Assembly (NCBI RefSeq): GCF_900095175.1
Contig: NZ_LT606946.1
Coordinates: 436,712-500,711 of the forward strand
Direction of reading: 5' to 3'
DNA: 64,000 nucleotides
From: Polynucleobacter necessarius
Lineage (GTDB): Bacteria; Pseudomonadota; Gammaproteobacteria; Burkholderiales; Burkholderiaceae
Every line of letters begins with the position of its first letter. The first letter of the stretch is position 1. Below the pieces are notes generated by a model. The model saw only the letters and a program-made list of their open reading frames with translations. It was not told the origin of the DNA and searched no databases. Positions 1-64,000 of this stretch are shown in pieces. A program made the translations under genes and the position numbers.

Positions 1-413
1 AAGTGTTGAATTTGGGCGAGGAGTAATTCGTTTACATCTTCAGGCTTTTGCAAATGCTTGTAGATTGGCAAAATCTTATCTTCAGGAACAGCCAACAACT
101 TCGCATCTTGTCCGCCTTCATCTTCCATCTCTAGCATGCCGATAGCGCGGCAGCTCACTACTGAGCCTGGCACCAATGCAAATGGAGTAATAACGAGAAC
201 GTCAACAGGATCGCCGTCACCAGCAATCGTTTTAGGGATGTAACCGTAGTTGCATGGATAATGCATTGCTGTACCCATGAAGCGGTCTACGAAGAGGCAG
301 CCAGTTTCTTTATCTACTTCATACTTCACTGGATCCGCATTCATTGGGATCTCAATAATGACGTTGAATGATTCTGGGATTTTCTTACCTGGGCTGACCT
401 TGTCGTAACTCAT
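1..413 (-). CDS. ppa: Inorganic pyrophosphatase (partial, C-terminus outside window)
   Basis: Soluble family I pyrophosphatase, hydrolysing cytosolic pyrophosphate to phosphate to drive biosynthesis. The reverse-strand reading starts at the ATG whose complement is at 411-413 (MSYDKVSPGKKIPESF) and runs off the left edge after about 137 residues. It contains the family signature DGDPVD near residue 65-70, preceded by the conserved YPCNYGYIP segment. This is the N-terminal three quarters of a normally about 175-residue enzyme. It is divergent from the toxin-antitoxin module to its right. No defect is seen in the visible part. The identification is secure; only the end is missing. Confidence 0.96.
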   Translation of the reverse strand, partial: MSYDKVSPGKKIPESFNVIIEIPMNADPVKYEVDKETGCLFVDRFMGTAMHYPCNYGYIPKTIAGDGDPVDVLVITPFALVPGSVVSCRAIGMLEMEDEGGQDAKLLAVPEDKILPIYKHLQKPEDVNELLLAQIQH

Positions 414-575
414 AAATACTCCGGTTAGTGATTAATGTGCGTTCGATCTTAGCAAAGAGGCAGAGCCATGCTGCTGAAGATTGAATCTATTCCTGTTATT
501 AAAGCCATGAATGCTTTATGACTTCTATTTTAAGGCTTTCTGCAGTAATACCTATAGATTGGTGCCCTAGGTTGC

Positions 576-605
576 TTGACAAATAGTAGGCCATTGGCCT
601 ACAAT
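576..605 (+). promoter_or_regulatory. Promoter with internal palindromic operator for the BrnT-like module
   Basis: A near-consensus sigma-70 promoter is visible: TTGACA at 576-581, an 18 bp spacer and TACAAT at 600-605. Between and overlapping the boxes is a perfect 17 bp palindrome, GTAGGCCATTGGCCTAC, at 586-602. This is the expected place for an autorepressing antitoxin (or toxin-antitoxin complex) to block RNA polymerase. The toxin start codon is 7 bp after the -10 box, so the transcript would begin at or next to the ATG. Promoter and palindrome are seen directly; the repressor role is inferred. Confidence 0.75.
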
Positions 606-612
606 ACGATCA

Positions 613-891
613 ATGGATTTTGAATGGGATATGGCTAAAAGTGATTTATGCCAGATCTCTCGAAATTTCGATTTCACATATGTAGTATCAGTTTTCATAG
701 ATCTGAATTTGTTGATAGAAAGAGATCAGCGTTGGGATTACGGGGAAGAGCGATTTCGGGCATTGGGTTTGCTGTCCGAAAAAGTATTTGTAGTGATTTA
801 TACAAAGAGGCCTGCAGCAATTAGGATTATTTCAGCTAGGCGGGCAAATCGTAGGGAGGTGAGGCGTTATGAAGAAAATCATTCGAGTTAG
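613..891 (+). CDS. BrnT-like type II toxin (putative ribonuclease)
   Basis: A 92-residue protein resembling the BrnT/RelE-fold toxin family, whose members cleave RNA. It shows the N-terminal FEWD motif and the diagnostic C-terminal run GEERFRALG ... VVIYTKR ... IRIISARRANRREVRRYE. The usual KHGxxF segment after the first helix is replaced here (ISRNFDF), so activity is uncertain. The start at 613 keeps the FEWD motif. It has no Shine-Dalgarno sequence and lies 7 bp after a -10 box, suggesting a leaderless message. The gene overlaps the next one by 23 bp. BrnT usually pairs with a ribbon-helix-helix BrnA; here the partner is an HTH protein. Confidence 0.8.
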   Translation: MDFEWDMAKSDLCQISRNFDFTYVVSVFIDLNLLIERDQRWDYGEERFRALGLLSEKVFVVIYTKRPAAIRIISARRANRREVRRYEENHSS

Positions 892-1210
892 CGTGGATCT
901 AAATGATCCTAGCAGCTTCCCTAAGGGATTCGTCGATAAGAAATTACTGGATGTAACATCAGAGCGTTTAATTAAATTGCATCAACAGCAGGATGATGCA
1001 GAGGCAATGTTGGATGCCGCTCAATATGCAAAAGGTGTGCGCGAGAGAATTGGTTTATCTCAGCAAGAGTTCTCTAAGCGCATCGAAGTCTCTCTAGAAA
1101 CCATTCGAAATTGGGAGCAAGGTAAACGCAGTCCCACTGGTGCAGCTAAAGCTTTGTTGAAAATTTTAGATAGAGCGCCTGAGATAGCATTGTTGGCTCT
1201 CAGCGTTTGA
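869..1210 (+). CDS. Helix-turn-helix (Xre-type) antitoxin
   Basis: A 113-residue protein with a C-terminal HTH domain at about residues 55-100 (GLSQQEFSKRIEVSLETIRNWEQG, shown here as two adjoining motifs: a recognition helix around SLETIRNWEQ after the SQQEFSKR helix). The N-terminal half is probably the toxin-neutralising part. It starts inside the toxin gene, 23 bp before the toxin stop, behind a strong Shine-Dalgarno sequence (AGGGAGGTGAGG), so it should be translated well and coupled to the toxin. It presumably binds the palindrome at 586-602 to repress the operon. Family placement is firm; the antitoxin role is inferred from the toxin-like neighbour. Confidence 0.8.
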   Translation: MKKIIRVSVDLNDPSSFPKGFVDKKLLDVTSERLIKLHQQQDDAEAMLDAAQYAKGVRERIGLSQQEFSKRIEVSLETIRNWEQGKRSPTGAAKALLKILDRAPEIALLALSV

Positions 1211-1222
1211 TGGCTTCACTAG

Positions 1223-1257
1223 AATTAAAATGCCTAGCAACGCTAGGCATTTTAATT
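1223..1257. terminator. Bidirectional intrinsic terminator
   Basis: A perfect 16 bp inverted repeat (1223-1238 with 1242-1257) closed by a three-base AAC loop, with A-rich and T-rich flanks on both sides. It sits between the convergent antitoxin gene and trxB and can serve both. Confidence 0.9.
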
Positions 1258-1277
1258 GATGCTTTGACTTACTTTTA

Positions 1278-4586
<3,309 letters not shown>

Positions 4587-4596
4587 GGCGACTCCA

Positions 4597-5289
4597 TTGC
4601 GTAGATTTTTATCAGTAGCAACAAGCATCTTTATCAGCCTTGCGTCATTTGCATTTTCAAGCTCTGCATTTTCTGAGGGCGAAAGTGGTGCGGAGCAGTT
4701 GCGCCAGTTTGTGCGCAATTCTAAAACTGCGGAGGGTGATTTTGTGCAGCAGCAGTTGCGCGCACCCAAGGCAAATGAACCGCAAGATAAAGACCTAAAA
4801 GTCATTCGCCAAACGCAAGGGCGTTTCGTGTTTCAGCGTCCTAGTCGTTTTATTTGGGATACCCAAAAGCCATACGAGCAAAAACTGATTGCTGATGGCA
4901 AGCAACTCATTTTGTGGGACAAGGATTTAAATCAAGCGACTTTTAGGCCGGCTGGCCAAGCTTTAGCAGCCACTCCAGCGGCAATCCTATTTGGGGAGAC
5001 TTCGCTAGATCAACATTTTGATTTAGTTGACGGTGAGGATCGCTTAGATATGAAATGGGTTGCTTTTGTGCCCAAGAAAAACCCGAATGCAAAAAACGGC
5101 AATGACTTGCCCTATACCAAGATCTCAGTGGGTATGTCTAATGGCCTGCCTAAAGCGCTAGAGCTAATAGATGGTCTAGGTAGTGTGGTGTTGGTTACTT
5201 TGGATAAGATTCAGTTGAATGTGAATCTGCCTACTAATCGCTTCACCTTTGTCCCACCTGCCGGCGCAGAAGTCTTGCGCTTAAACTAG
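4597..5289 (+). CDS. lolA: Outer-membrane lipoprotein carrier protein LolA
   Basis: Periplasmic chaperone that takes lipoproteins from LolCDE to LolB at the outer membrane. Motifs include EGDFVQQQL, GRFVFQRPSRFIWDTQKPYEQKLIADGKQ (quoted as adjoining segments GRFVFQRPSRF and WDTQKPYEQ) and a hydrophobic concave-barrel pattern typical of LolA. I prefer the TTG start at 4597. AAGG lies 8 nt upstream, just after the ftsK stop, and the product begins LRRFLSVATSIF, a clean signal peptide (about 26 residues). An ATG at 4546 in the same frame, inside ftsK, would put 17 extra residues before it. It is probably cotranscribed with ftsK. Confidence 0.93.
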   Translation: MRRFLSVATSIFISLASFAFSSSAFSEGESGAEQLRQFVRNSKTAEGDFVQQQLRAPKANEPQDKDLKVIRQTQGRFVFQRPSRFIWDTQKPYEQKLIADGKQLILWDKDLNQATFRPAGQALAATPAAILFGETSLDQHFDLVDGEDRLDMKWVAFVPKKNPNAKNGNDLPYTKISVGMSNGLPKALELIDGLGSVVLVTLDKIQLNVNLPTNRFTFVPPAGAEVLRLN

Positions 5290-5317
5290 AGCTACAGTAG
5301 AGCCTATAACACCCTAA

Positions 5318-6643
<1,326 letters not shown>

Positions 6644-6671
6644 GTAAGAAATCTAAGAAATCCCCGAAAGC

Positions 6672-6677
6672 TATAAT
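6672..6677 (+). promoter_or_regulatory. -10 element of the tRNA-Ser promoter
   Basis: A consensus TATAAT lies 13 bp before the mature 5' end of the tRNA. No clear -35 hexamer was found at the right distance, so tRNA-Ser may also be read from serS. Confidence 0.55.
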
Positions 6678-6690
6678 CGCTGTTCGGTTC

Positions 6691-6780
6691 GGAGAGATGG
6701 CAGAGTGGTCGAATGTACCTGACTCGAAATTAGGCGTAGGGTCAAACCTACCGTGGGTTCGAATCCCACTCTCTCCGCCA
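6691..6780 (+). tRNA. tRNA-Ser, anticodon CGA
   Basis: A 90 nt cloverleaf with a 7 bp acceptor stem (GGAGAGA / TCTCTCC), anticodon loop CTCGAAA giving anticodon CGA (reads UCG), a long class II variable arm typical of tRNA-Ser, the T-loop GGTTCGAATCC, discriminator G and an encoded CCA end. It immediately follows serS. Confidence 0.97.
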
Positions 6781-6828
6781 ATGAACCACTTGTCTATCCA
6801 AGTGCATCTTGAGAGTCCCCGTTAACTA

Positions 6829-7383
6829 CTAAATCTTTAAATTCCCAAGAACAATCTGAAGTATCTGAAGGATAAGTAGTAGAGCCAGTGGGGATAAATC
6901 TAAGGCACCAAAGTTGGGTATTACCCTTCTAATCGAAGCGAGTAAGGGGTTAACCAATAAAGACACTAGAAACTGTATTTGAGTTCCTGTGCCAACCCAG
7001 GAAAGAATAATGCTGACAAAAACCAGGCCAATTAGACCCGAAAGAGTCAGGTTCAGCATATCAACTAATGCCAGCGCTAACCAAGAGATATCAATCGAAG
7101 GGGCGCCAGAGATGAATAGTAGGATCGCAATTTTGGCCAAAATCAAAAGATAGGCTGCGACACAATTCGCTAGATCAAAGCGACCTATGCTGGGTATGAA
7201 GCGTCTTAGCGGCAGAACAATCCAGTTACTTAAAGGCAGAATATAAGCGCCAATAGATTTGCTTTGCCCTGCGCCTAAATTGAAGGCAAGCCACTGTAAA
7301 TAGCAGCGTAAAAGGCAGGCTCCCGCAACAATGCTAACGAGTACCTGAAGAATGAGATTGGCAATTTGTATCAACATAACCAT
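6829..7383 (-). CDS. YggT family membrane protein
   Basis: A 184-residue integral inner-membrane protein made of two YggT repeats, each with a hydrophobic hairpin followed by a conserved LPLRRFIPSIG-type or LLASIRRVIPNFG-type loop. The IRR/LRRFIP and G-x-x-DLSPL patterns mark the family. The exact molecular role is not established; YggT proteins have been linked to osmotic tolerance and often sit beside pyrroline-5-carboxylate reductase, which is not the case here. It is divergent from the cytochrome bd genes. The family call is firm and the function unknown. Confidence 0.88.
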   Translation of the reverse strand: MVMLIQIANLILQVLVSIVAGACLLRCYLQWLAFNLGAGQSKSIGAYILPLSNWIVLPLRRFIPSIGRFDLANCVAAYLLILAKIAILLFISGAPSIDISWLALALVDMLNLTLSGLIGLVFVSIILSWVGTGTQIQFLVSLLVNPLLASIRRVIPNFGALDLSPLALLLILQILQIVLGNLKI

Positions 7384-7472
7384 ATTGTAGGGCGTTTAAA
7401 CGGCAAGGGTTCAGCAGCATTATTTAATTGGTGCAACAATCAGTTATAGAAATTCAATTATTGGGAGCTGCC

Positions 7473-8831
7473 GTGCTCGATTCACTTTTATTTAATCGCA
7501 TTCAGTTTGGCGCCAATGTTTCTTTTCACATTCTGTTTCCGACAATCTCGATTGCCTTAGGCTGGTTTCTATTGTTTTTCAAGATTCAATTTAATCGCAC
7601 GGGATTGGAATACTGGCAAGAGGCTTATCAGTTCTGGGTCAAGATTTTTGCTTTGACATTTGCTTTGGGTGTAGTGAGCGGCATCACCATGAGCTTTCAG
7701 TTTGGCACTAATTGGCCTGGCTATATGGAAACTGTCGGCAACATTGCCGGACCACTATTGGCGTATGAAGTACTGACCGCCTTTTTTCTAGAAGCCACTT
7801 TTTTAGGCGTCATGCTTTTTGGTGCAAAGCGCGTCTCCGCCAGAATGCACACCATGGCCACTTTTCTCGTTGCTTTTGGAACAAGCCTTTCAGCATTTTG
7901 GATTATTGCCTTAAATTCTTGGATGCAAACTCCGCAAGGTTTCATCATGATTGATGGCAAAGCTCATGCGGTTGATTGGATGACCATCATTTTTAATCCA
8001 TCCATGCCTTACCGCTTGGGACATATGTTGCTCGCTTCATTCTTAACAGTCTCATTCTTTATCGCTGGTATTTCAGCCTATCGTTATTTACGTAATAGTC
8101 GATCAATAGCTAATGCCATGGTGATGAAGCTTGCACTTACAGTAGCGATGGTTTTAATTCCCGTGCAAATTATGCTGGGCGATATGCATGGCCTTAATAC
8201 TCTAGAGCATCAGCCAACTAAGCTTGCAGCGATGGAGGGTATCTGGGAGAGTGGTTCTGGAGTGCCTGCAGTTATCTTCGCCGTTCCCAATCAGGAAACT
8301 CGCTCTAATGATTATGAAGTGAGTATTCCCAAATTAGCTTCACTCTATTTGACACATAGTTGGAATGGAGAGGTTAAAGGTTTAGATGCTTTTGGAGACA
8401 AGATTCCACCAGTAGCCCCTGTATTTTTTGCGTTTCGAATCATGGTGGGTGTAGGTGTTCTCATGCTCTTAGTTTCTTGGTTTGCGCGTTGGCAACTGCG
8501 GGGTACTCGAGTCTTGCCGGAGTGGACAGCTAAAGTTCTAGTTTTGATGACTTTCTCTGGCTGGGTAGCTGTTTTATCAGGTTGGTATGTGACAGAAATT
8601 GGTCGCCAACCTTATCTGGTGACTGGGGTGTTAACCACGGCTCAAGCGGTAACGACATTGCCGTCAAATATGATCCTATCGACCTTACTGATGTATATCA
8701 CCGTCTATATTGGCTTGCTCATCGCTTATATATGGGCAGTGTTTTATCTGGCGCGTCAAGCAGATGAGAAGGGCGCTGCTGACGTCCACCCTGCTAAAGC
8801 AGCCCCCGTTAAAACTCCACAAGGCGCCTAA
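7473..8831 (+). CDS. cydA: Cytochrome bd-type quinol oxidase subunit I (CioA-like)
   Basis: Inner-membrane, haem-carrying subunit that oxidises quinol and reduces oxygen to water. I choose the GTG at 7473 because GGGAG lies 6 nt before it and the protein then begins MLDSLLFNRIQFG, the usual family N-terminus; an upstream TTG would add 15 atypical residues. Conserved elements are His in VSFHILFP (haem b595/d side), the AYEVLTAFFLEATF glutamates of the proton and haem-binding region, GHMLLASF, and GRQPY near the C-terminus. The Q-loop looks short, as in cyanide-insensitive CioA. It forms an operon with the next gene, 2 bp apart. Confidence 0.94.
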   Translation: MLDSLLFNRIQFGANVSFHILFPTISIALGWFLLFFKIQFNRTGLEYWQEAYQFWVKIFALTFALGVVSGITMSFQFGTNWPGYMETVGNIAGPLLAYEVLTAFFLEATFLGVMLFGAKRVSARMHTMATFLVAFGTSLSAFWIIALNSWMQTPQGFIMIDGKAHAVDWMTIIFNPSMPYRLGHMLLASFLTVSFFIAGISAYRYLRNSRSIANAMVMKLALTVAMVLIPVQIMLGDMHGLNTLEHQPTKLAAMEGIWESGSGVPAVIFAVPNQETRSNDYEVSIPKLASLYLTHSWNGEVKGLDAFGDKIPPVAPVFFAFRIMVGVGVLMLLVSWFARWQLRGTRVLPEWTAKVLVLMTFSGWVAVLSGWYVTEIGRQPYLVTGVLTTAQAVTTLPSNMILSTLLMYITVYIGLLIAYIWAVFYLARQADEKGAADVHPAKAAPVKTPQGA

Positions 8832-8833
8832 TC

Positions 8834-9850
8834 ATGAACTCCATGGATCTGACTCAGGCATCGGTATGGTTGCCACTATTTTTCTTTGTGGCTATGGGTA
8901 TTGCGATGTTGTCGTATGTTGTGCTCGATGGTTATGACTTAGGCATTGGGATGTTATTGAACCGTGCCTCTGATCCAGACAAAGATATGATGATTGCATC
9001 CATTAGCCCCTTTTGGGATGCTAATGAGACTTGGATCGTATTAGGGGTGGGGTTGCTATTGGTTGCATTTCCATTGGCGCATGGCTTGATCTTGACTGAG
9101 CTCTATTTACCAGTCGCCGTGATGTTGCTGGGCCTCATTTTGAGGGGTGTTTCTTTTGACTTCAGAGTTAAGGTCAATATTGAACAAAAGCCTTTGTGGA
9201 ACTTTTTGTTTTATGTGGGTAGTCTGTTAGCGGCAATTTCCCAGGGCATCATGATTGGACGTCTGATTGTGGGTTTTGAATCAGGCCTCTTGGGTTGGCT
9301 ATTTTCTATCTTGGTCGCCATTTGTTTGCCAGCAGGTTACATCTTGCTCGGATCAACTTGGCTTATTTTAAAAACAGAAGGCAATCTGCAGAAGCGTGCT
9401 TTTATATGGGCCAAAACCAGTCTGTGGTTAACGGCTTTTGGAGTCGCACTGGTTTCTTTGGCGACACCTTACTTTAGTCCTGAGATCATGGATAAATGGT
9501 TTGCATGGCCACAGATTCTTTGGTTATCTCCAGTGCCCATTGCAACCGCAATTTTGTTTTTACTAACGCATCATTTTATTGATGCTGTTGAAAAGAAAAC
9601 CAGCGCCCGTGAATGGTTGCCATTTGCCAGCGTAGTGGCCATCTTCTGGCTGTCATTCTTTGGGATTGCATACAGCATCTTTCCTTATGTCATTATTGGG
9701 GAGATGACCTTATGGCAGGCTGCCGCTGCTACCGAATCTCTGTGGGTAATCTTTTGGGGTGCGATAGTTGTCTTGCCAACCATCTTGGGCTACACCCTGT
9801 TTTCTTATCGCATCTTTAAGGGTAAGGCTAGTGCACTGACTTACTACTAG
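8834..9850 (+). CDS. cydB: Cytochrome bd-type quinol oxidase subunit II (CioB-like)
   Basis: Second membrane subunit of the bd oxidase, 338 residues with about 8-9 helices. The N-terminal signature YVVLDGYDLGIGML and the motif PFWDANETWIVLGVG are diagnostic of CydB/CioB. It starts 2 bp after cydA ends and must be cotranscribed with it. The complex gives a high-affinity or nitric-oxide/cyanide-tolerant respiratory branch without pumping protons. No cydX-like small subunit is found in the same orientation; a small membrane ORF lies downstream on the other strand. Confidence 0.95.
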   Translation: MNSMDLTQASVWLPLFFFVAMGIAMLSYVVLDGYDLGIGMLLNRASDPDKDMMIASISPFWDANETWIVLGVGLLLVAFPLAHGLILTELYLPVAVMLLGLILRGVSFDFRVKVNIEQKPLWNFLFYVGSLLAAISQGIMIGRLIVGFESGLLGWLFSILVAICLPAGYILLGSTWLILKTEGNLQKRAFIWAKTSLWLTAFGVALVSLATPYFSPEIMDKWFAWPQILWLSPVPIATAILFLLTHHFIDAVEKKTSAREWLPFASVVAIFWLSFFGIAYSIFPYVIIGEMTLWQAAAATESLWVIFWGAIVVLPTILGYTLFSYRIFKGKASALTYY

Positions 9851-9856
9851 GAATGC

Positions 9857-10045
9857 TCAGCGCTTATTGAGTTCTTTTAGAAGCGTTCTTTGCACTACAA
9901 ATGCCAGGGGCAGTGCAAGCCAGCCGAGCTATAAATAAGGAGAATCTACTGGCAGCGATTTTCTGACGAGATATTCAAAAATGAAGGCGGCAGCAATAGC
10001 AATCGTGCTGGAAATAATAACGTTTTTATCTATTTTCTTGCGCAT
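9857..10045 (-). pseudogene. Small two-helix membrane protein interrupted by an amber codon
   Basis: From the ATG complement at 10043-10045 a reading frame gives 38 residues (MRKKIDKNVIISSTIAIAAA..., one hydrophobic helix) and stops at TAG (complement 9929-9931). The same frame continues without further stops into a second hydrophobic stretch (LGWLALPLAFVVQRTLLKELNKR, about 23 residues) and a TGA at 9857-9859. A GAGAG ribosome-binding sequence precedes the start. The continuity suggests a 62-residue two-helix protein whose codon 39, possibly TGG, became TAG. Alternatively only the 38-residue protein (9929-10045) is real. I do not recognise the family. Confidence 0.5.
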
Positions 10046-10069
10046 AACATCTCTCATCAGTAAAGGGGT

Positions 10070-11140
10070 TTAATCGTTAAAGGTCACAACGTGATCAGCC
10101 GCTAAATAGATGCCAATTTTTTCTCCAATGGCATGATCATGGTGACTGGGAACGAAAGCAAAAATCTCTACTCCGGAGGCGAGTTTGAGAGTGTATAAAA
10201 AATCAGCGCCACGAAAAATCTTGCGCACTACTTCTGCTTGCATGGGACTGTGATCATCATGGGAGATATCATCTGCACGCAAGAGAACATCAATCTGATC
10301 GCCCACTTTTCCAGTGTGTCCAGGTTCTAAATCTAATTCACCCAGCTCGATTCTGACTTTATTGTTGGGTTGAACAAGCCCTTTTACAAAGACGCCGCGA
10401 CCAATAAAGTCTGCAACATATCGATTGACTGGTTGGTGATAGAGCTCATAAGGAACATCCCACTGAATGACTTTACCGTCAGCCATGACACCCGTTTTGT
10501 CGGCAATTGCAAATGCCTCAAATTGATCATGGGTCACGAGCAAGGCGGTAATATTATTTGCCTTGAGAATATCTCGGGTTTCACCTGCAAGGCGCTCCCT
10601 CAGTTCAATGTCCAGACTAGAGAAGGGTTCATCAAGCAAAATTAAGTCAGGCTCCGGAGCCATTGCCCTTGCCAGCGCCACTCGTTGTTGTTGTCCGCCA
10701 CTCAGTTCATGAGGGTAGGCATCAGCCTTATCTGAAAGTGAAACTCTTTCAAGCCACTCCTTGGCAACGCTGGATCTTTGCTGGCTTGGGAGATGCTGAA
10801 GGCCAAAGGCAATATTTTCTAAAACACTCAGATGGGGGAAGAGGGCAAAGTCTTGAAAGACCATGCCTACTTTTCTTAGGTTAGGCGGAGTATGAATGGA
10901 GGCAGAGCTCACTACCTGATCTCGCAACAAGATCTCACCTGCTTTTACTGGCTCAAATCCACAAATAGCTCGCAGAACGGTTGATTTCCCGCAGCCTGAG
11001 GAGCCCAGTAGGCAGCCAATTTCACCCTGGGCAAGATCTAGATTGAGACCTTTGACAGCCGTTACGCGACCTTGACCATCTAGGCTGGGATAGTCAATTT
11101 CCAGCTGTTTGATAGAAAGCAGTGTGTGAGTGGAGTTCAT
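10070..11140 (-). CDS. fbpC: Ferric-iron ABC transporter ATP-binding protein (FbpC-like)
   Basis: A 356-residue ATPase that energises iron(III) import. It has Walker A GSSGCGKST near residue 47, Q-loop VFQDFALFPH, signature LSGGQQQR, Walker B LILLDEPFSSLD and the switch histidine in THDQFEAFAIAD. The C-terminal 100 residues form a TOBE-like regulatory domain. It is transcribed divergently from the permease with 68 bp between the starts. The pairing with an FbpB-type permease and an FbpA-type binding protein supports iron rather than sulfate, spermidine or thiosulfate as substrate. Confidence 0.88.
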   Translation of the reverse strand: MNSTHTLLSIKQLEIDYPSLDGQGRVTAVKGLNLDLAQGEIGCLLGSSGCGKSTVLRAICGFEPVKAGEILLRDQVVSSASIHTPPNLRKVGMVFQDFALFPHLSVLENIAFGLQHLPSQQRSSVAKEWLERVSLSDKADAYPHELSGGQQQRVALARAMAPEPDLILLDEPFSSLDIELRERLAGETRDILKANNITALLVTHDQFEAFAIADKTGVMADGKVIQWDVPYELYHQPVNRYVADFIGRGVFVKGLVQPNNKVRIELGELDLEPGHTGKVGDQIDVLLRADDISHDDHSPMQAEVVRKIFRGADFLYTLKLASGVEIFAFVPSHHDHAIGEKIGIYLAADHVVTFND

Positions 11141-11208
11141 CTCTATAATTTTCTCATTAATGCTAGTGGTTTAATACATAGCTAGAGTCTAAACGGATTG
11201 TGGATTGA

Positions 11209-12765
11209 ATGAATCGTATTGTGGTGCCGCTTGCCCTGTTGTTATTTTTGCCCCTATTTGGCTTGGCAGCACCATTCCTATTTCCGGGAAGTGATTTATT
11301 AGTCAGCGGCACCCTGAGTCATTTGTGGAGCTTTGTGTTGGGCGGATATATTGCCTCCACCTTAGTACTCATACTCGGTGTTGGGGTGGGGGTATTTATT
11401 CTGGGTGTGGGCAATGCCTGGATCATCGCTAGCTATGATTTTCCGGGTAAAAAAATATTTGAGTGGGCTTTAATTCTTCCCTTGGCCGTCCCTACTTACG
11501 TCATGGCTTATTTATTTGTAGATCTGCTGCAGTTTTCTGGGCCGATACAAAGTGGCCTTCGTAGCATGCTGGGAATGGAGTCGCTATGGTTCTTTCCAGA
11601 TCCGCGTTCATTGAGTGGGGCTATTTGGTCTTTTTCATTCTGCCTCTTTCCCTATGTCTATCTCATTACTCGTACTGCATTTCTAGAGCGTAGCGGTCGA
11701 TTGATTGAGGTTTCAGAAACGCTTGGCTACAGTCCTCTGCAAGGGTTTATGAAGTTAGTGCTACCTATGGCAAGACCAGCTATCTTCGCCGGCATGGCCT
11801 TGGCACTCATGGAGGTCTTGGCTGATTTTGGAGCGGTTTCTTACTTTGGTGTGCAGACCTTTGCAACGGGCATCTTTAAGGCTTGGCTTTCTTTTGGTGG
11901 CCGTGTGGCTGCGGTGCAGCTTGCTTTGGGCCTGTTGAGTTTTGTCCTACTCATCTTTTTTATTGAGCAGAGTAGCCGTTCAAAATTGCGTTATGCCTCA
12001 TCATCAAGAGGTAAGACATTGGCTAAGTCTCTGCGCGGTAAGGGGGCTTTTTTTGCATTTGCATTTTGTGGTGCCACGCTCTTGTGCGGATTCTTGTTGC
12101 CAGCATTTGCACTCGTGCAATTACTCTTTAAGCAAGGTCTGACAATTGATATTCGATATCTAGACTGGTTGAGTAATTCTTTATCTGTTTCAGTTTTGAC
12201 TGCAGTCATTTCGGTTGTGCTGGCAGTATTTTTTGCTTACTCGGTGAGAATGAATGCTCGCTTAAGCTGGGTCAATCGATTGCTAGGATTTGGTTATGCA
12301 CTCCCTGGTGCGGTACTTGCCATCGGCATCCTTTCTTTTCTAGAGATTTTTCAGCTCGCTTGGTGGATATCTGCGAGCATGCTGGTCCTGGTCTACGCAT
12401 ATTTGGTCCGCTTTCTTTCCTCCAGCTTGCAAAGTGTAGAGGCTGGGCTCGCGCGCATCACTCCATCTATGGATGCTTCAGCGGCCCTCTTAGGCTTATC
12501 TAAGGCACAGATTTTGAGGCGGGTACATGTACCCTTGCTAAAACGAAGTCTCATTACAGCCGGCCTCTTTGGCTTTGTGGATGTGATGAAAGAGTTGCCA
12601 GCAACCCTACTATTGCGCCCCTTTAATTTTGATACTTTGGCTGTGGCTACCTATCAATTAGCGGCAGATGAACGTCTTGCTGAGCTGGCTTTACCCTCCT
12701 TAACGATTGTTTTAGTTGGGCTTTTCCCGGTTTTACTGCTTTCCAGGGTGATTTCTAAATCTTAA
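11209..12765 (+). CDS. fbpB: Ferric-iron ABC transporter permease (FbpB-like)
   Basis: A 518-residue inner-membrane protein with two fused permease halves of about six helices each, as in FbpB, SfuB and HitB. Each half carries an EAA loop: one around SETLGYSPLQGFMKLVLPMARPA (quoted in part: ETLGYSPLQGFMKLVLP) near residue 175, the other around SAALLGLSKAQILRRVHVP near residue 425. It is divergent from the ATPase gene and 62 bp upstream of the binding protein, with a Fur-like box overlapping its stop codon. Confidence 0.9.
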   Translation: MNRIVVPLALLLFLPLFGLAAPFLFPGSDLLVSGTLSHLWSFVLGGYIASTLVLILGVGVGVFILGVGNAWIIASYDFPGKKIFEWALILPLAVPTYVMAYLFVDLLQFSGPIQSGLRSMLGMESLWFFPDPRSLSGAIWSFSFCLFPYVYLITRTAFLERSGRLIEVSETLGYSPLQGFMKLVLPMARPAIFAGMALALMEVLADFGAVSYFGVQTFATGIFKAWLSFGGRVAAVQLALGLLSFVLLIFFIEQSSRSKLRYASSSRGKTLAKSLRGKGAFFAFAFCGATLLCGFLLPAFALVQLLFKQGLTIDIRYLDWLSNSLSVSVLTAVISVVLAVFFAYSVRMNARLSWVNRLLGFGYALPGAVLAIGILSFLEIFQLAWWISASMLVLVYAYLVRFLSSSLQSVEAGLARITPSMDASAALLGLSKAQILRRVHVPLLKRSLITAGLFGFVDVMKELPATLLLRPFNFDTLAVATYQLAADERLAELALPSLTIVLVGLFPVLLLSRVISKS

Positions 12766-12783
12766 TTGATAATCATTCGTATT
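12764..12783 (+). promoter_or_regulatory. Fur-like iron box upstream of fbpA
   Basis: The core TTGATAATCATT at 12766-12777 matches the centre of the Fur consensus GATAATGATAATCATTATC; the right arm is imperfect. It overlaps the fbpB stop and lies about 50 bp before the fbpA start. This fits iron-repressed expression of the binding protein from its own promoter. Confidence 0.65.
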
Positions 12784-12827
12784 TGTGATACATTAGATTT
12801 ATTCTAATTCTGATCGTAAATACAACA

Positions 12828-13883
12828 ATGGCAAGTCAATCAATATCCCAATTCCTAGTTAGAGCCACATTGGTTCTAAGCTTTTTTATGGCTTTGCCAG
12901 TGTATGCCCAAGAGGTTAAAGAATTAAATCTCTATTCGGCTCGTCACTACCAAACCGATGAAGCGCTTTACAGTGACTTCACTAAAAAGACGGGGATCAA
13001 GATTAATCGTATCGAGGCTGATGACAATGCCCTAGCTGAGAGGCTCAAAAGTGAAGGTGCCAATAGTCCGGCAGATGTTATTTTGATGGTAGATGCAGCT
13101 CGACTCTGGCGCGCACAAATTGATGGCTTTTTTAAGCCAATATATTCGAAGTATTTAGAGAGTCGTATCCCGGCTAATTTGCGATCTAAGCCTGACGCTG
13201 ATGGATCAACCTGGTTTGGTTTTTCAACGAGAGCTCGTCTCGTGGTCTACAACAAAGCTAAGGTGAACCCGCAAGATGTTGACACCTATGAGAAATTAGC
13301 TGAGCCGGTGAATAGGGGTAAGGTCTGTACGCGCTCAGGTGCCCATCCTTACATGCTGTCACTGATCGGCGCCATGATTGAGCGTCGTGGGGAGGCTGCT
13401 ACAGAAGAGTGGGCCAAAGGTATGGTTGTTAACATGGCACGCCCTCCAAGGGGTGGCGATACCGATCAAATCAAAGCAGTTGCATCTGGCGAGTGTGGCG
13501 TAGCTTTAACAAATTCTTATTACTTAGTGAGACTCTTGCGTTCCACTAAGCCAGAAGATCAAGCCATTGTTGCTAAGATTGGTTTTGTTTGGCCAAATCA
13601 GAAAACTACTGGTACGCATATCAATATTGCAGGTGGTGGCGTAGCCAAGAATGCACCGCATTCACAAGCTGCTATCCAGTTCCTGGAATATCTAGCGAGC
13701 GATTCAGCTCAAGAATATTTTGCTAATGGCAATAACGAGTGGCCTGTAGTGAAGTCGGTCAAGATTGAAAATGAAGGGCTAAAAATGTTAGGACCCTTTA
13801 AGGCTGAAAACATTTCTGTTGCGGCTATTGGTAAAAACCAAATTGCCGCCCAAAGATTACTCGATAGAGTGGGCTATAAATAA
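12828..13883 (+). CDS. fbpA: Periplasmic iron(III)-binding protein (FbpA/FutA-like)
   Basis: A 351-residue extracellular solute-binding protein. A signal peptide (about residues 1-27, ending ALPVYAQ) precedes LNLYSARHYQTDEALY, the typical start of FutA/FbpA proteins. The paired tyrosines in TNSYYLVRL near residue 227 correspond to iron ligands of the family. It delivers ferric iron to the FbpB/FbpC complex. The last 10 bp overlap the end of a convergent hypothetical gene. The iron substrate is inferred from motifs and the Fur-like box. Confidence 0.9.
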   Translation: MASQSISQFLVRATLVLSFFMALPVYAQEVKELNLYSARHYQTDEALYSDFTKKTGIKINRIEADDNALAERLKSEGANSPADVILMVDAARLWRAQIDGFFKPIYSKYLESRIPANLRSKPDADGSTWFGFSTRARLVVYNKAKVNPQDVDTYEKLAEPVNRGKVCTRSGAHPYMLSLIGAMIERRGEAATEEWAKGMVVNMARPPRGGDTDQIKAVASGECGVALTNSYYLVRLLRSTKPEDQAIVAKIGFVWPNQKTTGTHINIAGGGVAKNAPHSQAAIQFLEYLASDSAQEYFANGNNEWPVVKSVKIENEGLKMLGPFKAENISVAAIGKNQIAAQRLLDRVGYK

Positions 13884-14185
13884 GTCACTCGTTTTAGTAG
13901 TTCTTCTGCATTGATGATGGCGGACTGAAAGGTCTTGCCATCTTGACTATTAACGATCACGCCAATTCCGGCAACCGGGGCAAGACTATCTACTTTAAAG
14001 CGGCCCACATTACCCTGTTGTCTAATGAAGCATTCTTCATCAAAGAAGAGTCGATCACCGTTATCATCAATTTCATCTGAATCGATCGTGCTAAAACCAA
14101 TAAGTTCTTGAAGCGTCTCTTTTGTATCAGCGATTTCCATAGCGTGGATTTCTTTTGTGAGGGGATTAATGGCAAATACCTTCAT
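13874..14185 (-). CDS. Hypothetical protein, 103 residues
   Basis: An acidic, soluble 103-residue protein beginning MKVFAINPLTKEIHAMEI, with a middle segment GFSTIDSDEIDDNGDRLFFDEECF that resembles small DUF3846-like proteins, although I am not certain of that family. No signal peptide or membrane helix. A plausible GAAAG ribosome-binding sequence lies before the ATG. It is convergent with fbpA, overlapping by 10 bp. Function unknown. Confidence 0.7.
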   Translation of the reverse strand: MKVFAINPLTKEIHAMEIADTKETLQELIGFSTIDSDEIDDNGDRLFFDEECFIRQQGNVGRFKVDSLAPVAGIGVIVNSQDGKTFQSAIINAEELLKRVTYL

Positions 14186-14317
14186 GGCGATCTTTCAGTA
14201 GATTGATATTGAAACAAGCTTCAATCCTAATTGAAATTGACTTAGCTTGCTTAAGGCGTGTATTTATGAAAGCTCGTTAGAATGGGTCAATATTTACTTG
14301 ATATTGGATGCAAGCCC

Positions 14318-14587
14318 ATGAAACTTTCTCTGAAGATTTTGGTGTCCAGCCTTAGCCTATTTCTATTGGCTTGCTCAACACCGCCGAGCGAGTTCGGAGT
14401 CTATCGACAGTCGGATGGAACGGTTGGGGTGCATGCCCCTAAATCCGCTAAGGATACTGAGGCTCAGGCGGCTGCAGCAGAAGAGTGTAAAAAACTAGGA
14501 AAGCGAGGCGCCACGATTGTCGAATCTCGTAAAACAGTGAACGACCGCTTTCCTATGACTTACATTTTTAGGTGTACTAGCTATTAA
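14318..14587 (+). CDS. Small predicted lipoprotein
   Basis: The ATG at 14318 starts an 89-residue protein (MKLSLKILVSSLSLFLLACSTPP) with an unmistakable lipoprotein signal and lipobox LLAC, cysteine at residue 20. The mature part is short, contains two more cysteines (EECKKLG and FRCTSY) that could form a disulfide, and matches no family I can name. An in-frame ATG at 14282 would spoil the signal sequence and is rejected. Expected location is the periplasmic face of the inner or outer membrane. Confidence 0.75.
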   Translation: MKLSLKILVSSLSLFLLACSTPPSEFGVYRQSDGTVGVHAPKSAKDTEAQAAAAEECKKLGKRGATIVESRKTVNDRFPMTYIFRCTSY

Positions 14588-14598
14588 GGTAAGGCAGC

Positions 14599-15417
14599 TT
14601 AGCTAAGCAACCATTTCTTAATCGATTTATTGACACACATTGCGTCTAAGGCGAGCCCGAAGAACTCTGAACCGTTGGTAACCATGCTTTCGATAGCCTC
14701 AACCTTGCCTGATTTCACGCCACGCAAATACGTTGCTGCGCGATAGCGTAGAAAGTGTTCATTCTCGCCTTCTTCGTTATCTGTGGAGCAGATCTCGAGG
14801 CTGCCATAACGGGTTTCTGGATTGATATTCAGAATAGAGAGGCCCAATGCACCAATTAACTTTTCTGGCACAGGAATAGGCACGTAAGAGTAGAGTGAAA
14901 CTAGTTGCTCTTGTTCGTCGACTTCAATAATGTGGTCCACATCAAAGACATCTTTTTCTGTCAATTCAGTTTCACCGGAATCACTGCCACCAAAGGTAGA
15001 TTCAAGTTGCAACATCGCTGTATTGCCATCTTTGGAGATATCGATCATGTCAGGGTAGCCAAGCAGACCTTTCCACCAGTACATCAGCGAGAAGGTGCAA
15101 GGTTTAACTTCAACTAAACCCTTATTGGTTGATTTGGCAAAGTACAAGCCGTAGAACTCATCATCTTCCTCGAGTCCGTATTGATCGACTTTCAGTTTCT
15201 TTGGCGCAGCTGCCTTGGGTGATTTTTTGGCAGCTTTCTTTGGGGCAGGCTTTTTAGCGACAGGCTTTTTAGTTGCTGGTTTTTTCACTACCTTCTTTAC
15301 GGCCTTTTTGGCTACCGCTTTTTTAGCGACAACTTTTTTAACGGCTTTCTTTGCAGGGGCTTTTTTTACCACCTTAGTAGCTACTTTCTTTTTTGCTGGA
15401 GACTTCTTTGTAGCCAT
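14599..15417 (-). CDS. Histone H1-like basic tail fused to an acidic globular domain
   Basis: A 272-residue protein. Residues 1 to about 75 are almost only K, A, V, P and T in KKAVAKK / KKPAPKK repeats, like the DNA-binding tails of bacterial H1-like and AlgP-type proteins. From about residue 76 the sequence becomes an ordinary globular, acidic domain (EEDDEFYGLYF ... MYWWKGLLGYPDMIDIS ... FLRYRAATYLRGVKSGK) of about 195 residues that I do not recognise. The tail should bind DNA, or possibly RNA, non-specifically; what the C-terminal domain tethers to the nucleoid is unknown. It is convergent with the lipoprotein gene, with 11 bp between the ends. Confidence 0.8.
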   Translation of the reverse strand: MATKKSPAKKKVATKVVKKAPAKKAVKKVVAKKAVAKKAVKKVVKKPATKKPVAKKPAPKKAAKKSPKAAAPKKLKVDQYGLEEDDEFYGLYFAKSTNKGLVEVKPCTFSLMYWWKGLLGYPDMIDISKDGNTAMLQLESTFGGSDSGETELTEKDVFDVDHIIEVDEQEQLVSLYSYVPIPVPEKLIGALGLSILNINPETRYGSLEICSTDNEEGENEHFLRYRAATYLRGVKSGKVEAIESMVTNGSEFFGLALDAMCVNKSIKKWLLS

Positions 15418-15579
15418 GGTCTATTACCCTTCCTATTGGTAGTTAATGTGCTTGGTGCACAAGTGGATATTACTTCAGTTCTACCCACTTTTGCTGATAC
15501 CCATATGGGGATTTACCTTGCAATATCAAGGGTCAAGATCCAATTGTTTTTTTAGTCATATTGAAGAGGGGCGGGGAAC

Positions 15580-15607
15580 TTGAATTTGAGTGCTAACTTG
15601 CTACACT
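15580..15607 (+). promoter_or_regulatory. Probable promoter of the YdcH-like gene
   Basis: TTGAAT at 15580-15585 and TACACT at 15602-15607 are separated by 16 bp, about 40 bp before the start codon. The rest of the 230 bp gap 15418-15647 shows nothing else recognisable. Confidence 0.5.
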
Positions 15608-15647
15608 GAAGTGGCAGTTATGAATAACCTCAACCCAAAGAGAATCT

Positions 15648-15869
15648 ATGTTCCCTGAATATCGCGAGTTAATTACTAAGCTGAAAACATCAGATCGTCA
15701 CTTTTCTCATTTATTTGATAAGCATAACCATCTGGATCAAAAGATTCAGAGAATGGAGGCTCATACCGAACCCAGCACCCCCGAAGAAATTGAGACCCTG
15801 AAAAAAGAAAAGCTTTTACTAAAGGATCAGCTGTATACAGTCCTGAAAAAGGCTGGCGCTGCTTCTTAA
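15648..15869 (+). CDS. YdcH/DUF465 family small coiled-coil protein
   Basis: A 73-residue cytosolic protein made of two helices predicted to form a coiled-coil hairpin. The pattern HFSHLFDKHNHLDQKI ... EEIETLKKEKLLLKDQLY is the DUF465 signature. Its function is not established. It has its own promoter-like element upstream and a strong hairpin terminator just downstream, so it is probably monocistronic. Confidence 0.88.
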   Translation: MFPEYRELITKLKTSDRHFSHLFDKHNHLDQKIQRMEAHTEPSTPEEIETLKKEKLLLKDQLYTVLKKAGAAS

Positions 15870-15876
15870 TGGCTTT

Positions 15877-15917
15877 AGACCATCGGAGCTCGTATTGAGT
15901 CTGATGGTCTTTTATTT
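15877..15917 (+). terminator. Intrinsic terminator after the YdcH-like gene
   Basis: AGACCATC at 15877-15884 pairs with GATGGTCT at 15903-15910, with extra pairing inside, followed by a T-rich run. It lies 8 bp after the stop codon. Confidence 0.8.
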
Positions 15918-15921
15918 AGAA

Positions 15922-16270
15922 CTACGCCTTCTTTAAGAAGCAGGCTTTGAGCAACATCTTGCCAGCCTCTGTCTTGCAGTCAACCTCGTGATTGCCAGAA
16001 ACCAAGCGAATACCCTTAATCTTTGTTCCAACCTTGAGGGTGGTTGATGACCCCTTTACTTTGAGATCCTTAATCGGGGTTACAGTGTCGCCATCAGCTA
16101 GTAAGTTGCCATTAGCATCCTTTACGATGAGGGGTGCCTTCATCCTCTTCAACGCTAGCTGCCATGGGCCACTGATGGCCACATTGAGCGCAAACAAAAT
16201 TCTCACCGTCAGGGTAGGTCATATCCTCCTGGCAGGCTGGACATTTTGGAAGGTTGGCAGTGGTATTCAT
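15922..16270 (-). pseudogene. phnA: phnA/yjdM-like zinc-ribbon gene, frameshifted
   Basis: The ATG complement at 16268-16270 starts a PhnA-type zinc ribbon (LPKCPACQEDM ... [11 protein letters not shown]). After about 42 codons the frame leads to a stop, while the characteristic C-terminal domain ([39 protein letters not shown]) continues in the neighbouring frame to 15922. The total length, 349 nt, is 116 codons plus one base, so a single inserted base around 16134-16144 explains it. PhnA proteins are about 111 residues and of uncertain function. A shorter C-terminal reading frame beginning near 16206 lacks the zinc ribbon and is probably not a separate gene. Confidence 0.85.
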
Positions 16271-16342
16271 GGGGATCTTAGTTAAAAATAGATAGATCTA
16301 TTCTAGTCGACAGCGAGCAGGGTAATTTAGAATCAACTGACA

Positions 16343-18190
16343 ATGAGTAAATCAATCAAGATCATCATCAGTGCTTTGGGCGGGATCATCATCAGTGCTT
16401 TGGGCGGGATCATCCTCCTATTGATATTGGGGGCTTGGTACGCAAGCTCCACAGTAGATCCAGTCCAGCTAACGAAGTTGCTCTCCAGTTCAGTTAAGGC
16501 GGCTACTGGACGAGATTTAAAAATCAGCGGTCCTGTGACCTTGAGTTTTTTTCCGGGAATTTCTGTTACAGCAGAGCGCTTAAGTTTGAGTAATGCCTCT
16601 TGGGCATCCAAGCCTGAAATGCTCACTCTCAAGCGGATTGAGTTAGATGTTAAAGCTCTGCCGCTACTCAGTAAGCGTATTGAGGTTGGCAGCGTGAAAC
16701 TTACTGGCTTAGAGCTACTTCTCCAAAGAAATCCATCTGGTCAAGCAAATTGGGATATGAGTGCAGAAATGTCTAGCGCTGCTCCCGCTTCTGCTTCTGG
16801 TAATGACACTACGGATACTTCTTCGCTTGGTAATAATTTGATATACATGAATAGCATTTCTATTGGGGATGCTCAAATTCAGTATCAAGATGCAGCTAAG
16901 CCAATCTCAAGCTACCAAATTAAACGGATGTCGCTGGCGGAGAGTGGCGATAAAACAGTCATCTCCCTCGACATGCAGACTCAAGGGCAGAGTATTGGGC
17001 TGAGTGGAAAAACAGGCCCACTTTCTGAGTTATTCAAGCAATGGGACGTTGCATTAACTAGGTTCCCGCTGGACCTAGCTCTCAATATGAATGGCAAATC
17101 TTTATTGATTAAAGGTGAGATCATCAAGCCTCCGAAAGCTATGCCCTCGATTAATTTGGCCTTAAGCTCAAAGTCATTTGGCTGGCCAACTCTCGATGCA
17201 GCCACCAACCCCGCTCCTCAGGCTGTAGGTGGCGCTCAGCCAGCGCCAGCAGTGCGCCAAGCCCAAAACCCACAGTCTAGATATGTATTTAGTGATGAGA
17301 TCATTCCTTTTGACGCAATACCGCAGGCCAAGGGGAAAATTGTCATAGACATTACTGAGTTGGGTTTACCAAAGCGCAAACCAATCGAAAATCTCCAGGC
17401 TACTTTGCAGTTGGATGGCAGTGCAATTGATATCCCAAATCTAAGATTTCAGATGGGGAAGGGTAGCGCCGATTTGCAGGTGAATCTCTCAAAGACCAAC
17501 ACTGCAAATCCCACATTAGCAGCAAAAGGTGTGACAAAAGATTTCACGCTAGAAGAGTTATTAGCCAGACTCGATCCAAGCTCCAAGGTGAGTGGTGGTG
17601 GCATGAAGTTGGCATTTGATATCAAGACTTCAGGAAACAGTCTTCATCAGTTCTCGGCTAATTCAAGTGGCAAGATTCAGTTGAGCATCAATCAAGCCCT
17701 CATGGGAACCAATTTTTTAAATGATGCTGGTGATTTCGTAGTCACACTATTGGATTCTATGAATCCTCTGCGTAAAAAAACGAGCGATACGGTGTTGGAA
17801 TGTGCGGTTGCCTACCTACTAATTAATAATGGCCTGATCAATATAGCCAATACGGTTGGGCTTGAAACGGATAGGCTAGATGCAGTCTTGGCTGGCTCTA
17901 TCAATCTGAAAACTGAAGCAGTTAACCTCACGGTTGATCCACGAGAAAAATCAGGTCTCACTAGTGGTCTTGATTTGGCAGGTCTGGTAAAGATGGGTGG
18001 CACGCTAACCAATCCTAAGGCGGGTATTAACCAGGCCGGGGTCGTCAATAGCGCCGTTTCAATTGGGCTTGAATTCTTAACGGGTGGTGTCAGTATTTTG
18101 GCGGAGAATGCTAAATCAATGACCTCAAAATCTCACCCCTGCCGAGATGCGCTCCACCCCTGGTCTGATATTTACCCTGGGGCGGAGTAA
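16343..18190 (+). CDS. AsmA family protein
   Basis: A 615-residue envelope protein with one N-terminal membrane anchor and a large periplasmic region, related to AsmA and thought to act in phospholipid transfer or outer-membrane homeostasis. The N-terminal AsmA pattern is clear: GRDLKISGPVTLSFFPGISV then LSNASWASKPEMLTLKRIELDVKALPLL (quoted in parts). A C-terminal AsmA_2-type region lies at about residues 330-600. The anchor contains an exact 24 bp tandem duplication (16361-16408) giving the octapeptide IIISALGG twice. The start is 9 bp after a TAGAAT element, with no ribosome-binding sequence. Confidence 0.9.
   Translation: MSKSIKIIISALGGIIISALGGIILLLILGAWYASSTVDPVQLTKLLSSSVKAATGRDLKISGPVTLSFFPGISVTAERLSLSNASWASKPEMLTLKRIELDVKALPLLSKRIEVGSVKLTGLELLLQRNPSGQANWDMSAEMSSAAPASASGNDTTDTSSLGNNLIYMNSISIGDAQIQYQDAAKPISSYQIKRMSLAESGDKTVISLDMQTQGQSIGLSGKTGPLSELFKQWDVALTRFPLDLALNMNGKSLLIKGEIIKPPKAMPSINLALSSKSFGWPTLDAATNPAPQAVGGAQPAPAVRQAQNPQSRYVFSDEIIPFDAIPQAKGKIVIDITELGLPKRKPIENLQATLQLDGSAIDIPNLRFQMGKGSADLQVNLSKTNTANPTLAAKGVTKDFTLEELLARLDPSSKVSGGGMKLAFDIKTSGNSLHQFSANSSGKIQLSINQALMGTNFLNDAGDFVVTLLDSMNPLRKKTSDTVLECAVAYLLINNGLINIANTVGLETDRLDAVLAGSINLKTEAVNLTVDPREKSGLTSGLDLAGLVKMGGTLTNPKAGINQAGVVNSAVSIGLEFLTGGVSILAENAKSMTSKSHPCRDALHPWSDIYPGAE
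16361..16408 (+). repeat. 24 bp exact tandem duplication inside the AsmA signal anchor
   Basis: Two identical adjacent copies, 16361-16384 and 16385-16408 (each ATCATCATCAG...GGGCGGG). The duplication is in frame and lengthens the hydrophobic anchor by eight residues. A third partial copy (ATCATC) follows. Confidence 0.97.
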
Positions 18191-18193
18191 TTC

Positions 18194-18541
18194 TTAAAAC
18201 AGTAAGCCGCTGATAAACAGGCTGAATAAAGAAATAAAAATGCTCGCAAAGAATGCGGTCCCGAAGCTGGAGATCGTAAAGCCACCCACAACAGCAGAGA
18301 CCAGCATCAGCACTAAGGCATTCACTACCAGCAGAAAGAGTCCCATGGTGAGGACGGTGAGGGGTAGCGTGAAGAGAATTAATAAAGGCTTCACTATGGC
18401 ATTGGCAAAGCCAAGTAGCAGGGCGGCGATGAGCAGTGAGCCGCCATCTGCGAAGCGTAATCCACTAAAAAGGTAGCTGGCGACCCAGAGGGATAGAGAG
18501 GTTAAACCCCACTGAACTAAAAACAGCACTAAGTTACCCAT
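18194..18541 (-). CDS. Small membrane protein of the phage-holin-like PF04020/YvlD family
   Basis: About 115 residues, four hydrophobic helices, with the family pattern GFANAIVKPLLILFTLPLTVLTMGLF (quoted in parts: ANAIVKPLLIL, LPLTVLTMGLF). Despite the domain name, members are ordinary chromosomal membrane proteins of unknown function; no phage genes are nearby. The start chosen (MGNLVLF) has AAAGGA 8 nt upstream; an ATG three codons earlier overlaps that ribosome-binding sequence. It is convergent with the AsmA gene. Confidence 0.85.
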   Translation of the reverse strand: MGNLVLFLVQWGLTSLSLWVASYLFSGLRFADGGSLLIAALLLGFANAIVKPLLILFTLPLTVLTMGLFLLVVNALVLMLVSAVVGGFTISSFGTAFFASIFISLFSLFISGLLF

Positions 18542-18597
18542 AACAAACATCCTTTTTTAAATGAACTGCAATATTTCCCTTAAATATTATCAGGGCT

Positions 18598-18801
18598 TTA
18601 ATAGTGTGGAGGAACTTCATCTTTAGGGTTGGTATTGCTTGCACCATCTCCACTGCTAGCCTGCTCTTTAATCGACTTTAGTTCACGATATAAAAACTCA
18701 ATCTGTTGCTGTTGCTTGTAAATAGTTTGATTTAGTTGATCAATCAAATCTTCAGTAAAGCTGAGTTTAATTTCAAGGTTGGTGATGCGATCTTCAGTCA
18801 T
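18598..18801 (-). CDS. slyX: SlyX family protein
   Basis: A 67-residue coiled-coil protein. The segment ITNLEIKLSFTEDLIDQLNQ followed by QQQQIEFLYRELKSIKEQ is the SlyX pattern, and the C-terminus ends with the usual PPHY. Cytosolic; function unknown in the family. It is probably cotranscribed with the DUF1653-like gene upstream, 21 bp apart. Confidence 0.88.
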   Translation of the reverse strand: MTEDRITNLEIKLSFTEDLIDQLNQTIYKQQQQIEFLYRELKSIKEQASSGDGASNTNPKDEVPPHY

Positions 18802-18822
18802 TTCATTTCCTCTGTCTTTAGC

Positions 18823-19044
18823 TTAGGCATCGATCAATTCAAATCGACCGTCTTCCATCTCCGTTTTTGGTCTGATCCAAAAGTCATGCGACTGGAGGGA
18901 TTCATAGACATAGGCTGGCTCTAGATTGGCTTCAACGTTAGCAAGCAGCACGACTTTATAAAATCCGCCTGTCTTGATATGCCTTAGTTTGCTACCCGGC
19001 TTAAAGATGCCGCCATCAGCGTCTGCCATTTTTGGTTTACTCAT
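18823..19044 (-). CDS. DUF1653-like small protein
   Basis: A 73-residue soluble protein with the pattern [14 protein letters not shown] ... [12 protein letters not shown] ... [14 protein letters not shown], matching DUF1653-like proteins (an SH3-like small fold of unknown role). It lies directly upstream of slyX on the same strand. The promoter would lie in the 33 bp shared with the divergent monooxygenase pseudogene. Confidence 0.75.
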
Positions 19045-19077
19045 GTCAAAAAACCGCTTTCTCAGTATGATCTACGA

Positions 19078-20096
19078 ATGACAAATTCTGTCCCGTACTC
19101 CATTCTAGATATATCTCCCATTCCTCAGGGATTTACTGCTGCAGATGCCTTACGTAATTCCTTGGATATTGCCCAGCATGCGGAGGCTTTGGGATATACC
19201 CGCTATTGGGTGGCTGAGCATCACAATATGACCGGCAATGCCAGCTCTGCCACTGCAGTCTTGGTTGGCTATATTGCTGGCGGTACAAAAACCATTCGGG
19301 TTGGTTCTGGTGGGGTGATGTTGCCAAACCACGCTCCATTAATTATTGCAGAACAATTTGGCACACTAGCGTCTCTTTATCCAGGAAGAATTGAGTTGGG
19401 CTTAGGGCGTGCGCCTGGAACTGATCAAATGACAGCCAGAGCCCCTTACGTCGCGATTTATTGGGAAGCGATGCTCGCTTTCCGCAGGATGTACGAGAGT
19501 TGCAACATTACTTTGGCCCTATTCAGGAGGGGCAGTCTGTAAAGGCAATTCCGGGGGCAGATACCGAAGTACCAATTTGGATATTGGGCTCCAGTTTGTA
19601 TGGTGCTCAATTGGCGGCTCACTTTGGCCTGCCTTATGCCTTTACCTCACACTTTGCTCCTGAGCAACTTATTGATGCAATGGCCACCTATCGTGAATTA
19701 TTTAAACCATCCGATAAGCTAGCTAAGCCCTACTGTGCATTTGTGATGAATGTAGTGGCTGCCGATACAGATGAAGAAGCCATTCATCTTTTCACTACTT
19801 TGCAGCAGAACGTCATTCGTATGCGCCGCAATACTCGTGGGCAATTGCCGCCACCGATTGAAAATTTAGATGACTTTTGTGAGTCTCACGAAAAAGCCAC
19901 TGCCGCTCATGCATTGCGCTGCTCTGCAGTTGGGTCTATGCAGACGATCAGAAAGGAGATGCAGTATTGGCTCGATCAAACGGGTGCTAACGAAATGATT
20001 ATCACTGGGCAAATATTCGATCATCAAGCCCGCTTAAGATCATTTGAGATTGCCGCTGAAGCGGCCAAGGAATTGCGCTTTAGCTCTCAGGTCTAA
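19078..20096 (+). pseudogene. LLM-class (luciferase-like) flavin monooxygenase, frameshifted
   Basis: The first reading frame (19078 onward) gives the family N-terminus: [19 protein letters not shown], and [15 protein letters not shown] near residue 120. The remainder ([42 protein letters not shown]-terminus to 20096) is read in another frame. The break is at the C run near 19442-19447; two extra bases or one missing base would restore one protein of about 338 residues, the normal size. Such enzymes use FMNH2 and oxygen on unknown small substrates. The start is 6 bp after a TATGAT element, without a ribosome-binding sequence. The 3' end overlaps the PIN gene by 17 bp. Confidence 0.88.
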
Positions 20097-20502
20097 AAGC
20101 GTTGTAGTCGCTGGTAATCAAAATATTTTCTTGAGCGGCTCGACTGGCAATGCGCAGTACGGCATTGTCTTTGCTAATGAGTATCGATGGTCTTAATTGA
20201 TAAGCCAGATCTAAGAAAATTTGATCATCGGGGTCTTCGCATTTCCAAGGCGCGCTAGATAAATTGGAATCATCATGTAGCTGCGCGATAGATTGCCATT
20301 GAGTCAAAATGCTTGCTTGAGCTGCGCTATCAAGCTGAAAGAGCGGGCGAGAGATGACATCGGCAAACTTCAATAAAGTCTTTTGACTGGCGATTACTGG
20401 AATACTCCCATTCACAATCGCCTGTTTCAGATTAGCAGCCCTTTCGTCATCAAACACAAAAATATCTAACAAGATATTGGTGTCCAAAACTACTGGCTTC
20501 AT
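20080..20502 (-). CDS. PIN-domain protein (putative VapC-like ribonuclease)
   Basis: 140 residues with the PIN acidic residues in place: VLDTNILLDIF at the N-terminus, a central acidic position, CEDPDDQIFLDLA near residue 95-107 and SKDNAVLRIA near 115. It matches the PIN_3 group often labelled as a toxin component of toxin-antitoxin systems. No small antitoxin gene is adjacent; instead it follows the YaeQ gene by 5 bp on the same strand. RNA cleavage is inferred from the family. Confidence 0.8.
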   Translation of the reverse strand: MKPVVLDTNILLDIFVFDDERAANLKQAIVNGSIPVIASQKTLLKFADVISRPLFQLDSAAQASILTQWQSIAQLHDDSNLSSAPWKCEDPDDQIFLDLAYQLRPSILISKDNAVLRIASRAAQENILITSDYNAFRPES

Positions 20503-20507
20503 TGCTG

Positions 20508-21047
20508 TTAATTGCGCCAGATTTCTGGGGTGATAGTAACTTGCCCCATATCTGAAGAAACGTAAGCTTCCCCATCTTGAACATTGACATGCAGAACCAT
20601 GCTGCGCTCGACTAGCTTGTTAAGTTCATTGGCCTGCTCCGCAGGAATGGAGATCACCTGAAGGTTACGGGCACGAGTTAATTTATTCGCAATCCCATCC
20701 CACCAGATTTTGCTAGTGTGTCCACCATAGCAATAGACGATGACTTGATCTGATCGACCGCAGGCTTTGAGGATACGACGTTCATCTGGTTGACCGACTT
20801 CAATCCACAGCTTGATGGCATCAGTGAGATCCTTAACCCAGAGGTCAGGTTCGTCGGTATCGCTTAAGCCTTTAGTGAAAGCCAGATCTTCCTGAGCTTG
20901 AAGAGCAAAAGCAATGATGCGTACCATCATCCGCTCCTCGGTTTCTGAGGGATGCTTTGCGATGGTGAGGGAGTGACTGCTGTAATAGTGGCGGTCAGAG
21001 TCTGCGACGTGGAGGTCGGCTTTGTGGATAGTTGCGCGTAGAGCCAT
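20508..21047 (-). CDS. YaeQ family protein
   Basis: A 179-residue cytosolic protein: MALRATIHKADLHVADSDRHYY, ETEERMMVRIIAFAL, DEPDLWVKDLTDAIKLWIEVGQP and RNLQVISIP are typical YaeQ motifs. The family has a PD-(D/E)XK nuclease-like fold, and the E...D...E residues (EERMMVR, DLWVKD, IEVGQ) are present; its cellular role is not settled. It is the first gene of a two-gene unit with the PIN protein and divergent from the flavoprotein gene. Confidence 0.9.
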   Translation of the reverse strand: MALRATIHKADLHVADSDRHYYSSHSLTIAKHPSETEERMMVRIIAFALQAQEDLAFTKGLSDTDEPDLWVKDLTDAIKLWIEVGQPDERRILKACGRSDQVIVYCYGGHTSKIWWDGIANKLTRARNLQVISIPAEQANELNKLVERSMVLHVNVQDGEAYVSSDMGQVTITPEIWRN

Positions 21048-21136
21048 GGCGCATTATCGCCTTTTAAAGGGGATAGGCTAGATCTCCCAGTATTATTTAG
21101 AAAATTACCCTGATTTACTGTGTATCGTAGAGTCCC

Positions 21137-22747
21137 ATGATCCGTATTACCGAACTTCGCTTGCCCATTAGCCATGCCCCTGAGGCATTGGAGGAGGCGA
21201 TCTTGAAGCGCTTGAGTATTCAGGCTCAAGACTTGATTCGGGTGGACGTTTTTAAGCGTAGCTACGATGCCAGAAAAAATGTCGCCCTTGCATTCATCTA
21301 TACCGTTGATTTATCGGTAAAGAACGAAGAAAAATTGCTGAAGCAGTTTTCGAACGATATTCATGTAAGGCCACTCCCAGATACTAGCTATCACTTTGTT
21401 GCTAATGCTTCGCAAGTGAAGAGTGTAAACTTTGAGCGTCCGGTCGTCATTGGCTTTGGCCCCTGTGGAATTTTTGCTGCTTTGGTATTGGCGCAGATGG
21501 GCTTTAAGCCTATCGTATTGGAGCGAGGTAAACCCGTGCGTGAGCGTACTCAAGACACTTGGGGTCTATGGCGTAAGAATGTCCTCAATCCAGAATCCAA
21601 TGTGCAGTTCGGTGAGGGCGGGGCGGGTACATTTTCTGATGGCAAGCTCTATAGTCAAATTAAAGATCCCAAGTTTTATGGACGTAAGGTCATTGCCGAA
21701 TTTATTAAAGCAGGCGCCCCAGAAGAAATTCGGTATGTAGCAAAGCCACATATTGGAACCTTCCGCCTAGTTGGCGTAGTCGAAAGAATGCGCCAAGAAA
21801 TTATTGAGCTTGGTGGAGAGATCCGCTTTTCGCAGAAAGTGATTGGTTTTGATATTCAGAATGATCGGATTGCTGGAGTCAAAATTGAGGGGCATCCAGA
21901 TTTGCCTGCTAATCATGCGGTACTAGCCCTTGGACACAGTGCTCGCGATACCTTTGAGGCATTGCATGCAGTAGGCGTGTATATGGAGGCAAAGCCTTTT
22001 TCAGTAGGTTTCCGAATTGAGCACCCACAATCCTTGATCGATAAAGCACGCTTAGGTCCGCATGCTGGCAACGAGCTCATAGGGGCGGCTGATTACAAGT
22101 TAGTACACCACGCCAAGAATGGTCGTGCAGTCTATAGCTTCTGTATGTGCCCCGGTGGAACGGTGGTTGCTGCTACTTCTGAGCCTAATCGTGTTGTGAC
22201 AAATGGCATGAGTCAGTACTCGCGTAATGAACGTAATGCCAATGCAGGAATTGTTGTTGGCATTACCCCAGAAGACTATCCAGGCGGTCCACTAGCGGGC
22301 ATTGAATTTCAGAGGGCTTTGGAGTCTAAGGCGTATGAGTTGGGTGGGTCCACTTACGAGGCCCCAGGCCAATTGGTGGGGGACTTCCTTGCTGGTAAGG
22401 CCTCTACAGACTTTGGTTCCGTAATGCCCTCTTACAAGCCCGGCGTTCACCTAACGGACCTTGCTGATGCCTTGCCTCCTTATGCGATTGAGGCAATTCG
22501 AGAGGCGATCCCTGCTTTTGAAAAGCAGATTAAGAGGTTTTCAATGAAAGATGCGGTATTGACTGGCATTGAAACCCGCACTTCATCCCCTTTGCGAATT
22601 ACTCGAGGTCCAAACCTCCAGAGCCTGAATGTCAAAGGTCTTTATCCTGCGGGTGAGGGTGCTGGCTATGCGGGCGGTATCTTGTCGGCAGGGGTTGATG
22701 GGATTAAAGTGGCAGAAGCAGTCGCGCTTGATTACCTATCCCAATAA
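21137..22747 (+). CDS. FAD-dependent oxidoreductase (COG2509-type flavoprotein)
   Basis: 536 residues. An N-terminal region of about 100 residues (ITELRLPISHAPEALEEAI, then a ferredoxin-like fold) precedes an FAD-binding Rossmann motif VIGFGPCGIFAALVLAQ near residue 104 and a second nucleotide motif, with GPCGIFAA and YPAGEGAGYAGGI near the C-terminus. This is the architecture of uncharacterised COG2509 dehydrogenases; the substrate is unknown. It is followed 19 bp later by hemN on the same strand and may be cotranscribed with it. Confidence 0.88.
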   Translation: MIRITELRLPISHAPEALEEAILKRLSIQAQDLIRVDVFKRSYDARKNVALAFIYTVDLSVKNEEKLLKQFSNDIHVRPLPDTSYHFVANASQVKSVNFERPVVIGFGPCGIFAALVLAQMGFKPIVLERGKPVRERTQDTWGLWRKNVLNPESNVQFGEGGAGTFSDGKLYSQIKDPKFYGRKVIAEFIKAGAPEEIRYVAKPHIGTFRLVGVVERMRQEIIELGGEIRFSQKVIGFDIQNDRIAGVKIEGHPDLPANHAVLALGHSARDTFEALHAVGVYMEAKPFSVGFRIEHPQSLIDKARLGPHAGNELIGAADYKLVHHAKNGRAVYSFCMCPGGTVVAATSEPNRVVTNGMSQYSRNERNANAGIVVGITPEDYPGGPLAGIEFQRALESKAYELGGSTYEAPGQLVGDFLAGKASTDFGSVMPSYKPGVHLTDLADALPPYAIEAIREAIPAFEKQIKRFSMKDAVLTGIETRTSSPLRITRGPNLQSLNVKGLYPAGEGAGYAGGILSAGVDGIKVAEAVALDYLSQ

Positions 22748-22766
22748 TTCAATAAGCTAATTTCTG

Positions 22767-24182
22767 ATGAGCTCTGTAGATTTTGAATCTAAACAAAATG
22801 AAAAAGAAGTACTTTTTCATCCAGAGCTATTGCAGAAGTTTGATATCAATGGCCCGCGCTATACCTCATACCCTAGCGCTGATCGCTTTCACAATGAGTT
22901 TTGTGAGTCTGATTATTTAGGTGCTTTGCAGCGTGTAGCTAAAGTCAATGAGCCGCTGTCCCTGTATTTCCATTTACCGTTCTGCCCCAATATTTGTTAC
23001 TACTGTGGTTGCAACAAAATCATTACTAAAGATCATGGTCGCAGCGCTAAGTACATTAAGTATTTGGCTAAAGAGATGGCAATGGTTTGTGCTGCCATGG
23101 GTGCTCAGAAAAAAATACCAGTAACTCAGTTGCATTGGGGTGGGGGTACACCGACATTTTTATCTCACGAAGAGATGATTGAGTTGATGCACCATACGCG
23201 TGAGCATTTTGACCTACTTCCTGGCGGTGAATACTCGATAGAGATTGATCCACGACGAGTCACTGAGGCCGATATTGCCTTATTGGCTGAGCTGGGCTTT
23301 AACCGTATCAGCCTTGGCGTTCAAGACTTCAACCTCGAGGTACAGCAAGCAGTGCATCGCGTGCAGACCATTGAAGAAACTCAAGCGGTAATTGATTGGT
23401 CTAGGAAGTATGGATTTAAGTCCAGAAGTGTTGATCTGATCTATGGCTTACCGAAACAGACTCCAGAGACTTTTAGGGAGACTGTTGATGCTGTTCTGAA
23501 GATGAGTCCTGACCGCCTCTCGGTTTACAACTATGCGCACTTACCCCACATCTTTAAACCCCAACGCAGAATTGCTGAGGCAGACTTACCTCGAACTGCG
23601 GACAAGTTGGATATCTTGTCAAACACGATCGAGAGATTAGGCGAAGCTGGTTATGTCTTTATTGGTATGGATCACTTTGCCAAGCCAGATGATGAATTGG
23701 CGATTGCCCAAACAGAGGGTAAGCTACATCGCAATTTTCAAGGCTATTCCACGCAAGCTGAATGTGATCTCTTAGCTTTTGGGATTTCATCGATTGGTAA
23801 GGTTGATGATAGCTACTCACAAAATGTCCGCACACTAGACGAGTACTGCTCGGCAATCGATGAAGGCCATCTGCCCACACTCCGAGGTCTGCAATTAGAT
23901 AAAGATGATTTACTACGCCGTGAATTAATCGGTGAGTTAATGTGCCAATTTGCACTGGACACGGATTTATTTGCTAAGTCTCATCACATCGACTTCTCAA
24001 GTTACTTCAAGACAGAGATTGAAGAGCTAAAGCATCTGGAAGAGGCGGGCCTGCTGGAGTGGCAGGGTGTCAAGATGGTTGTACCTATTAAAGGCCGACT
24101 CCTAGCTCGACGTGTAGCAATGACCTTCGATCGCCATCTGAGGGAATCTCAAGCTAAAGGTACTTATTCCAAAGTACTTTAA
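22767..24182 (+). CDS. hemN: Oxygen-independent coproporphyrinogen III oxidase
   Basis: A radical-SAM enzyme that converts coproporphyrinogen III to protoporphyrinogen IX without oxygen in haem synthesis. 471 residues. The 4Fe-4S ligands are C73, C77 and C80 in FCPNICYYCGC. GGGTPTFLS and the SAM-binding region ISLGVQDF follow, and the C-terminal HemN domain is present. The N-terminal segment (FDINGPRYTSYPSADRF) is diagnostic of HemN rather than HemW. Perfect FNR sites lie just downstream, but they point to the next gene. Confidence 0.97.
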   Translation: MSSVDFESKQNEKEVLFHPELLQKFDINGPRYTSYPSADRFHNEFCESDYLGALQRVAKVNEPLSLYFHLPFCPNICYYCGCNKIITKDHGRSAKYIKYLAKEMAMVCAAMGAQKKIPVTQLHWGGGTPTFLSHEEMIELMHHTREHFDLLPGGEYSIEIDPRRVTEADIALLAELGFNRISLGVQDFNLEVQQAVHRVQTIEETQAVIDWSRKYGFKSRSVDLIYGLPKQTPETFRETVDAVLKMSPDRLSVYNYAHLPHIFKPQRRIAEADLPRTADKLDILSNTIERLGEAGYVFIGMDHFAKPDDELAIAQTEGKLHRNFQGYSTQAECDLLAFGISSIGKVDDSYSQNVRTLDEYCSAIDEGHLPTLRGLQLDKDDLLRRELIGELMCQFALDTDLFAKSHHIDFSSYFKTEIEELKHLEEAGLLEWQGVKMVVPIKGRLLARRVAMTFDRHLRESQAKGTYSKVL

Positions 24183-24210
24183 GTGAAATTAAGTGAGAAC
24201 TCGCGCTCAT

Positions 24211-24224
24211 TTGATCTAGATCAA
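24211..24224. promoter_or_regulatory. Perfect FNR/Anr box 1
   Basis: TTGATCTAGATCAA, an exact match to TTGAT-N4-ATCAA and a full palindrome. It is 28 bp after the hemN stop and about 136 bp before the ompW-like start. Confidence 0.85.
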
Positions 24225-24282
24225 AAACTCATGAAAATAGTGTTGGTTTAAAACCAAGAATAAATTTCTGCAGCCTCTGTAT

Positions 24283-24296
24283 TTGATTTGCATCAA
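24283..24296. promoter_or_regulatory. Perfect FNR/Anr box 2
   Basis: TTGATTTGCATCAA, again an exact TTGAT-N4-ATCAA, centred 72 bp downstream of box 1 and about 70 bp before the ompW-like start. Its position is compatible with an activator site near -41.5 of a promoter with an A/T-rich -10 region around 24319-24329. Confidence 0.85.
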
Positions 24297-24359
24297 ATTA
24301 CAAGCCCATCTTCAATTTGAAAATAGATTCATCAAATTGATAACAAAAAAGGGTACATC

Positions 24360-24990
24360 ATGCGCATTAAAACTCTAGTAGCCGCTATGGCAGCAGTAGC
24401 TTCATTGGCTCCAATCGCCGCTCAAGCTCAATCTTCAAGCGAGAATCCATGAATGATTCGTGTACGTGCTGTGTCTGCTTTGGCAAAACGGTCAATCAGG
24501 AGCGGTTGTACAGGGAGCCAATGTCAAGGCCGCAGATAAAGTTATTCCTGAGTTAGATATTTCTTACTTTTTTACTAAAAATATTGCTGCTGAATTAGTT
24601 TTGACTTACCCGCAGACAATTGATATTAATTACACTGCCAGCCAAACTAAGTTGGGTTCAATCAAGGCATTGCCACCATCATTATTGCTTCAGTACCACT
24701 TTACAAACTTTGGCGCATTTAAGCCATACGTTGGTGCCGGTGTGAACTACACAATTTTCAGTAGCCGTAATAACTTAGGCAATGGCGCGTACTCAGTTGA
24801 TAACTCAAGCTTTGGCGTAGTTGGTCAAATTGGTATGGACTATATGTTTGATAAAAACTGGGGTCTAAACGTCGATGTTAAGTATGCAACCATGTCTACT
24901 AATGTTACGGATACCACAACTGGTGCAAATGGCGGAAAGTTAACTCTGAACCCATGGATGCCAGCTGTTGGTGTGACTTACAAGTTCTAA
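24360..24990 (+). pseudogene. ompW: OmpW-family outer membrane protein, nonsense plus frameshift
   Basis: The ATG at 24360 starts a clear signal peptide (MRIKTLVAAMAAVASLAPIA, AQAQ). Codon 31 is TGA (24450-24452) exactly where OmpW has the invariant Trp before the first strand (P-W-MIRVRAVS). The same frame then reads MIRVRAVSAL, and about 24474-24485 a frame change is needed to reach the rest: WQNGQSGAVVQGANVKAADKVIPELDISYFF ... GVTYKF, ending in the usual aromatic residue. It would be an eight-stranded barrel of about 210 residues. OmpW is FNR-regulated in other proteobacteria, in line with the two boxes upstream. Confidence 0.88.
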
Positions 24991-25013
24991 GAATTCAGTT
25001 CTTAGTTCTTGAG

Positions 25014-25042
25014 ATAGAGCCCCTTAGGGGCTCTATTTTTTT
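25014..25042 (+). terminator. Intrinsic terminator after the ompW remnant
   Basis: ATAGAGCCCC (25014-25023) and GGGGCTCTAT (25027-25036) form a perfect 10 bp stem with a TTA loop, followed by seven T residues. Confidence 0.92.
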
Positions 25043-25051
25043 GTCTACCGT

Positions 25052-25648
25052 TTATTGAATCAGGTGATCAATTAGCTTTTCAAACTTGGCTTCATCAAAG
25101 TGCAGATTATCAAAGCGCTGTATTGCTATGTGCTCAGGCGGCTCAACTCTGCGTTTGGTGTATTGATCCCAGTGCTCCAATTTGTATTGATCTCTTGGGT
25201 CAGCGCGTTTTTGCATGCGCTGCTTAGCCTCGTTCTCATCTAGATCAATCCAAGCAATTCTGATGCTAGATACACCGGGCACTCCAAGCTCATCGGGGTT
25301 GAACATTCGACCACTTTGGACTTCACTCGAGAATGGGCCTACTAGGATGACGTTGACGCCTAGCTGGAGGTTTTCTTTGGCGATGGCGATGAGGCCTGCG
25401 TATTCCCAATCCCTGAGGTTCTGAAGATAGAAAGGGCTATCACGATCATTGGGGTTATTGGTAGTGAGTTCCATGACATGAGCGCTATAGGCGCCATAGA
25501 CGGTATCTTTATCTAAAAGGAAAAAGCTCTCGCCCGTCTTTTCCACAATGAGGGGGAGTGCCTTTTTTGCCAAAGTGGTTTTACCAGTGCCCGCATGTCC
25601 GGCAAAGAGGATAAGTCGTGGTGCGCTAGGACTGAGCTTACAGGTCAT
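25052..25648 (-). CDS. P-loop kinase-like ATPase (AAA_33 type)
   Basis: A 198-residue soluble protein with Walker A GHAGTGKTT near residues 17-25, a DKD motif (LLDKDTVYGAYSA) after the second strand, and an R-rich lid (RMQKRADPRDQYKLEHWDQY). The pattern suits small-molecule kinases of the zeta-toxin/AAA_33 group. The substrate is unknown. It is convergent with the ompW remnant and divergent from uup. Confidence 0.8.
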   Translation of the reverse strand: MTCKLSPSAPRLILFAGHAGTGKTTLAKKALPLIVEKTGESFFLLDKDTVYGAYSAHVMELTTNNPNDRDSPFYLQNLRDWEYAGLIAIAKENLQLGVNVILVGPFSSEVQSGRMFNPDELGVPGVSSIRIAWIDLDENEAKQRMQKRADPRDQYKLEHWDQYTKRRVEPPEHIAIQRFDNLHFDEAKFEKLIDHLIQ

Positions 25649-25749
25649 TTATCTCTTTATTTAGGTGTATTGCCTGGGTAAATTCTACTTCTCAATCCCA
25701 TGTTTATTGGAAATATCACCACTTTGGATGAAGTGACGATAATGTCGCC

Positions 25750-27669
25750 ATGGCTTTAATCGTACTCACTGATGCAAAACTGGCTTTTGGCCACGTTGAC
25801 CTCCTCGCAAATACTGCTTTCTCATTGGAATCTGGGGAGCGGGTTGGCTTAATTGGCCGCAATGGCACAGGCAAATCTTCTTTGCTGAAGATTCTAGCTG
25901 GCATAGAAAAAATGGATGATGGCTTGCTGCAATATCAGCAAGGCCTCCGTATTGCTTATGTTCCTCAGGAGCCTATATTTGAGGCTGAGGAGACTGTATT
26001 TGATGCGGTATCTAAGGGTGTGGCCCAAGCCAAGGCTCTGCGCGAAGAATATGAAGCTCTGAGCATAGGAGAGTGGGACGATGCCGCCCACCATCGTCTT
26101 GATGAAGTGCAATCCCAATTAGAGGCCTTAAGTGGCTGGAATTGGGAGCAGCGCGTACATGAGACTTTGGATCGTTTGCATTTAGAGGCTGAGGTCAAGA
26201 TCAATACGCTATCGGGCGGCACCAAAAAGCGAGTTGCATTAGCACGTACTCTAGTAGAGATGCCGGATGTTTTGCTATTAGATGAACCTACTAACCATTT
26301 GGATTTGGATTCAATTTCTTGGTTGGAAGATTTGCTCAAGGAATACAAAGGCTCAGTGATTCTGATTACTCATGATCGCGCCTTCTTGGATAACGTTTGC
26401 ACACAAATTGTTGAGCTGGATCGCGGCATCTTACGTACCTATCCAGGTAACTTCTCGGCCTATGAAGTATTAAAAGATCAGGAAATGAATTCTGAGTCTT
26501 TGGCCAATGCACGGGCGGATAAATTGCTCGCTCAAGAAGAGGTCTGGATTCGTAAAGGGGTTGAGGCAAGACGTACTCGCAGCGTTGCCCGTATAGCGCG
26601 CCTCGAAGCACTTCGTACCACTCGCTCACAAAGACGTGATGCGGTTGGGCAGGTCAAGCTAGCAGTGTCTGCTGGCGATAGAAGCGGCAAGATTGTTGCT
26701 GATCTGCAGAATGTTTCTAAATCCTATGATCGTCCGATTGTGAAGGATTTCACAGCAACCATTTTGCGTGGCGATAAAGTGGGATTGCTTGGTCCTAACG
26801 GCGCTGGTAAGACCACGCTCCTCAAATTAATTCTCGGAACAATTACGCCGGACTCTGGTACGGCAACCATGGGTACACGCATTGAGGTAGCTTACTTTGA
26901 CCAGATGCGCGAAGGCTTAGATCTCAATGCTTCACTAGAGGACTACATTAGCCCAGGTAGTGAGTGGATCGAAATTAATGGTAATAAGAAACACGTTAAA
27001 AGCTATCTAAGCGATTTCTTATTCGCGCCAGAGCGTACCAATTCACCAGTCAGCACTTTGTCTGGTGGAGAGCGTAACCGCCTATTGTTGGCACGCTTAT
27101 TTGCTCGTCCTGCAAATGTCTTGGTTCTTGATGAGCCAACCAATGACTTGAATATCGATACTCTCGATTTGCTTGAGCAGTTATTGCAGGACTACAAGGG
27201 CACTGTGTTTTTAGTGAGTCATGATCGTTACTTCTTGGATAACGTGGTCACCAGCATCATTGCTAATGAGGGTGATGGATTCTGGCGTGAGTATGAAGGT
27301 GGCTACGAAGGTTGGAAGATTCAGAAAGCACGCTCAGATAAGATCCGCGCTGCCAATGGTGGCCTTAAGTCTGAGCCGAAACAAGAGTTAAAGGTCGAGC
27401 CAAAAGTTGAAGCTAAGCCTGTGGCTACAAAAAGTGGCGTGCAAAAGCTCAATGGCAAGGAGCGTCAGGAGCTTGAGGTATTGCCTTTGCAAATCGAGGC
27501 GCTAGAGACGGAGCAGGCGGATATTGGTATTGCGATGAGTAATCCAGACCTTTATAAGAACGAGCCTGAATTAGCAGCCAGCATGCAAGCACGCTTATCC
27601 GAAATTACTGCTGATCTCGATATCAAGTTACAGCGCTGGGAATTACTCTTAAGTCGCTCAGAGTCTTAA
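25750..27669 (+). CDS. uup: ABC-F ATPase Uup
   Basis: A 639-residue cytosolic protein of two ATPase domains without membrane part. Walker A motifs are GRNGTGKSS near residue 37 and GPNGAGKTT near 347; signature motifs are LSGGTKKR and LSGGERNR; Walker B motifs are LLLDEPTNHLD and LVLDEPTNDLN. The C-terminal 80 residues form a coiled coil, the hallmark of Uup. Members act on ribosomes and affect tandem-repeat stability and transposon excision. The final 4 bp overlap the end of the convergent permease gene. No Shine-Dalgarno sequence is seen before the ATG. Confidence 0.94.
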   Translation: MALIVLTDAKLAFGHVDLLANTAFSLESGERVGLIGRNGTGKSSLLKILAGIEKMDDGLLQYQQGLRIAYVPQEPIFEAEETVFDAVSKGVAQAKALREEYEALSIGEWDDAAHHRLDEVQSQLEALSGWNWEQRVHETLDRLHLEAEVKINTLSGGTKKRVALARTLVEMPDVLLLDEPTNHLDLDSISWLEDLLKEYKGSVILITHDRAFLDNVCTQIVELDRGILRTYPGNFSAYEVLKDQEMNSESLANARADKLLAQEEVWIRKGVEARRTRSVARIARLEALRTTRSQRRDAVGQVKLAVSAGDRSGKIVADLQNVSKSYDRPIVKDFTATILRGDKVGLLGPNGAGKTTLLKLILGTITPDSGTATMGTRIEVAYFDQMREGLDLNASLEDYISPGSEWIEINGNKKHVKSYLSDFLFAPERTNSPVSTLSGGERNRLLLARLFARPANVLVLDEPTNDLNIDTLDLLEQLLQDYKGTVFLVSHDRYFLDNVVTSIIANEGDGFWREYEGGYEGWKIQKARSDKIRAANGGLKSEPKQELKVEPKVEAKPVATKSGVQKLNGKERQELEVLPLQIEALETEQADIGIAMSNPDLYKNEPELAASMQARLSEITADLDIKLQRWELLLSRSES

Positions 27670-28979
27670 TCTAATTTATGCCGCTTGGATTTGAGCAGTG
27701 AAAATGCCTCAAGCCCAAAAGATGCTACAAGAGCAATCAGTAGGGCAATGGCACTCGATGGTGCGGTCTTGATTGCATTAATTAGTAGGGCAGTGAATAA
27801 ACTCAGATTGATTGCAATTGTACACCACAAAATTTTTGGGCTAGCCCCTGTCTGCTTATGTACGCGAATATGTCCGTAGCTCACAATGGCATAAACCAAT
27901 AGAAACGCCAGACTAGCCATTTGACCCACTTCATTGAGTGGGAAGAGTAATGCCAGAATAATTACGCCAATGGAGGAGATGGTAAGCGCGCGGAGCTTGC
28001 TCTTCAGTACGGAGTTTCCTAGGGCGCTAGAGACTTCATGCTTTTCTGTAAGATCAGCTGCGATATTGGAGGCTGCAAAAATTGTGGCATTGACCGCTGC
28101 AGCGCAGGCCAGTAAGGCGGAAATGCTAATAACAATAAAGCCAATTTTGCCTGCCACGATTTTTGCAGCATCAGCAAGCACGTGGCCATTATCCACTTGC
28201 ATAACGTTTAAGGGTATGAGCAACACAACTGCCGTACTCACTGCTAGATACGCAATCGTTACCAAGATTAGTGCTGAAAACATGGCAAGAGATAATTCTT
28301 TTTGTGGGCTCTTCATGGCTGACGAAGAATTAGTCACCACCCCGAAGCCTTGGAAATTAATGTAGAGAATACCTGCAGCCACTGCAATTCCTTCAATCGA
28401 ACCGCCAGCCATGTGATAGCTCTTGAAATCTGCCTGATGAAATCCCATGGCTGAGAATACAAGAAGGCTAATCACAACCAGACCAATTGCAAATGTCTCG
28501 GCCTTGCCAACCAAACTTGGCCCCAAAAGATTTAGGAATGTACAAATCAAGATGATTGCTGCGGTAATGCATTTCAGCAATATGGGGGAGAGGTCGCCCC
28601 CAAAGATGGTATTGGTGTATTCAACGAAACCTGCTGCGTATAAAGCGGCAGCAATGAGGTAGGCGATGTATTGAAATAGATTAATGCCGCCAGAAATAAT
28701 TCCTGGGCCATAACTCATGACTGTGAAGGTCGCTGCACCACCACTACTCGGAAAAGTGGCGCCAAGTTTTGCGTAAGAGTACACCGAGAAGGAGGCTGCG
28801 ATGGCCCCAATCAGAAAGGCTAGTGGCACGTGAGTGCCAGCATGCGAACTCGCTAAACCCAAGAGGGAGTAAAGGCCTGCACCCATCATCCCGTCGATAC
28901 CCAGCGCGGTCGCAGAAAAAAGACTAATGTCCTTGGCTTGCTTGGGATTGCGTTTGAGTAAGCCTGAATTCAATCGCAA
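27666..28979 (-). CDS. APC-family amino acid permease
   Basis: A 437-residue inner-membrane protein with about 12 helices. The first helix motif (ATALGIDGMMGAGLYSLLG) and FPSSGGAATFTVMSYG are typical of the APC superfamily. The substrate cannot be told from sequence. The start is a TTG directly after the cbpM stop codon with no spacer, so translation is probably coupled to cbpM. It is the third gene of the unit cbpA-cbpM-permease. Confidence 0.85.
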   Translation of the reverse strand: MRLNSGLLKRNPKQAKDISLFSATALGIDGMMGAGLYSLLGLASSHAGTHVPLAFLIGAIAASFSVYSYAKLGATFPSSGGAATFTVMSYGPGIISGGINLFQYIAYLIAAALYAAGFVEYTNTIFGGDLSPILLKCITAAIILICTFLNLLGPSLVGKAETFAIGLVVISLLVFSAMGFHQADFKSYHMAGGSIEGIAVAAGILYINFQGFGVVTNSSSAMKSPQKELSLAMFSALILVTIAYLAVSTAVVLLIPLNVMQVDNGHVLADAAKIVAGKIGFIVISISALLACAAAVNATIFAASNIAADLTEKHEVSSALGNSVLKSKLRALTISSIGVIILALLFPLNEVGQMASLAFLLVYAIVSYGHIRVHKQTGASPKILWCTIAINLSLFTALLINAIKTAPSSAIALLIALVASFGLEAFSLLKSKRHKLD

Positions 28980-29306
28980 TTAACCTAAATTGCTACGAAG
29001 CAGTTGGCTGCGTAGGCGGGTGATTTCATCTAAGAGATCAAGTGCTAAGGCAACCCCAGGGGTATTGAGTTCGAGGTCATGAGTCAGGTGAGCGGCAGTT
29101 TTTGCGCGCTTGAGAGAGTCCCCGCTAAAACGCCAGTCTTCAGGTGAGGAGCCGGTAGGACTCAAGACGCCCTCTGTTACCCATGACATGATGAGATCCT
29201 CTGGTGCGCGCGTGGCCTGTGAAATTTCCACGATGCTCATGCGCACTTCTTCCTCAACAAGACTACCTTCAATCCAGGTGATTTTTGTTTGTGTCATGTT
29301 CATCAT
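28980..29306 (-). CDS. cbpM: Chaperone modulator CbpM
   Basis: A 108-residue small MerR-fold protein that binds the J domain of CbpA and inhibits its co-chaperone and DNA-binding activities. It shows the CbpM pattern VEEEVRMSIVEISQAT ... VTEGVLSPTG ... WRFSGDSLKRAKTAAHL ... LALDLLDEI. The start ATG overlaps the cbpA stop (ATGA); a second candidate start three codons later has AAAGGA 8 nt before it. Confidence 0.92.
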   Translation of the reverse strand: MMNMTQTKITWIEGSLVEEEVRMSIVEISQATRAPEDLIMSWVTEGVLSPTGSSPEDWRFSGDSLKRAKTAAHLTHDLELNTPGVALALDLLDEITRLRSQLLRSNLG

Positions 29307-30283
29307 CCTTTCAGGTGGGTTCTGAGGTTGAAATCAAAAGCTTTCTCTAGTGATTGATAAGCTTCTTTCTGGGCATCGGTGTCGGCGCTAGGCAAAACAA
29401 TATTTGGTACAACGTATAAATCACCAGCTTCTTTGCTGGGAATACCTTTTCCTTTGAGTCTCATCTTGCGACCGGTTGCTGTGCCAGCTGGAATCTTTAA
29501 TTCCAGAGTGGAGCCGGCAGGGGTGGGGATGTTAACGGTTGTGCCTAGCGCAGCTTCCCATGGGGCTAATGGCAAATCTAGATATGCATCCTTCCCGTCG
29601 ACACGGTAAATAGGGTTTGCATGAAAATCAATCTCAAGGTACAGATCACCTGCACCACCTGTGCCCATACCTGGACCGCCTTGTCCGGCTAAGCGTAAAT
29701 TTTGGCCAGCCTTGATGCCCTTGGGGATGCTGACATCAAGTTTGCGTTCCTGGGTACTGACATGACCATTGGAATCTTGCGTAGGCATATGCAGGGAAAT
29801 GGTACGTTTTGCGCCGTTATAGGCATCAGCAAGATCAATCAAGATTTTGGCGTGATGATCTTGGCCTTTAAAGTTCATGCCTTGACGGGGGTTGCCACCT
29901 CGACCGCCTTGAGTATGGCGACCTCTGCCAAAAAGAGATTCAAAGAATTCGCTTTGATCACCCTCATAGCCGCCACCAAATCCACCATGGCCGCCACTAT
30001 AGTTGCCGTCGGAACATTCAAAGCCCTCATTCCAGTTTGGTGGTGGAGTGAAATCTTGACCATTTTTCCAATTGGCGCCCATGCGATCGTATGCCGCACG
30101 CTTCTCAGTGTCTTTCAGTACAGAGTAGGCTTCGCCAACAGCTTTAAACTGCTCTTCTGTGCCAACTTCTTTATTCACATCTGGGTGATATTTGCGGGCT
30201 AGCTTGCGGTAAGCCGCTTTAATTTCTGCTTCGGTTGCACCACGTGCTACACCAAGTGTTTCGTAGTAGTCCCTGAATTTCAT
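29303..30283 (-). CDS. cbpA: Curved-DNA-binding protein / DnaJ-like co-chaperone CbpA
   Basis: 326 residues. J domain at 1-70 with the essential HPD in KYHPDVN, then a Gly/Phe-rich linker (GGHGGFGGGYEGDQ), no zinc-finger cysteines, and two C-terminal substrate-binding domains (LDVSIPKGIKAGQNLRLAGQG and LELKIPAGTATGRKMRLKGKG). This is the CbpA layout rather than DnaJ. It stimulates DnaK and can bind curved DNA. It is the first gene of the unit with cbpM and a permease. Confidence 0.95.
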   Translation of the reverse strand: MKFRDYYETLGVARGATEAEIKAAYRKLARKYHPDVNKEVGTEEQFKAVGEAYSVLKDTEKRAAYDRMGANWKNGQDFTPPPNWNEGFECSDGNYSGGHGGFGGGYEGDQSEFFESLFGRGRHTQGGRGGNPRQGMNFKGQDHHAKILIDLADAYNGAKRTISLHMPTQDSNGHVSTQERKLDVSIPKGIKAGQNLRLAGQGGPGMGTGGAGDLYLEIDFHANPIYRVDGKDAYLDLPLAPWEAALGTTVNIPTPAGSTLELKIPAGTATGRKMRLKGKGIPSKEAGDLYVVPNIVLPSADTDAQKEAYQSLEKAFDFNLRTHLKG

Positions 30284-30362
30284 AATCCTAATGAGGTCCT
30301 GATTGAATCAATAAGCTTCATTCTACAATCCCTTGGCTAATTTTTCGGCTTCTTTTTAAGCA

Positions 30363-30388
30363 AAGAAAAAGCGGGCATTAAGCCCGCC
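30363..30388 (-). terminator. Intrinsic terminator for the UxaA-type gene
   Basis: On the minus strand GCGGGCTTAATGCCCGC is followed by TTTTTCTTT. It lies about 30 bp beyond the stop of the dehydratase remnant. Confidence 0.85.
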
Positions 30389-30416
30389 TAGAACCACCAT
30401 TCTCCTGAGGCTGGAC

Positions 30417-31968
30417 TTAGCTCATGACCCCAACTTGCCATGGTACGAATTCATAATCTCCAAGACCCAGTAGCTCACTTTTAGATGCTTCACCAGAGGC
30501 TGTTCTGAGAAAGAGCTCAAAAATCCGCTGCCCCATCTCTTGAACTGAAACAGTGCCATCTAAAATCTCACCGCAATTAATGTCCATGTCTTCAGTAAGT
30601 CGCTCATACATCGGAGTGTTGGTGACAAGCTTGATGCAAGGCGCTGGCTTTGATCCAAACATGGAGCCACGCCCTGTAGTAAATGCAATTAAGTTAGCAC
30701 CGCCAGCAATTTGACCTGTTGCTGAGACTGGATCAAAACCGGGTGTATCCATAAATACAAAACCTTTGGCTGTTAGTTACTGGTTCCGCATATCGATACA
30801 CCTCCATTAATGGCCCAGTTCCAACTTTCATGGATGAGCCGAGGGACTTTTCAAAGATATTAGCTAGGCCACCAATTTGATTTCCGGGGCTGACTTGTCC
30901 ATTGATCTGAACATCGCGGCCAACAGAATGTTCATCTTTCCACCAGCGTATACGTTGGATTAATTTTTCGCCGATGGCCTTGCTTGCCGCTCTACGGGTT
31001 AGTGTATGTTCGACACCATAAATCTCCGGTGTTTCAGAGAGGATGCCGGTACCACCATGGCGCGACAAAATATCAATTGCGGCACCCAAGGCTGGGTTAG
31101 CAGTAATTGAAGAGAAGCCATCCGATCCACCGCATTGCAAACCAACGCAGAGGTGGCTTGCAGAGACAGTTTGCCTTTTAGCTTTATTAGCTTCCAGGAG
31201 GAGCGCTTTTACAGCCTCAATTCCCGCTTCAATTGTTTTGCGTGTGCCACCAGTTTCTTGCATGATGAAAGTATGCAAAGTGGAATTTTCTTGCAAAGCT
31301 TCTTGCTCCATCAATCCTTTGAGTTGATTTCGCTCACAACCCAAACCAATGATCAGGGCGGCAGCCAAGTTGGGATGCTGTGCATATCCGGCCATGGTTC
31401 GGCGCAGCAACTGCATTGGCTCGCCACTCATTTCCATGCCGCAACCAATGTTATGACTAAAGGCAACCACACCGTCAACATTGGGAAAATCTTTTAAGCG
31501 TTCGGGGGTAAACCACGCTGCAATTTTGTTCACGACAGTTGCGGAGCAATTCACGGTAGATAGAATGCCGATGAAATTGCGAGTACCTACTTTGCCATTG
31601 GCGCGCACATAACCTTCAAAAGTTGCACGCTCAGATTCTGGCAAAAGGGTAGTAGGTTTATATTCACTTGCATAGGCATAGTCCCGATCGAATTCACGAA
31701 ACTCCGTGTTATGGCTATGAACCATCGTGCCAGGCTCAATATCGGTATTGGCAAATCCTACGGTCACGTTGTATTTCAGAATAGCTTCGCCCTTGAGGAT
31801 TTTCTTAGCTGCAATTTTGTAGCCTGCTGGCACTTGACTGCGGCTCGTGAAATTCTCACTTGGGACTGGTTCACCAATTGCTACATCTACCCGCGCCACT
31901 ACAATGTTGTCATTAGGATGGAGTCGAATAATAGGGCCTATTAGGCGCTTCTCTGAGATTTCAATCAT
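30417..31968 (-). pseudogene. UxaA-family altronate/galactarate dehydratase, frameshifted by a 4 bp duplication
   Basis: The N-terminal frame (31968 down to 30733) encodes the SAF-like domain (residues 1-85: PNDNIVVARVDVAIGEPV) and most of the iron-sulfur dehydratase domain (GTRNFIGILSTVNCSATV, SHNIGCGM, LGCERNQ, HLCVGLQCGGSDGFSSI). It then ends in a nonsense tail after YRYAEPVT. The rest (FMDTPGFDPVSATGQIAGGANLI ... FTTGRGSMFG) continues in another frame to 30417. At the junction, GTTAGTTA at 30772-30779 is a tandem 4 bp duplication; removing one copy restores an uninterrupted protein of about 515 residues. It would dehydrate a hexonate or hexarate; the exact substrate is unknown. Confidence 0.88.
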
Positions 31969-32033
31969 GGAGTTTCTTTGCTGATTTTAGGTTGTCGTTT
32001 GCATACTGATCGTAAGACTCAAACATTAAATTT

Positions 32034-32735
32034 TTAATGACTCAGGTCAAAGATAATGACTTCGGCGTCTTTACCATTGCTGATCAGTAGATTGCTCTCG
32101 TTTTCTATCAATAGCGCATCACCAGTAGACAGGGATATGCCGTTGACCTCTAAAGAGCCTTTCACAAGGTGAATATATGCTTTACGTGCTGGATCGAGCT
32201 CTAATTTTTGGGATTCGGATCCATCAAATAAGCCTACATATATTCTGGCATCGGCATGAATTTTGACTGCATTACCCGCGCCATCAGGGGATGCTATTAA
32301 GCAAAGCTTGCCTTGCTTGTCTAAGAGCGGGATAGATTTTTGCTCGTAACTCGGCTGAACTTCCATAACATTTGGTTGAATCCAAATTTGAAGAAAGTGG
32401 GTAGTCTGATCTTGAGCATGATTGAATTCACTATGGGTGACCCCAGTCCCAGTGCTCATGCGTTGAACATCGCCAGGTGGAATGCCCTTCACGTTCCCCA
32501 TGCTGTCTTCGTGAGCTAATTCACCAGATAAAACATGGCTGATGATTTCCATATTACGGTGGCTATGCTTACCAAAACCCATGCCTGCTGCTACTCGATC
32601 CTCATTTATTACCCTTAAATTGCCCCAGCCCATGAATTGAGGGTCATGGTAGCCGGCAAACGAGAAGGAATGAAAGCTTTTAAGCCATCCATGGTCTGCA
32701 TAGCCACGTTCTTGGGATTTTCTGAGGACTAACAT
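32034..32735 (-). CDS. Pirin-like cupin protein (YhhW type)
   Basis: A 233-residue double-cupin protein. Metal ligands are visible in GFGKHSHRNMEIISHVLSG (two His) and GTGVTHSEFNH (His and Glu), as in E. coli YhhW, which can degrade quercetin in vitro. The N-terminal SQERGYADHGWLKSFHSFSF is the pirin signature. Probable cytosolic dioxygenase or redox sensor; natural substrate unknown. It stands alone, divergent from the TAXI receptor remnant. Confidence 0.9.
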   Translation of the reverse strand: MLVLRKSQERGYADHGWLKSFHSFSFAGYHDPQFMGWGNLRVINEDRVAAGMGFGKHSHRNMEIISHVLSGELAHEDSMGNVKGIPPGDVQRMSTGTGVTHSEFNHAQDQTTHFLQIWIQPNVMEVQPSYEQKSIPLLDKQGKLCLIASPDGAGNAVKIHADARIYVGLFDGSESQKLELDPARKAYIHLVKGSLEVNGISLSTGDALLIENESNLLISNGKDAEVIIFDLSH

Positions 32736-32806
32736 CTTGGCTCTTTTTCGGAAAGCGAATTAGCCTATTATCATTAGCTTTTGACATATTTGCTGATTGG
32801 CCTTCC

Positions 32807-34211
32807 ATGGGAAGTATCAAACAAGACATTAAAGAAGCTGCCCTTGGTTTTACTGAGGATATCCAAGAAAGATGGAGAGATTTTGTCCTGTTTCTGAAAG
32901 AGGCCTGGCCAATTCTTACATTGCTCTTCATTTTGCTGGTGGGTATATGGCTATATGCCGACCCACCACCTCCGCGACAGGTATTAATGGCTACCGGAAC
33001 CGAGGGTGGTTCATATGAGGTGATGGCTAAAAAATATGTAACTTTTTTTGAGAAAAAAGGCATCAAGCTTGAACCGGTAAAAACCAAAGGCGCTCAAGAA
33101 AACTTAAAGCGTCTTGCCGATCGCAAAGATTCCTTACAAGCAGCGTTTGTTCGGGCTGGAACATTTAATCCAGGTGGAATTGGCGGCATTGATTCGCTGG
33201 GTGCGGTTGATTATGAGCCTATATGGTTTTTTTATCGCGGGCCAGAATAAGGCGTCTAATTTTAGAGGGGTCAATGGTCAAATGAAACATTTCCTTAAGG
33301 GGAAAGTTTCGGTAGACGCTGTTGGTAGCGGTACCCACTCTCAAGCTATGCGCTTGATTGAGGCATCCGGACTTCAGAAAGAAGCCCATTTCTTATATTT
33401 ACCCAATCATGACGCAGTAAATGCTCTGAAGAAGGGCGAGATTGATGGTGCTTTTTTGGTTGATGGCTATCAATCAGAAAGTGTTCAAGCGTTGCTTACC
33501 GATCCTCAAATTCATCTCACCGGATTTGAGCGAGCCGAGGCATATACCCATCTCTTACCTTACTTGCATACCTTAAAAGTGTCTATTGGTGGATTTAGTT
33601 TGCCCAGAAATAATCCCGATATTGAAATACAGTTGCTATCAACAACGACCAATCTATTGATTGATGATCGCATGCATCCTGCGCTTCAATTCCTATTTTT
33701 AGAAGCGGCACATGAAATTAACGGTAAAGCTAATTTTTTTGCACGGCGCGGAGAATTTCCTTTCTTTGGAGATTCTCATTTCCCAGAGAGTCCAGTTGCT
33801 TTGCATTATGAGAAAAATGGTTCACCTTGGTTAATGACCTATTTCCCATTTTGGCTAGCAGAGCTCATTAACCGTTTACTGTTTGTGCTCTTACCATTTT
33901 GCATGATCGCTTATCCAGCCCTCATTAGTCTCCCGGGTTATCGAAATAAGCGAATGCGACGCAAGATTAATTCCCTGTATGGTACTCTCAAAGCCTATGA
34001 GCAGGAGATGATTGAGGGTTTCTCGTCAGGATCTGGTGATGAATATCTGAAAAAGCTGGATCTTTTGGAATATGAAGCGCTCCAGCTAAAGGTTCCCAAG
34101 AGTATGGCTGGCGACTACTACACTCTGAGGACTAGTATTGATTATGTGCGTAACTGTTTAAATCGAGATACTAGACCATATCAACTCCAAGATGGTAATG
34201 TTGATATTTGA
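32807..34211 (+). pseudogene. Membrane-anchored TAXI-type TRAP solute receptor, frameshifted
   Basis: The first frame (32807-33250) encodes a cytosolic N-terminus, one membrane helix (WPILTLLFILLVGIWLYA) and the start of a TAXI receptor domain (MATGTEGGSYEVMAKKY, QAAFVRAGTFNPGG, YEPIWFFYRGPE). It stops at TAA 33248-33250. The second frame carries on at once with KASNFRGVNGQMKHFLKGKVSVDAVGSGTHSQAMRL (quoted in parts: KASNFRGVNGQ, VGSGTHSQAMRL) and runs to 34211, with a second hydrophobic segment near the end. One extra base near 33245-33250 explains the break. No TRAP permease gene is next to it. Confidence 0.85.
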
Positions 34212-34245
34212 CGCGCGACATATTGCTTAAATAAAGATTTGCCCT

Positions 34246-35597
34246 ATGAGACCTTATGACCACCCCGCCAGAAGACAGCTACACGACGAGGTCCATGCGC
34301 GCCCCCAATCGCACTTTGGCCAAATGAAAGGGTGTTATCCCAATCTTTTCTGCTTGATGCGAATTCTCATCAGACTCAAATTGAATGGATTCAAAAGTTA
34401 AGCACTGCATTGGGCGTGCCTAATGATGAGCAAGACCATTCCTTCAAAACATTGACCTTAGCCCCTGAGCCGCAGAGGGTACTTGTTAAATGGGAGCTGC
34501 ATGGTGAGTTTGCAACCATCGCAGTCATTGTGCATAACCCAGTCAAAATTACTGGACCTCTATTGCAGTCACGCTTGTCTCTCGAAAAGACTTTGGATAA
34601 ATTATTTCAGGACCTAGGCTGCCCAATCATTGTTGAGGCGGGCGGTGAAAGAATTTCCGCCCTAGATCTCGCTTTTGAGCATCGCCCTCTGTTTTCTGAG
34701 ACTCAAGAAGTTTCGGCTATTTTTGGTGGAAATACCGTACTCGGAAGTTACATTTTGTTGAGCAAGAAGGCCCAACTGTGGACGGATTTAAGTTTGGATG
34801 AGGATGGCTTCATCTCTTGCTTTATTCCGCATGATATCTTAGGATCACGACAGGCTGGTCGTATAGCGCGAGCTCTTGCTGAAGCGGAAACCTATCGTAT
34901 GGCAGCCATGATCGCATTCCCAGTAGCAAAGAGTCTCTCTATGCCACTCAGAAGTGCGGAGTCGGAATTGGCAGATCTTTCTAAAAATATTTCTCAGCTC
35001 CAAACCGAGCCTGGTATCTATACCGAAAAGGATGGACAGTTTTTGGGTGAGCTTTCTCATTTAGCCTCAAGAGCCGAGCAATGGATTTCAGGTTATGGAT
35101 TGCGCTTCACTGCCTCAGAGGCATACAGTCAATTACTCAGTAAAAACTTATACGAGTTAGCAGAGTCTCCGATTCCAGGTGTGCAGTCCTTATCGGAGTT
35201 TATGGATCGGCGTTTTCAGCCTGCGATGGGCACCTGTATTTGGACTCAGCGTAAGTTAAAAGAGCTATCTGACCGCATCTCGAGAACAACTCAAACATTG
35301 AGGACCCGTATTGAGTTTGTAAATGAAGAGCAGACGCAAAAATTACTTGCTAGCATGGATCAGAGAGCCCGTTTGCAATTACGCCTTCAAGAGACGGTAG
35401 AGAGCTTATCGGTTCTGGTGTTAACTTACTATGCGGTAAGTTTATTAGCCTATGTCGCTAAAGGCGGAAAAGAGGCTGGTCTCGCCATTCATCCGGAGAT
35501 TATTGCTGCAATAACAGCCCCAGTAGTGGCGATCACCTTCTTGCTAATTAGCAAACGACGACGCAAGCGAATTGCTGGGATGGGTAAATCGCTCTAG
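34246..35597 (+). pseudogene. DUF3422 family membrane protein, frameshifted
   Basis: The ATG at 34246 opens the typical DUF3422 N-terminus (YDHPARRQLHDEVHARP). After about 25 codons the frame breaks at GGC/CAA near 34319-34321; one missing base there would continue as FGPNERVLSQSFLLDANS into the long second frame ending at 35597. The whole would be about 450 residues with a C-terminal membrane helix pair (VLVLTYYAVSLLAYVAKGG ... AAITAPVVAITFLLIS). A GTG at 34332 could start a shortened protein lacking the conserved first 28 residues. Function of the family is unknown. Confidence 0.85.
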
Positions 35598-35600
35598 ACA

Positions 35601-35630
35601 TTAAAAAAGAGGCCGAGGCCTCTTTTTTAA
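35601..35630. terminator. Bidirectional terminator between DUF3422 and the sulfide dehydrogenase genes
   Basis: A perfect 14 bp inverted repeat, TTAAAAAAGAGGCC / GGCCTCTTTTTTAA, separated by GA, with A and T tracts at both ends, serving the two convergent genes. Confidence 0.9.
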
Positions 35631-35647
35631 TGGGCGTAAATACTTCT

Positions 35648-36928
35648 TTAACCCAAACTATCTGCCCAGATATTGTGAGCCCAGCCCCACGCATACACAC
35701 CTTCTAGAGTCGATGGTGCAGGCGATAGACCACCAGCTCCTTTAACAGGCAAGAAGGTTTTCTTCTCAGCATCATATTGATGCACACTAGCCACGTGAAC
35801 CACATCCCTAGCATTAACAAAGCTATAGCAAGTATTAGTGACCACTGGCGCTGGATTGACTTCCCAGCCGCTGAGTTCAGCAACAATAGCTGCTGCTGCT
35901 GCAACCTTGGCATGCTGATTGGCCATATGTCCTGACTTTGGCATTGTTGGAGCAATCTGAATCGAGTCACCCAAGACGTGAATATCCTTACGCGCTGTCG
36001 ATTCAAAGTTGAGGAAGTTTACATTCACCCAACGTCCATTGGAGTTGGCTAAACCTGTCTTCATGGCAATTTCACCGGCAGACATTTGCGGCAAAACATT
36101 CAACACGTCAGCCCTCACATCATCAGCAACTTCCAGTTTGAGAGTTTTGGTTTTAGCGTCTACACCAACTACATTATGTTTAGGTCGATACTCAATAATG
36201 CCAGCGTACTGCTCGGCCCATACCTTCTTGAACAAACCTCCTTTGGAGGTGACATCCTGGTTAGCATCCAAAATTAATACTTTACCCTTAGGATTGTGTT
36301 GCTTGAGGTAATTTGCAACCTGGCAAGCACGCTCATAAGGTCCAGGAGGGCAGCGATATGGCGCCTCTGGAATGCTAATTGCAAAAGTACCGCCTTCGCG
36401 CATGGCGGCGATTTGTTTATGTAGGGCAACAGTTTCAGGACCCGCTTTCCAGGCTTGCAGGGTTACGCCATCTTTGTTAGCTTGTGCGAGGCCCTCAATA
36501 CTCTTGAAGTTCAGTGATATGCCGGGAGATACGACAGCTTTGTCGTAACGTAAAGTTTTGCCGGAGGCGAGGGTTACCGTTTTCTTATCCGGATCAATGC
36601 TGCTGACGCTGTCTTGAATAATCTTGATGCCATGACGCTTGCTCAGTGTGTCATAAGGCGATGTGATTTCAGCTAGAGTTCGTGAGCCGCCAACAACCAA
36701 ATTGGACAGTGGGCACGAGATAAAAGAGGTATTTGGCTCTATGAGGGTCACTCGCGCTGTGTTGCTAGAGAATAGACGCAAATACTTGGCAGCAGTAGCG
36801 CCACCATATCCACCGCCGATAACGAGAATTTCTGCTTTTTGTAAAGTGGCTGCTTTTGTTTGGGTAGACAGTCCTGCAAGTAAACCTACTGCTGCAGCGC
36901 TCTGACCTATAAAATGTCGACGATCCAT
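35648..36928 (-). CDS. fccB: Flavocytochrome c sulfide dehydrogenase, flavoprotein subunit (FccB/SoxF type)
   Basis: A 426-residue periplasmic flavoprotein oxidising sulfide to sulfur and passing electrons to the partner cytochrome. A twin-arginine signal is visible (DRRHFIGQSAAAVGLLAG). FAD-binding GGGYGGATAAKYL near residue 38. Cysteines in FISCPLSNLV and NTCYSFVN correspond to the redox disulfide of the family, and EAPYRCPPGPYERA is conserved. The C-terminal segment GVYAWGWAHNIWADSLG is typical of the FCSD flavin-binding domain. The cytochrome gene lies directly upstream, 9 bp apart. No other sox genes are in the window. Confidence 0.9.
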   Translation of the reverse strand: MDRRHFIGQSAAAVGLLAGLSTQTKAATLQKAEILVIGGGYGGATAAKYLRLFSSNTARVTLIEPNTSFISCPLSNLVVGGSRTLAEITSPYDTLSKRHGIKIIQDSVSSIDPDKKTVTLASGKTLRYDKAVVSPGISLNFKSIEGLAQANKDGVTLQAWKAGPETVALHKQIAAMREGGTFAISIPEAPYRCPPGPYERACQVANYLKQHNPKGKVLILDANQDVTSKGGLFKKVWAEQYAGIIEYRPKHNVVGVDAKTKTLKLEVADDVRADVLNVLPQMSAGEIAMKTGLANSNGRWVNVNFLNFESTARKDIHVLGDSIQIAPTMPKSGHMANQHAKVAAAAAIVAELSGWEVNPAPVVTNTCYSFVNARDVVHVASVHQYDAEKKTFLPVKGAGGLSPAPSTLEGVYAWGWAHNIWADSLG

Positions 36929-36937
36929 GGCGCCTCC

Positions 36938-37267
36938 TTATTGTTTCTTGCCAAGTTGATTGGCAATAGTGGTGAGTTGTTCATCGGTATAGCCTTTTGC
37001 TAGCTGGGGCATGATGGTGCCCTCTAAGGTGCCAGCCTTGTAAGCCTTAAGTTTTGTCAGCATCTCTTGGCTGGTTAAGTTATTGATGAGTGGCATCCCA
37101 CCATCAACCACACCCTTGCCATCAGTCCCATGACAATTAGCGCAGGTTGCAGCAAGGCTACGTTTATATAGCTGGTCAGCAGTCTGTGCAAAGCTGAGGC
37201 CGCTCCACTGGCTCAAGCCAATCAAGGTGCCAGCCACCAAAATAGGTTTTAGGTGCTTCACTCGCAT
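36938..37267 (-). CDS. fccA: Class I cytochrome c, partner of the sulfide dehydrogenase
   Basis: With the start at MRVKHLKP (GGAG about 9 nt upstream) the product is 109 residues: a signal peptide (about residues 1-28, ending GLSFAQ), a haem-binding CANCH motif in ATCANCHGTDGKGV, and the methionine ligand in GTIMPQLAKGYTDEQL. An ATG six codons earlier gives a worse signal. It is a monohaem c-type cytochrome of the c553/c554 group, periplasmic, first gene of the pair, and the probable electron acceptor from FccB. Confidence 0.88.
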   Translation of the reverse strand: MRVKHLKPILVAGTLIGLSQWSGLSFAQTADQLYKRSLAATCANCHGTDGKGVVDGGMPLINNLTSQEMLTKLKAYKAGTLEGTIMPQLAKGYTDEQLTTIANQLGKKQ

Positions 37268-37451
37268 AGGAATAGTCTCCGTCATACATACAGCAGTTCT
37301 AAGGAGGATGCTAATAAATCCTATCTTAATCAGATAGCGATTGGAATGGTGGTTTTACTTAGATGAATTTTGAATATGCTTAGAGTAAAAAATGCAGGTA
37401 TTGATGCCGATAGTTTTTAGCTTTTAAGCCCAAGACCTATAAACTAGCGAT

Positions 37452-39173
37452 ATGCGTGGCACTTTTACTTATCGAAATGCTCTTTTCATCTTACTTCTGG
37501 GTGTATTCACCTACTTGTATGGTTTAGATAGTCGCTTTGCCCCAAAAAATGGGGATGAATATCCCTATATGCACATCGTTCGGATGACTGCGGATGCTGG
37601 AGCTTGGCTACCCCTTCAATCTGAGATGGATGGCATTAAAAATACCAAGCCTCCCCTGGTGTTTTGGGAGGGTATCGCTAGTACTGCTTGGGGTAGTGAT
37701 TGGAGTCTTCTTGCGTTACGTTGGCCCAGTGTTTTATACACGGGCTTAACGGCATTTTTCTTATTTTTGGCAGTCGCTCGCTTTAGTGGAAAAAAGCAGA
37801 CCGGCTTGCTGGCAGCTTTAGTGTGGCTTTCTTTTTTTGCAACTTATCGCTATGGCCGCCCATTCCTCACTGATCCCCCGGAAGTATTTTGGTTGAGCTT
37901 GCCATTCTTTGCGCTGCTCTATTGGGGTAGAGCAGCTTTTGAATCTAAGCTCTTATTTCCGCTGTTGGCGGGCGCCTCTTTTGGTATGGCCTTATTGTCA
38001 AAGTCCTTTGCTTACATTGTTCCCGCTGCGTTTGCCTTAGGTCTTTTTTACTGGCGCTGGCGAGGGTGGAGTATTCCAAAAGTCTTTTTGAAAGACTTAT
38101 ATAAAGTCATTTTGATTGCTCTGCTTGCTCTGGGTATATTCGCGCTCTGGTTTGTGCTGGACCCTTTTCCAGAGGCAGTCTGGAAAGAGTTTGTTCTGGG
38201 TGAGAACGCTGGTAAGTTCGAGGCACGAAGCTCTCATTACCTACTTGATCTAGTGCGTGGAGGAGATAGTATTTGGATGCTGGCTTTAACAACTCTAGCA
38301 AATGCCGGTCTATTCACTTTTGTTTTGATTTCTGCTTTGCTTCAATGTTGGAGGGAGCGTCGATTTATATCGCTTGAAGAAGGCTTGCTGCTTCTCTTGG
38401 TTTTAGCATTTTTTATCGTATTTAGTTTGCCAAGTCAGCGCTCTGGTCGATATCTGCTGCCAGTGATGCCGGCATTTGCCGCTCTAATCGCAATGTACTG
38501 GGATCGATTGCCTTTATGGGGATTTCGGATTGCATTGCTTTTGCAGTTGATCTTGCTTTCTGCGCTTTCTTGGGTTGGCGGAAATTTACAGTTATCGGAT
38601 TTCTTGGGTCAGTCTGGCATTTGGAATTACTCCCCATGGCATTGGGGATTCATGGTGACTTCAATTGCCTTGGTATTGCTGGGTATATTGAATCGAGATC
38701 GTAGTAAGGTAATTGCTTTGGCGGGTTACTTTCTTTGCTATTGCGCACTCACTACTAGTCTGTCACTTCTAGAAGGTGCTGTAGGCCGATACTCTCAATC
38801 CACTATTCAGGATATTGCTGGAAAAGATGTTTGGGTGCCTTGTGACTACCGCGCTAAAGATGAGGAGTATCGACTCTTGTTGCCGGGTGCAATATTGCAT
38901 GGCTATTTGGCAAAGGATGCTACCCAGATTGATTTGCTCACCAATACGTATCCATTAGTAGCTATTCAGTCGGCAATAGGTGTAGAGCCTGTGCTTTGTG
39001 AATCTTGCCAGATCGTCGGTAAGCGTATGGAGATGCGGGCCCGCCATTCCGATGCTGAAATTCAGGCGATACTTAAAGGTCATATTGGAGAGCATCTATT
39101 TGTGAATGAATATTTAATTTCTACACCTGCAACTATGACCTTACCATTGGTAGGTAAGGACGCTTGTCGATGA
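37452..39173 (+). CDS. ArnT/PMT-like glycosyltransferase (GT-C fold)
   Basis: A 573-residue inner-membrane protein with about 11-12 helices. The first periplasmic loop has the GT39/GT83 acidic pair in PKNGDEYPYMHIV and the KPPLVFWEG motif near residue 65, then GRPFLTDPPEVFW. Such enzymes move a sugar from undecaprenyl phosphate onto an acceptor on the periplasmic side (lipid A or protein, for example). The ATG is 8 bp after a TATAAA element. It forms a tight operon with the next two genes through ATGA overlaps. Acceptor unknown. Confidence 0.87.
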   Translation: MRGTFTYRNALFILLLGVFTYLYGLDSRFAPKNGDEYPYMHIVRMTADAGAWLPLQSEMDGIKNTKPPLVFWEGIASTAWGSDWSLLALRWPSVLYTGLTAFFLFLAVARFSGKKQTGLLAALVWLSFFATYRYGRPFLTDPPEVFWLSLPFFALLYWGRAAFESKLLFPLLAGASFGMALLSKSFAYIVPAAFALGLFYWRWRGWSIPKVFLKDLYKVILIALLALGIFALWFVLDPFPEAVWKEFVLGENAGKFEARSSHYLLDLVRGGDSIWMLALTTLANAGLFTFVLISALLQCWRERRFISLEEGLLLLLVLAFFIVFSLPSQRSGRYLLPVMPAFAALIAMYWDRLPLWGFRIALLLQLILLSALSWVGGNLQLSDFLGQSGIWNYSPWHWGFMVTSIALVLLGILNRDRSKVIALAGYFLCYCALTTSLSLLEGAVGRYSQSTIQDIAGKDVWVPCDYRAKDEEYRLLLPGAILHGYLAKDATQIDLLTNTYPLVAIQSAIGVEPVLCESCQIVGKRMEMRARHSDAEIQAILKGHIGEHLFVNEYLISTPATMTLPLVGKDACR

Positions 39174-40417
39174 GCCGTGTAATTGCTTTTTGTTTTTTAT
39201 TACTTGCTTCTGTGCTTGGCTATCTACATATTGATAGTCGCCCAATATGGGCTCCATTTGCAGGTGAATACCAAGTTAACAGTGCGCCGCAAGTGGATGA
39301 TACTCCTCAGTCAATCGAGGATGCAAAGCCAGCAAAGAATCTTAAGCATATTGCGCCAGCAAAGATCACACAGCCAACCCTAAGGATGGATTGGTTGCCA
39401 GATACTGGCGCCCCTTCAGTACACGCCGCCTCCTTAATTGCGCTGAAAGATGGTGCGATTCGAGCCTTCTGGTTTGCAGGGAGTCGCGAAGGTGCACCAG
39501 ATGTGGTGATTAATACATCTGTGTTTGATCCGCAGGCAGCCAGGTGGAGCGCTCCAACTGTTGTAATGGATCGAGTTAGTGCAGAAAAGGGTCTATCCCG
39601 TTACATTGCTAAATTAGGTAACCCCGTTCCAGCAAGAATGACGGATGGTCGCATGCAGTTGTTTTTTGTAACCGTATCTATTGGAGGTTGGGCAGGTAGC
39701 TCAATCTCATCAGTGATTTCAGATGATGAGGGTTTGACTTGGGGTCGGCCCCAGCGCTTGATTAGCTCACCCTTAATTAATCTGAGTACCTTGGTAAAGT
39801 CCCCGGCTATCCCATTTACGGATGGACGCTTGGGTTTGCCCGCTTATCACGAATGGATTGGTCGCTTTGGTGAGTTCCTCAGAATCGAGGCGAGTCAGGT
39901 TATTGATAAACGACGTATGAGCTCTGGTAGGGGTGCGATTCAGCCTGTAGTTTTTACTGATGGGCCTCAAGAGGCAAACGCTTTTTTCCGTCAAACACGG
40001 CCAAGCTCCCAGCCAAAACAAATCCCCGTCAGTGAAACCAAGGATGCTGGACAGTCTTGGGTTGTAACAAAAGATCTTGAAATTCCAAATCCAAACTCAG
40101 CCCTTGCCGCACTTACTTTGGCTAATGGCACAAAATTAATGGTGCTCAATAATATTGAAGCAGCACGTTATCGATTGGTAATGGTGATGTGTGAGCCAAA
40201 CTCTACTCAATGGCGAGTGATTCAGGTGCTTGAAGATGATGAGACTTTGCTCAACAACTTGCATCAAGAATTCTCGTACCCGTACTTAATATCTGCCAAT
40301 GGTGAGGACGTCCATCTTGCCTATACCTGGAATAGACAAAAGATTAAGCATGTGTACTTTCCGGCTGCCTGGTTTAACTATGCTGTAAGCAGTCTTAAAG
40401 AAAAGGATGCGCAATGA
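39170..40417 (+). CDS. Sialidase-like BNR/Asp-box protein
   Basis: About 415 residues. The ATG at 39170 overlaps the previous stop (ATGA). An N-terminal hydrophobic segment (VIAFCFLLLASVLGYL) anchors or exports it. The beta-propeller region has the pattern HAASLIALKDGAIRAFWFAGSREGAPDV (quoted in part: AFWFAGSREGAPDV) and two Asp-boxes, SDDEGLTW and TKDAGQSW. This fits the sialidase-like superfamily (BNR_2), but many members are not sialidases and the catalytic residues were not verified. It probably acts on a periplasmic or surface glycan made with the neighbouring glycosyltransferase. Confidence 0.82.
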   Translation: MSRVIAFCFLLLASVLGYLHIDSRPIWAPFAGEYQVNSAPQVDDTPQSIEDAKPAKNLKHIAPAKITQPTLRMDWLPDTGAPSVHAASLIALKDGAIRAFWFAGSREGAPDVVINTSVFDPQAARWSAPTVVMDRVSAEKGLSRYIAKLGNPVPARMTDGRMQLFFVTVSIGGWAGSSISSVISDDEGLTWGRPQRLISSPLINLSTLVKSPAIPFTDGRLGLPAYHEWIGRFGEFLRIEASQVIDKRRMSSGRGAIQPVVFTDGPQEANAFFRQTRPSSQPKQIPVSETKDAGQSWVVTKDLEIPNPNSALAALTLANGTKLMVLNNIEAARYRLVMVMCEPNSTQWRVIQVLEDDETLLNNLHQEFSYPYLISANGEDVHLAYTWNRQKIKHVYFPAAWFNYAVSSLKEKDAQ

Positions 40418-41037
40418 TGACCCCCTATTTACAAATCATTGCATTGCTTGAAATATCGCTTACTTGTGCGGTAGTGTTGATGATTCTTCTACAAAAACTA
40501 TCATCAACAGAGATCCCATTTTTAATTCGACTGCTGATAGTTTTATTACTAGGCAACCTATTTTTCTGGCCGCTGGGAATATCGCTTGAATTACCTTTAT
40601 CAGCCTTTGTCCGTGGAGTCACGGGGGAGCTCAGTATCGTGACAATGCTTTTGTTGTGGAGCTCCATACTGCCTGCTGCACAAAAGACGCCGATGGGATT
40701 TAAAGTCCCTTTAGCAATCATTGCAATTGTGTTTTATCCCCTAGCGTTAGGCTTTGGAATGTTCGACCCCTATGTATGGGGCTATAGTGCCATTGGGTTC
40801 TTGGGTGCCGTCATTCTCTTAGCGATGGTATGCGGTCTGGTTGGTTGGACCAAAGGTGTTTGGATTATTTCAGTTGCCATCATTGCTTGGGCAGCCCATT
40901 GGCATGAGTCAGCGAATCTCTGGGACTATCTCCTTGATCCTTTCCTGGCGATCTGGGCTCTGTTTGCCATCCCCAGCACAATCTATCGGAAGCGTCGTGA
41001 AAAGGCGCAATCAGGATATCTTTTTAGAGCGGGTTGA
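40414..41037 (+). CDS. Polytopic membrane protein of unknown function
   Basis: 207 residues, about six hydrophobic helices (LQIIALLEISLTCAVVLMILL, LIRLLIVLLLGNLFFWPLG, VPLAIIAIVFYPLALGFG, AIGFLGAVILLAMVCGLVGW and others) and a basic C-terminus (YRKRREKAQSG). The start overlaps the previous gene (ATGATG) and has AAGGA upstream. I recognise no family. It always-last position in this tight operon suggests a partner role for the glycosyltransferase and propeller proteins, but this is inference from this one locus. Confidence 0.75.
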   Translation: MMTPYLQIIALLEISLTCAVVLMILLQKLSSTEIPFLIRLLIVLLLGNLFFWPLGISLELPLSAFVRGVTGELSIVTMLLLWSSILPAAQKTPMGFKVPLAIIAIVFYPLALGFGMFDPYVWGYSAIGFLGAVILLAMVCGLVGWTKGVWIISVAIIAWAAHWHESANLWDYLLDPFLAIWALFAIPSTIYRKRREKAQSGYLFRAG

Positions 41038-41085
41038 TTGACTATAAAGTAGGCGTTGATCCAACCGATGATGTGGGTGCAATAA

Positions 41086-41114
41086 AAAAGGCCAGCTATA
41101 AGCTGGCCTTTTAA
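41086..41114. terminator. Intrinsic terminator between convergent operons
   Basis: AAAAGGCCAGCT (41086-41097) and AGCTGGCCTTTT (41101-41112) form a perfect 12 bp stem with an ATA loop. It can stop both the membrane-protein operon and the Bug-receptor transcript. Confidence 0.92.
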
Positions 41115-41138
41115 CAACATTTGGGATCCGGTTAAGGA

Positions 41139-42131
41139 TTAATCAGAAATCTTTGATTTACGAATTAATGGACCCCACTTATTGAGCTCTGAATCAACTT
41201 GAGCCTTAAGGGATTGTGATGTGACTTTATCCATTGAAACAATGTCAATACTGGACTCATCAAGACGCTTTTTAATATCTGGATCTTTCAATGCGGCTTT
41301 CAAGGTAGCATTCACTTTCGCTATAACAGCTGGTGGAGTGCCTTTAGGTGCATAGATACCATGCCAGACTTTAACGTCAAAGCCTTTTAAGCCTTGCTCA
41401 TCTAAAGTAGGAATATTAGGCAAGCTTGGTAAGCGCTTTGGTGTTGTTACACCAAAAGTTTTCACTTTGTCTGCTTTGATGTATCCAACAGTCTGAGTAG
41501 TTTGATCGCAGAGCAGGTCAACCTGACCGCCCAACAAATCAGTAAGGGCTGGACCTGTACCTTTGTAAGGAATGTTGGTTAGCTTAACGCCTAAACGGCT
41601 TTGGAACAGTAGGCCACAAAGTTGAGAAACGGCGCCTGGACCAGCATTAGCCATAGTTACTTTAGAGCCATTAGCTTTGATATAGGCTTCGAGTTCTTTA
41701 AAGTTATTTGCTGGCAAATCTTTTTTACCTAAGAGCACCATTGGTACATCAACAACTTGACCGATGTATTCAAAGCTCTCTAATGGATCGTATGGAAGCT
41801 TGTCATAAAGGGCTGGTGCAGTTGCCATGCCAATGTGATAAATAAACAGTGTGTAGCCATCTGGTTTTGCGCGTGCAACTTTGGTTGCTGCAATTGTGCC
41901 GCCTGCACCAGTTACGTTTTCAACTACGACAGTTTGCCCAAGTGACTTGCCCATTGGTACAGCGAGCAAACGAGCAACAGTATCTGTAGGCCCACCTGCT
42001 GAGAATGGAACCACCAAGGATATCGGCTTGGTTGGATATGCTTCATTTGCTGCTAAGGCTTGTGTTGATAAAAGGCTGCTGGCAAGAAAAAGCGTTCCTA
42101 CGCTAGCCAGTAAAGTTTTCTTTAATTTCAT
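41139..42131 (-). CDS. Bug/TctC-family periplasmic solute-binding protein
   Basis: 330 residues with a signal peptide (about 1-27, ending ALAANEA). The Bug family pattern is clear: YPTKPISLVVPFSAGGPTDTVARLLA (quoted in part: VVPFSAGGPTDTVAR), VENVTGAGGTIAATKVA, PDGYTLF, NIPYKGTGPALTDLLGGQVDL and PKGTPPAVIAKVN. These bind carboxylates and, in the classical case, feed a TctAB permease, which is not in this window. It is the last gene of a minus-strand cluster for a carboxylate/CoA-ester pathway, which hints at a dicarboxylate or branched carboxylate ligand. Confidence 0.92.
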   Translation of the reverse strand: MKLKKTLLASVGTLFLASSLLSTQALAANEAYPTKPISLVVPFSAGGPTDTVARLLAVPMGKSLGQTVVVENVTGAGGTIAATKVARAKPDGYTLFIYHIGMATAPALYDKLPYDPLESFEYIGQVVDVPMVLLGKKDLPANNFKELEAYIKANGSKVTMANAGPGAVSQLCGLLFQSRLGVKLTNIPYKGTGPALTDLLGGQVDLLCDQTTQTVGYIKADKVKTFGVTTPKRLPSLPNIPTLDEQGLKGFDVKVWHGIYAPKGTPPAVIAKVNATLKAALKDPDIKKRLDESSIDIVSMDKVTSQSLKAQVDSELNKWGPLIRKSKISD

Positions 42132-42190
42132 TTAAGTCTCCGTTAATGTGTGATGCGGGGTAATTTTGCCACTTTTAGCAATTATCGACT

Positions 42191-43036
42191 TTACGGCTTG
42201 CCGGTAATGGCAAGCGTCCTTTGAGCCAATAAGACCACTGGCCGGTCAATCATGCGACCATCTAATTTCACGGCGCCACCCTTAGATGCTTTATCCGCTT
42301 CAATCACGCGATGTGCCCAAGAGACTTCTGCGGCAGTAGGCATAAAGGAAGTCTTCACTAGGGAAACCTGTTTTGGGTGGATGCATAGCTTGCCACCAAA
42401 GCCCATTCTTTTCGCGCGCTCCGCATCGTCTGTAATGCGCTCAATGTTGTCAGTAGAGGGAGTAACCCCATCAATTGGAGGGGCAATTTGCGCCAAGCGT
42501 GAAGCCAACACAATCTGAAAGCGTGCCGCTTGTAGTTCGGTTTCTTGGGCGTCACACACCATTCCCAAGTCTGCCTGCAAATCAATATTGCCCAAAGCCA
42601 GACGTAATACCTGCTCAGAGTTTGCAATCTCATTAAGGCGATCAAGGCCAATGGCAGTTTCAATCATTGGAATGATTGCTGTGTTTGGCAGGATTTGTGC
42701 TGCACCATTAATTTGGTCGAGAGATTCACTCTTAGGAATTAACAAACAGGCCGCATCTAATTCTTGAACCAAGATTAGATCCGCTGAATAAAAATGACTG
42801 CCAGGAGAATTCGATCGAATGATCAGACGGTTTTTTTGTTCTGCACTAAACGTAGGCCAGGCAGAGCGTATAGCAGCACGTGCAGATTCTTTTTCTTCCT
42901 CAGCAACTGCATCCTCAAGGTCAATGATGACACCATCGGCGCCACTATCTAAGGCTTTAGTAAATCGCTCTGGGTGTGTGCCAGGAACAAATAAGAATGT
43001 ACTGCTAAATCCAAGGGGTGTATCAAGTGGGTTCAT
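42191..43036 (-). CDS. HpcH/HpaI-type CoA-ester lyase (citramalyl-/malyl-CoA lyase or CitE-like)
   Basis: With the ATG at 43036 (MNPLDTPLGFSSTFLFVPG) the protein has 281 residues, the normal length; a longer reading to 43132 overlaps the neighbour and is rejected. Family motifs: FVPGTHPERFTKALDSGADGVIIDLEDAV (quoted in part: GADGVIIDLEDAV), RSNSPG, IPMIETAIGLDRL and GFGGKLCIHPKQV. Magnesium ligands E and D are present in these segments. Such lyases split malyl-, citramalyl- or citryl-CoA type esters. The neighbours (MaoC-type dehydratase and MmgE/PrpD) favour citramalyl-CoA or a related substrate. Confidence 0.87.
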   Translation of the reverse strand: MNPLDTPLGFSSTFLFVPGTHPERFTKALDSGADGVIIDLEDAVAEEEKESARAAIRSAWPTFSAEQKNRLIIRSNSPGSHFYSADLILVQELDAACLLIPKSESLDQINGAAQILPNTAIIPMIETAIGLDRLNEIANSEQVLRLALGNIDLQADLGMVCDAQETELQAARFQIVLASRLAQIAPPIDGVTPSTDNIERITDDAERAKRMGFGGKLCIHPKQVSLVKTSFMPTAAEVSWAHRVIEADKASKGGAVKLDGRMIDRPVVLLAQRTLAITGKP

Positions 43037-43086
43037 CAATGAGGCTTTATTAAAAATGAAGCAAAAGAGAAAAAATGACTCTGAAG

Positions 43087-44457
43087 TTAAGGGAGTAATC
43101 GACCTATCTTGGACTGATTGCGGATATTCCACAAGCGCTCGATAGCGGCACTCATCTCGCTTGGGCTTGCACCACCACTAAATGCAGCAAGACGCATCGC
43201 CTTATCTGTAATCTCAGTACGGCTTAGGGTATTACCAGGATCGCCCTTGGGCTCATCAACACGACCTTCTAATACTTCACCATTATTTAAATAGACTTTG
43301 ACTTTGCCGATCCAGCTTTGGGGGTAAGCACTATCGACTTCAGGGTCCAAGATCATAGTGATGCGATCGCGGAAAGAACAAATATCTTGATCATGGAAGT
43401 GTTGATCAAATTCTTGCAGGCCTGCAAATTGATAGTGGGCAACTATCGCGAGTACGGTACCCATTGAGAACTTAGATTGGTGCACGGTTGTGGGGTCGGT
43501 GACTGGGCCCAAGACATCGATTGCCCCTTGGTGAACCAAGGTTTCCACCTTGGCGATATCGCTAGGCTTGAGATTTTGTTTCAACATGACTTGCAATAAG
43601 GCATCGGCAGCAGGGTGTGTATGACGACATGAGGCGTGATATTTGAAGCTCGTCTCAGCAATAGTCCAGCGAGTTCCCAGTCGATCAATTAATTTACTTG
43701 GATCAGCATCACTCAACATGCCGGCAGCCAAACCTTGCTTACCTTCTAAGATATGCTCGGCACCAGTAAAGCCAGATTGCGCTAAGTAGACTGACATCAA
43801 GCCAGTTGAGGCGGCATGTGCTGTATGTGGTTGCTTAGAGTCGGCGGCATCGCGCAGAAACTCCCAAAGGCCGGCAGATTGCGTTCCAGCTGAGCCAAAG
43901 GCATGCAGCATTTGGCTTGGGTTGAGTTTGAGAAGATGGCCTACAGTTGCTGCAGCAGCTAAGGTGCCGGCAGTGCCCGTAGTGTGAAATATTTTGTAGT
44001 GTGAGCGACCTAGGAATTCACCAATCCGAATACCGACTTCATAGCCGGCAACTGCAGCTACGAGCAGATCTTTTCCCGAAGCGCCTATAGCTTGAGCTGT
44101 GGCGAGAGCGGCAGGAAATACGATGGTGCCAGGATGAAATACAGAGCCATTGTGCACGTCATCTTGTTCGGCTACGTGCGATGCGGCTGCATTTGCTACT
44201 GTAGCTAGGAAGGGGCTGGATGTTGTGCGGTGAATCAGAATTTCAGCAGAGCCAGGGTTGCTTGCATTGAAGCCACCCATGTTTTGCGCAAACTGCGTAA
44301 TGGCCTCTACAGCGCGTGAACCTTTGCCAGCAATTGCAGATCCAAACCAATCTACCAGTAAATCTTCGGTGCGGGATAGCACTTCTTCGGGGATGTCACC
44401 TATTTTTAATTCGGAAGCAAATGTAGCTAAGGCTTTAGTTAAATGCGGAGTAGTCAT
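43087..44457 (-). CDS. MmgE/PrpD family protein
   Basis: A 456-residue cytosolic protein. Motifs include DWFGSAIAGKGSRAVEAI, HVAEQDDVHNGSVFHPGTIVFPAALA (quoted in part: AEQDDVHNGSVFHPG), GYEVGIRIGEFLG, HTTGTAGTLAAAATVGHLL and KYHASCRHTHPAADA. The family contains 2-methylcitrate dehydratase and cis-aconitate decarboxylase (itaconate-forming). The exact reaction here cannot be told without a phylogeny. It lies between the dehydratase gene (13 bp) and the CoA-ester lyase gene (50 bp) on the same strand. Confidence 0.88.
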   Translation of the reverse strand: MTTPHLTKALATFASELKIGDIPEEVLSRTEDLLVDWFGSAIAGKGSRAVEAITQFAQNMGGFNASNPGSAEILIHRTTSSPFLATVANAAASHVAEQDDVHNGSVFHPGTIVFPAALATAQAIGASGKDLLVAAVAGYEVGIRIGEFLGRSHYKIFHTTGTAGTLAAAATVGHLLKLNPSQMLHAFGSAGTQSAGLWEFLRDAADSKQPHTAHAASTGLMSVYLAQSGFTGAEHILEGKQGLAAGMLSDADPSKLIDRLGTRWTIAETSFKYHASCRHTHPAADALLQVMLKQNLKPSDIAKVETLVHQGAIDVLGPVTDPTTVHQSKFSMGTVLAIVAHYQFAGLQEFDQHFHDQDICSFRDRITMILDPEVDSAYPQSWIGKVKVYLNNGEVLEGRVDEPKGDPGNTLSRTEITDKAMRLAAFSGGASPSEMSAAIERLWNIRNQSKIGRLLP

Positions 44458-44470
44458 AACAAATCATTCC

Positions 44471-45355
44471 CTAAGCTAAAACTGCGGTGGCCTGCATGGT
44501 GAGCCAACCTTCGTGATCTTCAGCCCAAATAGAAATGGTTTTTCCAGATGGATCTTTCTCAAGATCGGGTTTTGCGCTGACTTTAAAAGGATTGATATCA
44601 AAAGTAGGTCGAATAGCGCGGAACTCAAAGCTCTTCAGTCTGCAGCCCGGAATACTTTGACGCATCAGGTCTACCAACAAGGTTGCAATTAGAGGGCCAT
44701 GAACAATAAGGCCGGGATAGCCCTCTACTTCAGTGACATATTTACGATCGTAATGAATGCGATGACCGTTAAATGTCAGCGCTGAGTAGCGAAACAATAA
44801 AACATCACTAGGCGTAATCGTCTTGGTCCACTGTGCGCCTGTGGGAACCGGTGTGGGTGCAACAGGTTTATCGTCTGGGCCGGGTGCATCGCGATACACG
44901 ATGTCATGCTCTTCAATTAAGGCTAAGCCATTTTGATTGGAGATTGCATGTTTGACCAATACGAAAATGAGATCACCGGTGCGACCTGCCTTGTGCGTAA
45001 CCGATTCAATTTTGGAGACACGTTCGATTTCATCGCCTACTTCGAGCGGGGCTAGCCATTGAACTCGGCTGCCAGCCCACATGCGACGTGGTAGCGGAAC
45101 GGGCGGTAAAAATCCGCCACGCTTAGGGTGACCATCAGGTCCGATTTCAGATTGAAGGGCGCAAGGCAAAAAATAGAGCCAATGCCATAACTCCGGCAGA
45201 AAAGTTCCGTCATTCGGCGTAGGGTCGGGTCGATCGAGTGTCGCAGATAAAGCTTTGACGGGTGCTGCTGTGACGATATCTTGCAGTGTTTCGGTTTTGC
45301 CGAGCCACTCTTGGAGATGGGTGATGGTTTGAGGTTCGATTCGCATAACCTCCAT
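44471..45355 (-). CDS. MaoC/HTD2-type acyl-CoA dehydratase (FAS1-like N-terminal domain)
   Basis: A 294-residue double-hotdog protein. N-terminal FAS1-like dehydratase domain with GGFLPPVPLPRRMWAGSRVQWLAPLEVGDEIER (quoted in part: PLPRRMWAGSRV), and a C-terminal MaoC domain with the catalytic region FRYSALTFNGHRIHYDRKY followed by VHGPLIATLLVDL. Mesaconyl-C4-CoA and itaconyl-CoA hydratases have this layout. It is first in the metabolic cluster, with the PrpD-like and lyase genes following. Start alternatives within three codons exist. Confidence 0.87.
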   Translation of the reverse strand: MEVMRIEPQTITHLQEWLGKTETLQDIVTAAPVKALSATLDRPDPTPNDGTFLPELWHWLYFLPCALQSEIGPDGHPKRGGFLPPVPLPRRMWAGSRVQWLAPLEVGDEIERVSKIESVTHKAGRTGDLIFVLVKHAISNQNGLALIEEHDIVYRDAPGPDDKPVAPTPVPTGAQWTKTITPSDVLLFRYSALTFNGHRIHYDRKYVTEVEGYPGLIVHGPLIATLLVDLMRQSIPGCRLKSFEFRAIRPTFDINPFKVSAKPDLEKDPSGKTISIWAEDHEGWLTMQATAVLA

Positions 45356-45386
45356 TATGCCAATTTCAACTCTAAATGCGATGGGT

Positions 45387-46711
45387 CTAGATCAATAAAC
45401 TCGCTAATAAATAACTGAGTAAGCCGGCTAAGGCTGAGCCAGTTAACACGCTAATTACACCTTTTTGAAACTTAAACAGCGCTAAGCCTGCAAGCAAGGT
45501 AATTGCAATCGAAGTCCAAGAAATGGAACCGCCAAGACCATGTGGAAAAAAGACGTGATAGGCAAAGAACAGTCCAAGATTGGCGATTACGCCGACTACT
45601 GCAGCAGAAATTGCGGTGAGTGGTGCAGTAAAACTCAACTTGCCATGTGTGGACTCAATGAGTGGCCCACCGACCAAGACCAGGAAAAAAGAAGGTAGGA
45701 AAGTAAACCAGGTGGCAACGCAAGCGCCAAGTACGCCAAACCAAAATGGATTGCTATTGCCGATGAGATGTTGAATATGACCAGCGAGGTAGCCAACAAA
45801 AGCTACCACCATGATGAGCGGACCGGGGGTGGTTTCTTCAAGCGCTAAACCATCCATCATTTGACCAGCGCTGAGCCAATGAAATTGATCGACGGCACCT
45901 TGATAAACATAGGGCAGAACCGCATAAGCACCACCAAACGTGAGAAAGGCAGCCTTGGTGAAAAACCAAGCAATTTGTGGATAAAGTGTTTTCCATCCAA
46001 AAATCAGCGTCAATACAATAAACGGAATAAGCCAGAGCGCTGTAACAACTGAGCTATGTATTACAAATCGCTCTCTAGAAAACTTGGCATGCTCTGGAGT
46101 TGGGGTGTGATCGTCAATGATTGCAGGAGCATGAGTCTCACCCACTTTATTGTGAGGAGTGGTTTGTTGAAAATATTCTGGGAAACGCTTACCACCCCAA
46201 ATGCCAATCAAGGCCGCAAAAATAACAATGATCGGGAAAGCCAGGTTAAATATAAAGATCGCCAGAAAAGATCCCAGTGCAATCCAACGCAGTGCTTGAT
46301 TGTGAATCGTGCGTTTACCAATGCGGACTGCAGCATGCAGGATGATGGCGGTAACAGCAGGTTTGATGCCAAAGAAAATAGCGGCAATCCAGGGTACTTG
46401 GCCAAAAGTTAGGTAGACCCAAGATAGGCCAATCAAAATAAAGAGAGAAGGCAAAACAAAGAGGGTGCCGGCTAGAACCCCACCCCAAGTGCGATGCATG
46501 AGCCAGCCAATATATGTGACTAATTGCTGAGCCTCTGGCCCCGGTAACAGCATGCAATAGTTCAGTGCATGTAAAAAGCGCCGCTCAGAAATCCAGCGAC
46601 GCTTTCAACTAGCCCTTGGTGGAGGACAGCGATTTGCCCCGCGGGGCCACCAAAGCTAATAAAGCCTAGCTTGGCCCAAAATTTCAGGGCTTCGCGAAGT
46701 GGAACACTCAA
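45387..46711 (-). pseudogene. chrA: Chromate transporter ChrA, frameshifted near the N-terminus
   Basis: A TTG whose complement is 46709-46711, overlapping the fabI stop (TTGA), opens the ChrA N-terminus [35 protein letters not shown]. The frame then shifts at the T run 46603-46605 (A run on the coding strand). One more base would continue as [27 protein letters not shown] (quoted in parts: [26 protein letters not shown]) into the long frame that ends at 45387. The full protein would have about 440 residues in two homologous halves ([10 protein letters not shown] and AFLTFGGAYAVLPY) and export chromate. A remaining frame from 46553 lacks the first 50 residues. Confidence 0.88.
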
Positions 46712-47493
46712 ACTTCGTCCATTCCACCAACAACTTGGCTAAAGCCGTTATCAACATAAATAATTTCAGCGGTGATGCCGTTTGCTAAATCAGATAACAA
46801 GAAGGCAGCGGTATTGCCAACATCATCAATGGTGACGTTGCGACGCAATGGGGCAGTTTGTTCAACTGCCTCCAAGATCTTTCCAAATCCTTTAATGCCT
46901 GAGGCAGCCAAAGTTTTAATCGGGCCGGCAGAAATACCGTTAGCACGAATACCTTTAGGCCCAACTGAGCCAGCGAGGTAGCGAACAGAGGCCTCAAGGG
47001 ATGCCTTGGCTAAACCCATGGTGTTGTAGTTAGGTACATTCTTCATTGAACCTAAGTAGGTGAGAGTCAATAGGGATGACTTGTCGCGCAACATTGGCAA
47101 AGCTTCTTTTGCCATCGCTGGGAAGCTGTAAGCGGAAATATCATGAGCAATTTTGAAGCCTTCACGAGACAGGCCTTCTAAAAAGTCACCGGCAATCGCT
47201 TCGCGTGGTGCAAAGCCAATGGCGTGAACAAAGCCATCAAACTGCGGCCAAGTCTTCGCTAAACCCTTAAAGAGGGCGGAAATTTGTTCATCGCTACCAA
47301 CGTCGCAGTCAAAAATCAGCTCGGTATTGAATTCTTTGGCGAAATCGACGATGCGGTCTTTAAAGCGCTCGCCAACGTAGGTAAAGGCTAATTCAGCCCC
47401 TTCGCGGTGACATGCCTTGGCAATGCCATAGGCAATTGAGCGGTTAGAAAGAAGGCCGGTAATCAGAATTTTTTTGCCAGCGAGAAAGCCCAT
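46708..47493 (-). CDS. fabI: Enoyl-[acyl-carrier-protein] reductase (NADH)
   Basis: Cytosolic enzyme for the last step of each fatty-acid elongation cycle. 261 residues. [22 protein letters not shown] (quoted in part: [13 protein letters not shown]) for NAD binding, [10 protein letters not shown], and the catalytic Tyr-(Xaa)6-Lys pair: tyrosine in [20 protein letters not shown] with the lysine in [31 protein letters not shown] is typical of FabI. It is fully intact. Its stop codon overlaps the start of the broken chrA, so any decay of chrA leaves fabI untouched. Confidence 0.97.
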
Positions 47494-47503
47494 ATCGTGT
47501 CCT

Positions 47504-47533
47504 TTGCTTCAAATGTGGTTTGCCACCTATAAT
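47504..47533 (+). promoter_or_regulatory. Promoter of the yejABEF operon
   Basis: TTGCTT at 47504-47509, 18 bp spacer, TATAAT at 47528-47533. The preferred yejA start (47544) is only 10 bp downstream of the -10 box, with no ribosome-binding sequence, so a leader of zero to a few bases is expected. Confidence 0.7.
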
Positions 47534-47543
47534 TCTTGCATAT

Positions 47544-49415
47544 ATGCCCATGCACCCCGCCATCCGCCAAATCCCCACTTTGCTGCTCTTAGCCCTTCTG
47601 GCTGGGGTAGCAGTCAATTCGGCTCAGGGTGCCCAGGGGATTGCTCAGTACGGTAAACCTAAGTATGTGGATGGGTTTAGCCATTTTGACTATGTGAATC
47701 CCAGTGCCCCGCGAGGCGGTACCTTAACTTTACCCAACCCGGATCGCAGAACAAGCTTTGATAAGTTCAATCCATTTACGTTGCGCGGTGTGGCTGCCCC
47801 TGGCATAGCCCAGCTGATGTTTGAATCTTTGGCGGTAGGCAGTGCGGATGAGGTCTCCAGTGCCTATGGTCTGATCGCAGAAGATATTGCGGTTGCGTCT
47901 GACAAGATGTCTGTGGTGTTTCGGATTCGTCCTGAGGCGAAGTTTTCGGATGGCAGTGCGATCTTAGCTAGCGATGTCAAACACAGCTTTGATACCTTGA
48001 TGAGCTCACTTGCTAATCCGCAATTTAAAACGGTCTATGCCGATGTGAAGCAAGCGGTAGTAGTTTCTGATCGGGTGATCCGTTTTGATTTTAAGAATCG
48101 TAATCCTGAATTACCAGTGATGGTGGGTACCTTGCCAATCTTCTCTCGTAACTGGGGTAAGAAGCCCGATGGCACGATTACGCCATTTGATAAATTGACC
48201 TTTGAGCTACCGATAGCTAGCGGTCCCTATGTCATTGAGTCTTACAAAGCTGGTAAGACCATGATCTTTAAGCGCAACCCAAATTACTGGGCTGATCAAG
48301 GCGGTAAGACGCTTAATGTCCGTGTCGGTTTTTATAACTTTGATCGCGTGAACTACAAGCTCTATAGCGATGATGCCGTTCGCCTAGAAGCCTTTAAGGC
48401 TGGAGAGTTCGACGCTCTGGTGGAGTGCCGGGCTAAAAATTGGGTAAAGAGTTATGTTGGCCCCAGATTTAATGATGGCACTCTAGAGAAGAAAGCTTTT
48501 TTAAATCACAACGGCGCAGGCATGCAAGGTTTTGCCATGAATGTGCGTCGTCCGATTTTTCAGGACCCGCGTGTGCGACAAGCCTTGGGTTATGCGCTCG
48601 ACTTTGAGTGGTTAAATCGCCAGCTTTTCTTTGAGCAATACAGTCGTATTAATAGCTACTTTACAAATAGTGATCTGAGTGCCAATTTTGATGGTCCTCG
48701 CAAGCCCACTGAAGCGGAATTGAAATTACTCAAACCTCTGAAGGCTCAATATCCTAAGTGGGTGCCGGATGCAGTCTTTGGTCCAATGCCTCCTGCACCT
48801 TCAACTGCTTCCCCAGATAGCTTGCGTCAGAACCTGCGCAAAGCAAGAGATTTATTAGCCCAGGCTGGTTGGCAATATCGAAATGGCGCCTTACGAAATA
48901 TGCAAGGTGAGCCTTTTCGATTTGAGATGGTCGAAGATGGCCCATTCTTTTTAAGAGTGATTTCTTCCTATGTGCGTAACTTAGAGAAGTTGGGTATTCA
49001 GGTGGATATTCGGACAAGTGATTTTGCTTTGCATCAGAAGCGTATGGATGAATACGACTTCGATATGACTACCATTCGTTTCCCGGACTCACAAAGCCCG
49101 GGTAATGAATTGTGGGATCGCTTTGGAAGTCAGGCTGCAAAAGAAAAAGGCTCTGACAATGTGATTGGAGTTCAATCTCCAGTGGTCGATACCCTAGTGG
49201 ATGCAGTCGTCAAAGCCCAGACTCGTGAAGAGTTACGTGCAGCCACTAGAGCCTTAGACCGCGTTCTGTGGAATAGTTACTACGTGATTCCGCAGTGGTA
49301 CAACCCGACACACCGAATCGCGTATCGTAAAGAGATGCGCTACCCAGAACCTCCTTTGTATTACACCGCCGAATCTTGGATTCTGCTCAATTGGTGGAAA
49401 GAAGGGGCGCGCTAA
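47544..49415 (+). CDS. yejA: Peptide ABC transporter substrate-binding protein (YejA-like)
   Basis: About 623 residues from the ATG at 47544 (a second ATG two codons later is equally possible). Signal peptide of about 32 residues, AIRQIPTLLLLALLAGVAV. Mature protein of the SBP_bac_5 family with the YejA-type start GIAQYGKPKYVDGFSHFDYVNPSAPRGG (quoted in part: HFDYVNPSAPRGG) and GPYVIESYKAGKTMIFKRN. It binds oligopeptides in the periplasm; in enterobacteria the Yej system imports microcin C and peptides. The three remaining transporter genes follow with overlaps. Confidence 0.9.
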   Translation: MPMHPAIRQIPTLLLLALLAGVAVNSAQGAQGIAQYGKPKYVDGFSHFDYVNPSAPRGGTLTLPNPDRRTSFDKFNPFTLRGVAAPGIAQLMFESLAVGSADEVSSAYGLIAEDIAVASDKMSVVFRIRPEAKFSDGSAILASDVKHSFDTLMSSLANPQFKTVYADVKQAVVVSDRVIRFDFKNRNPELPVMVGTLPIFSRNWGKKPDGTITPFDKLTFELPIASGPYVIESYKAGKTMIFKRNPNYWADQGGKTLNVRVGFYNFDRVNYKLYSDDAVRLEAFKAGEFDALVECRAKNWVKSYVGPRFNDGTLEKKAFLNHNGAGMQGFAMNVRRPIFQDPRVRQALGYALDFEWLNRQLFFEQYSRINSYFTNSDLSANFDGPRKPTEAELKLLKPLKAQYPKWVPDAVFGPMPPAPSTASPDSLRQNLRKARDLLAQAGWQYRNGALRNMQGEPFRFEMVEDGPFFLRVISSYVRNLEKLGIQVDIRTSDFALHQKRMDEYDFDMTTIRFPDSQSPGNELWDRFGSQAAKEKGSDNVIGVQSPVVDTLVDAVVKAQTREELRAATRALDRVLWNSYYVIPQWYNPTHRIAYRKEMRYPEPPLYYTAESWILLNWWKEGAR

Positions 49416-50491
49416 TGCAAGGGCAGATGTGGTCTTATATCTTCAAGCGCGTGCTCTTGATGATTCCTACCTTGTTGGGTGTTTTAACTCTCACCTTTGC
49501 TGTAGTGCAATTTGTACCAGGTGGCCCTGTAGAGCAATTGATGTTGGAACTTAAGGGTAAGGGTGATGCTGCAGTCAGTGGTGCCGAATCTTCGGGTGGC
49601 GGAAGCAACTATCGTGGCCGCCAAGGTGTAGACGCTGAGCGTTTAGCGGAGGTCAAGGCTTTGTATGGTTTTGATAAGCCGCCAGTAGAGCGTTATTTCA
49701 TGATGCTCAAGCGTTTTGCGAAATTTGATTTGGGTGAGAGTTACTACCAACATCAAAGTGTTTGGCAGTTAGTGGTTTCTAAATTGCCAGTGTCTATCAG
49801 CATAGGTTTATGGACTTTCTTTCTGATTTACTTGGTGTCGATACCCTTGGGTATTGCCAAAGCAGTCAGGGATGGCTCTCGCTTTGATGCGGTGACGAGC
49901 ACGATGATTTTGGTGGGTTATGCCATCCCAGGATTTGTATTGGGTGTTCTCTTGCTTGTCATCTTTGGTGGCGGTAGTTTCTTGCAGATTTTCCCGCTAC
50001 GTGGACTAATTTCAGATAACTGGAGTGAGTTGAGCATGATTGGGAAGGTGATGGATTATTTGTGGCATTTGGTTTTACCGATTGCCGCTTCAGTTTTAGG
50101 AAGTTTTGCGGTGATCACGATGTTGACGAAGAACTCCTTCCTGGAAGAGATTCGTAAACAGTATGTCTTGACTGCGAGAGCCAAAGGTCTCACCGAGAAG
50201 CAGGTGCTTTGGAAGCATGTCTTCCGTAATGCGCTCTTGCCTCTGGTGACAGGCTTTCCAGCAGCCTTCATCGGTGCCTTCTTTGCTGGTTCGCTACTGA
50301 TTGAAACCCTGTTTTCTTTGGATGGCCTGGGTTTACTGTCTTATGAGTCCGTTATGAGGCGTGACTATCCAGTGGTTTTCGGAACGCTCTATCTTTTCAC
50401 CCTGATTGGCTTGTTTACTAAATTGATCTCGGATCTTTGTTATGTTTATATTGATCCGCGCATTCAGTTTGGTGCTGGAGGTGGCTCATGA
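49415..50491 (+). CDS. yejB: Peptide ABC transporter permease (YejB-like)
   Basis: About 358 residues. The ATG at 49415 overlaps the yejA stop (TAATG), with AAGGGG 8 nt upstream. N-terminal helix (RVLLMIPTLLGVLTLTFAVV), a YejB-specific soluble loop rich in Gly/Ser (about residues 45-75), five further helices and the EAA loop (TARAKGLTEKQVLWKHVFRNALLPLV, quoted in part: RAKGLTEKQVLWKHVFRNA). It forms the pore together with YejE. Confidence 0.92.
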   Translation: MQGQMWSYIFKRVLLMIPTLLGVLTLTFAVVQFVPGGPVEQLMLELKGKGDAAVSGAESSGGGSNYRGRQGVDAERLAEVKALYGFDKPPVERYFMMLKRFAKFDLGESYYQHQSVWQLVVSKLPVSISIGLWTFFLIYLVSIPLGIAKAVRDGSRFDAVTSTMILVGYAIPGFVLGVLLLVIFGGGSFLQIFPLRGLISDNWSELSMIGKVMDYLWHLVLPIAASVLGSFAVITMLTKNSFLEEIRKQYVLTARAKGLTEKQVLWKHVFRNALLPLVTGFPAAFIGAFFAGSLLIETLFSLDGLGLLSYESVMRRDYPVVFGTLYLFTLIGLFTKLISDLCYVYIDPRIQFGAGGGS

Positions 50492-51513
50492 GTCGCTGGC
50501 ATCGATTTAAAAACAGCCGCATGGGTTATGCCAGTCTTTGGATCTTTATGACCTTGTTTGGTCTATCTCTATGCGCTGAGTTTATTGCTAATGACAAGCC
50601 CTTGATAGTCCGCTACGAAGGTAAGTTTTATTTCCCGATTGTGAAATCGCAGCCTGAGCGAGTCTTTGGGGGTGACTTTGCAACCCCAACGGATTTTTTA
50701 GATCCTGACATTCGTCGCAATATTACGAGCAATGGTAATTGGGCGATTTATCCCCCGATACCTTATAGCTACGAAACACTCAACTACTTTTCAAAGGTGC
50801 CTAACCCTGCGCCACCGTCTTTTGACAACTGGTTGGGTACTGACGATCGTGGGCGCGATGTTCTTGCGCGCTTGATTTATGGATTCCGCCTCTCAATTCT
50901 GTTTGGCTTGGCACTCACTATTGTTGGTGTAAGTGTAGGCATCATCACCGGCTCTTTAATGGGATTCTTTGGCGGTAAGCTTGATCTGATTTCTCAGCGC
51001 TTGATTGAAATTTGGTCGGCGATGCCAGAGTTATATCTACTGATCATCTTTGCTTCCATCTTTAACCCCAGCATTTGGCTCCTAATTATTTTGCTAGCAG
51101 CATTTGGTTGGATGGGTCTTTCTGATTATGTGCGTGCTGAGTTTTTCCGTAATCGTGCGTTGGAATATGTGCGAGCTGCCAGAGCGTTGGGCTTAACGAA
51201 TTTGCAAATCATGCGTCGTCATATTCTGCCCAATAGCTTGACACCAGTCATTACCTTTTTGCCCTTCAGAATGAGTGCGGCGATTTTGTCTCTCACGAGT
51301 TTAGATTTCTTAGGTCTTGGTGTGCCGCCTGGTACTCCGAGCCTTGGGGAGTTACTTTCTCAAGGAAAAAGTAATTTAGACGCTTGGTGGATTTCACTAT
51401 CGACCTTTGTGGTCTTGGTAGCCACTTTGCTCTTGCTTACCTTTATGGGTGAGGCCTTGCGCGATGCTTTTGATTCTCGCAAGTCTGGTGCTATGCGTGG
51501 AGGGCGTTCATGA
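50488..51513 (+). CDS. yejE: Peptide ABC transporter permease (YejE-like)
   Basis: 341 residues; the start overlaps the yejB stop (ATGA). A large periplasmic loop after the first helix (residues 30-115, with FPIVKSQPERVFGGDFATPTDF) is characteristic of YejE. GTDDRGRDVLARLIYGFRLS and the EAA loop (RAARALGLTNLQIMRRHILPN) identify a DppC/OppC-type permease. Confidence 0.93.
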   Translation: MSRWHRFKNSRMGYASLWIFMTLFGLSLCAEFIANDKPLIVRYEGKFYFPIVKSQPERVFGGDFATPTDFLDPDIRRNITSNGNWAIYPPIPYSYETLNYFSKVPNPAPPSFDNWLGTDDRGRDVLARLIYGFRLSILFGLALTIVGVSVGIITGSLMGFFGGKLDLISQRLIEIWSAMPELYLLIIFASIFNPSIWLLIILLAAFGWMGLSDYVRAEFFRNRALEYVRAARALGLTNLQIMRRHILPNSLTPVITFLPFRMSAAILSLTSLDFLGLGVPPGTPSLGELLSQGKSNLDAWWISLSTFVVLVATLLLLTFMGEALRDAFDSRKSGAMRGGRS

Positions 51514-53189
51514 GTTCCACGGCAAAACTGAACGCAGAAACTGTACCATTGCTTCGCTACGAGGATTTTTCAATCTCCTTCGGCACTGGTCGACGTGAAA
51601 AATTTGCCGTTAACCATCTTGATCTTGAGATTGGAGTGGGTGAGCGCGTCGCCTTAGTTGGTGAGTCTGGCTCAGGCAAGACCCTGACTGCCTTGGCGCC
51701 CCTGCGTCTTGAGCCTGAGGGTGCAAAAACATCGGGCCGCATTTTGTGGAACGGTCTGCATGCAAATACTGGCAATCAAGCAGTCAATTTGCTGGATTTA
51801 CCGATTCAAGATATTCGTGAGATTCGGGGTCGTGAGATTGCCATGGTCTTTCAGGAGCCCATGGCTGCGCTCAATCCTTTATTTACTATTGGCAATCAAA
51901 TTGTTGAAGCGGTGCAGGTATATCAACCTTTAATTTCTAAAGCAGACTCTATGTCTGCAGCGATTGAGTTGCTCAAGAAGACGGGTATCCCAGAGCCAGA
52001 GAAGCGCTTCCACTCCTATTCACACCAATTATCTGGTGGGCAGCGTCAACGGGCCATGATTGCCATGGCCTTGGCGTGTAAGCCGAGATTGCTCATTGCG
52101 GATGAGCCAACCACTGCTTTAGACGTTAGTCTACGTTTGCAGATTTTGGATTTACTCAAAGAGTTGCAAGAAGAGTCTAAAGATCATGGCGGCATGGCCA
52201 TTCTCCTGATTACTCACGATCTCAATTTGGTAAAGCATTTTGCTCATCGTGTTGCTGTATTGAATCAGGGAAACTTGATGGAAGTTGGGTCAACTAAGCA
52301 AGTGTTCGAACACCCAGATAATCCTTATACAAAAGCCTTAGTAAATAGCGCGCCTGTGCGCCATCTGGCGCCAGTAATGCCATTGGCGCCCATCCTGCTC
52401 AAGACGGAGCATTTATCTGTCTCTTACCCAGGTACTGAAGCTACTGCTTGGTTTAAAAAGCCTCCACGTCATCAGGTCTTGCGTAAGGTGAGTTTTGCAC
52501 TCAAGCAAGGACAAACCATTGGCGTCATTGGTGAGTCTGGTTCAGGCAAGACTACTTTAGGCATGGCAGTCTTAGGTTTATTGGGTGACACTGCTGCAGA
52601 AATTACGGGCGATGTAGATGTGCTGGGAAGTGATTGGCAAAAGCTAAAGCCAGTAGAGTGCCGCGCTATGCGTTCCAGTTTGCAGGTAATTTTTCAAGAT
52701 CCCTTTGGCTCACTTTCTCCGCGCATGAATGTGATGCAAATAGTTTCAGAAGGTCTGGATGTGCACTTTCCAAATTTGTCTGCACCGGAACGTGAGTCAC
52801 GTGTCTTAGATATTCTTCGAGAAGTCGGTATTGATCGTTCCGCCCTCCCACGCTATCCCCATGAATTTTCTGGCGGCCAAAGGCAGCGGATTGCGATTGC
52901 TCGTGCTTTGATCCTCAAACCACAGATCTTGGTCTTAGATGAGCCCACCTCAGCCTTGGATGTTTCGATTCAAAAACAGGTGCTTGCCTTATTGACTGAG
53001 CTCCAGAAAAAATACAACTTGGCCTACCTAATGATTAGTCATGATTTGGCAGTTATTCGAGCAATGTCCCATGAGATCATGGTGCTCAAAGCGGGCAGGG
53101 TGGTGGAGTTTGGTGATACTGAGACTATGATTCAGCACCCTCGCCAAACCTATACCAAAGAGCTATTCACGGCTGCTGAGCTAACTTAA
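51510..53189 (+). CDS. yejF: Peptide ABC transporter ATPase (YejF-like, two fused domains)
   Basis: 559 residues, two ATPase domains in one chain. Walker A GESGSGKT near residue 52 and again near 341; signature LSGGQRQR and FSGGQRQR; Walker B LLIADEPTTALD and LVLDEPTSALD. Start overlaps yejE (ATGA). The fusion of the two ATPases is the normal YejF form. It energises peptide import by YejAB/E. Confidence 0.94.
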   Translation: MSSTAKLNAETVPLLRYEDFSISFGTGRREKFAVNHLDLEIGVGERVALVGESGSGKTLTALAPLRLEPEGAKTSGRILWNGLHANTGNQAVNLLDLPIQDIREIRGREIAMVFQEPMAALNPLFTIGNQIVEAVQVYQPLISKADSMSAAIELLKKTGIPEPEKRFHSYSHQLSGGQRQRAMIAMALACKPRLLIADEPTTALDVSLRLQILDLLKELQEESKDHGGMAILLITHDLNLVKHFAHRVAVLNQGNLMEVGSTKQVFEHPDNPYTKALVNSAPVRHLAPVMPLAPILLKTEHLSVSYPGTEATAWFKKPPRHQVLRKVSFALKQGQTIGVIGESGSGKTTLGMAVLGLLGDTAAEITGDVDVLGSDWQKLKPVECRAMRSSLQVIFQDPFGSLSPRMNVMQIVSEGLDVHFPNLSAPERESRVLDILREVGIDRSALPRYPHEFSGGQRQRIAIARALILKPQILVLDEPTSALDVSIQKQVLALLTELQKKYNLAYLMISHDLAVIRAMSHEIMVLKAGRVVEFGDTETMIQHPRQTYTKELFTAAELT

Positions 53190-53290
53190 GCTTTAAGCAA
53201 GCGCCCCAATAAGGTGCCATTTTGGCGCATTTATGCACCGGAATAGAAAATACTTGTTTTAAAACAATGCATTAGCCTCAGAGCTAGCGT

Positions 53291-53319
53291 TTGGTGAAAT
53301 TGCCCTTCTTTGTTAGAAT
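53291..53319 (+). promoter_or_regulatory. Promoter of the NlpC/P60 gene
   Basis: TTGGTG at 53291-53296, 17 bp spacer, TAGAAT at 53314-53319. The start codon follows after 6 bp without a ribosome-binding sequence, so the transcript is predicted to be leaderless. Confidence 0.6.
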
Positions 53320-53325
53320 GGATCG

Positions 53326-54009
53326 ATGTCACTTAAAAAAGACCTCTTGCCTACGCTGCTCAAGCAAATGTCAACGGCTGCGCTGATTGCCTTTGCATTC
53401 GCTGCGCATCCTCTCTTGGCAGCAGATACTGCATTGGATGCTTCAAAAGAAGCTCCAGTTGAGGCCTCCACTGAAACTCCCAAGCAAAGTATGTTTCAGG
53501 CGGGTAAGTCTTACTTTATTCGTGCATCAGATCGCTTTGCAGATTCAGTTACCGGTAAATCAGATGAGTTGATTAATCGCGCCATGGAAGTGATTGGCGT
53601 GCGTTATCGTTGGGATGCAGAGTTGCCGCAATCCGGTTTAGATGGCAGTAGTTTTGTCGGCTATGTTTTTAAAGACAAATTGGGTTTTTTATTGCCACGC
53701 AAATCCACTCAGATTAGTCGCGTAGGTAAGTCCATTACCCGCGAAGAATTGCAGCCTGGTGATTTAGTATTCTTTAACACCATGCGTTTAACTTTCTCCC
53801 ATGTCGGCATTTATGTTGGCGACAATAAATTTATTCACTCTCCATCCAAAGGCGCTAGTGTGCGTGTAGACGATCTTGGTAGTCTCTACTGGGATAAGCG
53901 CTTTGATGGTGCGCGCCGTTTATATGGAAGTGATAACTTGGGTGATGCAGAGCGTCAAGAGTTGTTGAATGAAGTGAATAAACTCAAACGCAAATCTCGC
54001 AGCCTCTAA
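53326..54009 (+). CDS. NlpC/P60-like protein lacking the catalytic cysteine
   Basis: A 227-residue secreted protein: signal peptide (about 1-32, ending HPLLAAD), linker, and a C-terminal NlpC/P60 domain (about residues 80-200). Active enzymes of this family cut D-Glu-meso-DAP bonds in peptidoglycan with the Cys of the DCSGFV motif. Here the motif is LDGSSFVGYVF: Cys is replaced by Gly107 and the next Gly by Ser109. The histidine of FSHVGIYVGDNKFIHSP (H159) remains. The reading frame is open, so this is either a degenerate hydrolase or a binding-only version. It is convergent with a decayed barrel gene. Confidence 0.85.
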   Translation: MSLKKDLLPTLLKQMSTAALIAFAFAAHPLLAADTALDASKEAPVEASTETPKQSMFQAGKSYFIRASDRFADSVTGKSDELINRAMEVIGVRYRWDAELPQSGLDGSSFVGYVFKDKLGFLLPRKSTQISRVGKSITREELQPGDLVFFNTMRLTFSHVGIYVGDNKFIHSPSKGASVRVDDLGSLYWDKRFDGARRLYGSDNLGDAERQELLNEVNKLKRKSRSL

Positions 54010-54018
54010 TTTTTTGCT

Positions 54019-54989
54019 TTAAAAGCTTGCTGCTAAGCCTATAGAAGTTCCTCGGACGTTCTGTCCAAATTGATACCGAAAAACTGGTCGCACCCTGCTA
54101 AACATGGGGTCTGAGGCACTACGATCAATTTCTATTCCGGTGCCTACAGAGGAAAGCGAATCGAACCCAAGAGCCCCGCGGAGCTGGCCAAGAAACTCGG
54201 TATGCGCCACCCCTCAAAGACGGCTCGCAATGGCCTCTCTAATACGGTTAGAGGTGTGGGGTATCTGGCTCTGGCCCACAATCCTAAACTTTGAGAGTCT
54301 GCAGATCCTTGAACGGCAGTAGAGCTGTCAAAGGTGTTGATTGCGATATTGGTGTAGCGCAATTCTGCATCGTATTCACGTTCGGGCTTGTGGTCCTCAT
54401 AGTCCAGCATTAATGAGCCACCAAGGCCATAAGCATTCATACGACCTCCATTTAAGAACTGTAGGTCTACTCCTGTTTTATTTTCTATGATGCGACCTGC
54501 AATCGAGAGGTCGCTCTCGACGCGGCCCAGCATGACGTTGGCAATTGGGCGAATGCGTAGGGTATCTGTTAGCGGGAAGTCTCAGCCAACACCACCAGTT
54601 CCGGTAATGCCATTCCAGTTGACCGGTACCGTAATGCTCGCATTACCAATGCCATCAGTAAATGTCGGGTTATATCGGTTAAAGGCAATCGTGCCCTCAA
54701 GATAGAGTGGGAAGTTGGCGCTAATACGGTCTCCACCCCCAAGGGAAATCATTTGTAAATTTTGATTTTCTCCGCCTTTATCGGTAATCGAGAGTGATCC
54801 AGTAGTGACATCTGGGGTGAGTGAGTAGCCCGTGATGGTCATGAAGGCATCGGCACGTTTCTTGAGGTAGTTATTGGCTGCCGTTGTGAATTGGCCACTC
54901 TGCGCGTAAACGAGATGCGCTTGTGCGCTAAGTACCAACACGACCAAAACTTTTAGAAGGGTGGGGATAGATTTCATAAACAATTGCAC
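54019..54989 (-). pseudogene. Outer-membrane beta-barrel protein, nonsense plus frameshift
   Basis: A signal peptide (SIPTLLKVLVVLVLSAQAHLVYAQ) is followed by repeated amphipathic strands. In the first frame a TGA (complement 54582-54584) interrupts GVG-x-DFPLTDTLRIRPIANVM, where Trp is the likely original residue. The same frame then continues to RAVFEG and breaks at the G run near 54214-54218. One more base would join VAHTEFLGQLRGALGFDSL ... VFRYQFGQNVRGTSIGLAASF, the barrel C-terminus ending in Phe. The intact protein would be about 323 residues. I cannot name the family; it resembles autotransporter-like or solitary barrels. Confidence 0.8.
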
Positions 54990-55034
54990 CGAATCCTAAA
55001 TCAATCACCCCATCTTGGGAAGTTAGCCCTAGGG

Positions 55035-55946
55035 CTAGGATCGAAGTTTTTCTTTCAGGGCAGCCATCTGCTCTTGGGCGGCCTCCTCTCCTGCGAGGAT
55101 TGCTTCATTTCTGGATTTGAAATCACCACTATTCATTTGCTTGAGGTGAGGAGTGATCACAATATCAGCGCTTTTAAGTTCGTACTGATTAATACTTCGC
55201 TGCATGATGGAAATCGTCTGTTGCATGATGCCAAAGGTCCCGCTTGCATCTTGATGAACTGGCTCCGAAGAGATATTGACTGCAATGACTAGGGTTGCAC
55301 CCATCTGTCTTGCGTAGCTTGCTGGAACTGGGGCGACTAAGCCTCCATCGACATATTCTTTGCCGCTAATGACGGCTGGCTGGAACACGCCTGGAATACT
55401 ACATGAGGCGCGTACTGCTAGGCCTGTATTGCCAGAGCGAAACAAAATACCTTTTCCGGGCTGCAATTCAGTTGCCACAATTCTTAATGGGATGCGCATT
55501 TGCTCGATTGATTTATTTTGTACTTCACGATTGACTATGTTTTGAAGAGCATCCCCTTTGATGAGGCCGCCAAATCTTCCGACAAAAGGAGGTCCCCAGT
55601 CGGCAATAGTAGTCTCATCCAGATTTAAGGCAAGTCGATTCAGGTCATTTCCGGTGGCGCCAGAGGCAAGTAATGCAGCGATGACGCTGCCAGCACTGCT
55701 GCCGACCACAATATCGGGCCGAATACCTTGAGCTTCCAGAGCCTTAATGACCCCTACATGGGCAAAGCCTCGGGCCGCTCCCGCGCCAAGAGCTAGGCCG
55801 ACTACAGGCTTGCGGCTGCCCATTAAGCTACACCCAGCCAAGCCTGAGCCCCCAATGAGGGCGCCTAAACCTAGGTTTAAACCTAGAAAAACGACGCCTT
55901 CTATCAGCCTCGAAGGATGAGACTTGGGGTGGGGCTGTAATTTCAT
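55035..55946 (-). CDS. Patatin-like phospholipase, predicted lipoprotein
   Basis: 303 residues. A signal region with lipobox LAGC (Cys39) comes before the patatin domain. Oxyanion hole GAGAARGFAHVG near residue 54, nucleophile elbow GSSAGS with Ser84, and the catalytic Asp in YVDGGLVAPVP near 208 form the Ser-Asp dyad. RssA-type esterase/phospholipase A, expected to be tethered at an envelope membrane. It appears intact. It lies downstream of nothing obvious on its strand, with the decayed barrel gene following. Confidence 0.88.
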   Translation of the reverse strand: MKLQPHPKSHPSRLIEGVVFLGLNLGLGALIGGSGLAGCSLMGSRKPVVGLALGAGAARGFAHVGVIKALEAQGIRPDIVVGSSAGSVIAALLASGATGNDLNRLALNLDETTIADWGPPFVGRFGGLIKGDALQNIVNREVQNKSIEQMRIPLRIVATELQPGKGILFRSGNTGLAVRASCSIPGVFQPAVISGKEYVDGGLVAPVPASYARQMGATLVIAVNISSEPVHQDASGTFGIMQQTISIMQRSINQYELKSADIVITPHLKQMNSGDFKSRNEAILAGEEAAQEQMAALKEKLRS

Positions 55947-55974
55947 GCATGTGGCTATTGTATTGAGCCTCCCT

Positions 55975-56151
55975 TATAATGGCCAAACGGTGAGCGAAAA
56001 AGACTTCGTTTCAGCGCGGGTAGCTCTCCCATGAGGAATTTCGGAGATGAATTGCCCGTAGTAGCTAAATAGAGCCACCAGAACACCACCAACCCATTAC
56101 TGAAATACATTTTTATAGTCTCATCAGACCCTCCCTGATAGCCCGAATTTT
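55975..56151 (+). promoter_or_regulatory. Promoter and long, possibly structured scpB leader
   Basis: TATAAT at 55975-55980 (no clear -35) is followed by about 165 nt before the scpB start. The leader can fold CGGGTA (56017-56022 region) with TTGCCCG (56052-56057 region) around an inner CTCC/GGAG pairing. It includes a 13-codon open frame, MRNFGDELPVVAK, at 56031-56072. It matches no RNA family I can name. The TATAAT is seen; structure and function are inference. Confidence 0.4.
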
Positions 56152-56925
56152 ATGGATGATCACAATAAACGCGTAATTGAAACAGCCCTCTTGTGCGCGC
56201 AAGAACCACTCACAGTTGCCGATCTGACGCGCTTATTTGCTGAAGAAATTGCTACTGGCGAAATTGATGATGCTCTATTGGAGCTTCAAAAGGCCTGGGA
56301 AGATAAAGGCATGGAGTTGGTGCATATTGCCACTGGCTGGCGTTTTCAGAGCCGTTTAGCGATGCGCGAGTATCTCGATCGCCTGACTCCAGAAAAGCCG
56401 CCAAAGTATTCCCGTGCAGTGATGGAAACATTAGCGATTATTGCTTACCGTCAACCAGTAACCCGCGGTGAAATCGAAGAGATTCGTGGGGTTGCAGTGA
56501 GTAGTAATGTGATGAAGCAGTTAGAGGATCGTGGTTGGGTTGAAGTCATTGGACATAAAGAGACTATCGGTCGCCCAGGTCTGTACGCGACTACCAAACA
56601 ATTTTTAGATGATTTGAGCCTCACGAATTTACAAAGCTTGCCAATGTTAGAAGACGCTGCGCCGATGGCTGCAGCAGAACAGTTGGATCAAGCGGTAATG
56701 GAGTTTGATCCAAGCGCCAACGTTGAAACTGTCATCGAGTTGGATGAAAACGGTCAACCAATTATTCAGTCAGCAAGTGAAGAATTAGCAAACGAAGAAT
56801 CCAGCAACGAAGAATCCAGCAACGAAGAAATTGAGATTGCTGATGATGAAATCAGCGAAGAGACAAGTGAAGAAGTAGAAGAAGTTACCCCAGAGCCTGA
56901 AGATAAATCAGACGAACAAAAGTAA
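56152..56925 (+). CDS. scpB: Condensin subunit ScpB
   Basis: 257 residues. Two winged-helix domains (about residues 1-165) with KYSRAVMETLAIIAYRQPVTRGEIEEIRG (quoted in part: LAIIAYRQPVTRGEIEEIRG) and GRPGLYATTKQFLDDL identify ScpB, which with ScpA closes the SMC ring for chromosome segregation. The last about 75 residues form an unusually long Glu/Ser/Asp-rich tail with two perfect 15 bp repeats (56791-56820). scpA is not in the window. rluB follows 6 bp later. Confidence 0.94.
   Translation: MDDHNKRVIETALLCAQEPLTVADLTRLFAEEIATGEIDDALLELQKAWEDKGMELVHIATGWRFQSRLAMREYLDRLTPEKPPKYSRAVMETLAIIAYRQPVTRGEIEEIRGVAVSSNVMKQLEDRGWVEVIGHKETIGRPGLYATTKQFLDDLSLTNLQSLPMLEDAAPMAAAEQLDQAVMEFDPSANVETVIELDENGQPIIQSASEELANEESSNEESSNEEIEIADDEISEETSEEVEEVTPEPEDKSDEQK
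56791..56829 (+). repeat. 15 bp tandem repeats in the scpB acidic tail
   Basis: AACGAAGAATCCAGC occurs at 56791-56805 and 56806-56820, followed by a partial copy (56821-56829). It encodes NEESS repeats in a disordered acidic tail. Confidence 0.95.
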
Positions 56926-56931
56926 TTATTA

Positions 56932-58683
56932 ATGACAAGTCATAACGAAAACGATTCATCTCCGATTAAACCTACATCGAACAATTCCCCTGGTTCTGAG
57001 TCTGCATCCAATAATGTAGACGGTGCGAAGGGTGAAGGGCGCGAAGGCGGTCAACGTCGTCCACGCCGCCAAGGTGCGGGCGCTAGCAAGCATCCCTTTA
57101 ATAAGAAACGCCCATTCAATAAAGATCGGCCTCGTCGTGAGGGCGGTGAGTCTGGTGGCCAGCGCGAGGGAGGCAATAATGCATCCGCTAAGCTTGCACC
57201 AAATCCAGCAGAGAGCGAAGCGTTGTTTGCATCAGTTGTTTCTGGAGAATTCGATGCTGCATTAGATGCGCCAGAGGTTGTTGAAGTTAAAAATCCTGAT
57301 GGCCTAAACGAGAATGAGATTTCTCATCAGACTGGTGCAGAGCGCCGTGCACAACGTGTTCGTCATGATGATGATGCTGATATGCCTAGCGATGATGAGA
57401 TGAGTAGTTTGCAATTTGCAAACATCGATGATTTGCCGCTGAGTTTGCGTGATGAAGTTTGGTCTGACTTAGATGGTTTAGACGATGACGCTGACGACGA
57501 AGATACCGTGAAGTTGCACAAAGTGCTGGCTGATGTCGGTATGGGTTCACGTCGTGATATGGAAGACCTGATTATTCAAGGGCGCGTATCTGTAAATGGT
57601 TTGCCAGCACATATTGGCCAACGTATTGGACCCACCGATCAAGTGCGTATTAATGGTAAGCCAGTGCATCGCAAGATTCAGACTAAGCCGCCGCGCGTCA
57701 TCATGTATCACAAGCCTGCCGGCGAGATCGTAAGTCAATCTGATCCGGAAGGTCGTCCAACTGTATTTGATCGTTTGCCAAAACCGCGTCAAGGGCGCTG
57801 GATTGCAGTAGGTCGCTTGGACTTTAATACTGAAGGTCTTTTGTTATTCACCACCTCTGGTGAGTTGGCTAATCGTTTGATGCATCCTCGTTACGGTGTT
57901 GAGCGTGAGTACGCTGTCCGTATTTTGGGTGATCTGAGTCAAGAGAATATGGCTCAATTAAAGAGCGGCATTACCTTAGATGACGGCCAGGCTAAATTTT
58001 TACGTCTTTCCATGGGTGGCGGGGAGGGTGCAAACCGTTGGTATCACGTTGCTTTGACTGAGGGCCGTAACCGCGAGGTTCGCCGCATGTTTGAAGCTGT
58101 TGGCCATACGGTATCGCGCTTAATCCGAACTCGTTACGGCATTTTCTTGTTACCCCCACGCTTGAGAAGGGGTAAATGGGAGGAGATTGAGGCTGGCGGC
58201 ATCTATAACCTGATGAAGTTTGCAGGTTTAAAAATGCCTCAGCCACAAGATAAAGGCCGCAATCCAAATGCTCAGGGTCGCGATCGCCGCCCTCCTGTTG
58301 GTGAGGACTTTCAGCCTGATCCAATGCAAACCTCAGTTTCTTATTGGGGTTCACGGGATGCTCTTACCCAGGCCAGCGGCCATGGTGCCCTAACCCATCA
58401 AAGCAGGGGCGGAAAGCCTGGTGGCGATGGTTCTGGCGAAGGTCGCGGTCCTTTCCGGGGTCGTACCCAGGGTGGTCGTCCTGGTTCAGGCGGTCAAGGC
58501 GGTGGACAGGGCGGTCAGGGTCAAAACCGTAATAAAGGCAAAAAAGTCCATCATGGACAGTCTGCTTTTGTGACTGCAAGCCCACAAAGTCCTGGAAATG
58601 GCCCTAAACGGGGGGCACCAAAAGGGCGCAAACCTTTCAATAAAGGCCCTAGAAAACCTCGAAATCCAAGCGAAAGCTTCTGA
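56932..58683 (+). CDS. rluB: 23S rRNA pseudouridine(2605) synthase RluB with long disordered ends
   Basis: 583 residues, about twice the core enzyme. The N-terminal 190 residues are disordered (basic [23 protein letters not shown] stretches, then acidic [11 protein letters not shown]). S4 domain at about 190-250 ([21 protein letters not shown]), synthase core at 260-440 with catalytic Asp297 in [14 protein letters not shown]-terminal Gly/Arg/Gln-rich tail of about 120 residues follows. It modifies helix 90-93 region uridine of 23S rRNA. Cotranscribed with scpB. The tails probably bind RNA; betaproteobacterial RluB often has such ends. Confidence 0.92.
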
Positions 58684-58710
58684 TTTCTATCGGTTTTCCT
58701 CTAAATCGGC

Positions 58711-58856
58711 TATAATTTTGGTCTTATAGCAGTTCACTGCTGTTTTGAGTTGTTACCGACTGATGTTGCGATCAACGTAAGTCGGCCTGTTCTGAATTTC
58801 GAGAATATGGGCTTTGAAGCCCATTTTTTTTTGCCGTTTTGGATTGAAGGGTATTC
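58711..58856 (+). promoter_or_regulatory. Promoter and structured leader of the rimP-nusA-infB operon
   Basis: TATAAT at 58711-58716 starts a roughly 140 nt leader. Hairpins seen: AGCAGT/ACTGCT (58728-58741), CCGACT...AGTCGG with an inner GTTG/CAAC stem (58756-58785), and finally an intrinsic terminator (next entry) just before rimP. The layout is that of an attenuated leader, with NusA autoregulation a known theme for this operon in other bacteria. Confidence 0.6.
58807..58832 (+). terminator. Terminator/attenuator in front of rimP
   Basis: ATGGGCTT (58807-58814) pairs with AAGCCCAT (58817-58824), followed by an uninterrupted run of nine T residues. It lies 25 bp before the rimP start and inside the operon leader. 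Confidence 0.88.
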
Positions 58857-59348
58857 GTGAAAGATCAGCGGATTATTTCTGCAGAAGTAGAAAACCTAGG
58901 GTACACGCTAGTTGATATTGAGCGTGAAGCCGGAGGTTTGCTGCGCGTCACGATTGAAAACCCGGATTACGAGCGTTTGATTAATGTCCAGGATTGCGAA
59001 AAGGTAAGTCACCAACTGAGCTACACCTTGCCAGTGGAAAACATCCCCTTTGAGCGTCTAGAGATTTCTTCTCCTGGCCTGGATCGCCCTGTGAAGTCAG
59101 CGGCTGATTACGAGCGTTTTTCTGGAATGGAAGTAGATTTGAAATTACGTGTTGCCGTTGGCGACCGTAAGAAGTTTCGTGGTGTGTTGCAAGGTTTGCT
59201 GAGTGGTGAATTAGATTCGCCTGATGCGAAATTTGGTTTGTTGTTTAAAGGTACTGATGGCGCCGAGTCTCAATTGGAGTTTTCTTTAGCCGAGGTCGAC
59301 AAGACTCGGTTGGTCCCTGTTATTGATTTCAAAGGAAGAAGGTCATGA
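58857..59348 (+). CDS. rimP: Ribosome maturation factor RimP
   Basis: 163 residues from a GTG start (GAAGGG upstream). Needed for 30S subunit maturation. Motifs: [57 protein letters not shown] (quoted in part: [12 protein letters not shown]). C-terminal SH3-like domain with FRGVLQG and the end [11 protein letters not shown]. First gene of the operon, overlapping nusA by 4 bp (ATGA). Confidence 0.95.
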
Positions 59349-60826
59349 GCCGAGAAGCTCTCATGTTGGCAGACGCCTTAGCGCGTGAAAAGAACGTAGA
59401 TCAAGCGATTGTGTTTGAGGCGCTAGAAATGGCGTTGGCATCAGCCACTAAGAAACGTTATCCGACAGAAGATGTGGATATTCGCGTATCGATTGATCGT
59501 GAGTCTGGTGAATACGAAACCTTCCGTCGCTGGTTGGTTGTTCCTGATGAAGCTGGTCTCCAAGAGCCCGATAAGGAAATCCTTCATTTTGAAGCGCTTG
59601 AGCAATTCCCTGACATGGAAGTTGGTGAATTCATCGAAGAGCAAATCGAATCTTTAGCCTTTGGCCGTATCGGCGCACAGGCTGCTAAGCAAGTGATCTT
59701 GCAGCGCATTCGTGATGCTGAGCGTGAGCAGATTTTGAACGACTACCTTGAGCGTGGCGAAAAAGTCATGACCGGTACCGTCAAGCGTGCTGACAAGAAT
59801 GGTTTGATCATTGAATCTGGCCGCGTTGAGGCATTGCTCCGTCGCGATCAAATGATCCCTAAAGAGAACCTTCGTTCTGGTGATCGCGTCCGCGCCTACA
59901 TCCTTAAAGTAGATCGTGAAGCTCGTGGCCCACAGATTGAACTCTCACGTACTTGCCCTGATTTCTTGATCAAGTTGTTTGAGAACGAAGTTCCAGAGAT
60001 GGAACAGGGTTTATTAGAGATTAAGGGCGCAGCACGTGACCCTGGTATCCGCGCAAAAATTGCCGTGATTACTTATGACAAGCGTATCAATCCAATCGGT
60101 ACTTGCGTTGGTGTTCGTGGCACACGCGTTACTGCAGTTCGTAACGAAGTAGCTGGCGAAGCGGTGGACATCGTATTGTGGTCTGAAGATCCAGCGCAGT
60201 TTGTGATTGGTGCTTTGGCTCCAGCGCAAGCGTCATCTATCGTGGTTGATGAAGAGCGTCGCGCCATGGATGTGGTGGTTGATGAAGAGAACTTGGCAAT
60301 CGCGATTGGTCGTAGCGGACAGAACGTTCGCCTGGCTAGTGAGTTGACTGGTTGGCAGATCAACATCATGACTCCAGAAGAGTCTGCTGAGAAAACAGAA
60401 AAAGAAGCTGCTTCTGTACGTCAATTGTTTATGGATAAATTGGACGTTGATCAAGAGGTTGCTGACATCTTAATTGAGGAAGGTTTCAATACTTTGGAAG
60501 AGGTTGCTTATGTACCGCTTTCTGAAATGTTAGAAATCGATTCTTTCGACGAAGACACCGTAAACGAATTGCGTACTCGTGCACGTGACTCTCTCTTGAC
60601 TATGGAATTGGCTAAAGAAGAGCGCGTTGGCGAAGTCTCACAAGATTTACGCTCCCTCGAGGGGATGACTACTGAGTTGATTGCCAAGCTTGCTGACAAT
60701 CAAGTTCACACACGTGACGACTTAGCTGAACTGGCTGTTGATGAGCTAGTTGAGGCGACACAAATTGACGAAGAAACCGCGAAAACGCTCATCATGAAAG
60801 CGCGCGAACATTGGTTTACTTCATGA
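59345..60826 (+). CDS. nusA: Transcription elongation/termination factor NusA
   Basis: 493 residues, full length for a proteobacterial NusA. N-terminal RNA-polymerase-binding domain (about 1-130), S1 domain (about 135-200: [22 protein letters not shown]), two KH domains (about 230-345: [21 protein letters not shown] and [18 protein letters not shown]), and two C-terminal acidic repeat domains that are typical of beta/gammaproteobacteria. It acts in pausing, termination and antitermination. Cotranscribed with rimP and infB. Confidence 0.97.
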
Positions 60827-60839
60827 GAGGAAGTAGTGC

Positions 60840-63623
60840 ATGGCAACAACAGTAAAAATACTCGCTAAAGAATTAAAACGTACCACGCCCGACCTTCTGG
60901 AGCAATTGAAGGCGGCCGGTATCGAAAAAGATTCTGAGGACGACAGTATTACCGAAAAGGACAAGACTATCCTGCTTGAGCACTTGCAAAAAGAGCATGG
61001 CAGTGCAGATACCGGTAGTCGTAAAAAGATTACCTTAATCAAGCGCGAAAACTCTGAGATTCGTCAGGCAGATTCTGCTGGACGTACTCGCACCGTTCAG
61101 GTTGAAGTTCGTAAAAAACGCGTACCAGTTAAAGCAGGAGATAAAGCTCCTGAAGAAGCGCCGGCTCCAGTGGCTAAAGAAGTTGCTCCTGCGGCGCCTG
61201 CTAAACCTATCCTCTCTGCTGAGGAGTTGGAAAAGCGCGCAGCTGAAGCGACGCGTCAAGCTGAGTTATTGGCACGCCAAGAGGCAGAAATGAAGGCAGC
61301 AGAAGATGCTCGCCAAAAAGAGGTTGATGCTGCAGCTGCTGCCACTGCAGCTCAGCCTGTTGTTGAAAAAACAATCAAGTCAGATGATGATGGTTCTGCC
61401 GCTGCTGCAAAAGCCGCTGACAAGAAAGTGCAAGCCGATAAAGCTGCTAAAGATATCGCTGATGCTAGTAAAGCGCAGTTAGCTGACATCACTAAACGTC
61501 GTGCTGCCGCAGAAGCTGAAGCTTTAGCTATTCGCGACATGATGAGTACGCCTGCACGTGTTCTTAAAGCGCCAAGTGAAATTGCTGCTGAAGAGGCGAA
61601 AAAAGGCACCCTTCATAAGCCGGCTAAGGCTGAAGGTGCGGATGATAAGAAAAAAGCAGTTGCTAAGGTTGGTGGCAAGACGATTAAGTCTGCAGAGACT
61701 TCATCTACTTGGCAAGAAGAGGGCGCCAAGAAACCTGGTGGCCTCAAGACTCGTGGCGATAGCTCTGGTGGTGTGGGTGGTTGGCGCTCTGGCGGTGGTA
61801 GAAGAAAGCAACGTCAAATTGCAGAAGCCAACGTCGATACAAACTTCCAAGTTCCAACAGAACCCGTTGTACGCGATGTTCATGTTCCTGAAACCATTAC
61901 TGTTGCTGAGTTAGCTCATGCAATGGCCGTGAAGAGCGCTGAAGTGATTAAGCTCTTGATGGGCATGGGTCAGATGGTAACGATCAACCAGATCTTGGAT
62001 CAAGATACTGCCATGATCATCGTAGAAGAAATGGGTCATACAGCCCATGCTGCTAAATTAGATGATCCAGATTTAGATCTCGGTATTACTGGTCACGATG
62101 CAGAGTTATTACCACGTCCACCAGTTGTTACGGTGATGGGTCACGTTGACCACGGTAAAACATCTTTGCTCGATAAGATTCGTGCAGCTAAAGTTGCTAC
62201 TGGCGAAGCCGGTGGTATTACTCAGCATATTGGCGCTTATCACGTTGAAACGCCACGCGGCATGATTACTTTCCTTGATACTCCGGGTCACGAAGCCTTT
62301 ACGGCTATGCGTGCTCGTGGTGCTAAGGCAACGGATATCGTGATCTTGGTTGTTGCAGCCGATGACGGCGTGATGCCGCAAACGAAAGAAGCGATTGCTC
62401 ACGCAGTAGCTGGTGGCGTTCCGATTGTTGTAGCCATTAATAAGATTGATAAGCCAGAAGCGAACTTAGAGCGCGTTAAGACTGAGTTAGTTGCTGAACA
62501 AGTCGTTCCAGAAGAATACGGTGGTGATGTGCCATTTATTGGCGTCTCCGCAAAAACGGGTGACGGCATTGATGCCTTGCTTGAGAACGTTCTTTTACAA
62601 GCAGAAATTTTAGAACTCAAGGCAGCGAAAGATGCTCCTGCGCAAGGTCTCGTTATTGAGGCGCGTTTGGACAAAGGTCGCGGTCCTGTTGCCACTATTT
62701 TGGTTCAGTCTGGCACGCTCAAGCGTGGTGATATGTTGTTGGCGGGTTCAACCTACGGTCGCGTTCGTGCGATGTTGGATGAAAACGGCAAGCCATGTAA
62801 TGAAGCTGGCCCATCTATCCCTGTAGAGATCCAAGGTTTATCTGAGGTTCCTGCTGCAGGTGAAGCGGTTCAAGTGGTTCCTGACGAGCGTAAAGCACGT
62901 GAGATCGCACTCTTCCGTCAAGGTAAGTTCCGTGATGTGAAGTTGGCTAAACAGCAAGCATTCAAACTCGAAACCATGATGGAAAACATGGAAGAGGGTG
63001 CGATTGAGGCGAAGTTATTGCCACTCATTATTAAAGCGGACGTACAGGGTTCTCAAGAAGCTTTGTCACAGTCATTACAAAAGTTATCTACTGCAGAAGT
63101 GAAAGTTCAAATTGTTCACGCAGCCGTGGGTGGTATTACTGAGACTGACGTCAACTTAGCAGTCGCTTCTAAGGCGGTCATTATTGGCTTTAATTCTCGT
63201 GCGGATGGTGCGGCACGTAAGTTGGCTGAGAACAATGGTGTCGATATTCGTTATCACAACATTATTTATGACGCGGTTGATGAGGTGAAAGCAGCCTTAA
63301 GCGGCATGTTGACGCCAGATAAGAAGGAAGAAATCACCGGTATGGTGGAGATTCGTCAAGTCTTCTTGGTATCTAAAGTTGGTGCAATTGCGGGTTGCTT
63401 GGTGCTTGACGGTGTTGTTAAGCGCACCTCTAGTGTCCGCCTCTTGCGTGACAACGTAGTGATCTGGACTGGCGAATTAGATTCCCTGAAGCGCTTTAAA
63501 GATGATGCAAAAGAAGTTCGCGCCGGTGTTGAGTGTGGTCTGTCATTAAAAGGCTACAACGACATCAAAGAGGGCGATCAACTCGAAGCATTTGAAGTTA
63601 CTGAAGTCGCTAGAACACTTTAA
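60840..63623 (+). CDS. infB: Translation initiation factor IF-2
   Basis: 927 residues. N-terminal IF2N domain ([21 protein letters not shown]), a long Ala/Lys/Glu-rich linker (about residues 85-300), a second IF2N domain near 345-395, and the GTPase with G1 GHVDHGKT near residue 434, G3 DTPGHE and G4 NKID. Domains II to IV carry on to the C-terminus. It brings fMet-tRNA to the 30S subunit. 13 bp after nusA, with a GAGGAAG ribosome-binding sequence. Confidence 0.98.
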
Positions 63624-63637
63624 GAGCTATTGAGTTA

Positions 63638-64000
63638 ATGCATAAAACTAGTCCTCATCGTAACCAGCGTCTCGCCGATCAAATTCAGCGGGACCTGGCC
63701 GAGCTAATTCCTCGTGAATTGCGTAGCCCGAGCCTGGGTTTGATTACTTTACAAAGTATTGAACTCACGCCAGATTTGGCGCATGCAAAAGTTTTTTTTA
63801 CCGTCTTAGGTGCTGAGCCTGAAGTGGCATTGAAGGCTTTGCAGGATAAGGCGGGCTATTTGCATTCCGTATTGTTTAAGCGTTTGCATATTCATACTGT
63901 GCCAACTCTGCATTTCCACTACGACAGTTCTGTTGAGCACGGCATTGAAATGTCGCGCTTAATTGATCAAGCTGTAGATAGTGATCGCAAAGACGAGAAC
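63638..64000 (+). CDS. rbfA: Ribosome-binding factor A (partial at window edge)
   Basis: The ATG at 63638 starts [24 protein letters not shown], then [26 protein letters not shown] and [19 protein letters not shown], the RbfA KH-like fold. It assists 16S rRNA 5' maturation and cold adaptation. Visible for about 121 residues without a stop codon; the end is beyond the window. 14 bp after infB. Confidence 0.94.

Follow-up and report, generated by a model that had tools for sequence, protein, structure and literature searches.

The Polynucleobacter lineage to which the window belongs (i.e. the whole 64,000-nucleotide stretch analysed here, G000:C1:436712-500711, taken from a one-contig genome of 1,907,709 bases) is likely to be under weakened purifying selection across its genome, most probably as a result of life in a host, which would make it a recent ciliate symbiont resembling P. 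necessarius.

Protein and DNA searches identify the relatives of the window as Polynucleobacter. G040 is the nearest genome compared (92–95% identical at two genes and ∼93% over the aligned part, from position 6826 on), and a tree of twelve window proteins joins it to the window's genome with a support of 100. The amino-acid branch measures 0.026 to the window's genome versus 0.016 to this sister. Ranked at the uxaA gene, G040 is followed by G136 (91%), G079 (90%) and then G058; G136 and G079 are one-contig genomes of 1.935 Mb and 1.998 Mb, respectively. Gene order is kept across most of the window relative to ten relatives, and synteny with the clean relatives is close. Four relatives served for a scan of conserved genes, each locus was aligned with up to eight, and ∼284 of the 1,908 kb of the window's genome were analysed in total.

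Disrupted genes in the window

The preliminary description listed nine disrupted loci, and orthologue alignment confirms that all of them are broken in the window and intact in the nearest carrier relatives (Table 1). The alignments also agree with it on the types and number of lesions (i.e. indels, a four-base insertion, two TGG>TGA changes and one TGG>TAG) and on double lesions at two loci (i.e. OmpW and the barrel protein). Every lesion in the window is confined to the window's genome, and none occurs in the aligned relatives. The housekeeping genes of the window are all intact, as had been claimed, with low statistical weight inside the window itself (hypergeometric p of 0.02–0.10 with 15–10 genes called housekeeping).

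Table 1. Lesions in genes of the window; families were named by Pfam on the G079 orthologues
Gene or product	Coordinates	Strand	Lesion	Remarks
Small membrane protein (62 aa in relatives)	10045-9857	minus	TAG at 9931-9929	TGG in G040 and G079
yjdM/phnA	16270-15922	minus	+1 at 16135	orthologue PF03831
Luciferase-like monooxygenase	19078-20096	plus	+2 at 19442	
ompW	24360-24990	plus	TGG>TGA at 24450; −2 near 24473	
UxaA/GarD-type dehydratase	31968-30417	minus	+4 at 30779	
TAXI-type receptor (NMT1-like)	32807-34211	plus	−2 at 33248	
DUF3422 protein	34246-35597	plus	−1 at 34302	in C run
chrA-type transporter	46711-45387	minus	−1 at 46604	
Outer-membrane barrel protein	54989-54019	minus	TGG>TGA at 54584; +2 at 54213	
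Patatin-like lipoprotein	55986-55035	minus	+1 at 55891	short T run; tenth lesion, overlooked in the preliminary description

The loci differ in how much of the reading frame survives. A downstream GTG still leaves 421 of 450 codons open in the DUF3422 gene, and 388 of 441 codons remain open in chrA. In the patatin-like lipoprotein, the insertion alters the first ∼18 residues and removes the arginine-rich RRRF stretch of the relatives. Its function could survive because an ATG at 55946, in the other frame, keeps the body of the protein open; this lesion is milder than those at the other nine loci. The small membrane protein, for which Pfam returned no family, has an open frame in G040, G079 and G136, and the barrel protein gave only a borderline Autotransporter match. 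Two further candidates were dropped: pirin at 32034 shows a start-site or N-terminal difference, and the gene at 20499-21047 differs in its last codons only.

We then compared these counts with those of the relatives. A first table took the 86 families that three or more of ten relatives conserve. Nine of them were flagged in the window; subtracting two cut by the window edge and one spurious flag leaves six large disruptions. The same families yield 0–2 disruption flags per relative, plus one partial gene each in G079 and G018, and the relatives' flags were attributed, going by coordinates alone, to short ORFs, shadow ORFs or edge effects. The threshold or family rule of this table leaves out DUF3422, ChrA, patatin and the small ORF. 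In a second table of 54 genes, in which DUF3422 and patatin again fall below the threshold, nine are flagged in the window (one cut by its edge) and none is broken in G040, G136 or G079, the last being the query source; a single flag falls in G012, and one partial gene in G081.

Erosion beyond the window

The damage extends well outside the window. When the window is extended by 160 kb downstream (224 kb in all), the 105 shared genes divide into 22 flagged as disrupted, 78 intact, four absent and one partial. The 105 genes are those intact in both G079 and G040, and damage in these two genomes is invisible to the count; one of the 22 flags, that on pirin, reflects only a different start site, and the threshold passes over DUF3422. 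Alignment of 99 genes with 100 kb of coding sequence places 27 frameshifts and ten stops in 25 of them. Thirty of these 37 lesions lie clear of gene ends, the seven excluded ones being close to a gene end or ahead of the start (e.g. a −1 upstream of the OmpW ATG), and four of the 25 broken genes have near-end lesions only. All ten nonsense codons arose via G>A or C>T relative to G040, one of them with a second change.

Pfam analysis of 15 broken genes outside the window (ten sequences from G079 and five from G040; two without a family) gives an indication of what is being lost. The list includes acetyl-CoA synthetase, two formate dehydrogenase subunit-like proteins, an SBP_bac_11 binding protein that is probably of the molybdate type, an adjoining LMWPc-SBF-FMN_red trio that resembles an arsenic cluster, LrgB, an ExbB/MotA-type protein, an FGE-sulfatase protein, a penicillin-amidase family protein, DUF1924 and Tex. 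Outside the window, the description of the broken genes as all accessory has to be qualified: tex is widely conserved and carries three lesions, so the damage reaches past narrow accessory genes.

The genome is nevertheless hardly reduced in size (1.908 Mb vs 1.935 Mb in G136, 1.998 Mb in G079 and 1.838 Mb in the non-eroded G105). The two own-specific inserts tested, each of ∼1 kb, are both single copy and give no sign of a burst of mobile elements.

Relaxed selection versus sequencing error

Damage is absent from one part of the genome. The 39 genes around rpoBC and the ribosomal operons (28.5 kb), which we take to encode ribosomal proteins, RNA polymerase, tuf, fusA, secE, nusG, secY and similar neighbours, carry no lesion. 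The expected number is 10.5 from all 37 lesions per 100 kb (P(0) = 2.7e-5) or 8.5 from the 30 lesions clear of gene ends (P(0) = 2.0e-4). Four other genes in the same 60 kb are broken (i.e. a GNAT acetyltransferase, a pilQ-like secretin, its 226-aa neighbour and a Y1 transposase-family protein), a count that leaves aside a fifth flagged gene cut by the stretch end.

We also counted nonsynonymous and synonymous changes (N/S) since the split from G040, using G079 as the outgroup, after removing two of 101 aligned genes (short, mis-placed ORFs) and counting two trivial cases as intact. In 74 intact genes, N/S is 276/1460 (0.189) in the window's genome versus 224/1809 (0.124) in G040 (p = 1.1e-5); in the 25 broken genes it is 135/621 versus 56/600 (p = 3e-7). 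The comparison of broken with intact genes that the preliminary description had proposed gives 0.217 versus 0.189 in the window's genome (p = 0.24). Purifying selection is thus relaxed in broken and unbroken genes alike. Four-fold sites show no added A+T drift on the window's branch.

These counts bear on timing. The raised N/S in intact genes suggests that selection shifted before most of the individual lesions arose. The lesions in turn look young, since broken genes are hardly more diverged than intact ones. The earlier suggestion of a recently changed lifestyle agrees with the youth of the lesions and less well with a selective shift that is suggested to predate most of them.

A poorly polished assembly, in which consensus errors pose as frameshifts and stops, would fit the several one-base indels, some of which lie in short runs (i.e. 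the C run of DUF3422 and the T run of patatin), and substitution errors too would lift N/S in intact genes. However, such errors would have to avoid the 28.5 kb of ribosomal and RNA polymerase genes, and the 16S and 23S lengths equal those of G079. One lesion is a four-base insertion, and all ten stops arose via G>A or C>T; four-base insertions and stops made solely by these changes are atypical of sequencing errors. We therefore consider assembly error highly improbable, the spared block and the raised N/S in intact genes being the main reasons. The relaxed selection proposed in the preliminary description is instead borne out by lineage-specific lesions, raised N/S, erosion beyond the window, an outlying 16S score (see below) and the spared ribosomal and RNA polymerase block.

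Mismatch repair

The MutS_V and MutL_C domains were not found in the window's genome, which could point to a mutator state in which this lineage alone had lost mismatch repair. Yet both domains are equally missing from the intact G040, G079 and G136; MutS_V was not found in 111 of 129 near-complete genomes of the genus (window's genome included), and MutL_C was found in none of the 11 genomes tested. Loss of mismatch repair cannot explain the difference between eroded and clean genomes because the clean relatives lack it too, and a lineage-specific mutator therefore has very little to recommend it. Missing mismatch repair at most supplies mutations, and nothing further. Passages of PMC5644125 report PnecC as lacking MutS and MutL, and also P. 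acidiphobus, which is outside PnecC, as lacking both genes. The missing genes, together with the synteny with clean relatives, are consistent with PnecC membership.

Other eroded genomes and parallel gene loss

A search of 186 genomes of the genus with uxaA DNA gave matches that were fragmentary or of unusual length in several small genomes of one contig each. Six of them (G118, G023, G117, G125, G017 and G119) were picked as eroded by uxaA fragment or odd length, and G116 by its 16S score and uxaA length. The syntenic regions of these seven genomes contain 7–16 broken genes among the 29–47 present. The broken share is 24–41% in six of the seven; in G118 it is 9/47, similar to the 10/53 of the window's genome. 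In the twelve-protein tree, G118 stands apart among clean genomes with weak support (56–77), and the other six group together (63; G119 placed by 1,194 residues only). G104 (2.1 Mb), whose uxaA match is one base short, and small genomes without a uxaA match lie outside the erosion comparison.

The same genes tend to fail. Fifteen non-eroded genomes were examined: all seven eroded genomes have a broken or fragmentary chrA, a gene that is intact in 14/14 non-eroded carriers, and the TAXI receptor is broken in 6/6 eroded carriers and intact in 13/13 non-eroded ones. The contrast is similar for uxaA (7/7 broken or fragmentary vs 13/13 intact) and is partly circular, uxaA being the selection gene for six of the genomes. 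In pooled tests, genes broken in the window are more often lost in the seven (p = 5e-4 with absences counted and 0.004 without, uxaA included; 0.0012 and 0.012, respectively, minus uxaA). These tests, like the genome-by-genome ones (P from 0.005 to 0.46), treat related genomes as separate, and some absences are phylogenetic (e.g. the clean G081 lacks 11/54 genes).

In six genes whose lesions were compared, none of those in the window's genome coincides in position with one in the seven eroded genomes. A few lesion positions coincide among the six clade mates and may be shared. The gene-by-gene picture has its irregularities: no lesion could be placed in the TAXI receptor of G023 or the YjdM gene of G017, though the 54-gene table flags both, and G081, counted as clean, has a stretch in TAXI with compensating −4 and +4 shifts and a stop, as well as its partial YjdM.

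We tentatively propose that gene loss after host restriction could be repeatable in this genus, with chrA, the TAXI receptor and probably the UxaA-type dehydratase among the first to fail each time. The barely reduced window genome would then represent an early stage of this path and the six more degraded genomes later ones; this is a possibility to which we give somewhat less than even weight.

The 16S sequences were also compared by a covariance score, a proxy for unusual mutations. The window's genome scores 1542.7, the fourth lowest full-length value in 110 genomes, the lowest being, in order, G119, G125, G116, the window's genome, G118 and G185. Scores are normal in the eroded G023 and G117, and G017 has no 16S match. 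G185, which shares the low score, is a genome of 2.2 Mb outside the erosion comparison.

A probable host-associated lifestyle

Known systems offer a close parallel. According to the literature (PMC5018217, PMC11253213, PMC9837558, PMC5632650, PMC11127453 and PMC5644125), P. necessarius took up life in Euplotes recently and is rich in pseudogenes. For P. necessarius, passages of PMC5632650 give 269 pseudogenes (∼18%) and report no mobile elements, with which the single-copy own-specific inserts of the window's genome agree. Excerpts of PMC5018217 mention unusual 16S mutations in P. necessarius symbionts, and excerpts of PMC11253213 describe drift-driven reduction with independent origins in Polynucleobacter symbionts of Euplotes. 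The likeness to STIR1 and other Euplotes symbionts lies in the many pseudogenes and in the raised nonsynonymous share in intact genes of the window's genome. An endosymbiotic lifestyle is therefore probable, judging from this likeness and from the seven eroded genomes.

Size sets the window's genome (1.908 Mb) apart from STIR1 (1.56 Mb) and from the symbionts of 1.7–1.8 Mb given in a review; because it is larger than these, it would represent an earlier stage. Many fresh breaks with untouched ribosomal and RNA polymerase genes are the pattern expected of early genome shrinkage. Candidatus Pandoraea novymonadis, according to passages of PMC5632650, is likewise a Burkholderiaceae endosymbiont of a protist, but with 1.16 Mb and 13 pseudogenes it is beyond active erosion, unlike the window's genome.

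The mechanism that we infer combines drift, disuse and mutation supply. In small, bottlenecked populations, drift would weaken purifying selection genome-wide, and functions of free-living cells no longer in demand would escape selection. Sugar-acid breakdown, the use of acetate and formate and the export of chromate and arsenic would fit functions of open-water life. Without MutS and MutL, small indels may arise often across the whole radiation; free-living kin would purge them, and a host-restricted, bottlenecked lineage would fix them in unneeded genes.

Several observations count against a host: the hardly reduced size, the lack of added A+T drift at four-fold sites, the ordinary 16S scores of G023 and G117 and the selection of the seven genomes by uxaA or 16S. 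An alternative without a host, in which streamlining or drift erodes the genomes of free-living or particle-associated cells, could draw on the genome size, which lies inside the range of clean relatives, and appears unlikely. The sister G040 has 0/54 genes broken, and small genomes are not eroded in this way: G105 (1.84 Mb) has none broken, G081 (1.82 Mb) one partial gene and G016 (1.71 Mb) none flagged, with only 23/54 found in the last. Under streamlining, moreover, strong selection should remove genes cleanly and leave no pseudogenes with raised N/S. Host life thus remains the preferred reading of the relaxed selection observed in the stretches examined.

Erosion was already known in the genus, and parallel erosion in Euplotes symbionts has been published; here it is confirmed gene by gene, and the parallelism at gene level is its most interesting part. 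An early-stage case with an unbroken, ∼93% identical sister makes lesions datable and orderable, and several eroded relatives allow testing of whether the same genes fail first. As mismatch repair is missing in eroded and clean genomes alike, mutation supply can be separated from selection.

Mismatch repair domains and other genomes of the genus

The MutS_V domain was not found in the genome of the window (G000) or, counting that genome, in 111 of 129 near-complete Polynucleobacter genomes, and the MutL_C domain was not found in any of the 11 Polynucleobacter genomes tested. Absence of MutS and MutL in the Polynucleobacter group PnecC is already described in passages of the literature (PMC5644125). 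Among the other eroded genomes, a 16S search of G017 (1.55 Mb) gave no match; all the others matched. In a DNA search with the dehydratase gene uxaA, G104, a 2.1-Mb genome of the same genus, gave a match that falls one base short of those listed next to it; this could possibly be a frameshift outside the eroded set.

Gene changes inside and outside the window

Alignment indicates that the alanine- and lysine-rich histone-like gene has 72 bases fewer than its relatives; this difference is in frame and falls inside the repeats of the gene. The permease-like ORF (437 aa) occupies the place of an unrelated 223-aa gene in the relative G065, and lies opposite a gap of equal size in the sister genome G040. 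Outside the window, a segment of ∼55 kb has no counterpart of at least 1 kb in the parts of G079 and G040 that were compared, and may be an island or a rearrangement.

Features inside and outside the window (bare coordinates are window positions; L123 to L126 are stretches downstream of it; L175 is a 60-kb stretch of G000 around rpoBC and ribosomal operons)
Feature	Location	State
Histone-like gene	14599-15417	72 bases fewer, in frame
Permease-like ORF	27666-28979	
∼55-kb segment	G000:C1:558379-613137	
Tex gene	L123 to L126	broken
Acetyl-CoA synthetase gene	L123 to L126	broken
Formate-dehydrogenase-like subunit genes	L123 to L126	broken
Arsenic-like cluster	L123 to L126	broken genes
Penicillin-amidase family protein gene	L123 to L126	broken
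pilQ-like secretin gene and adjoining 226-aa gene	L175:8002-9797	both broken

The lesions in the pilQ-like secretin gene and its neighbour would be consistent with type IV pili or DNA uptake having been lost.
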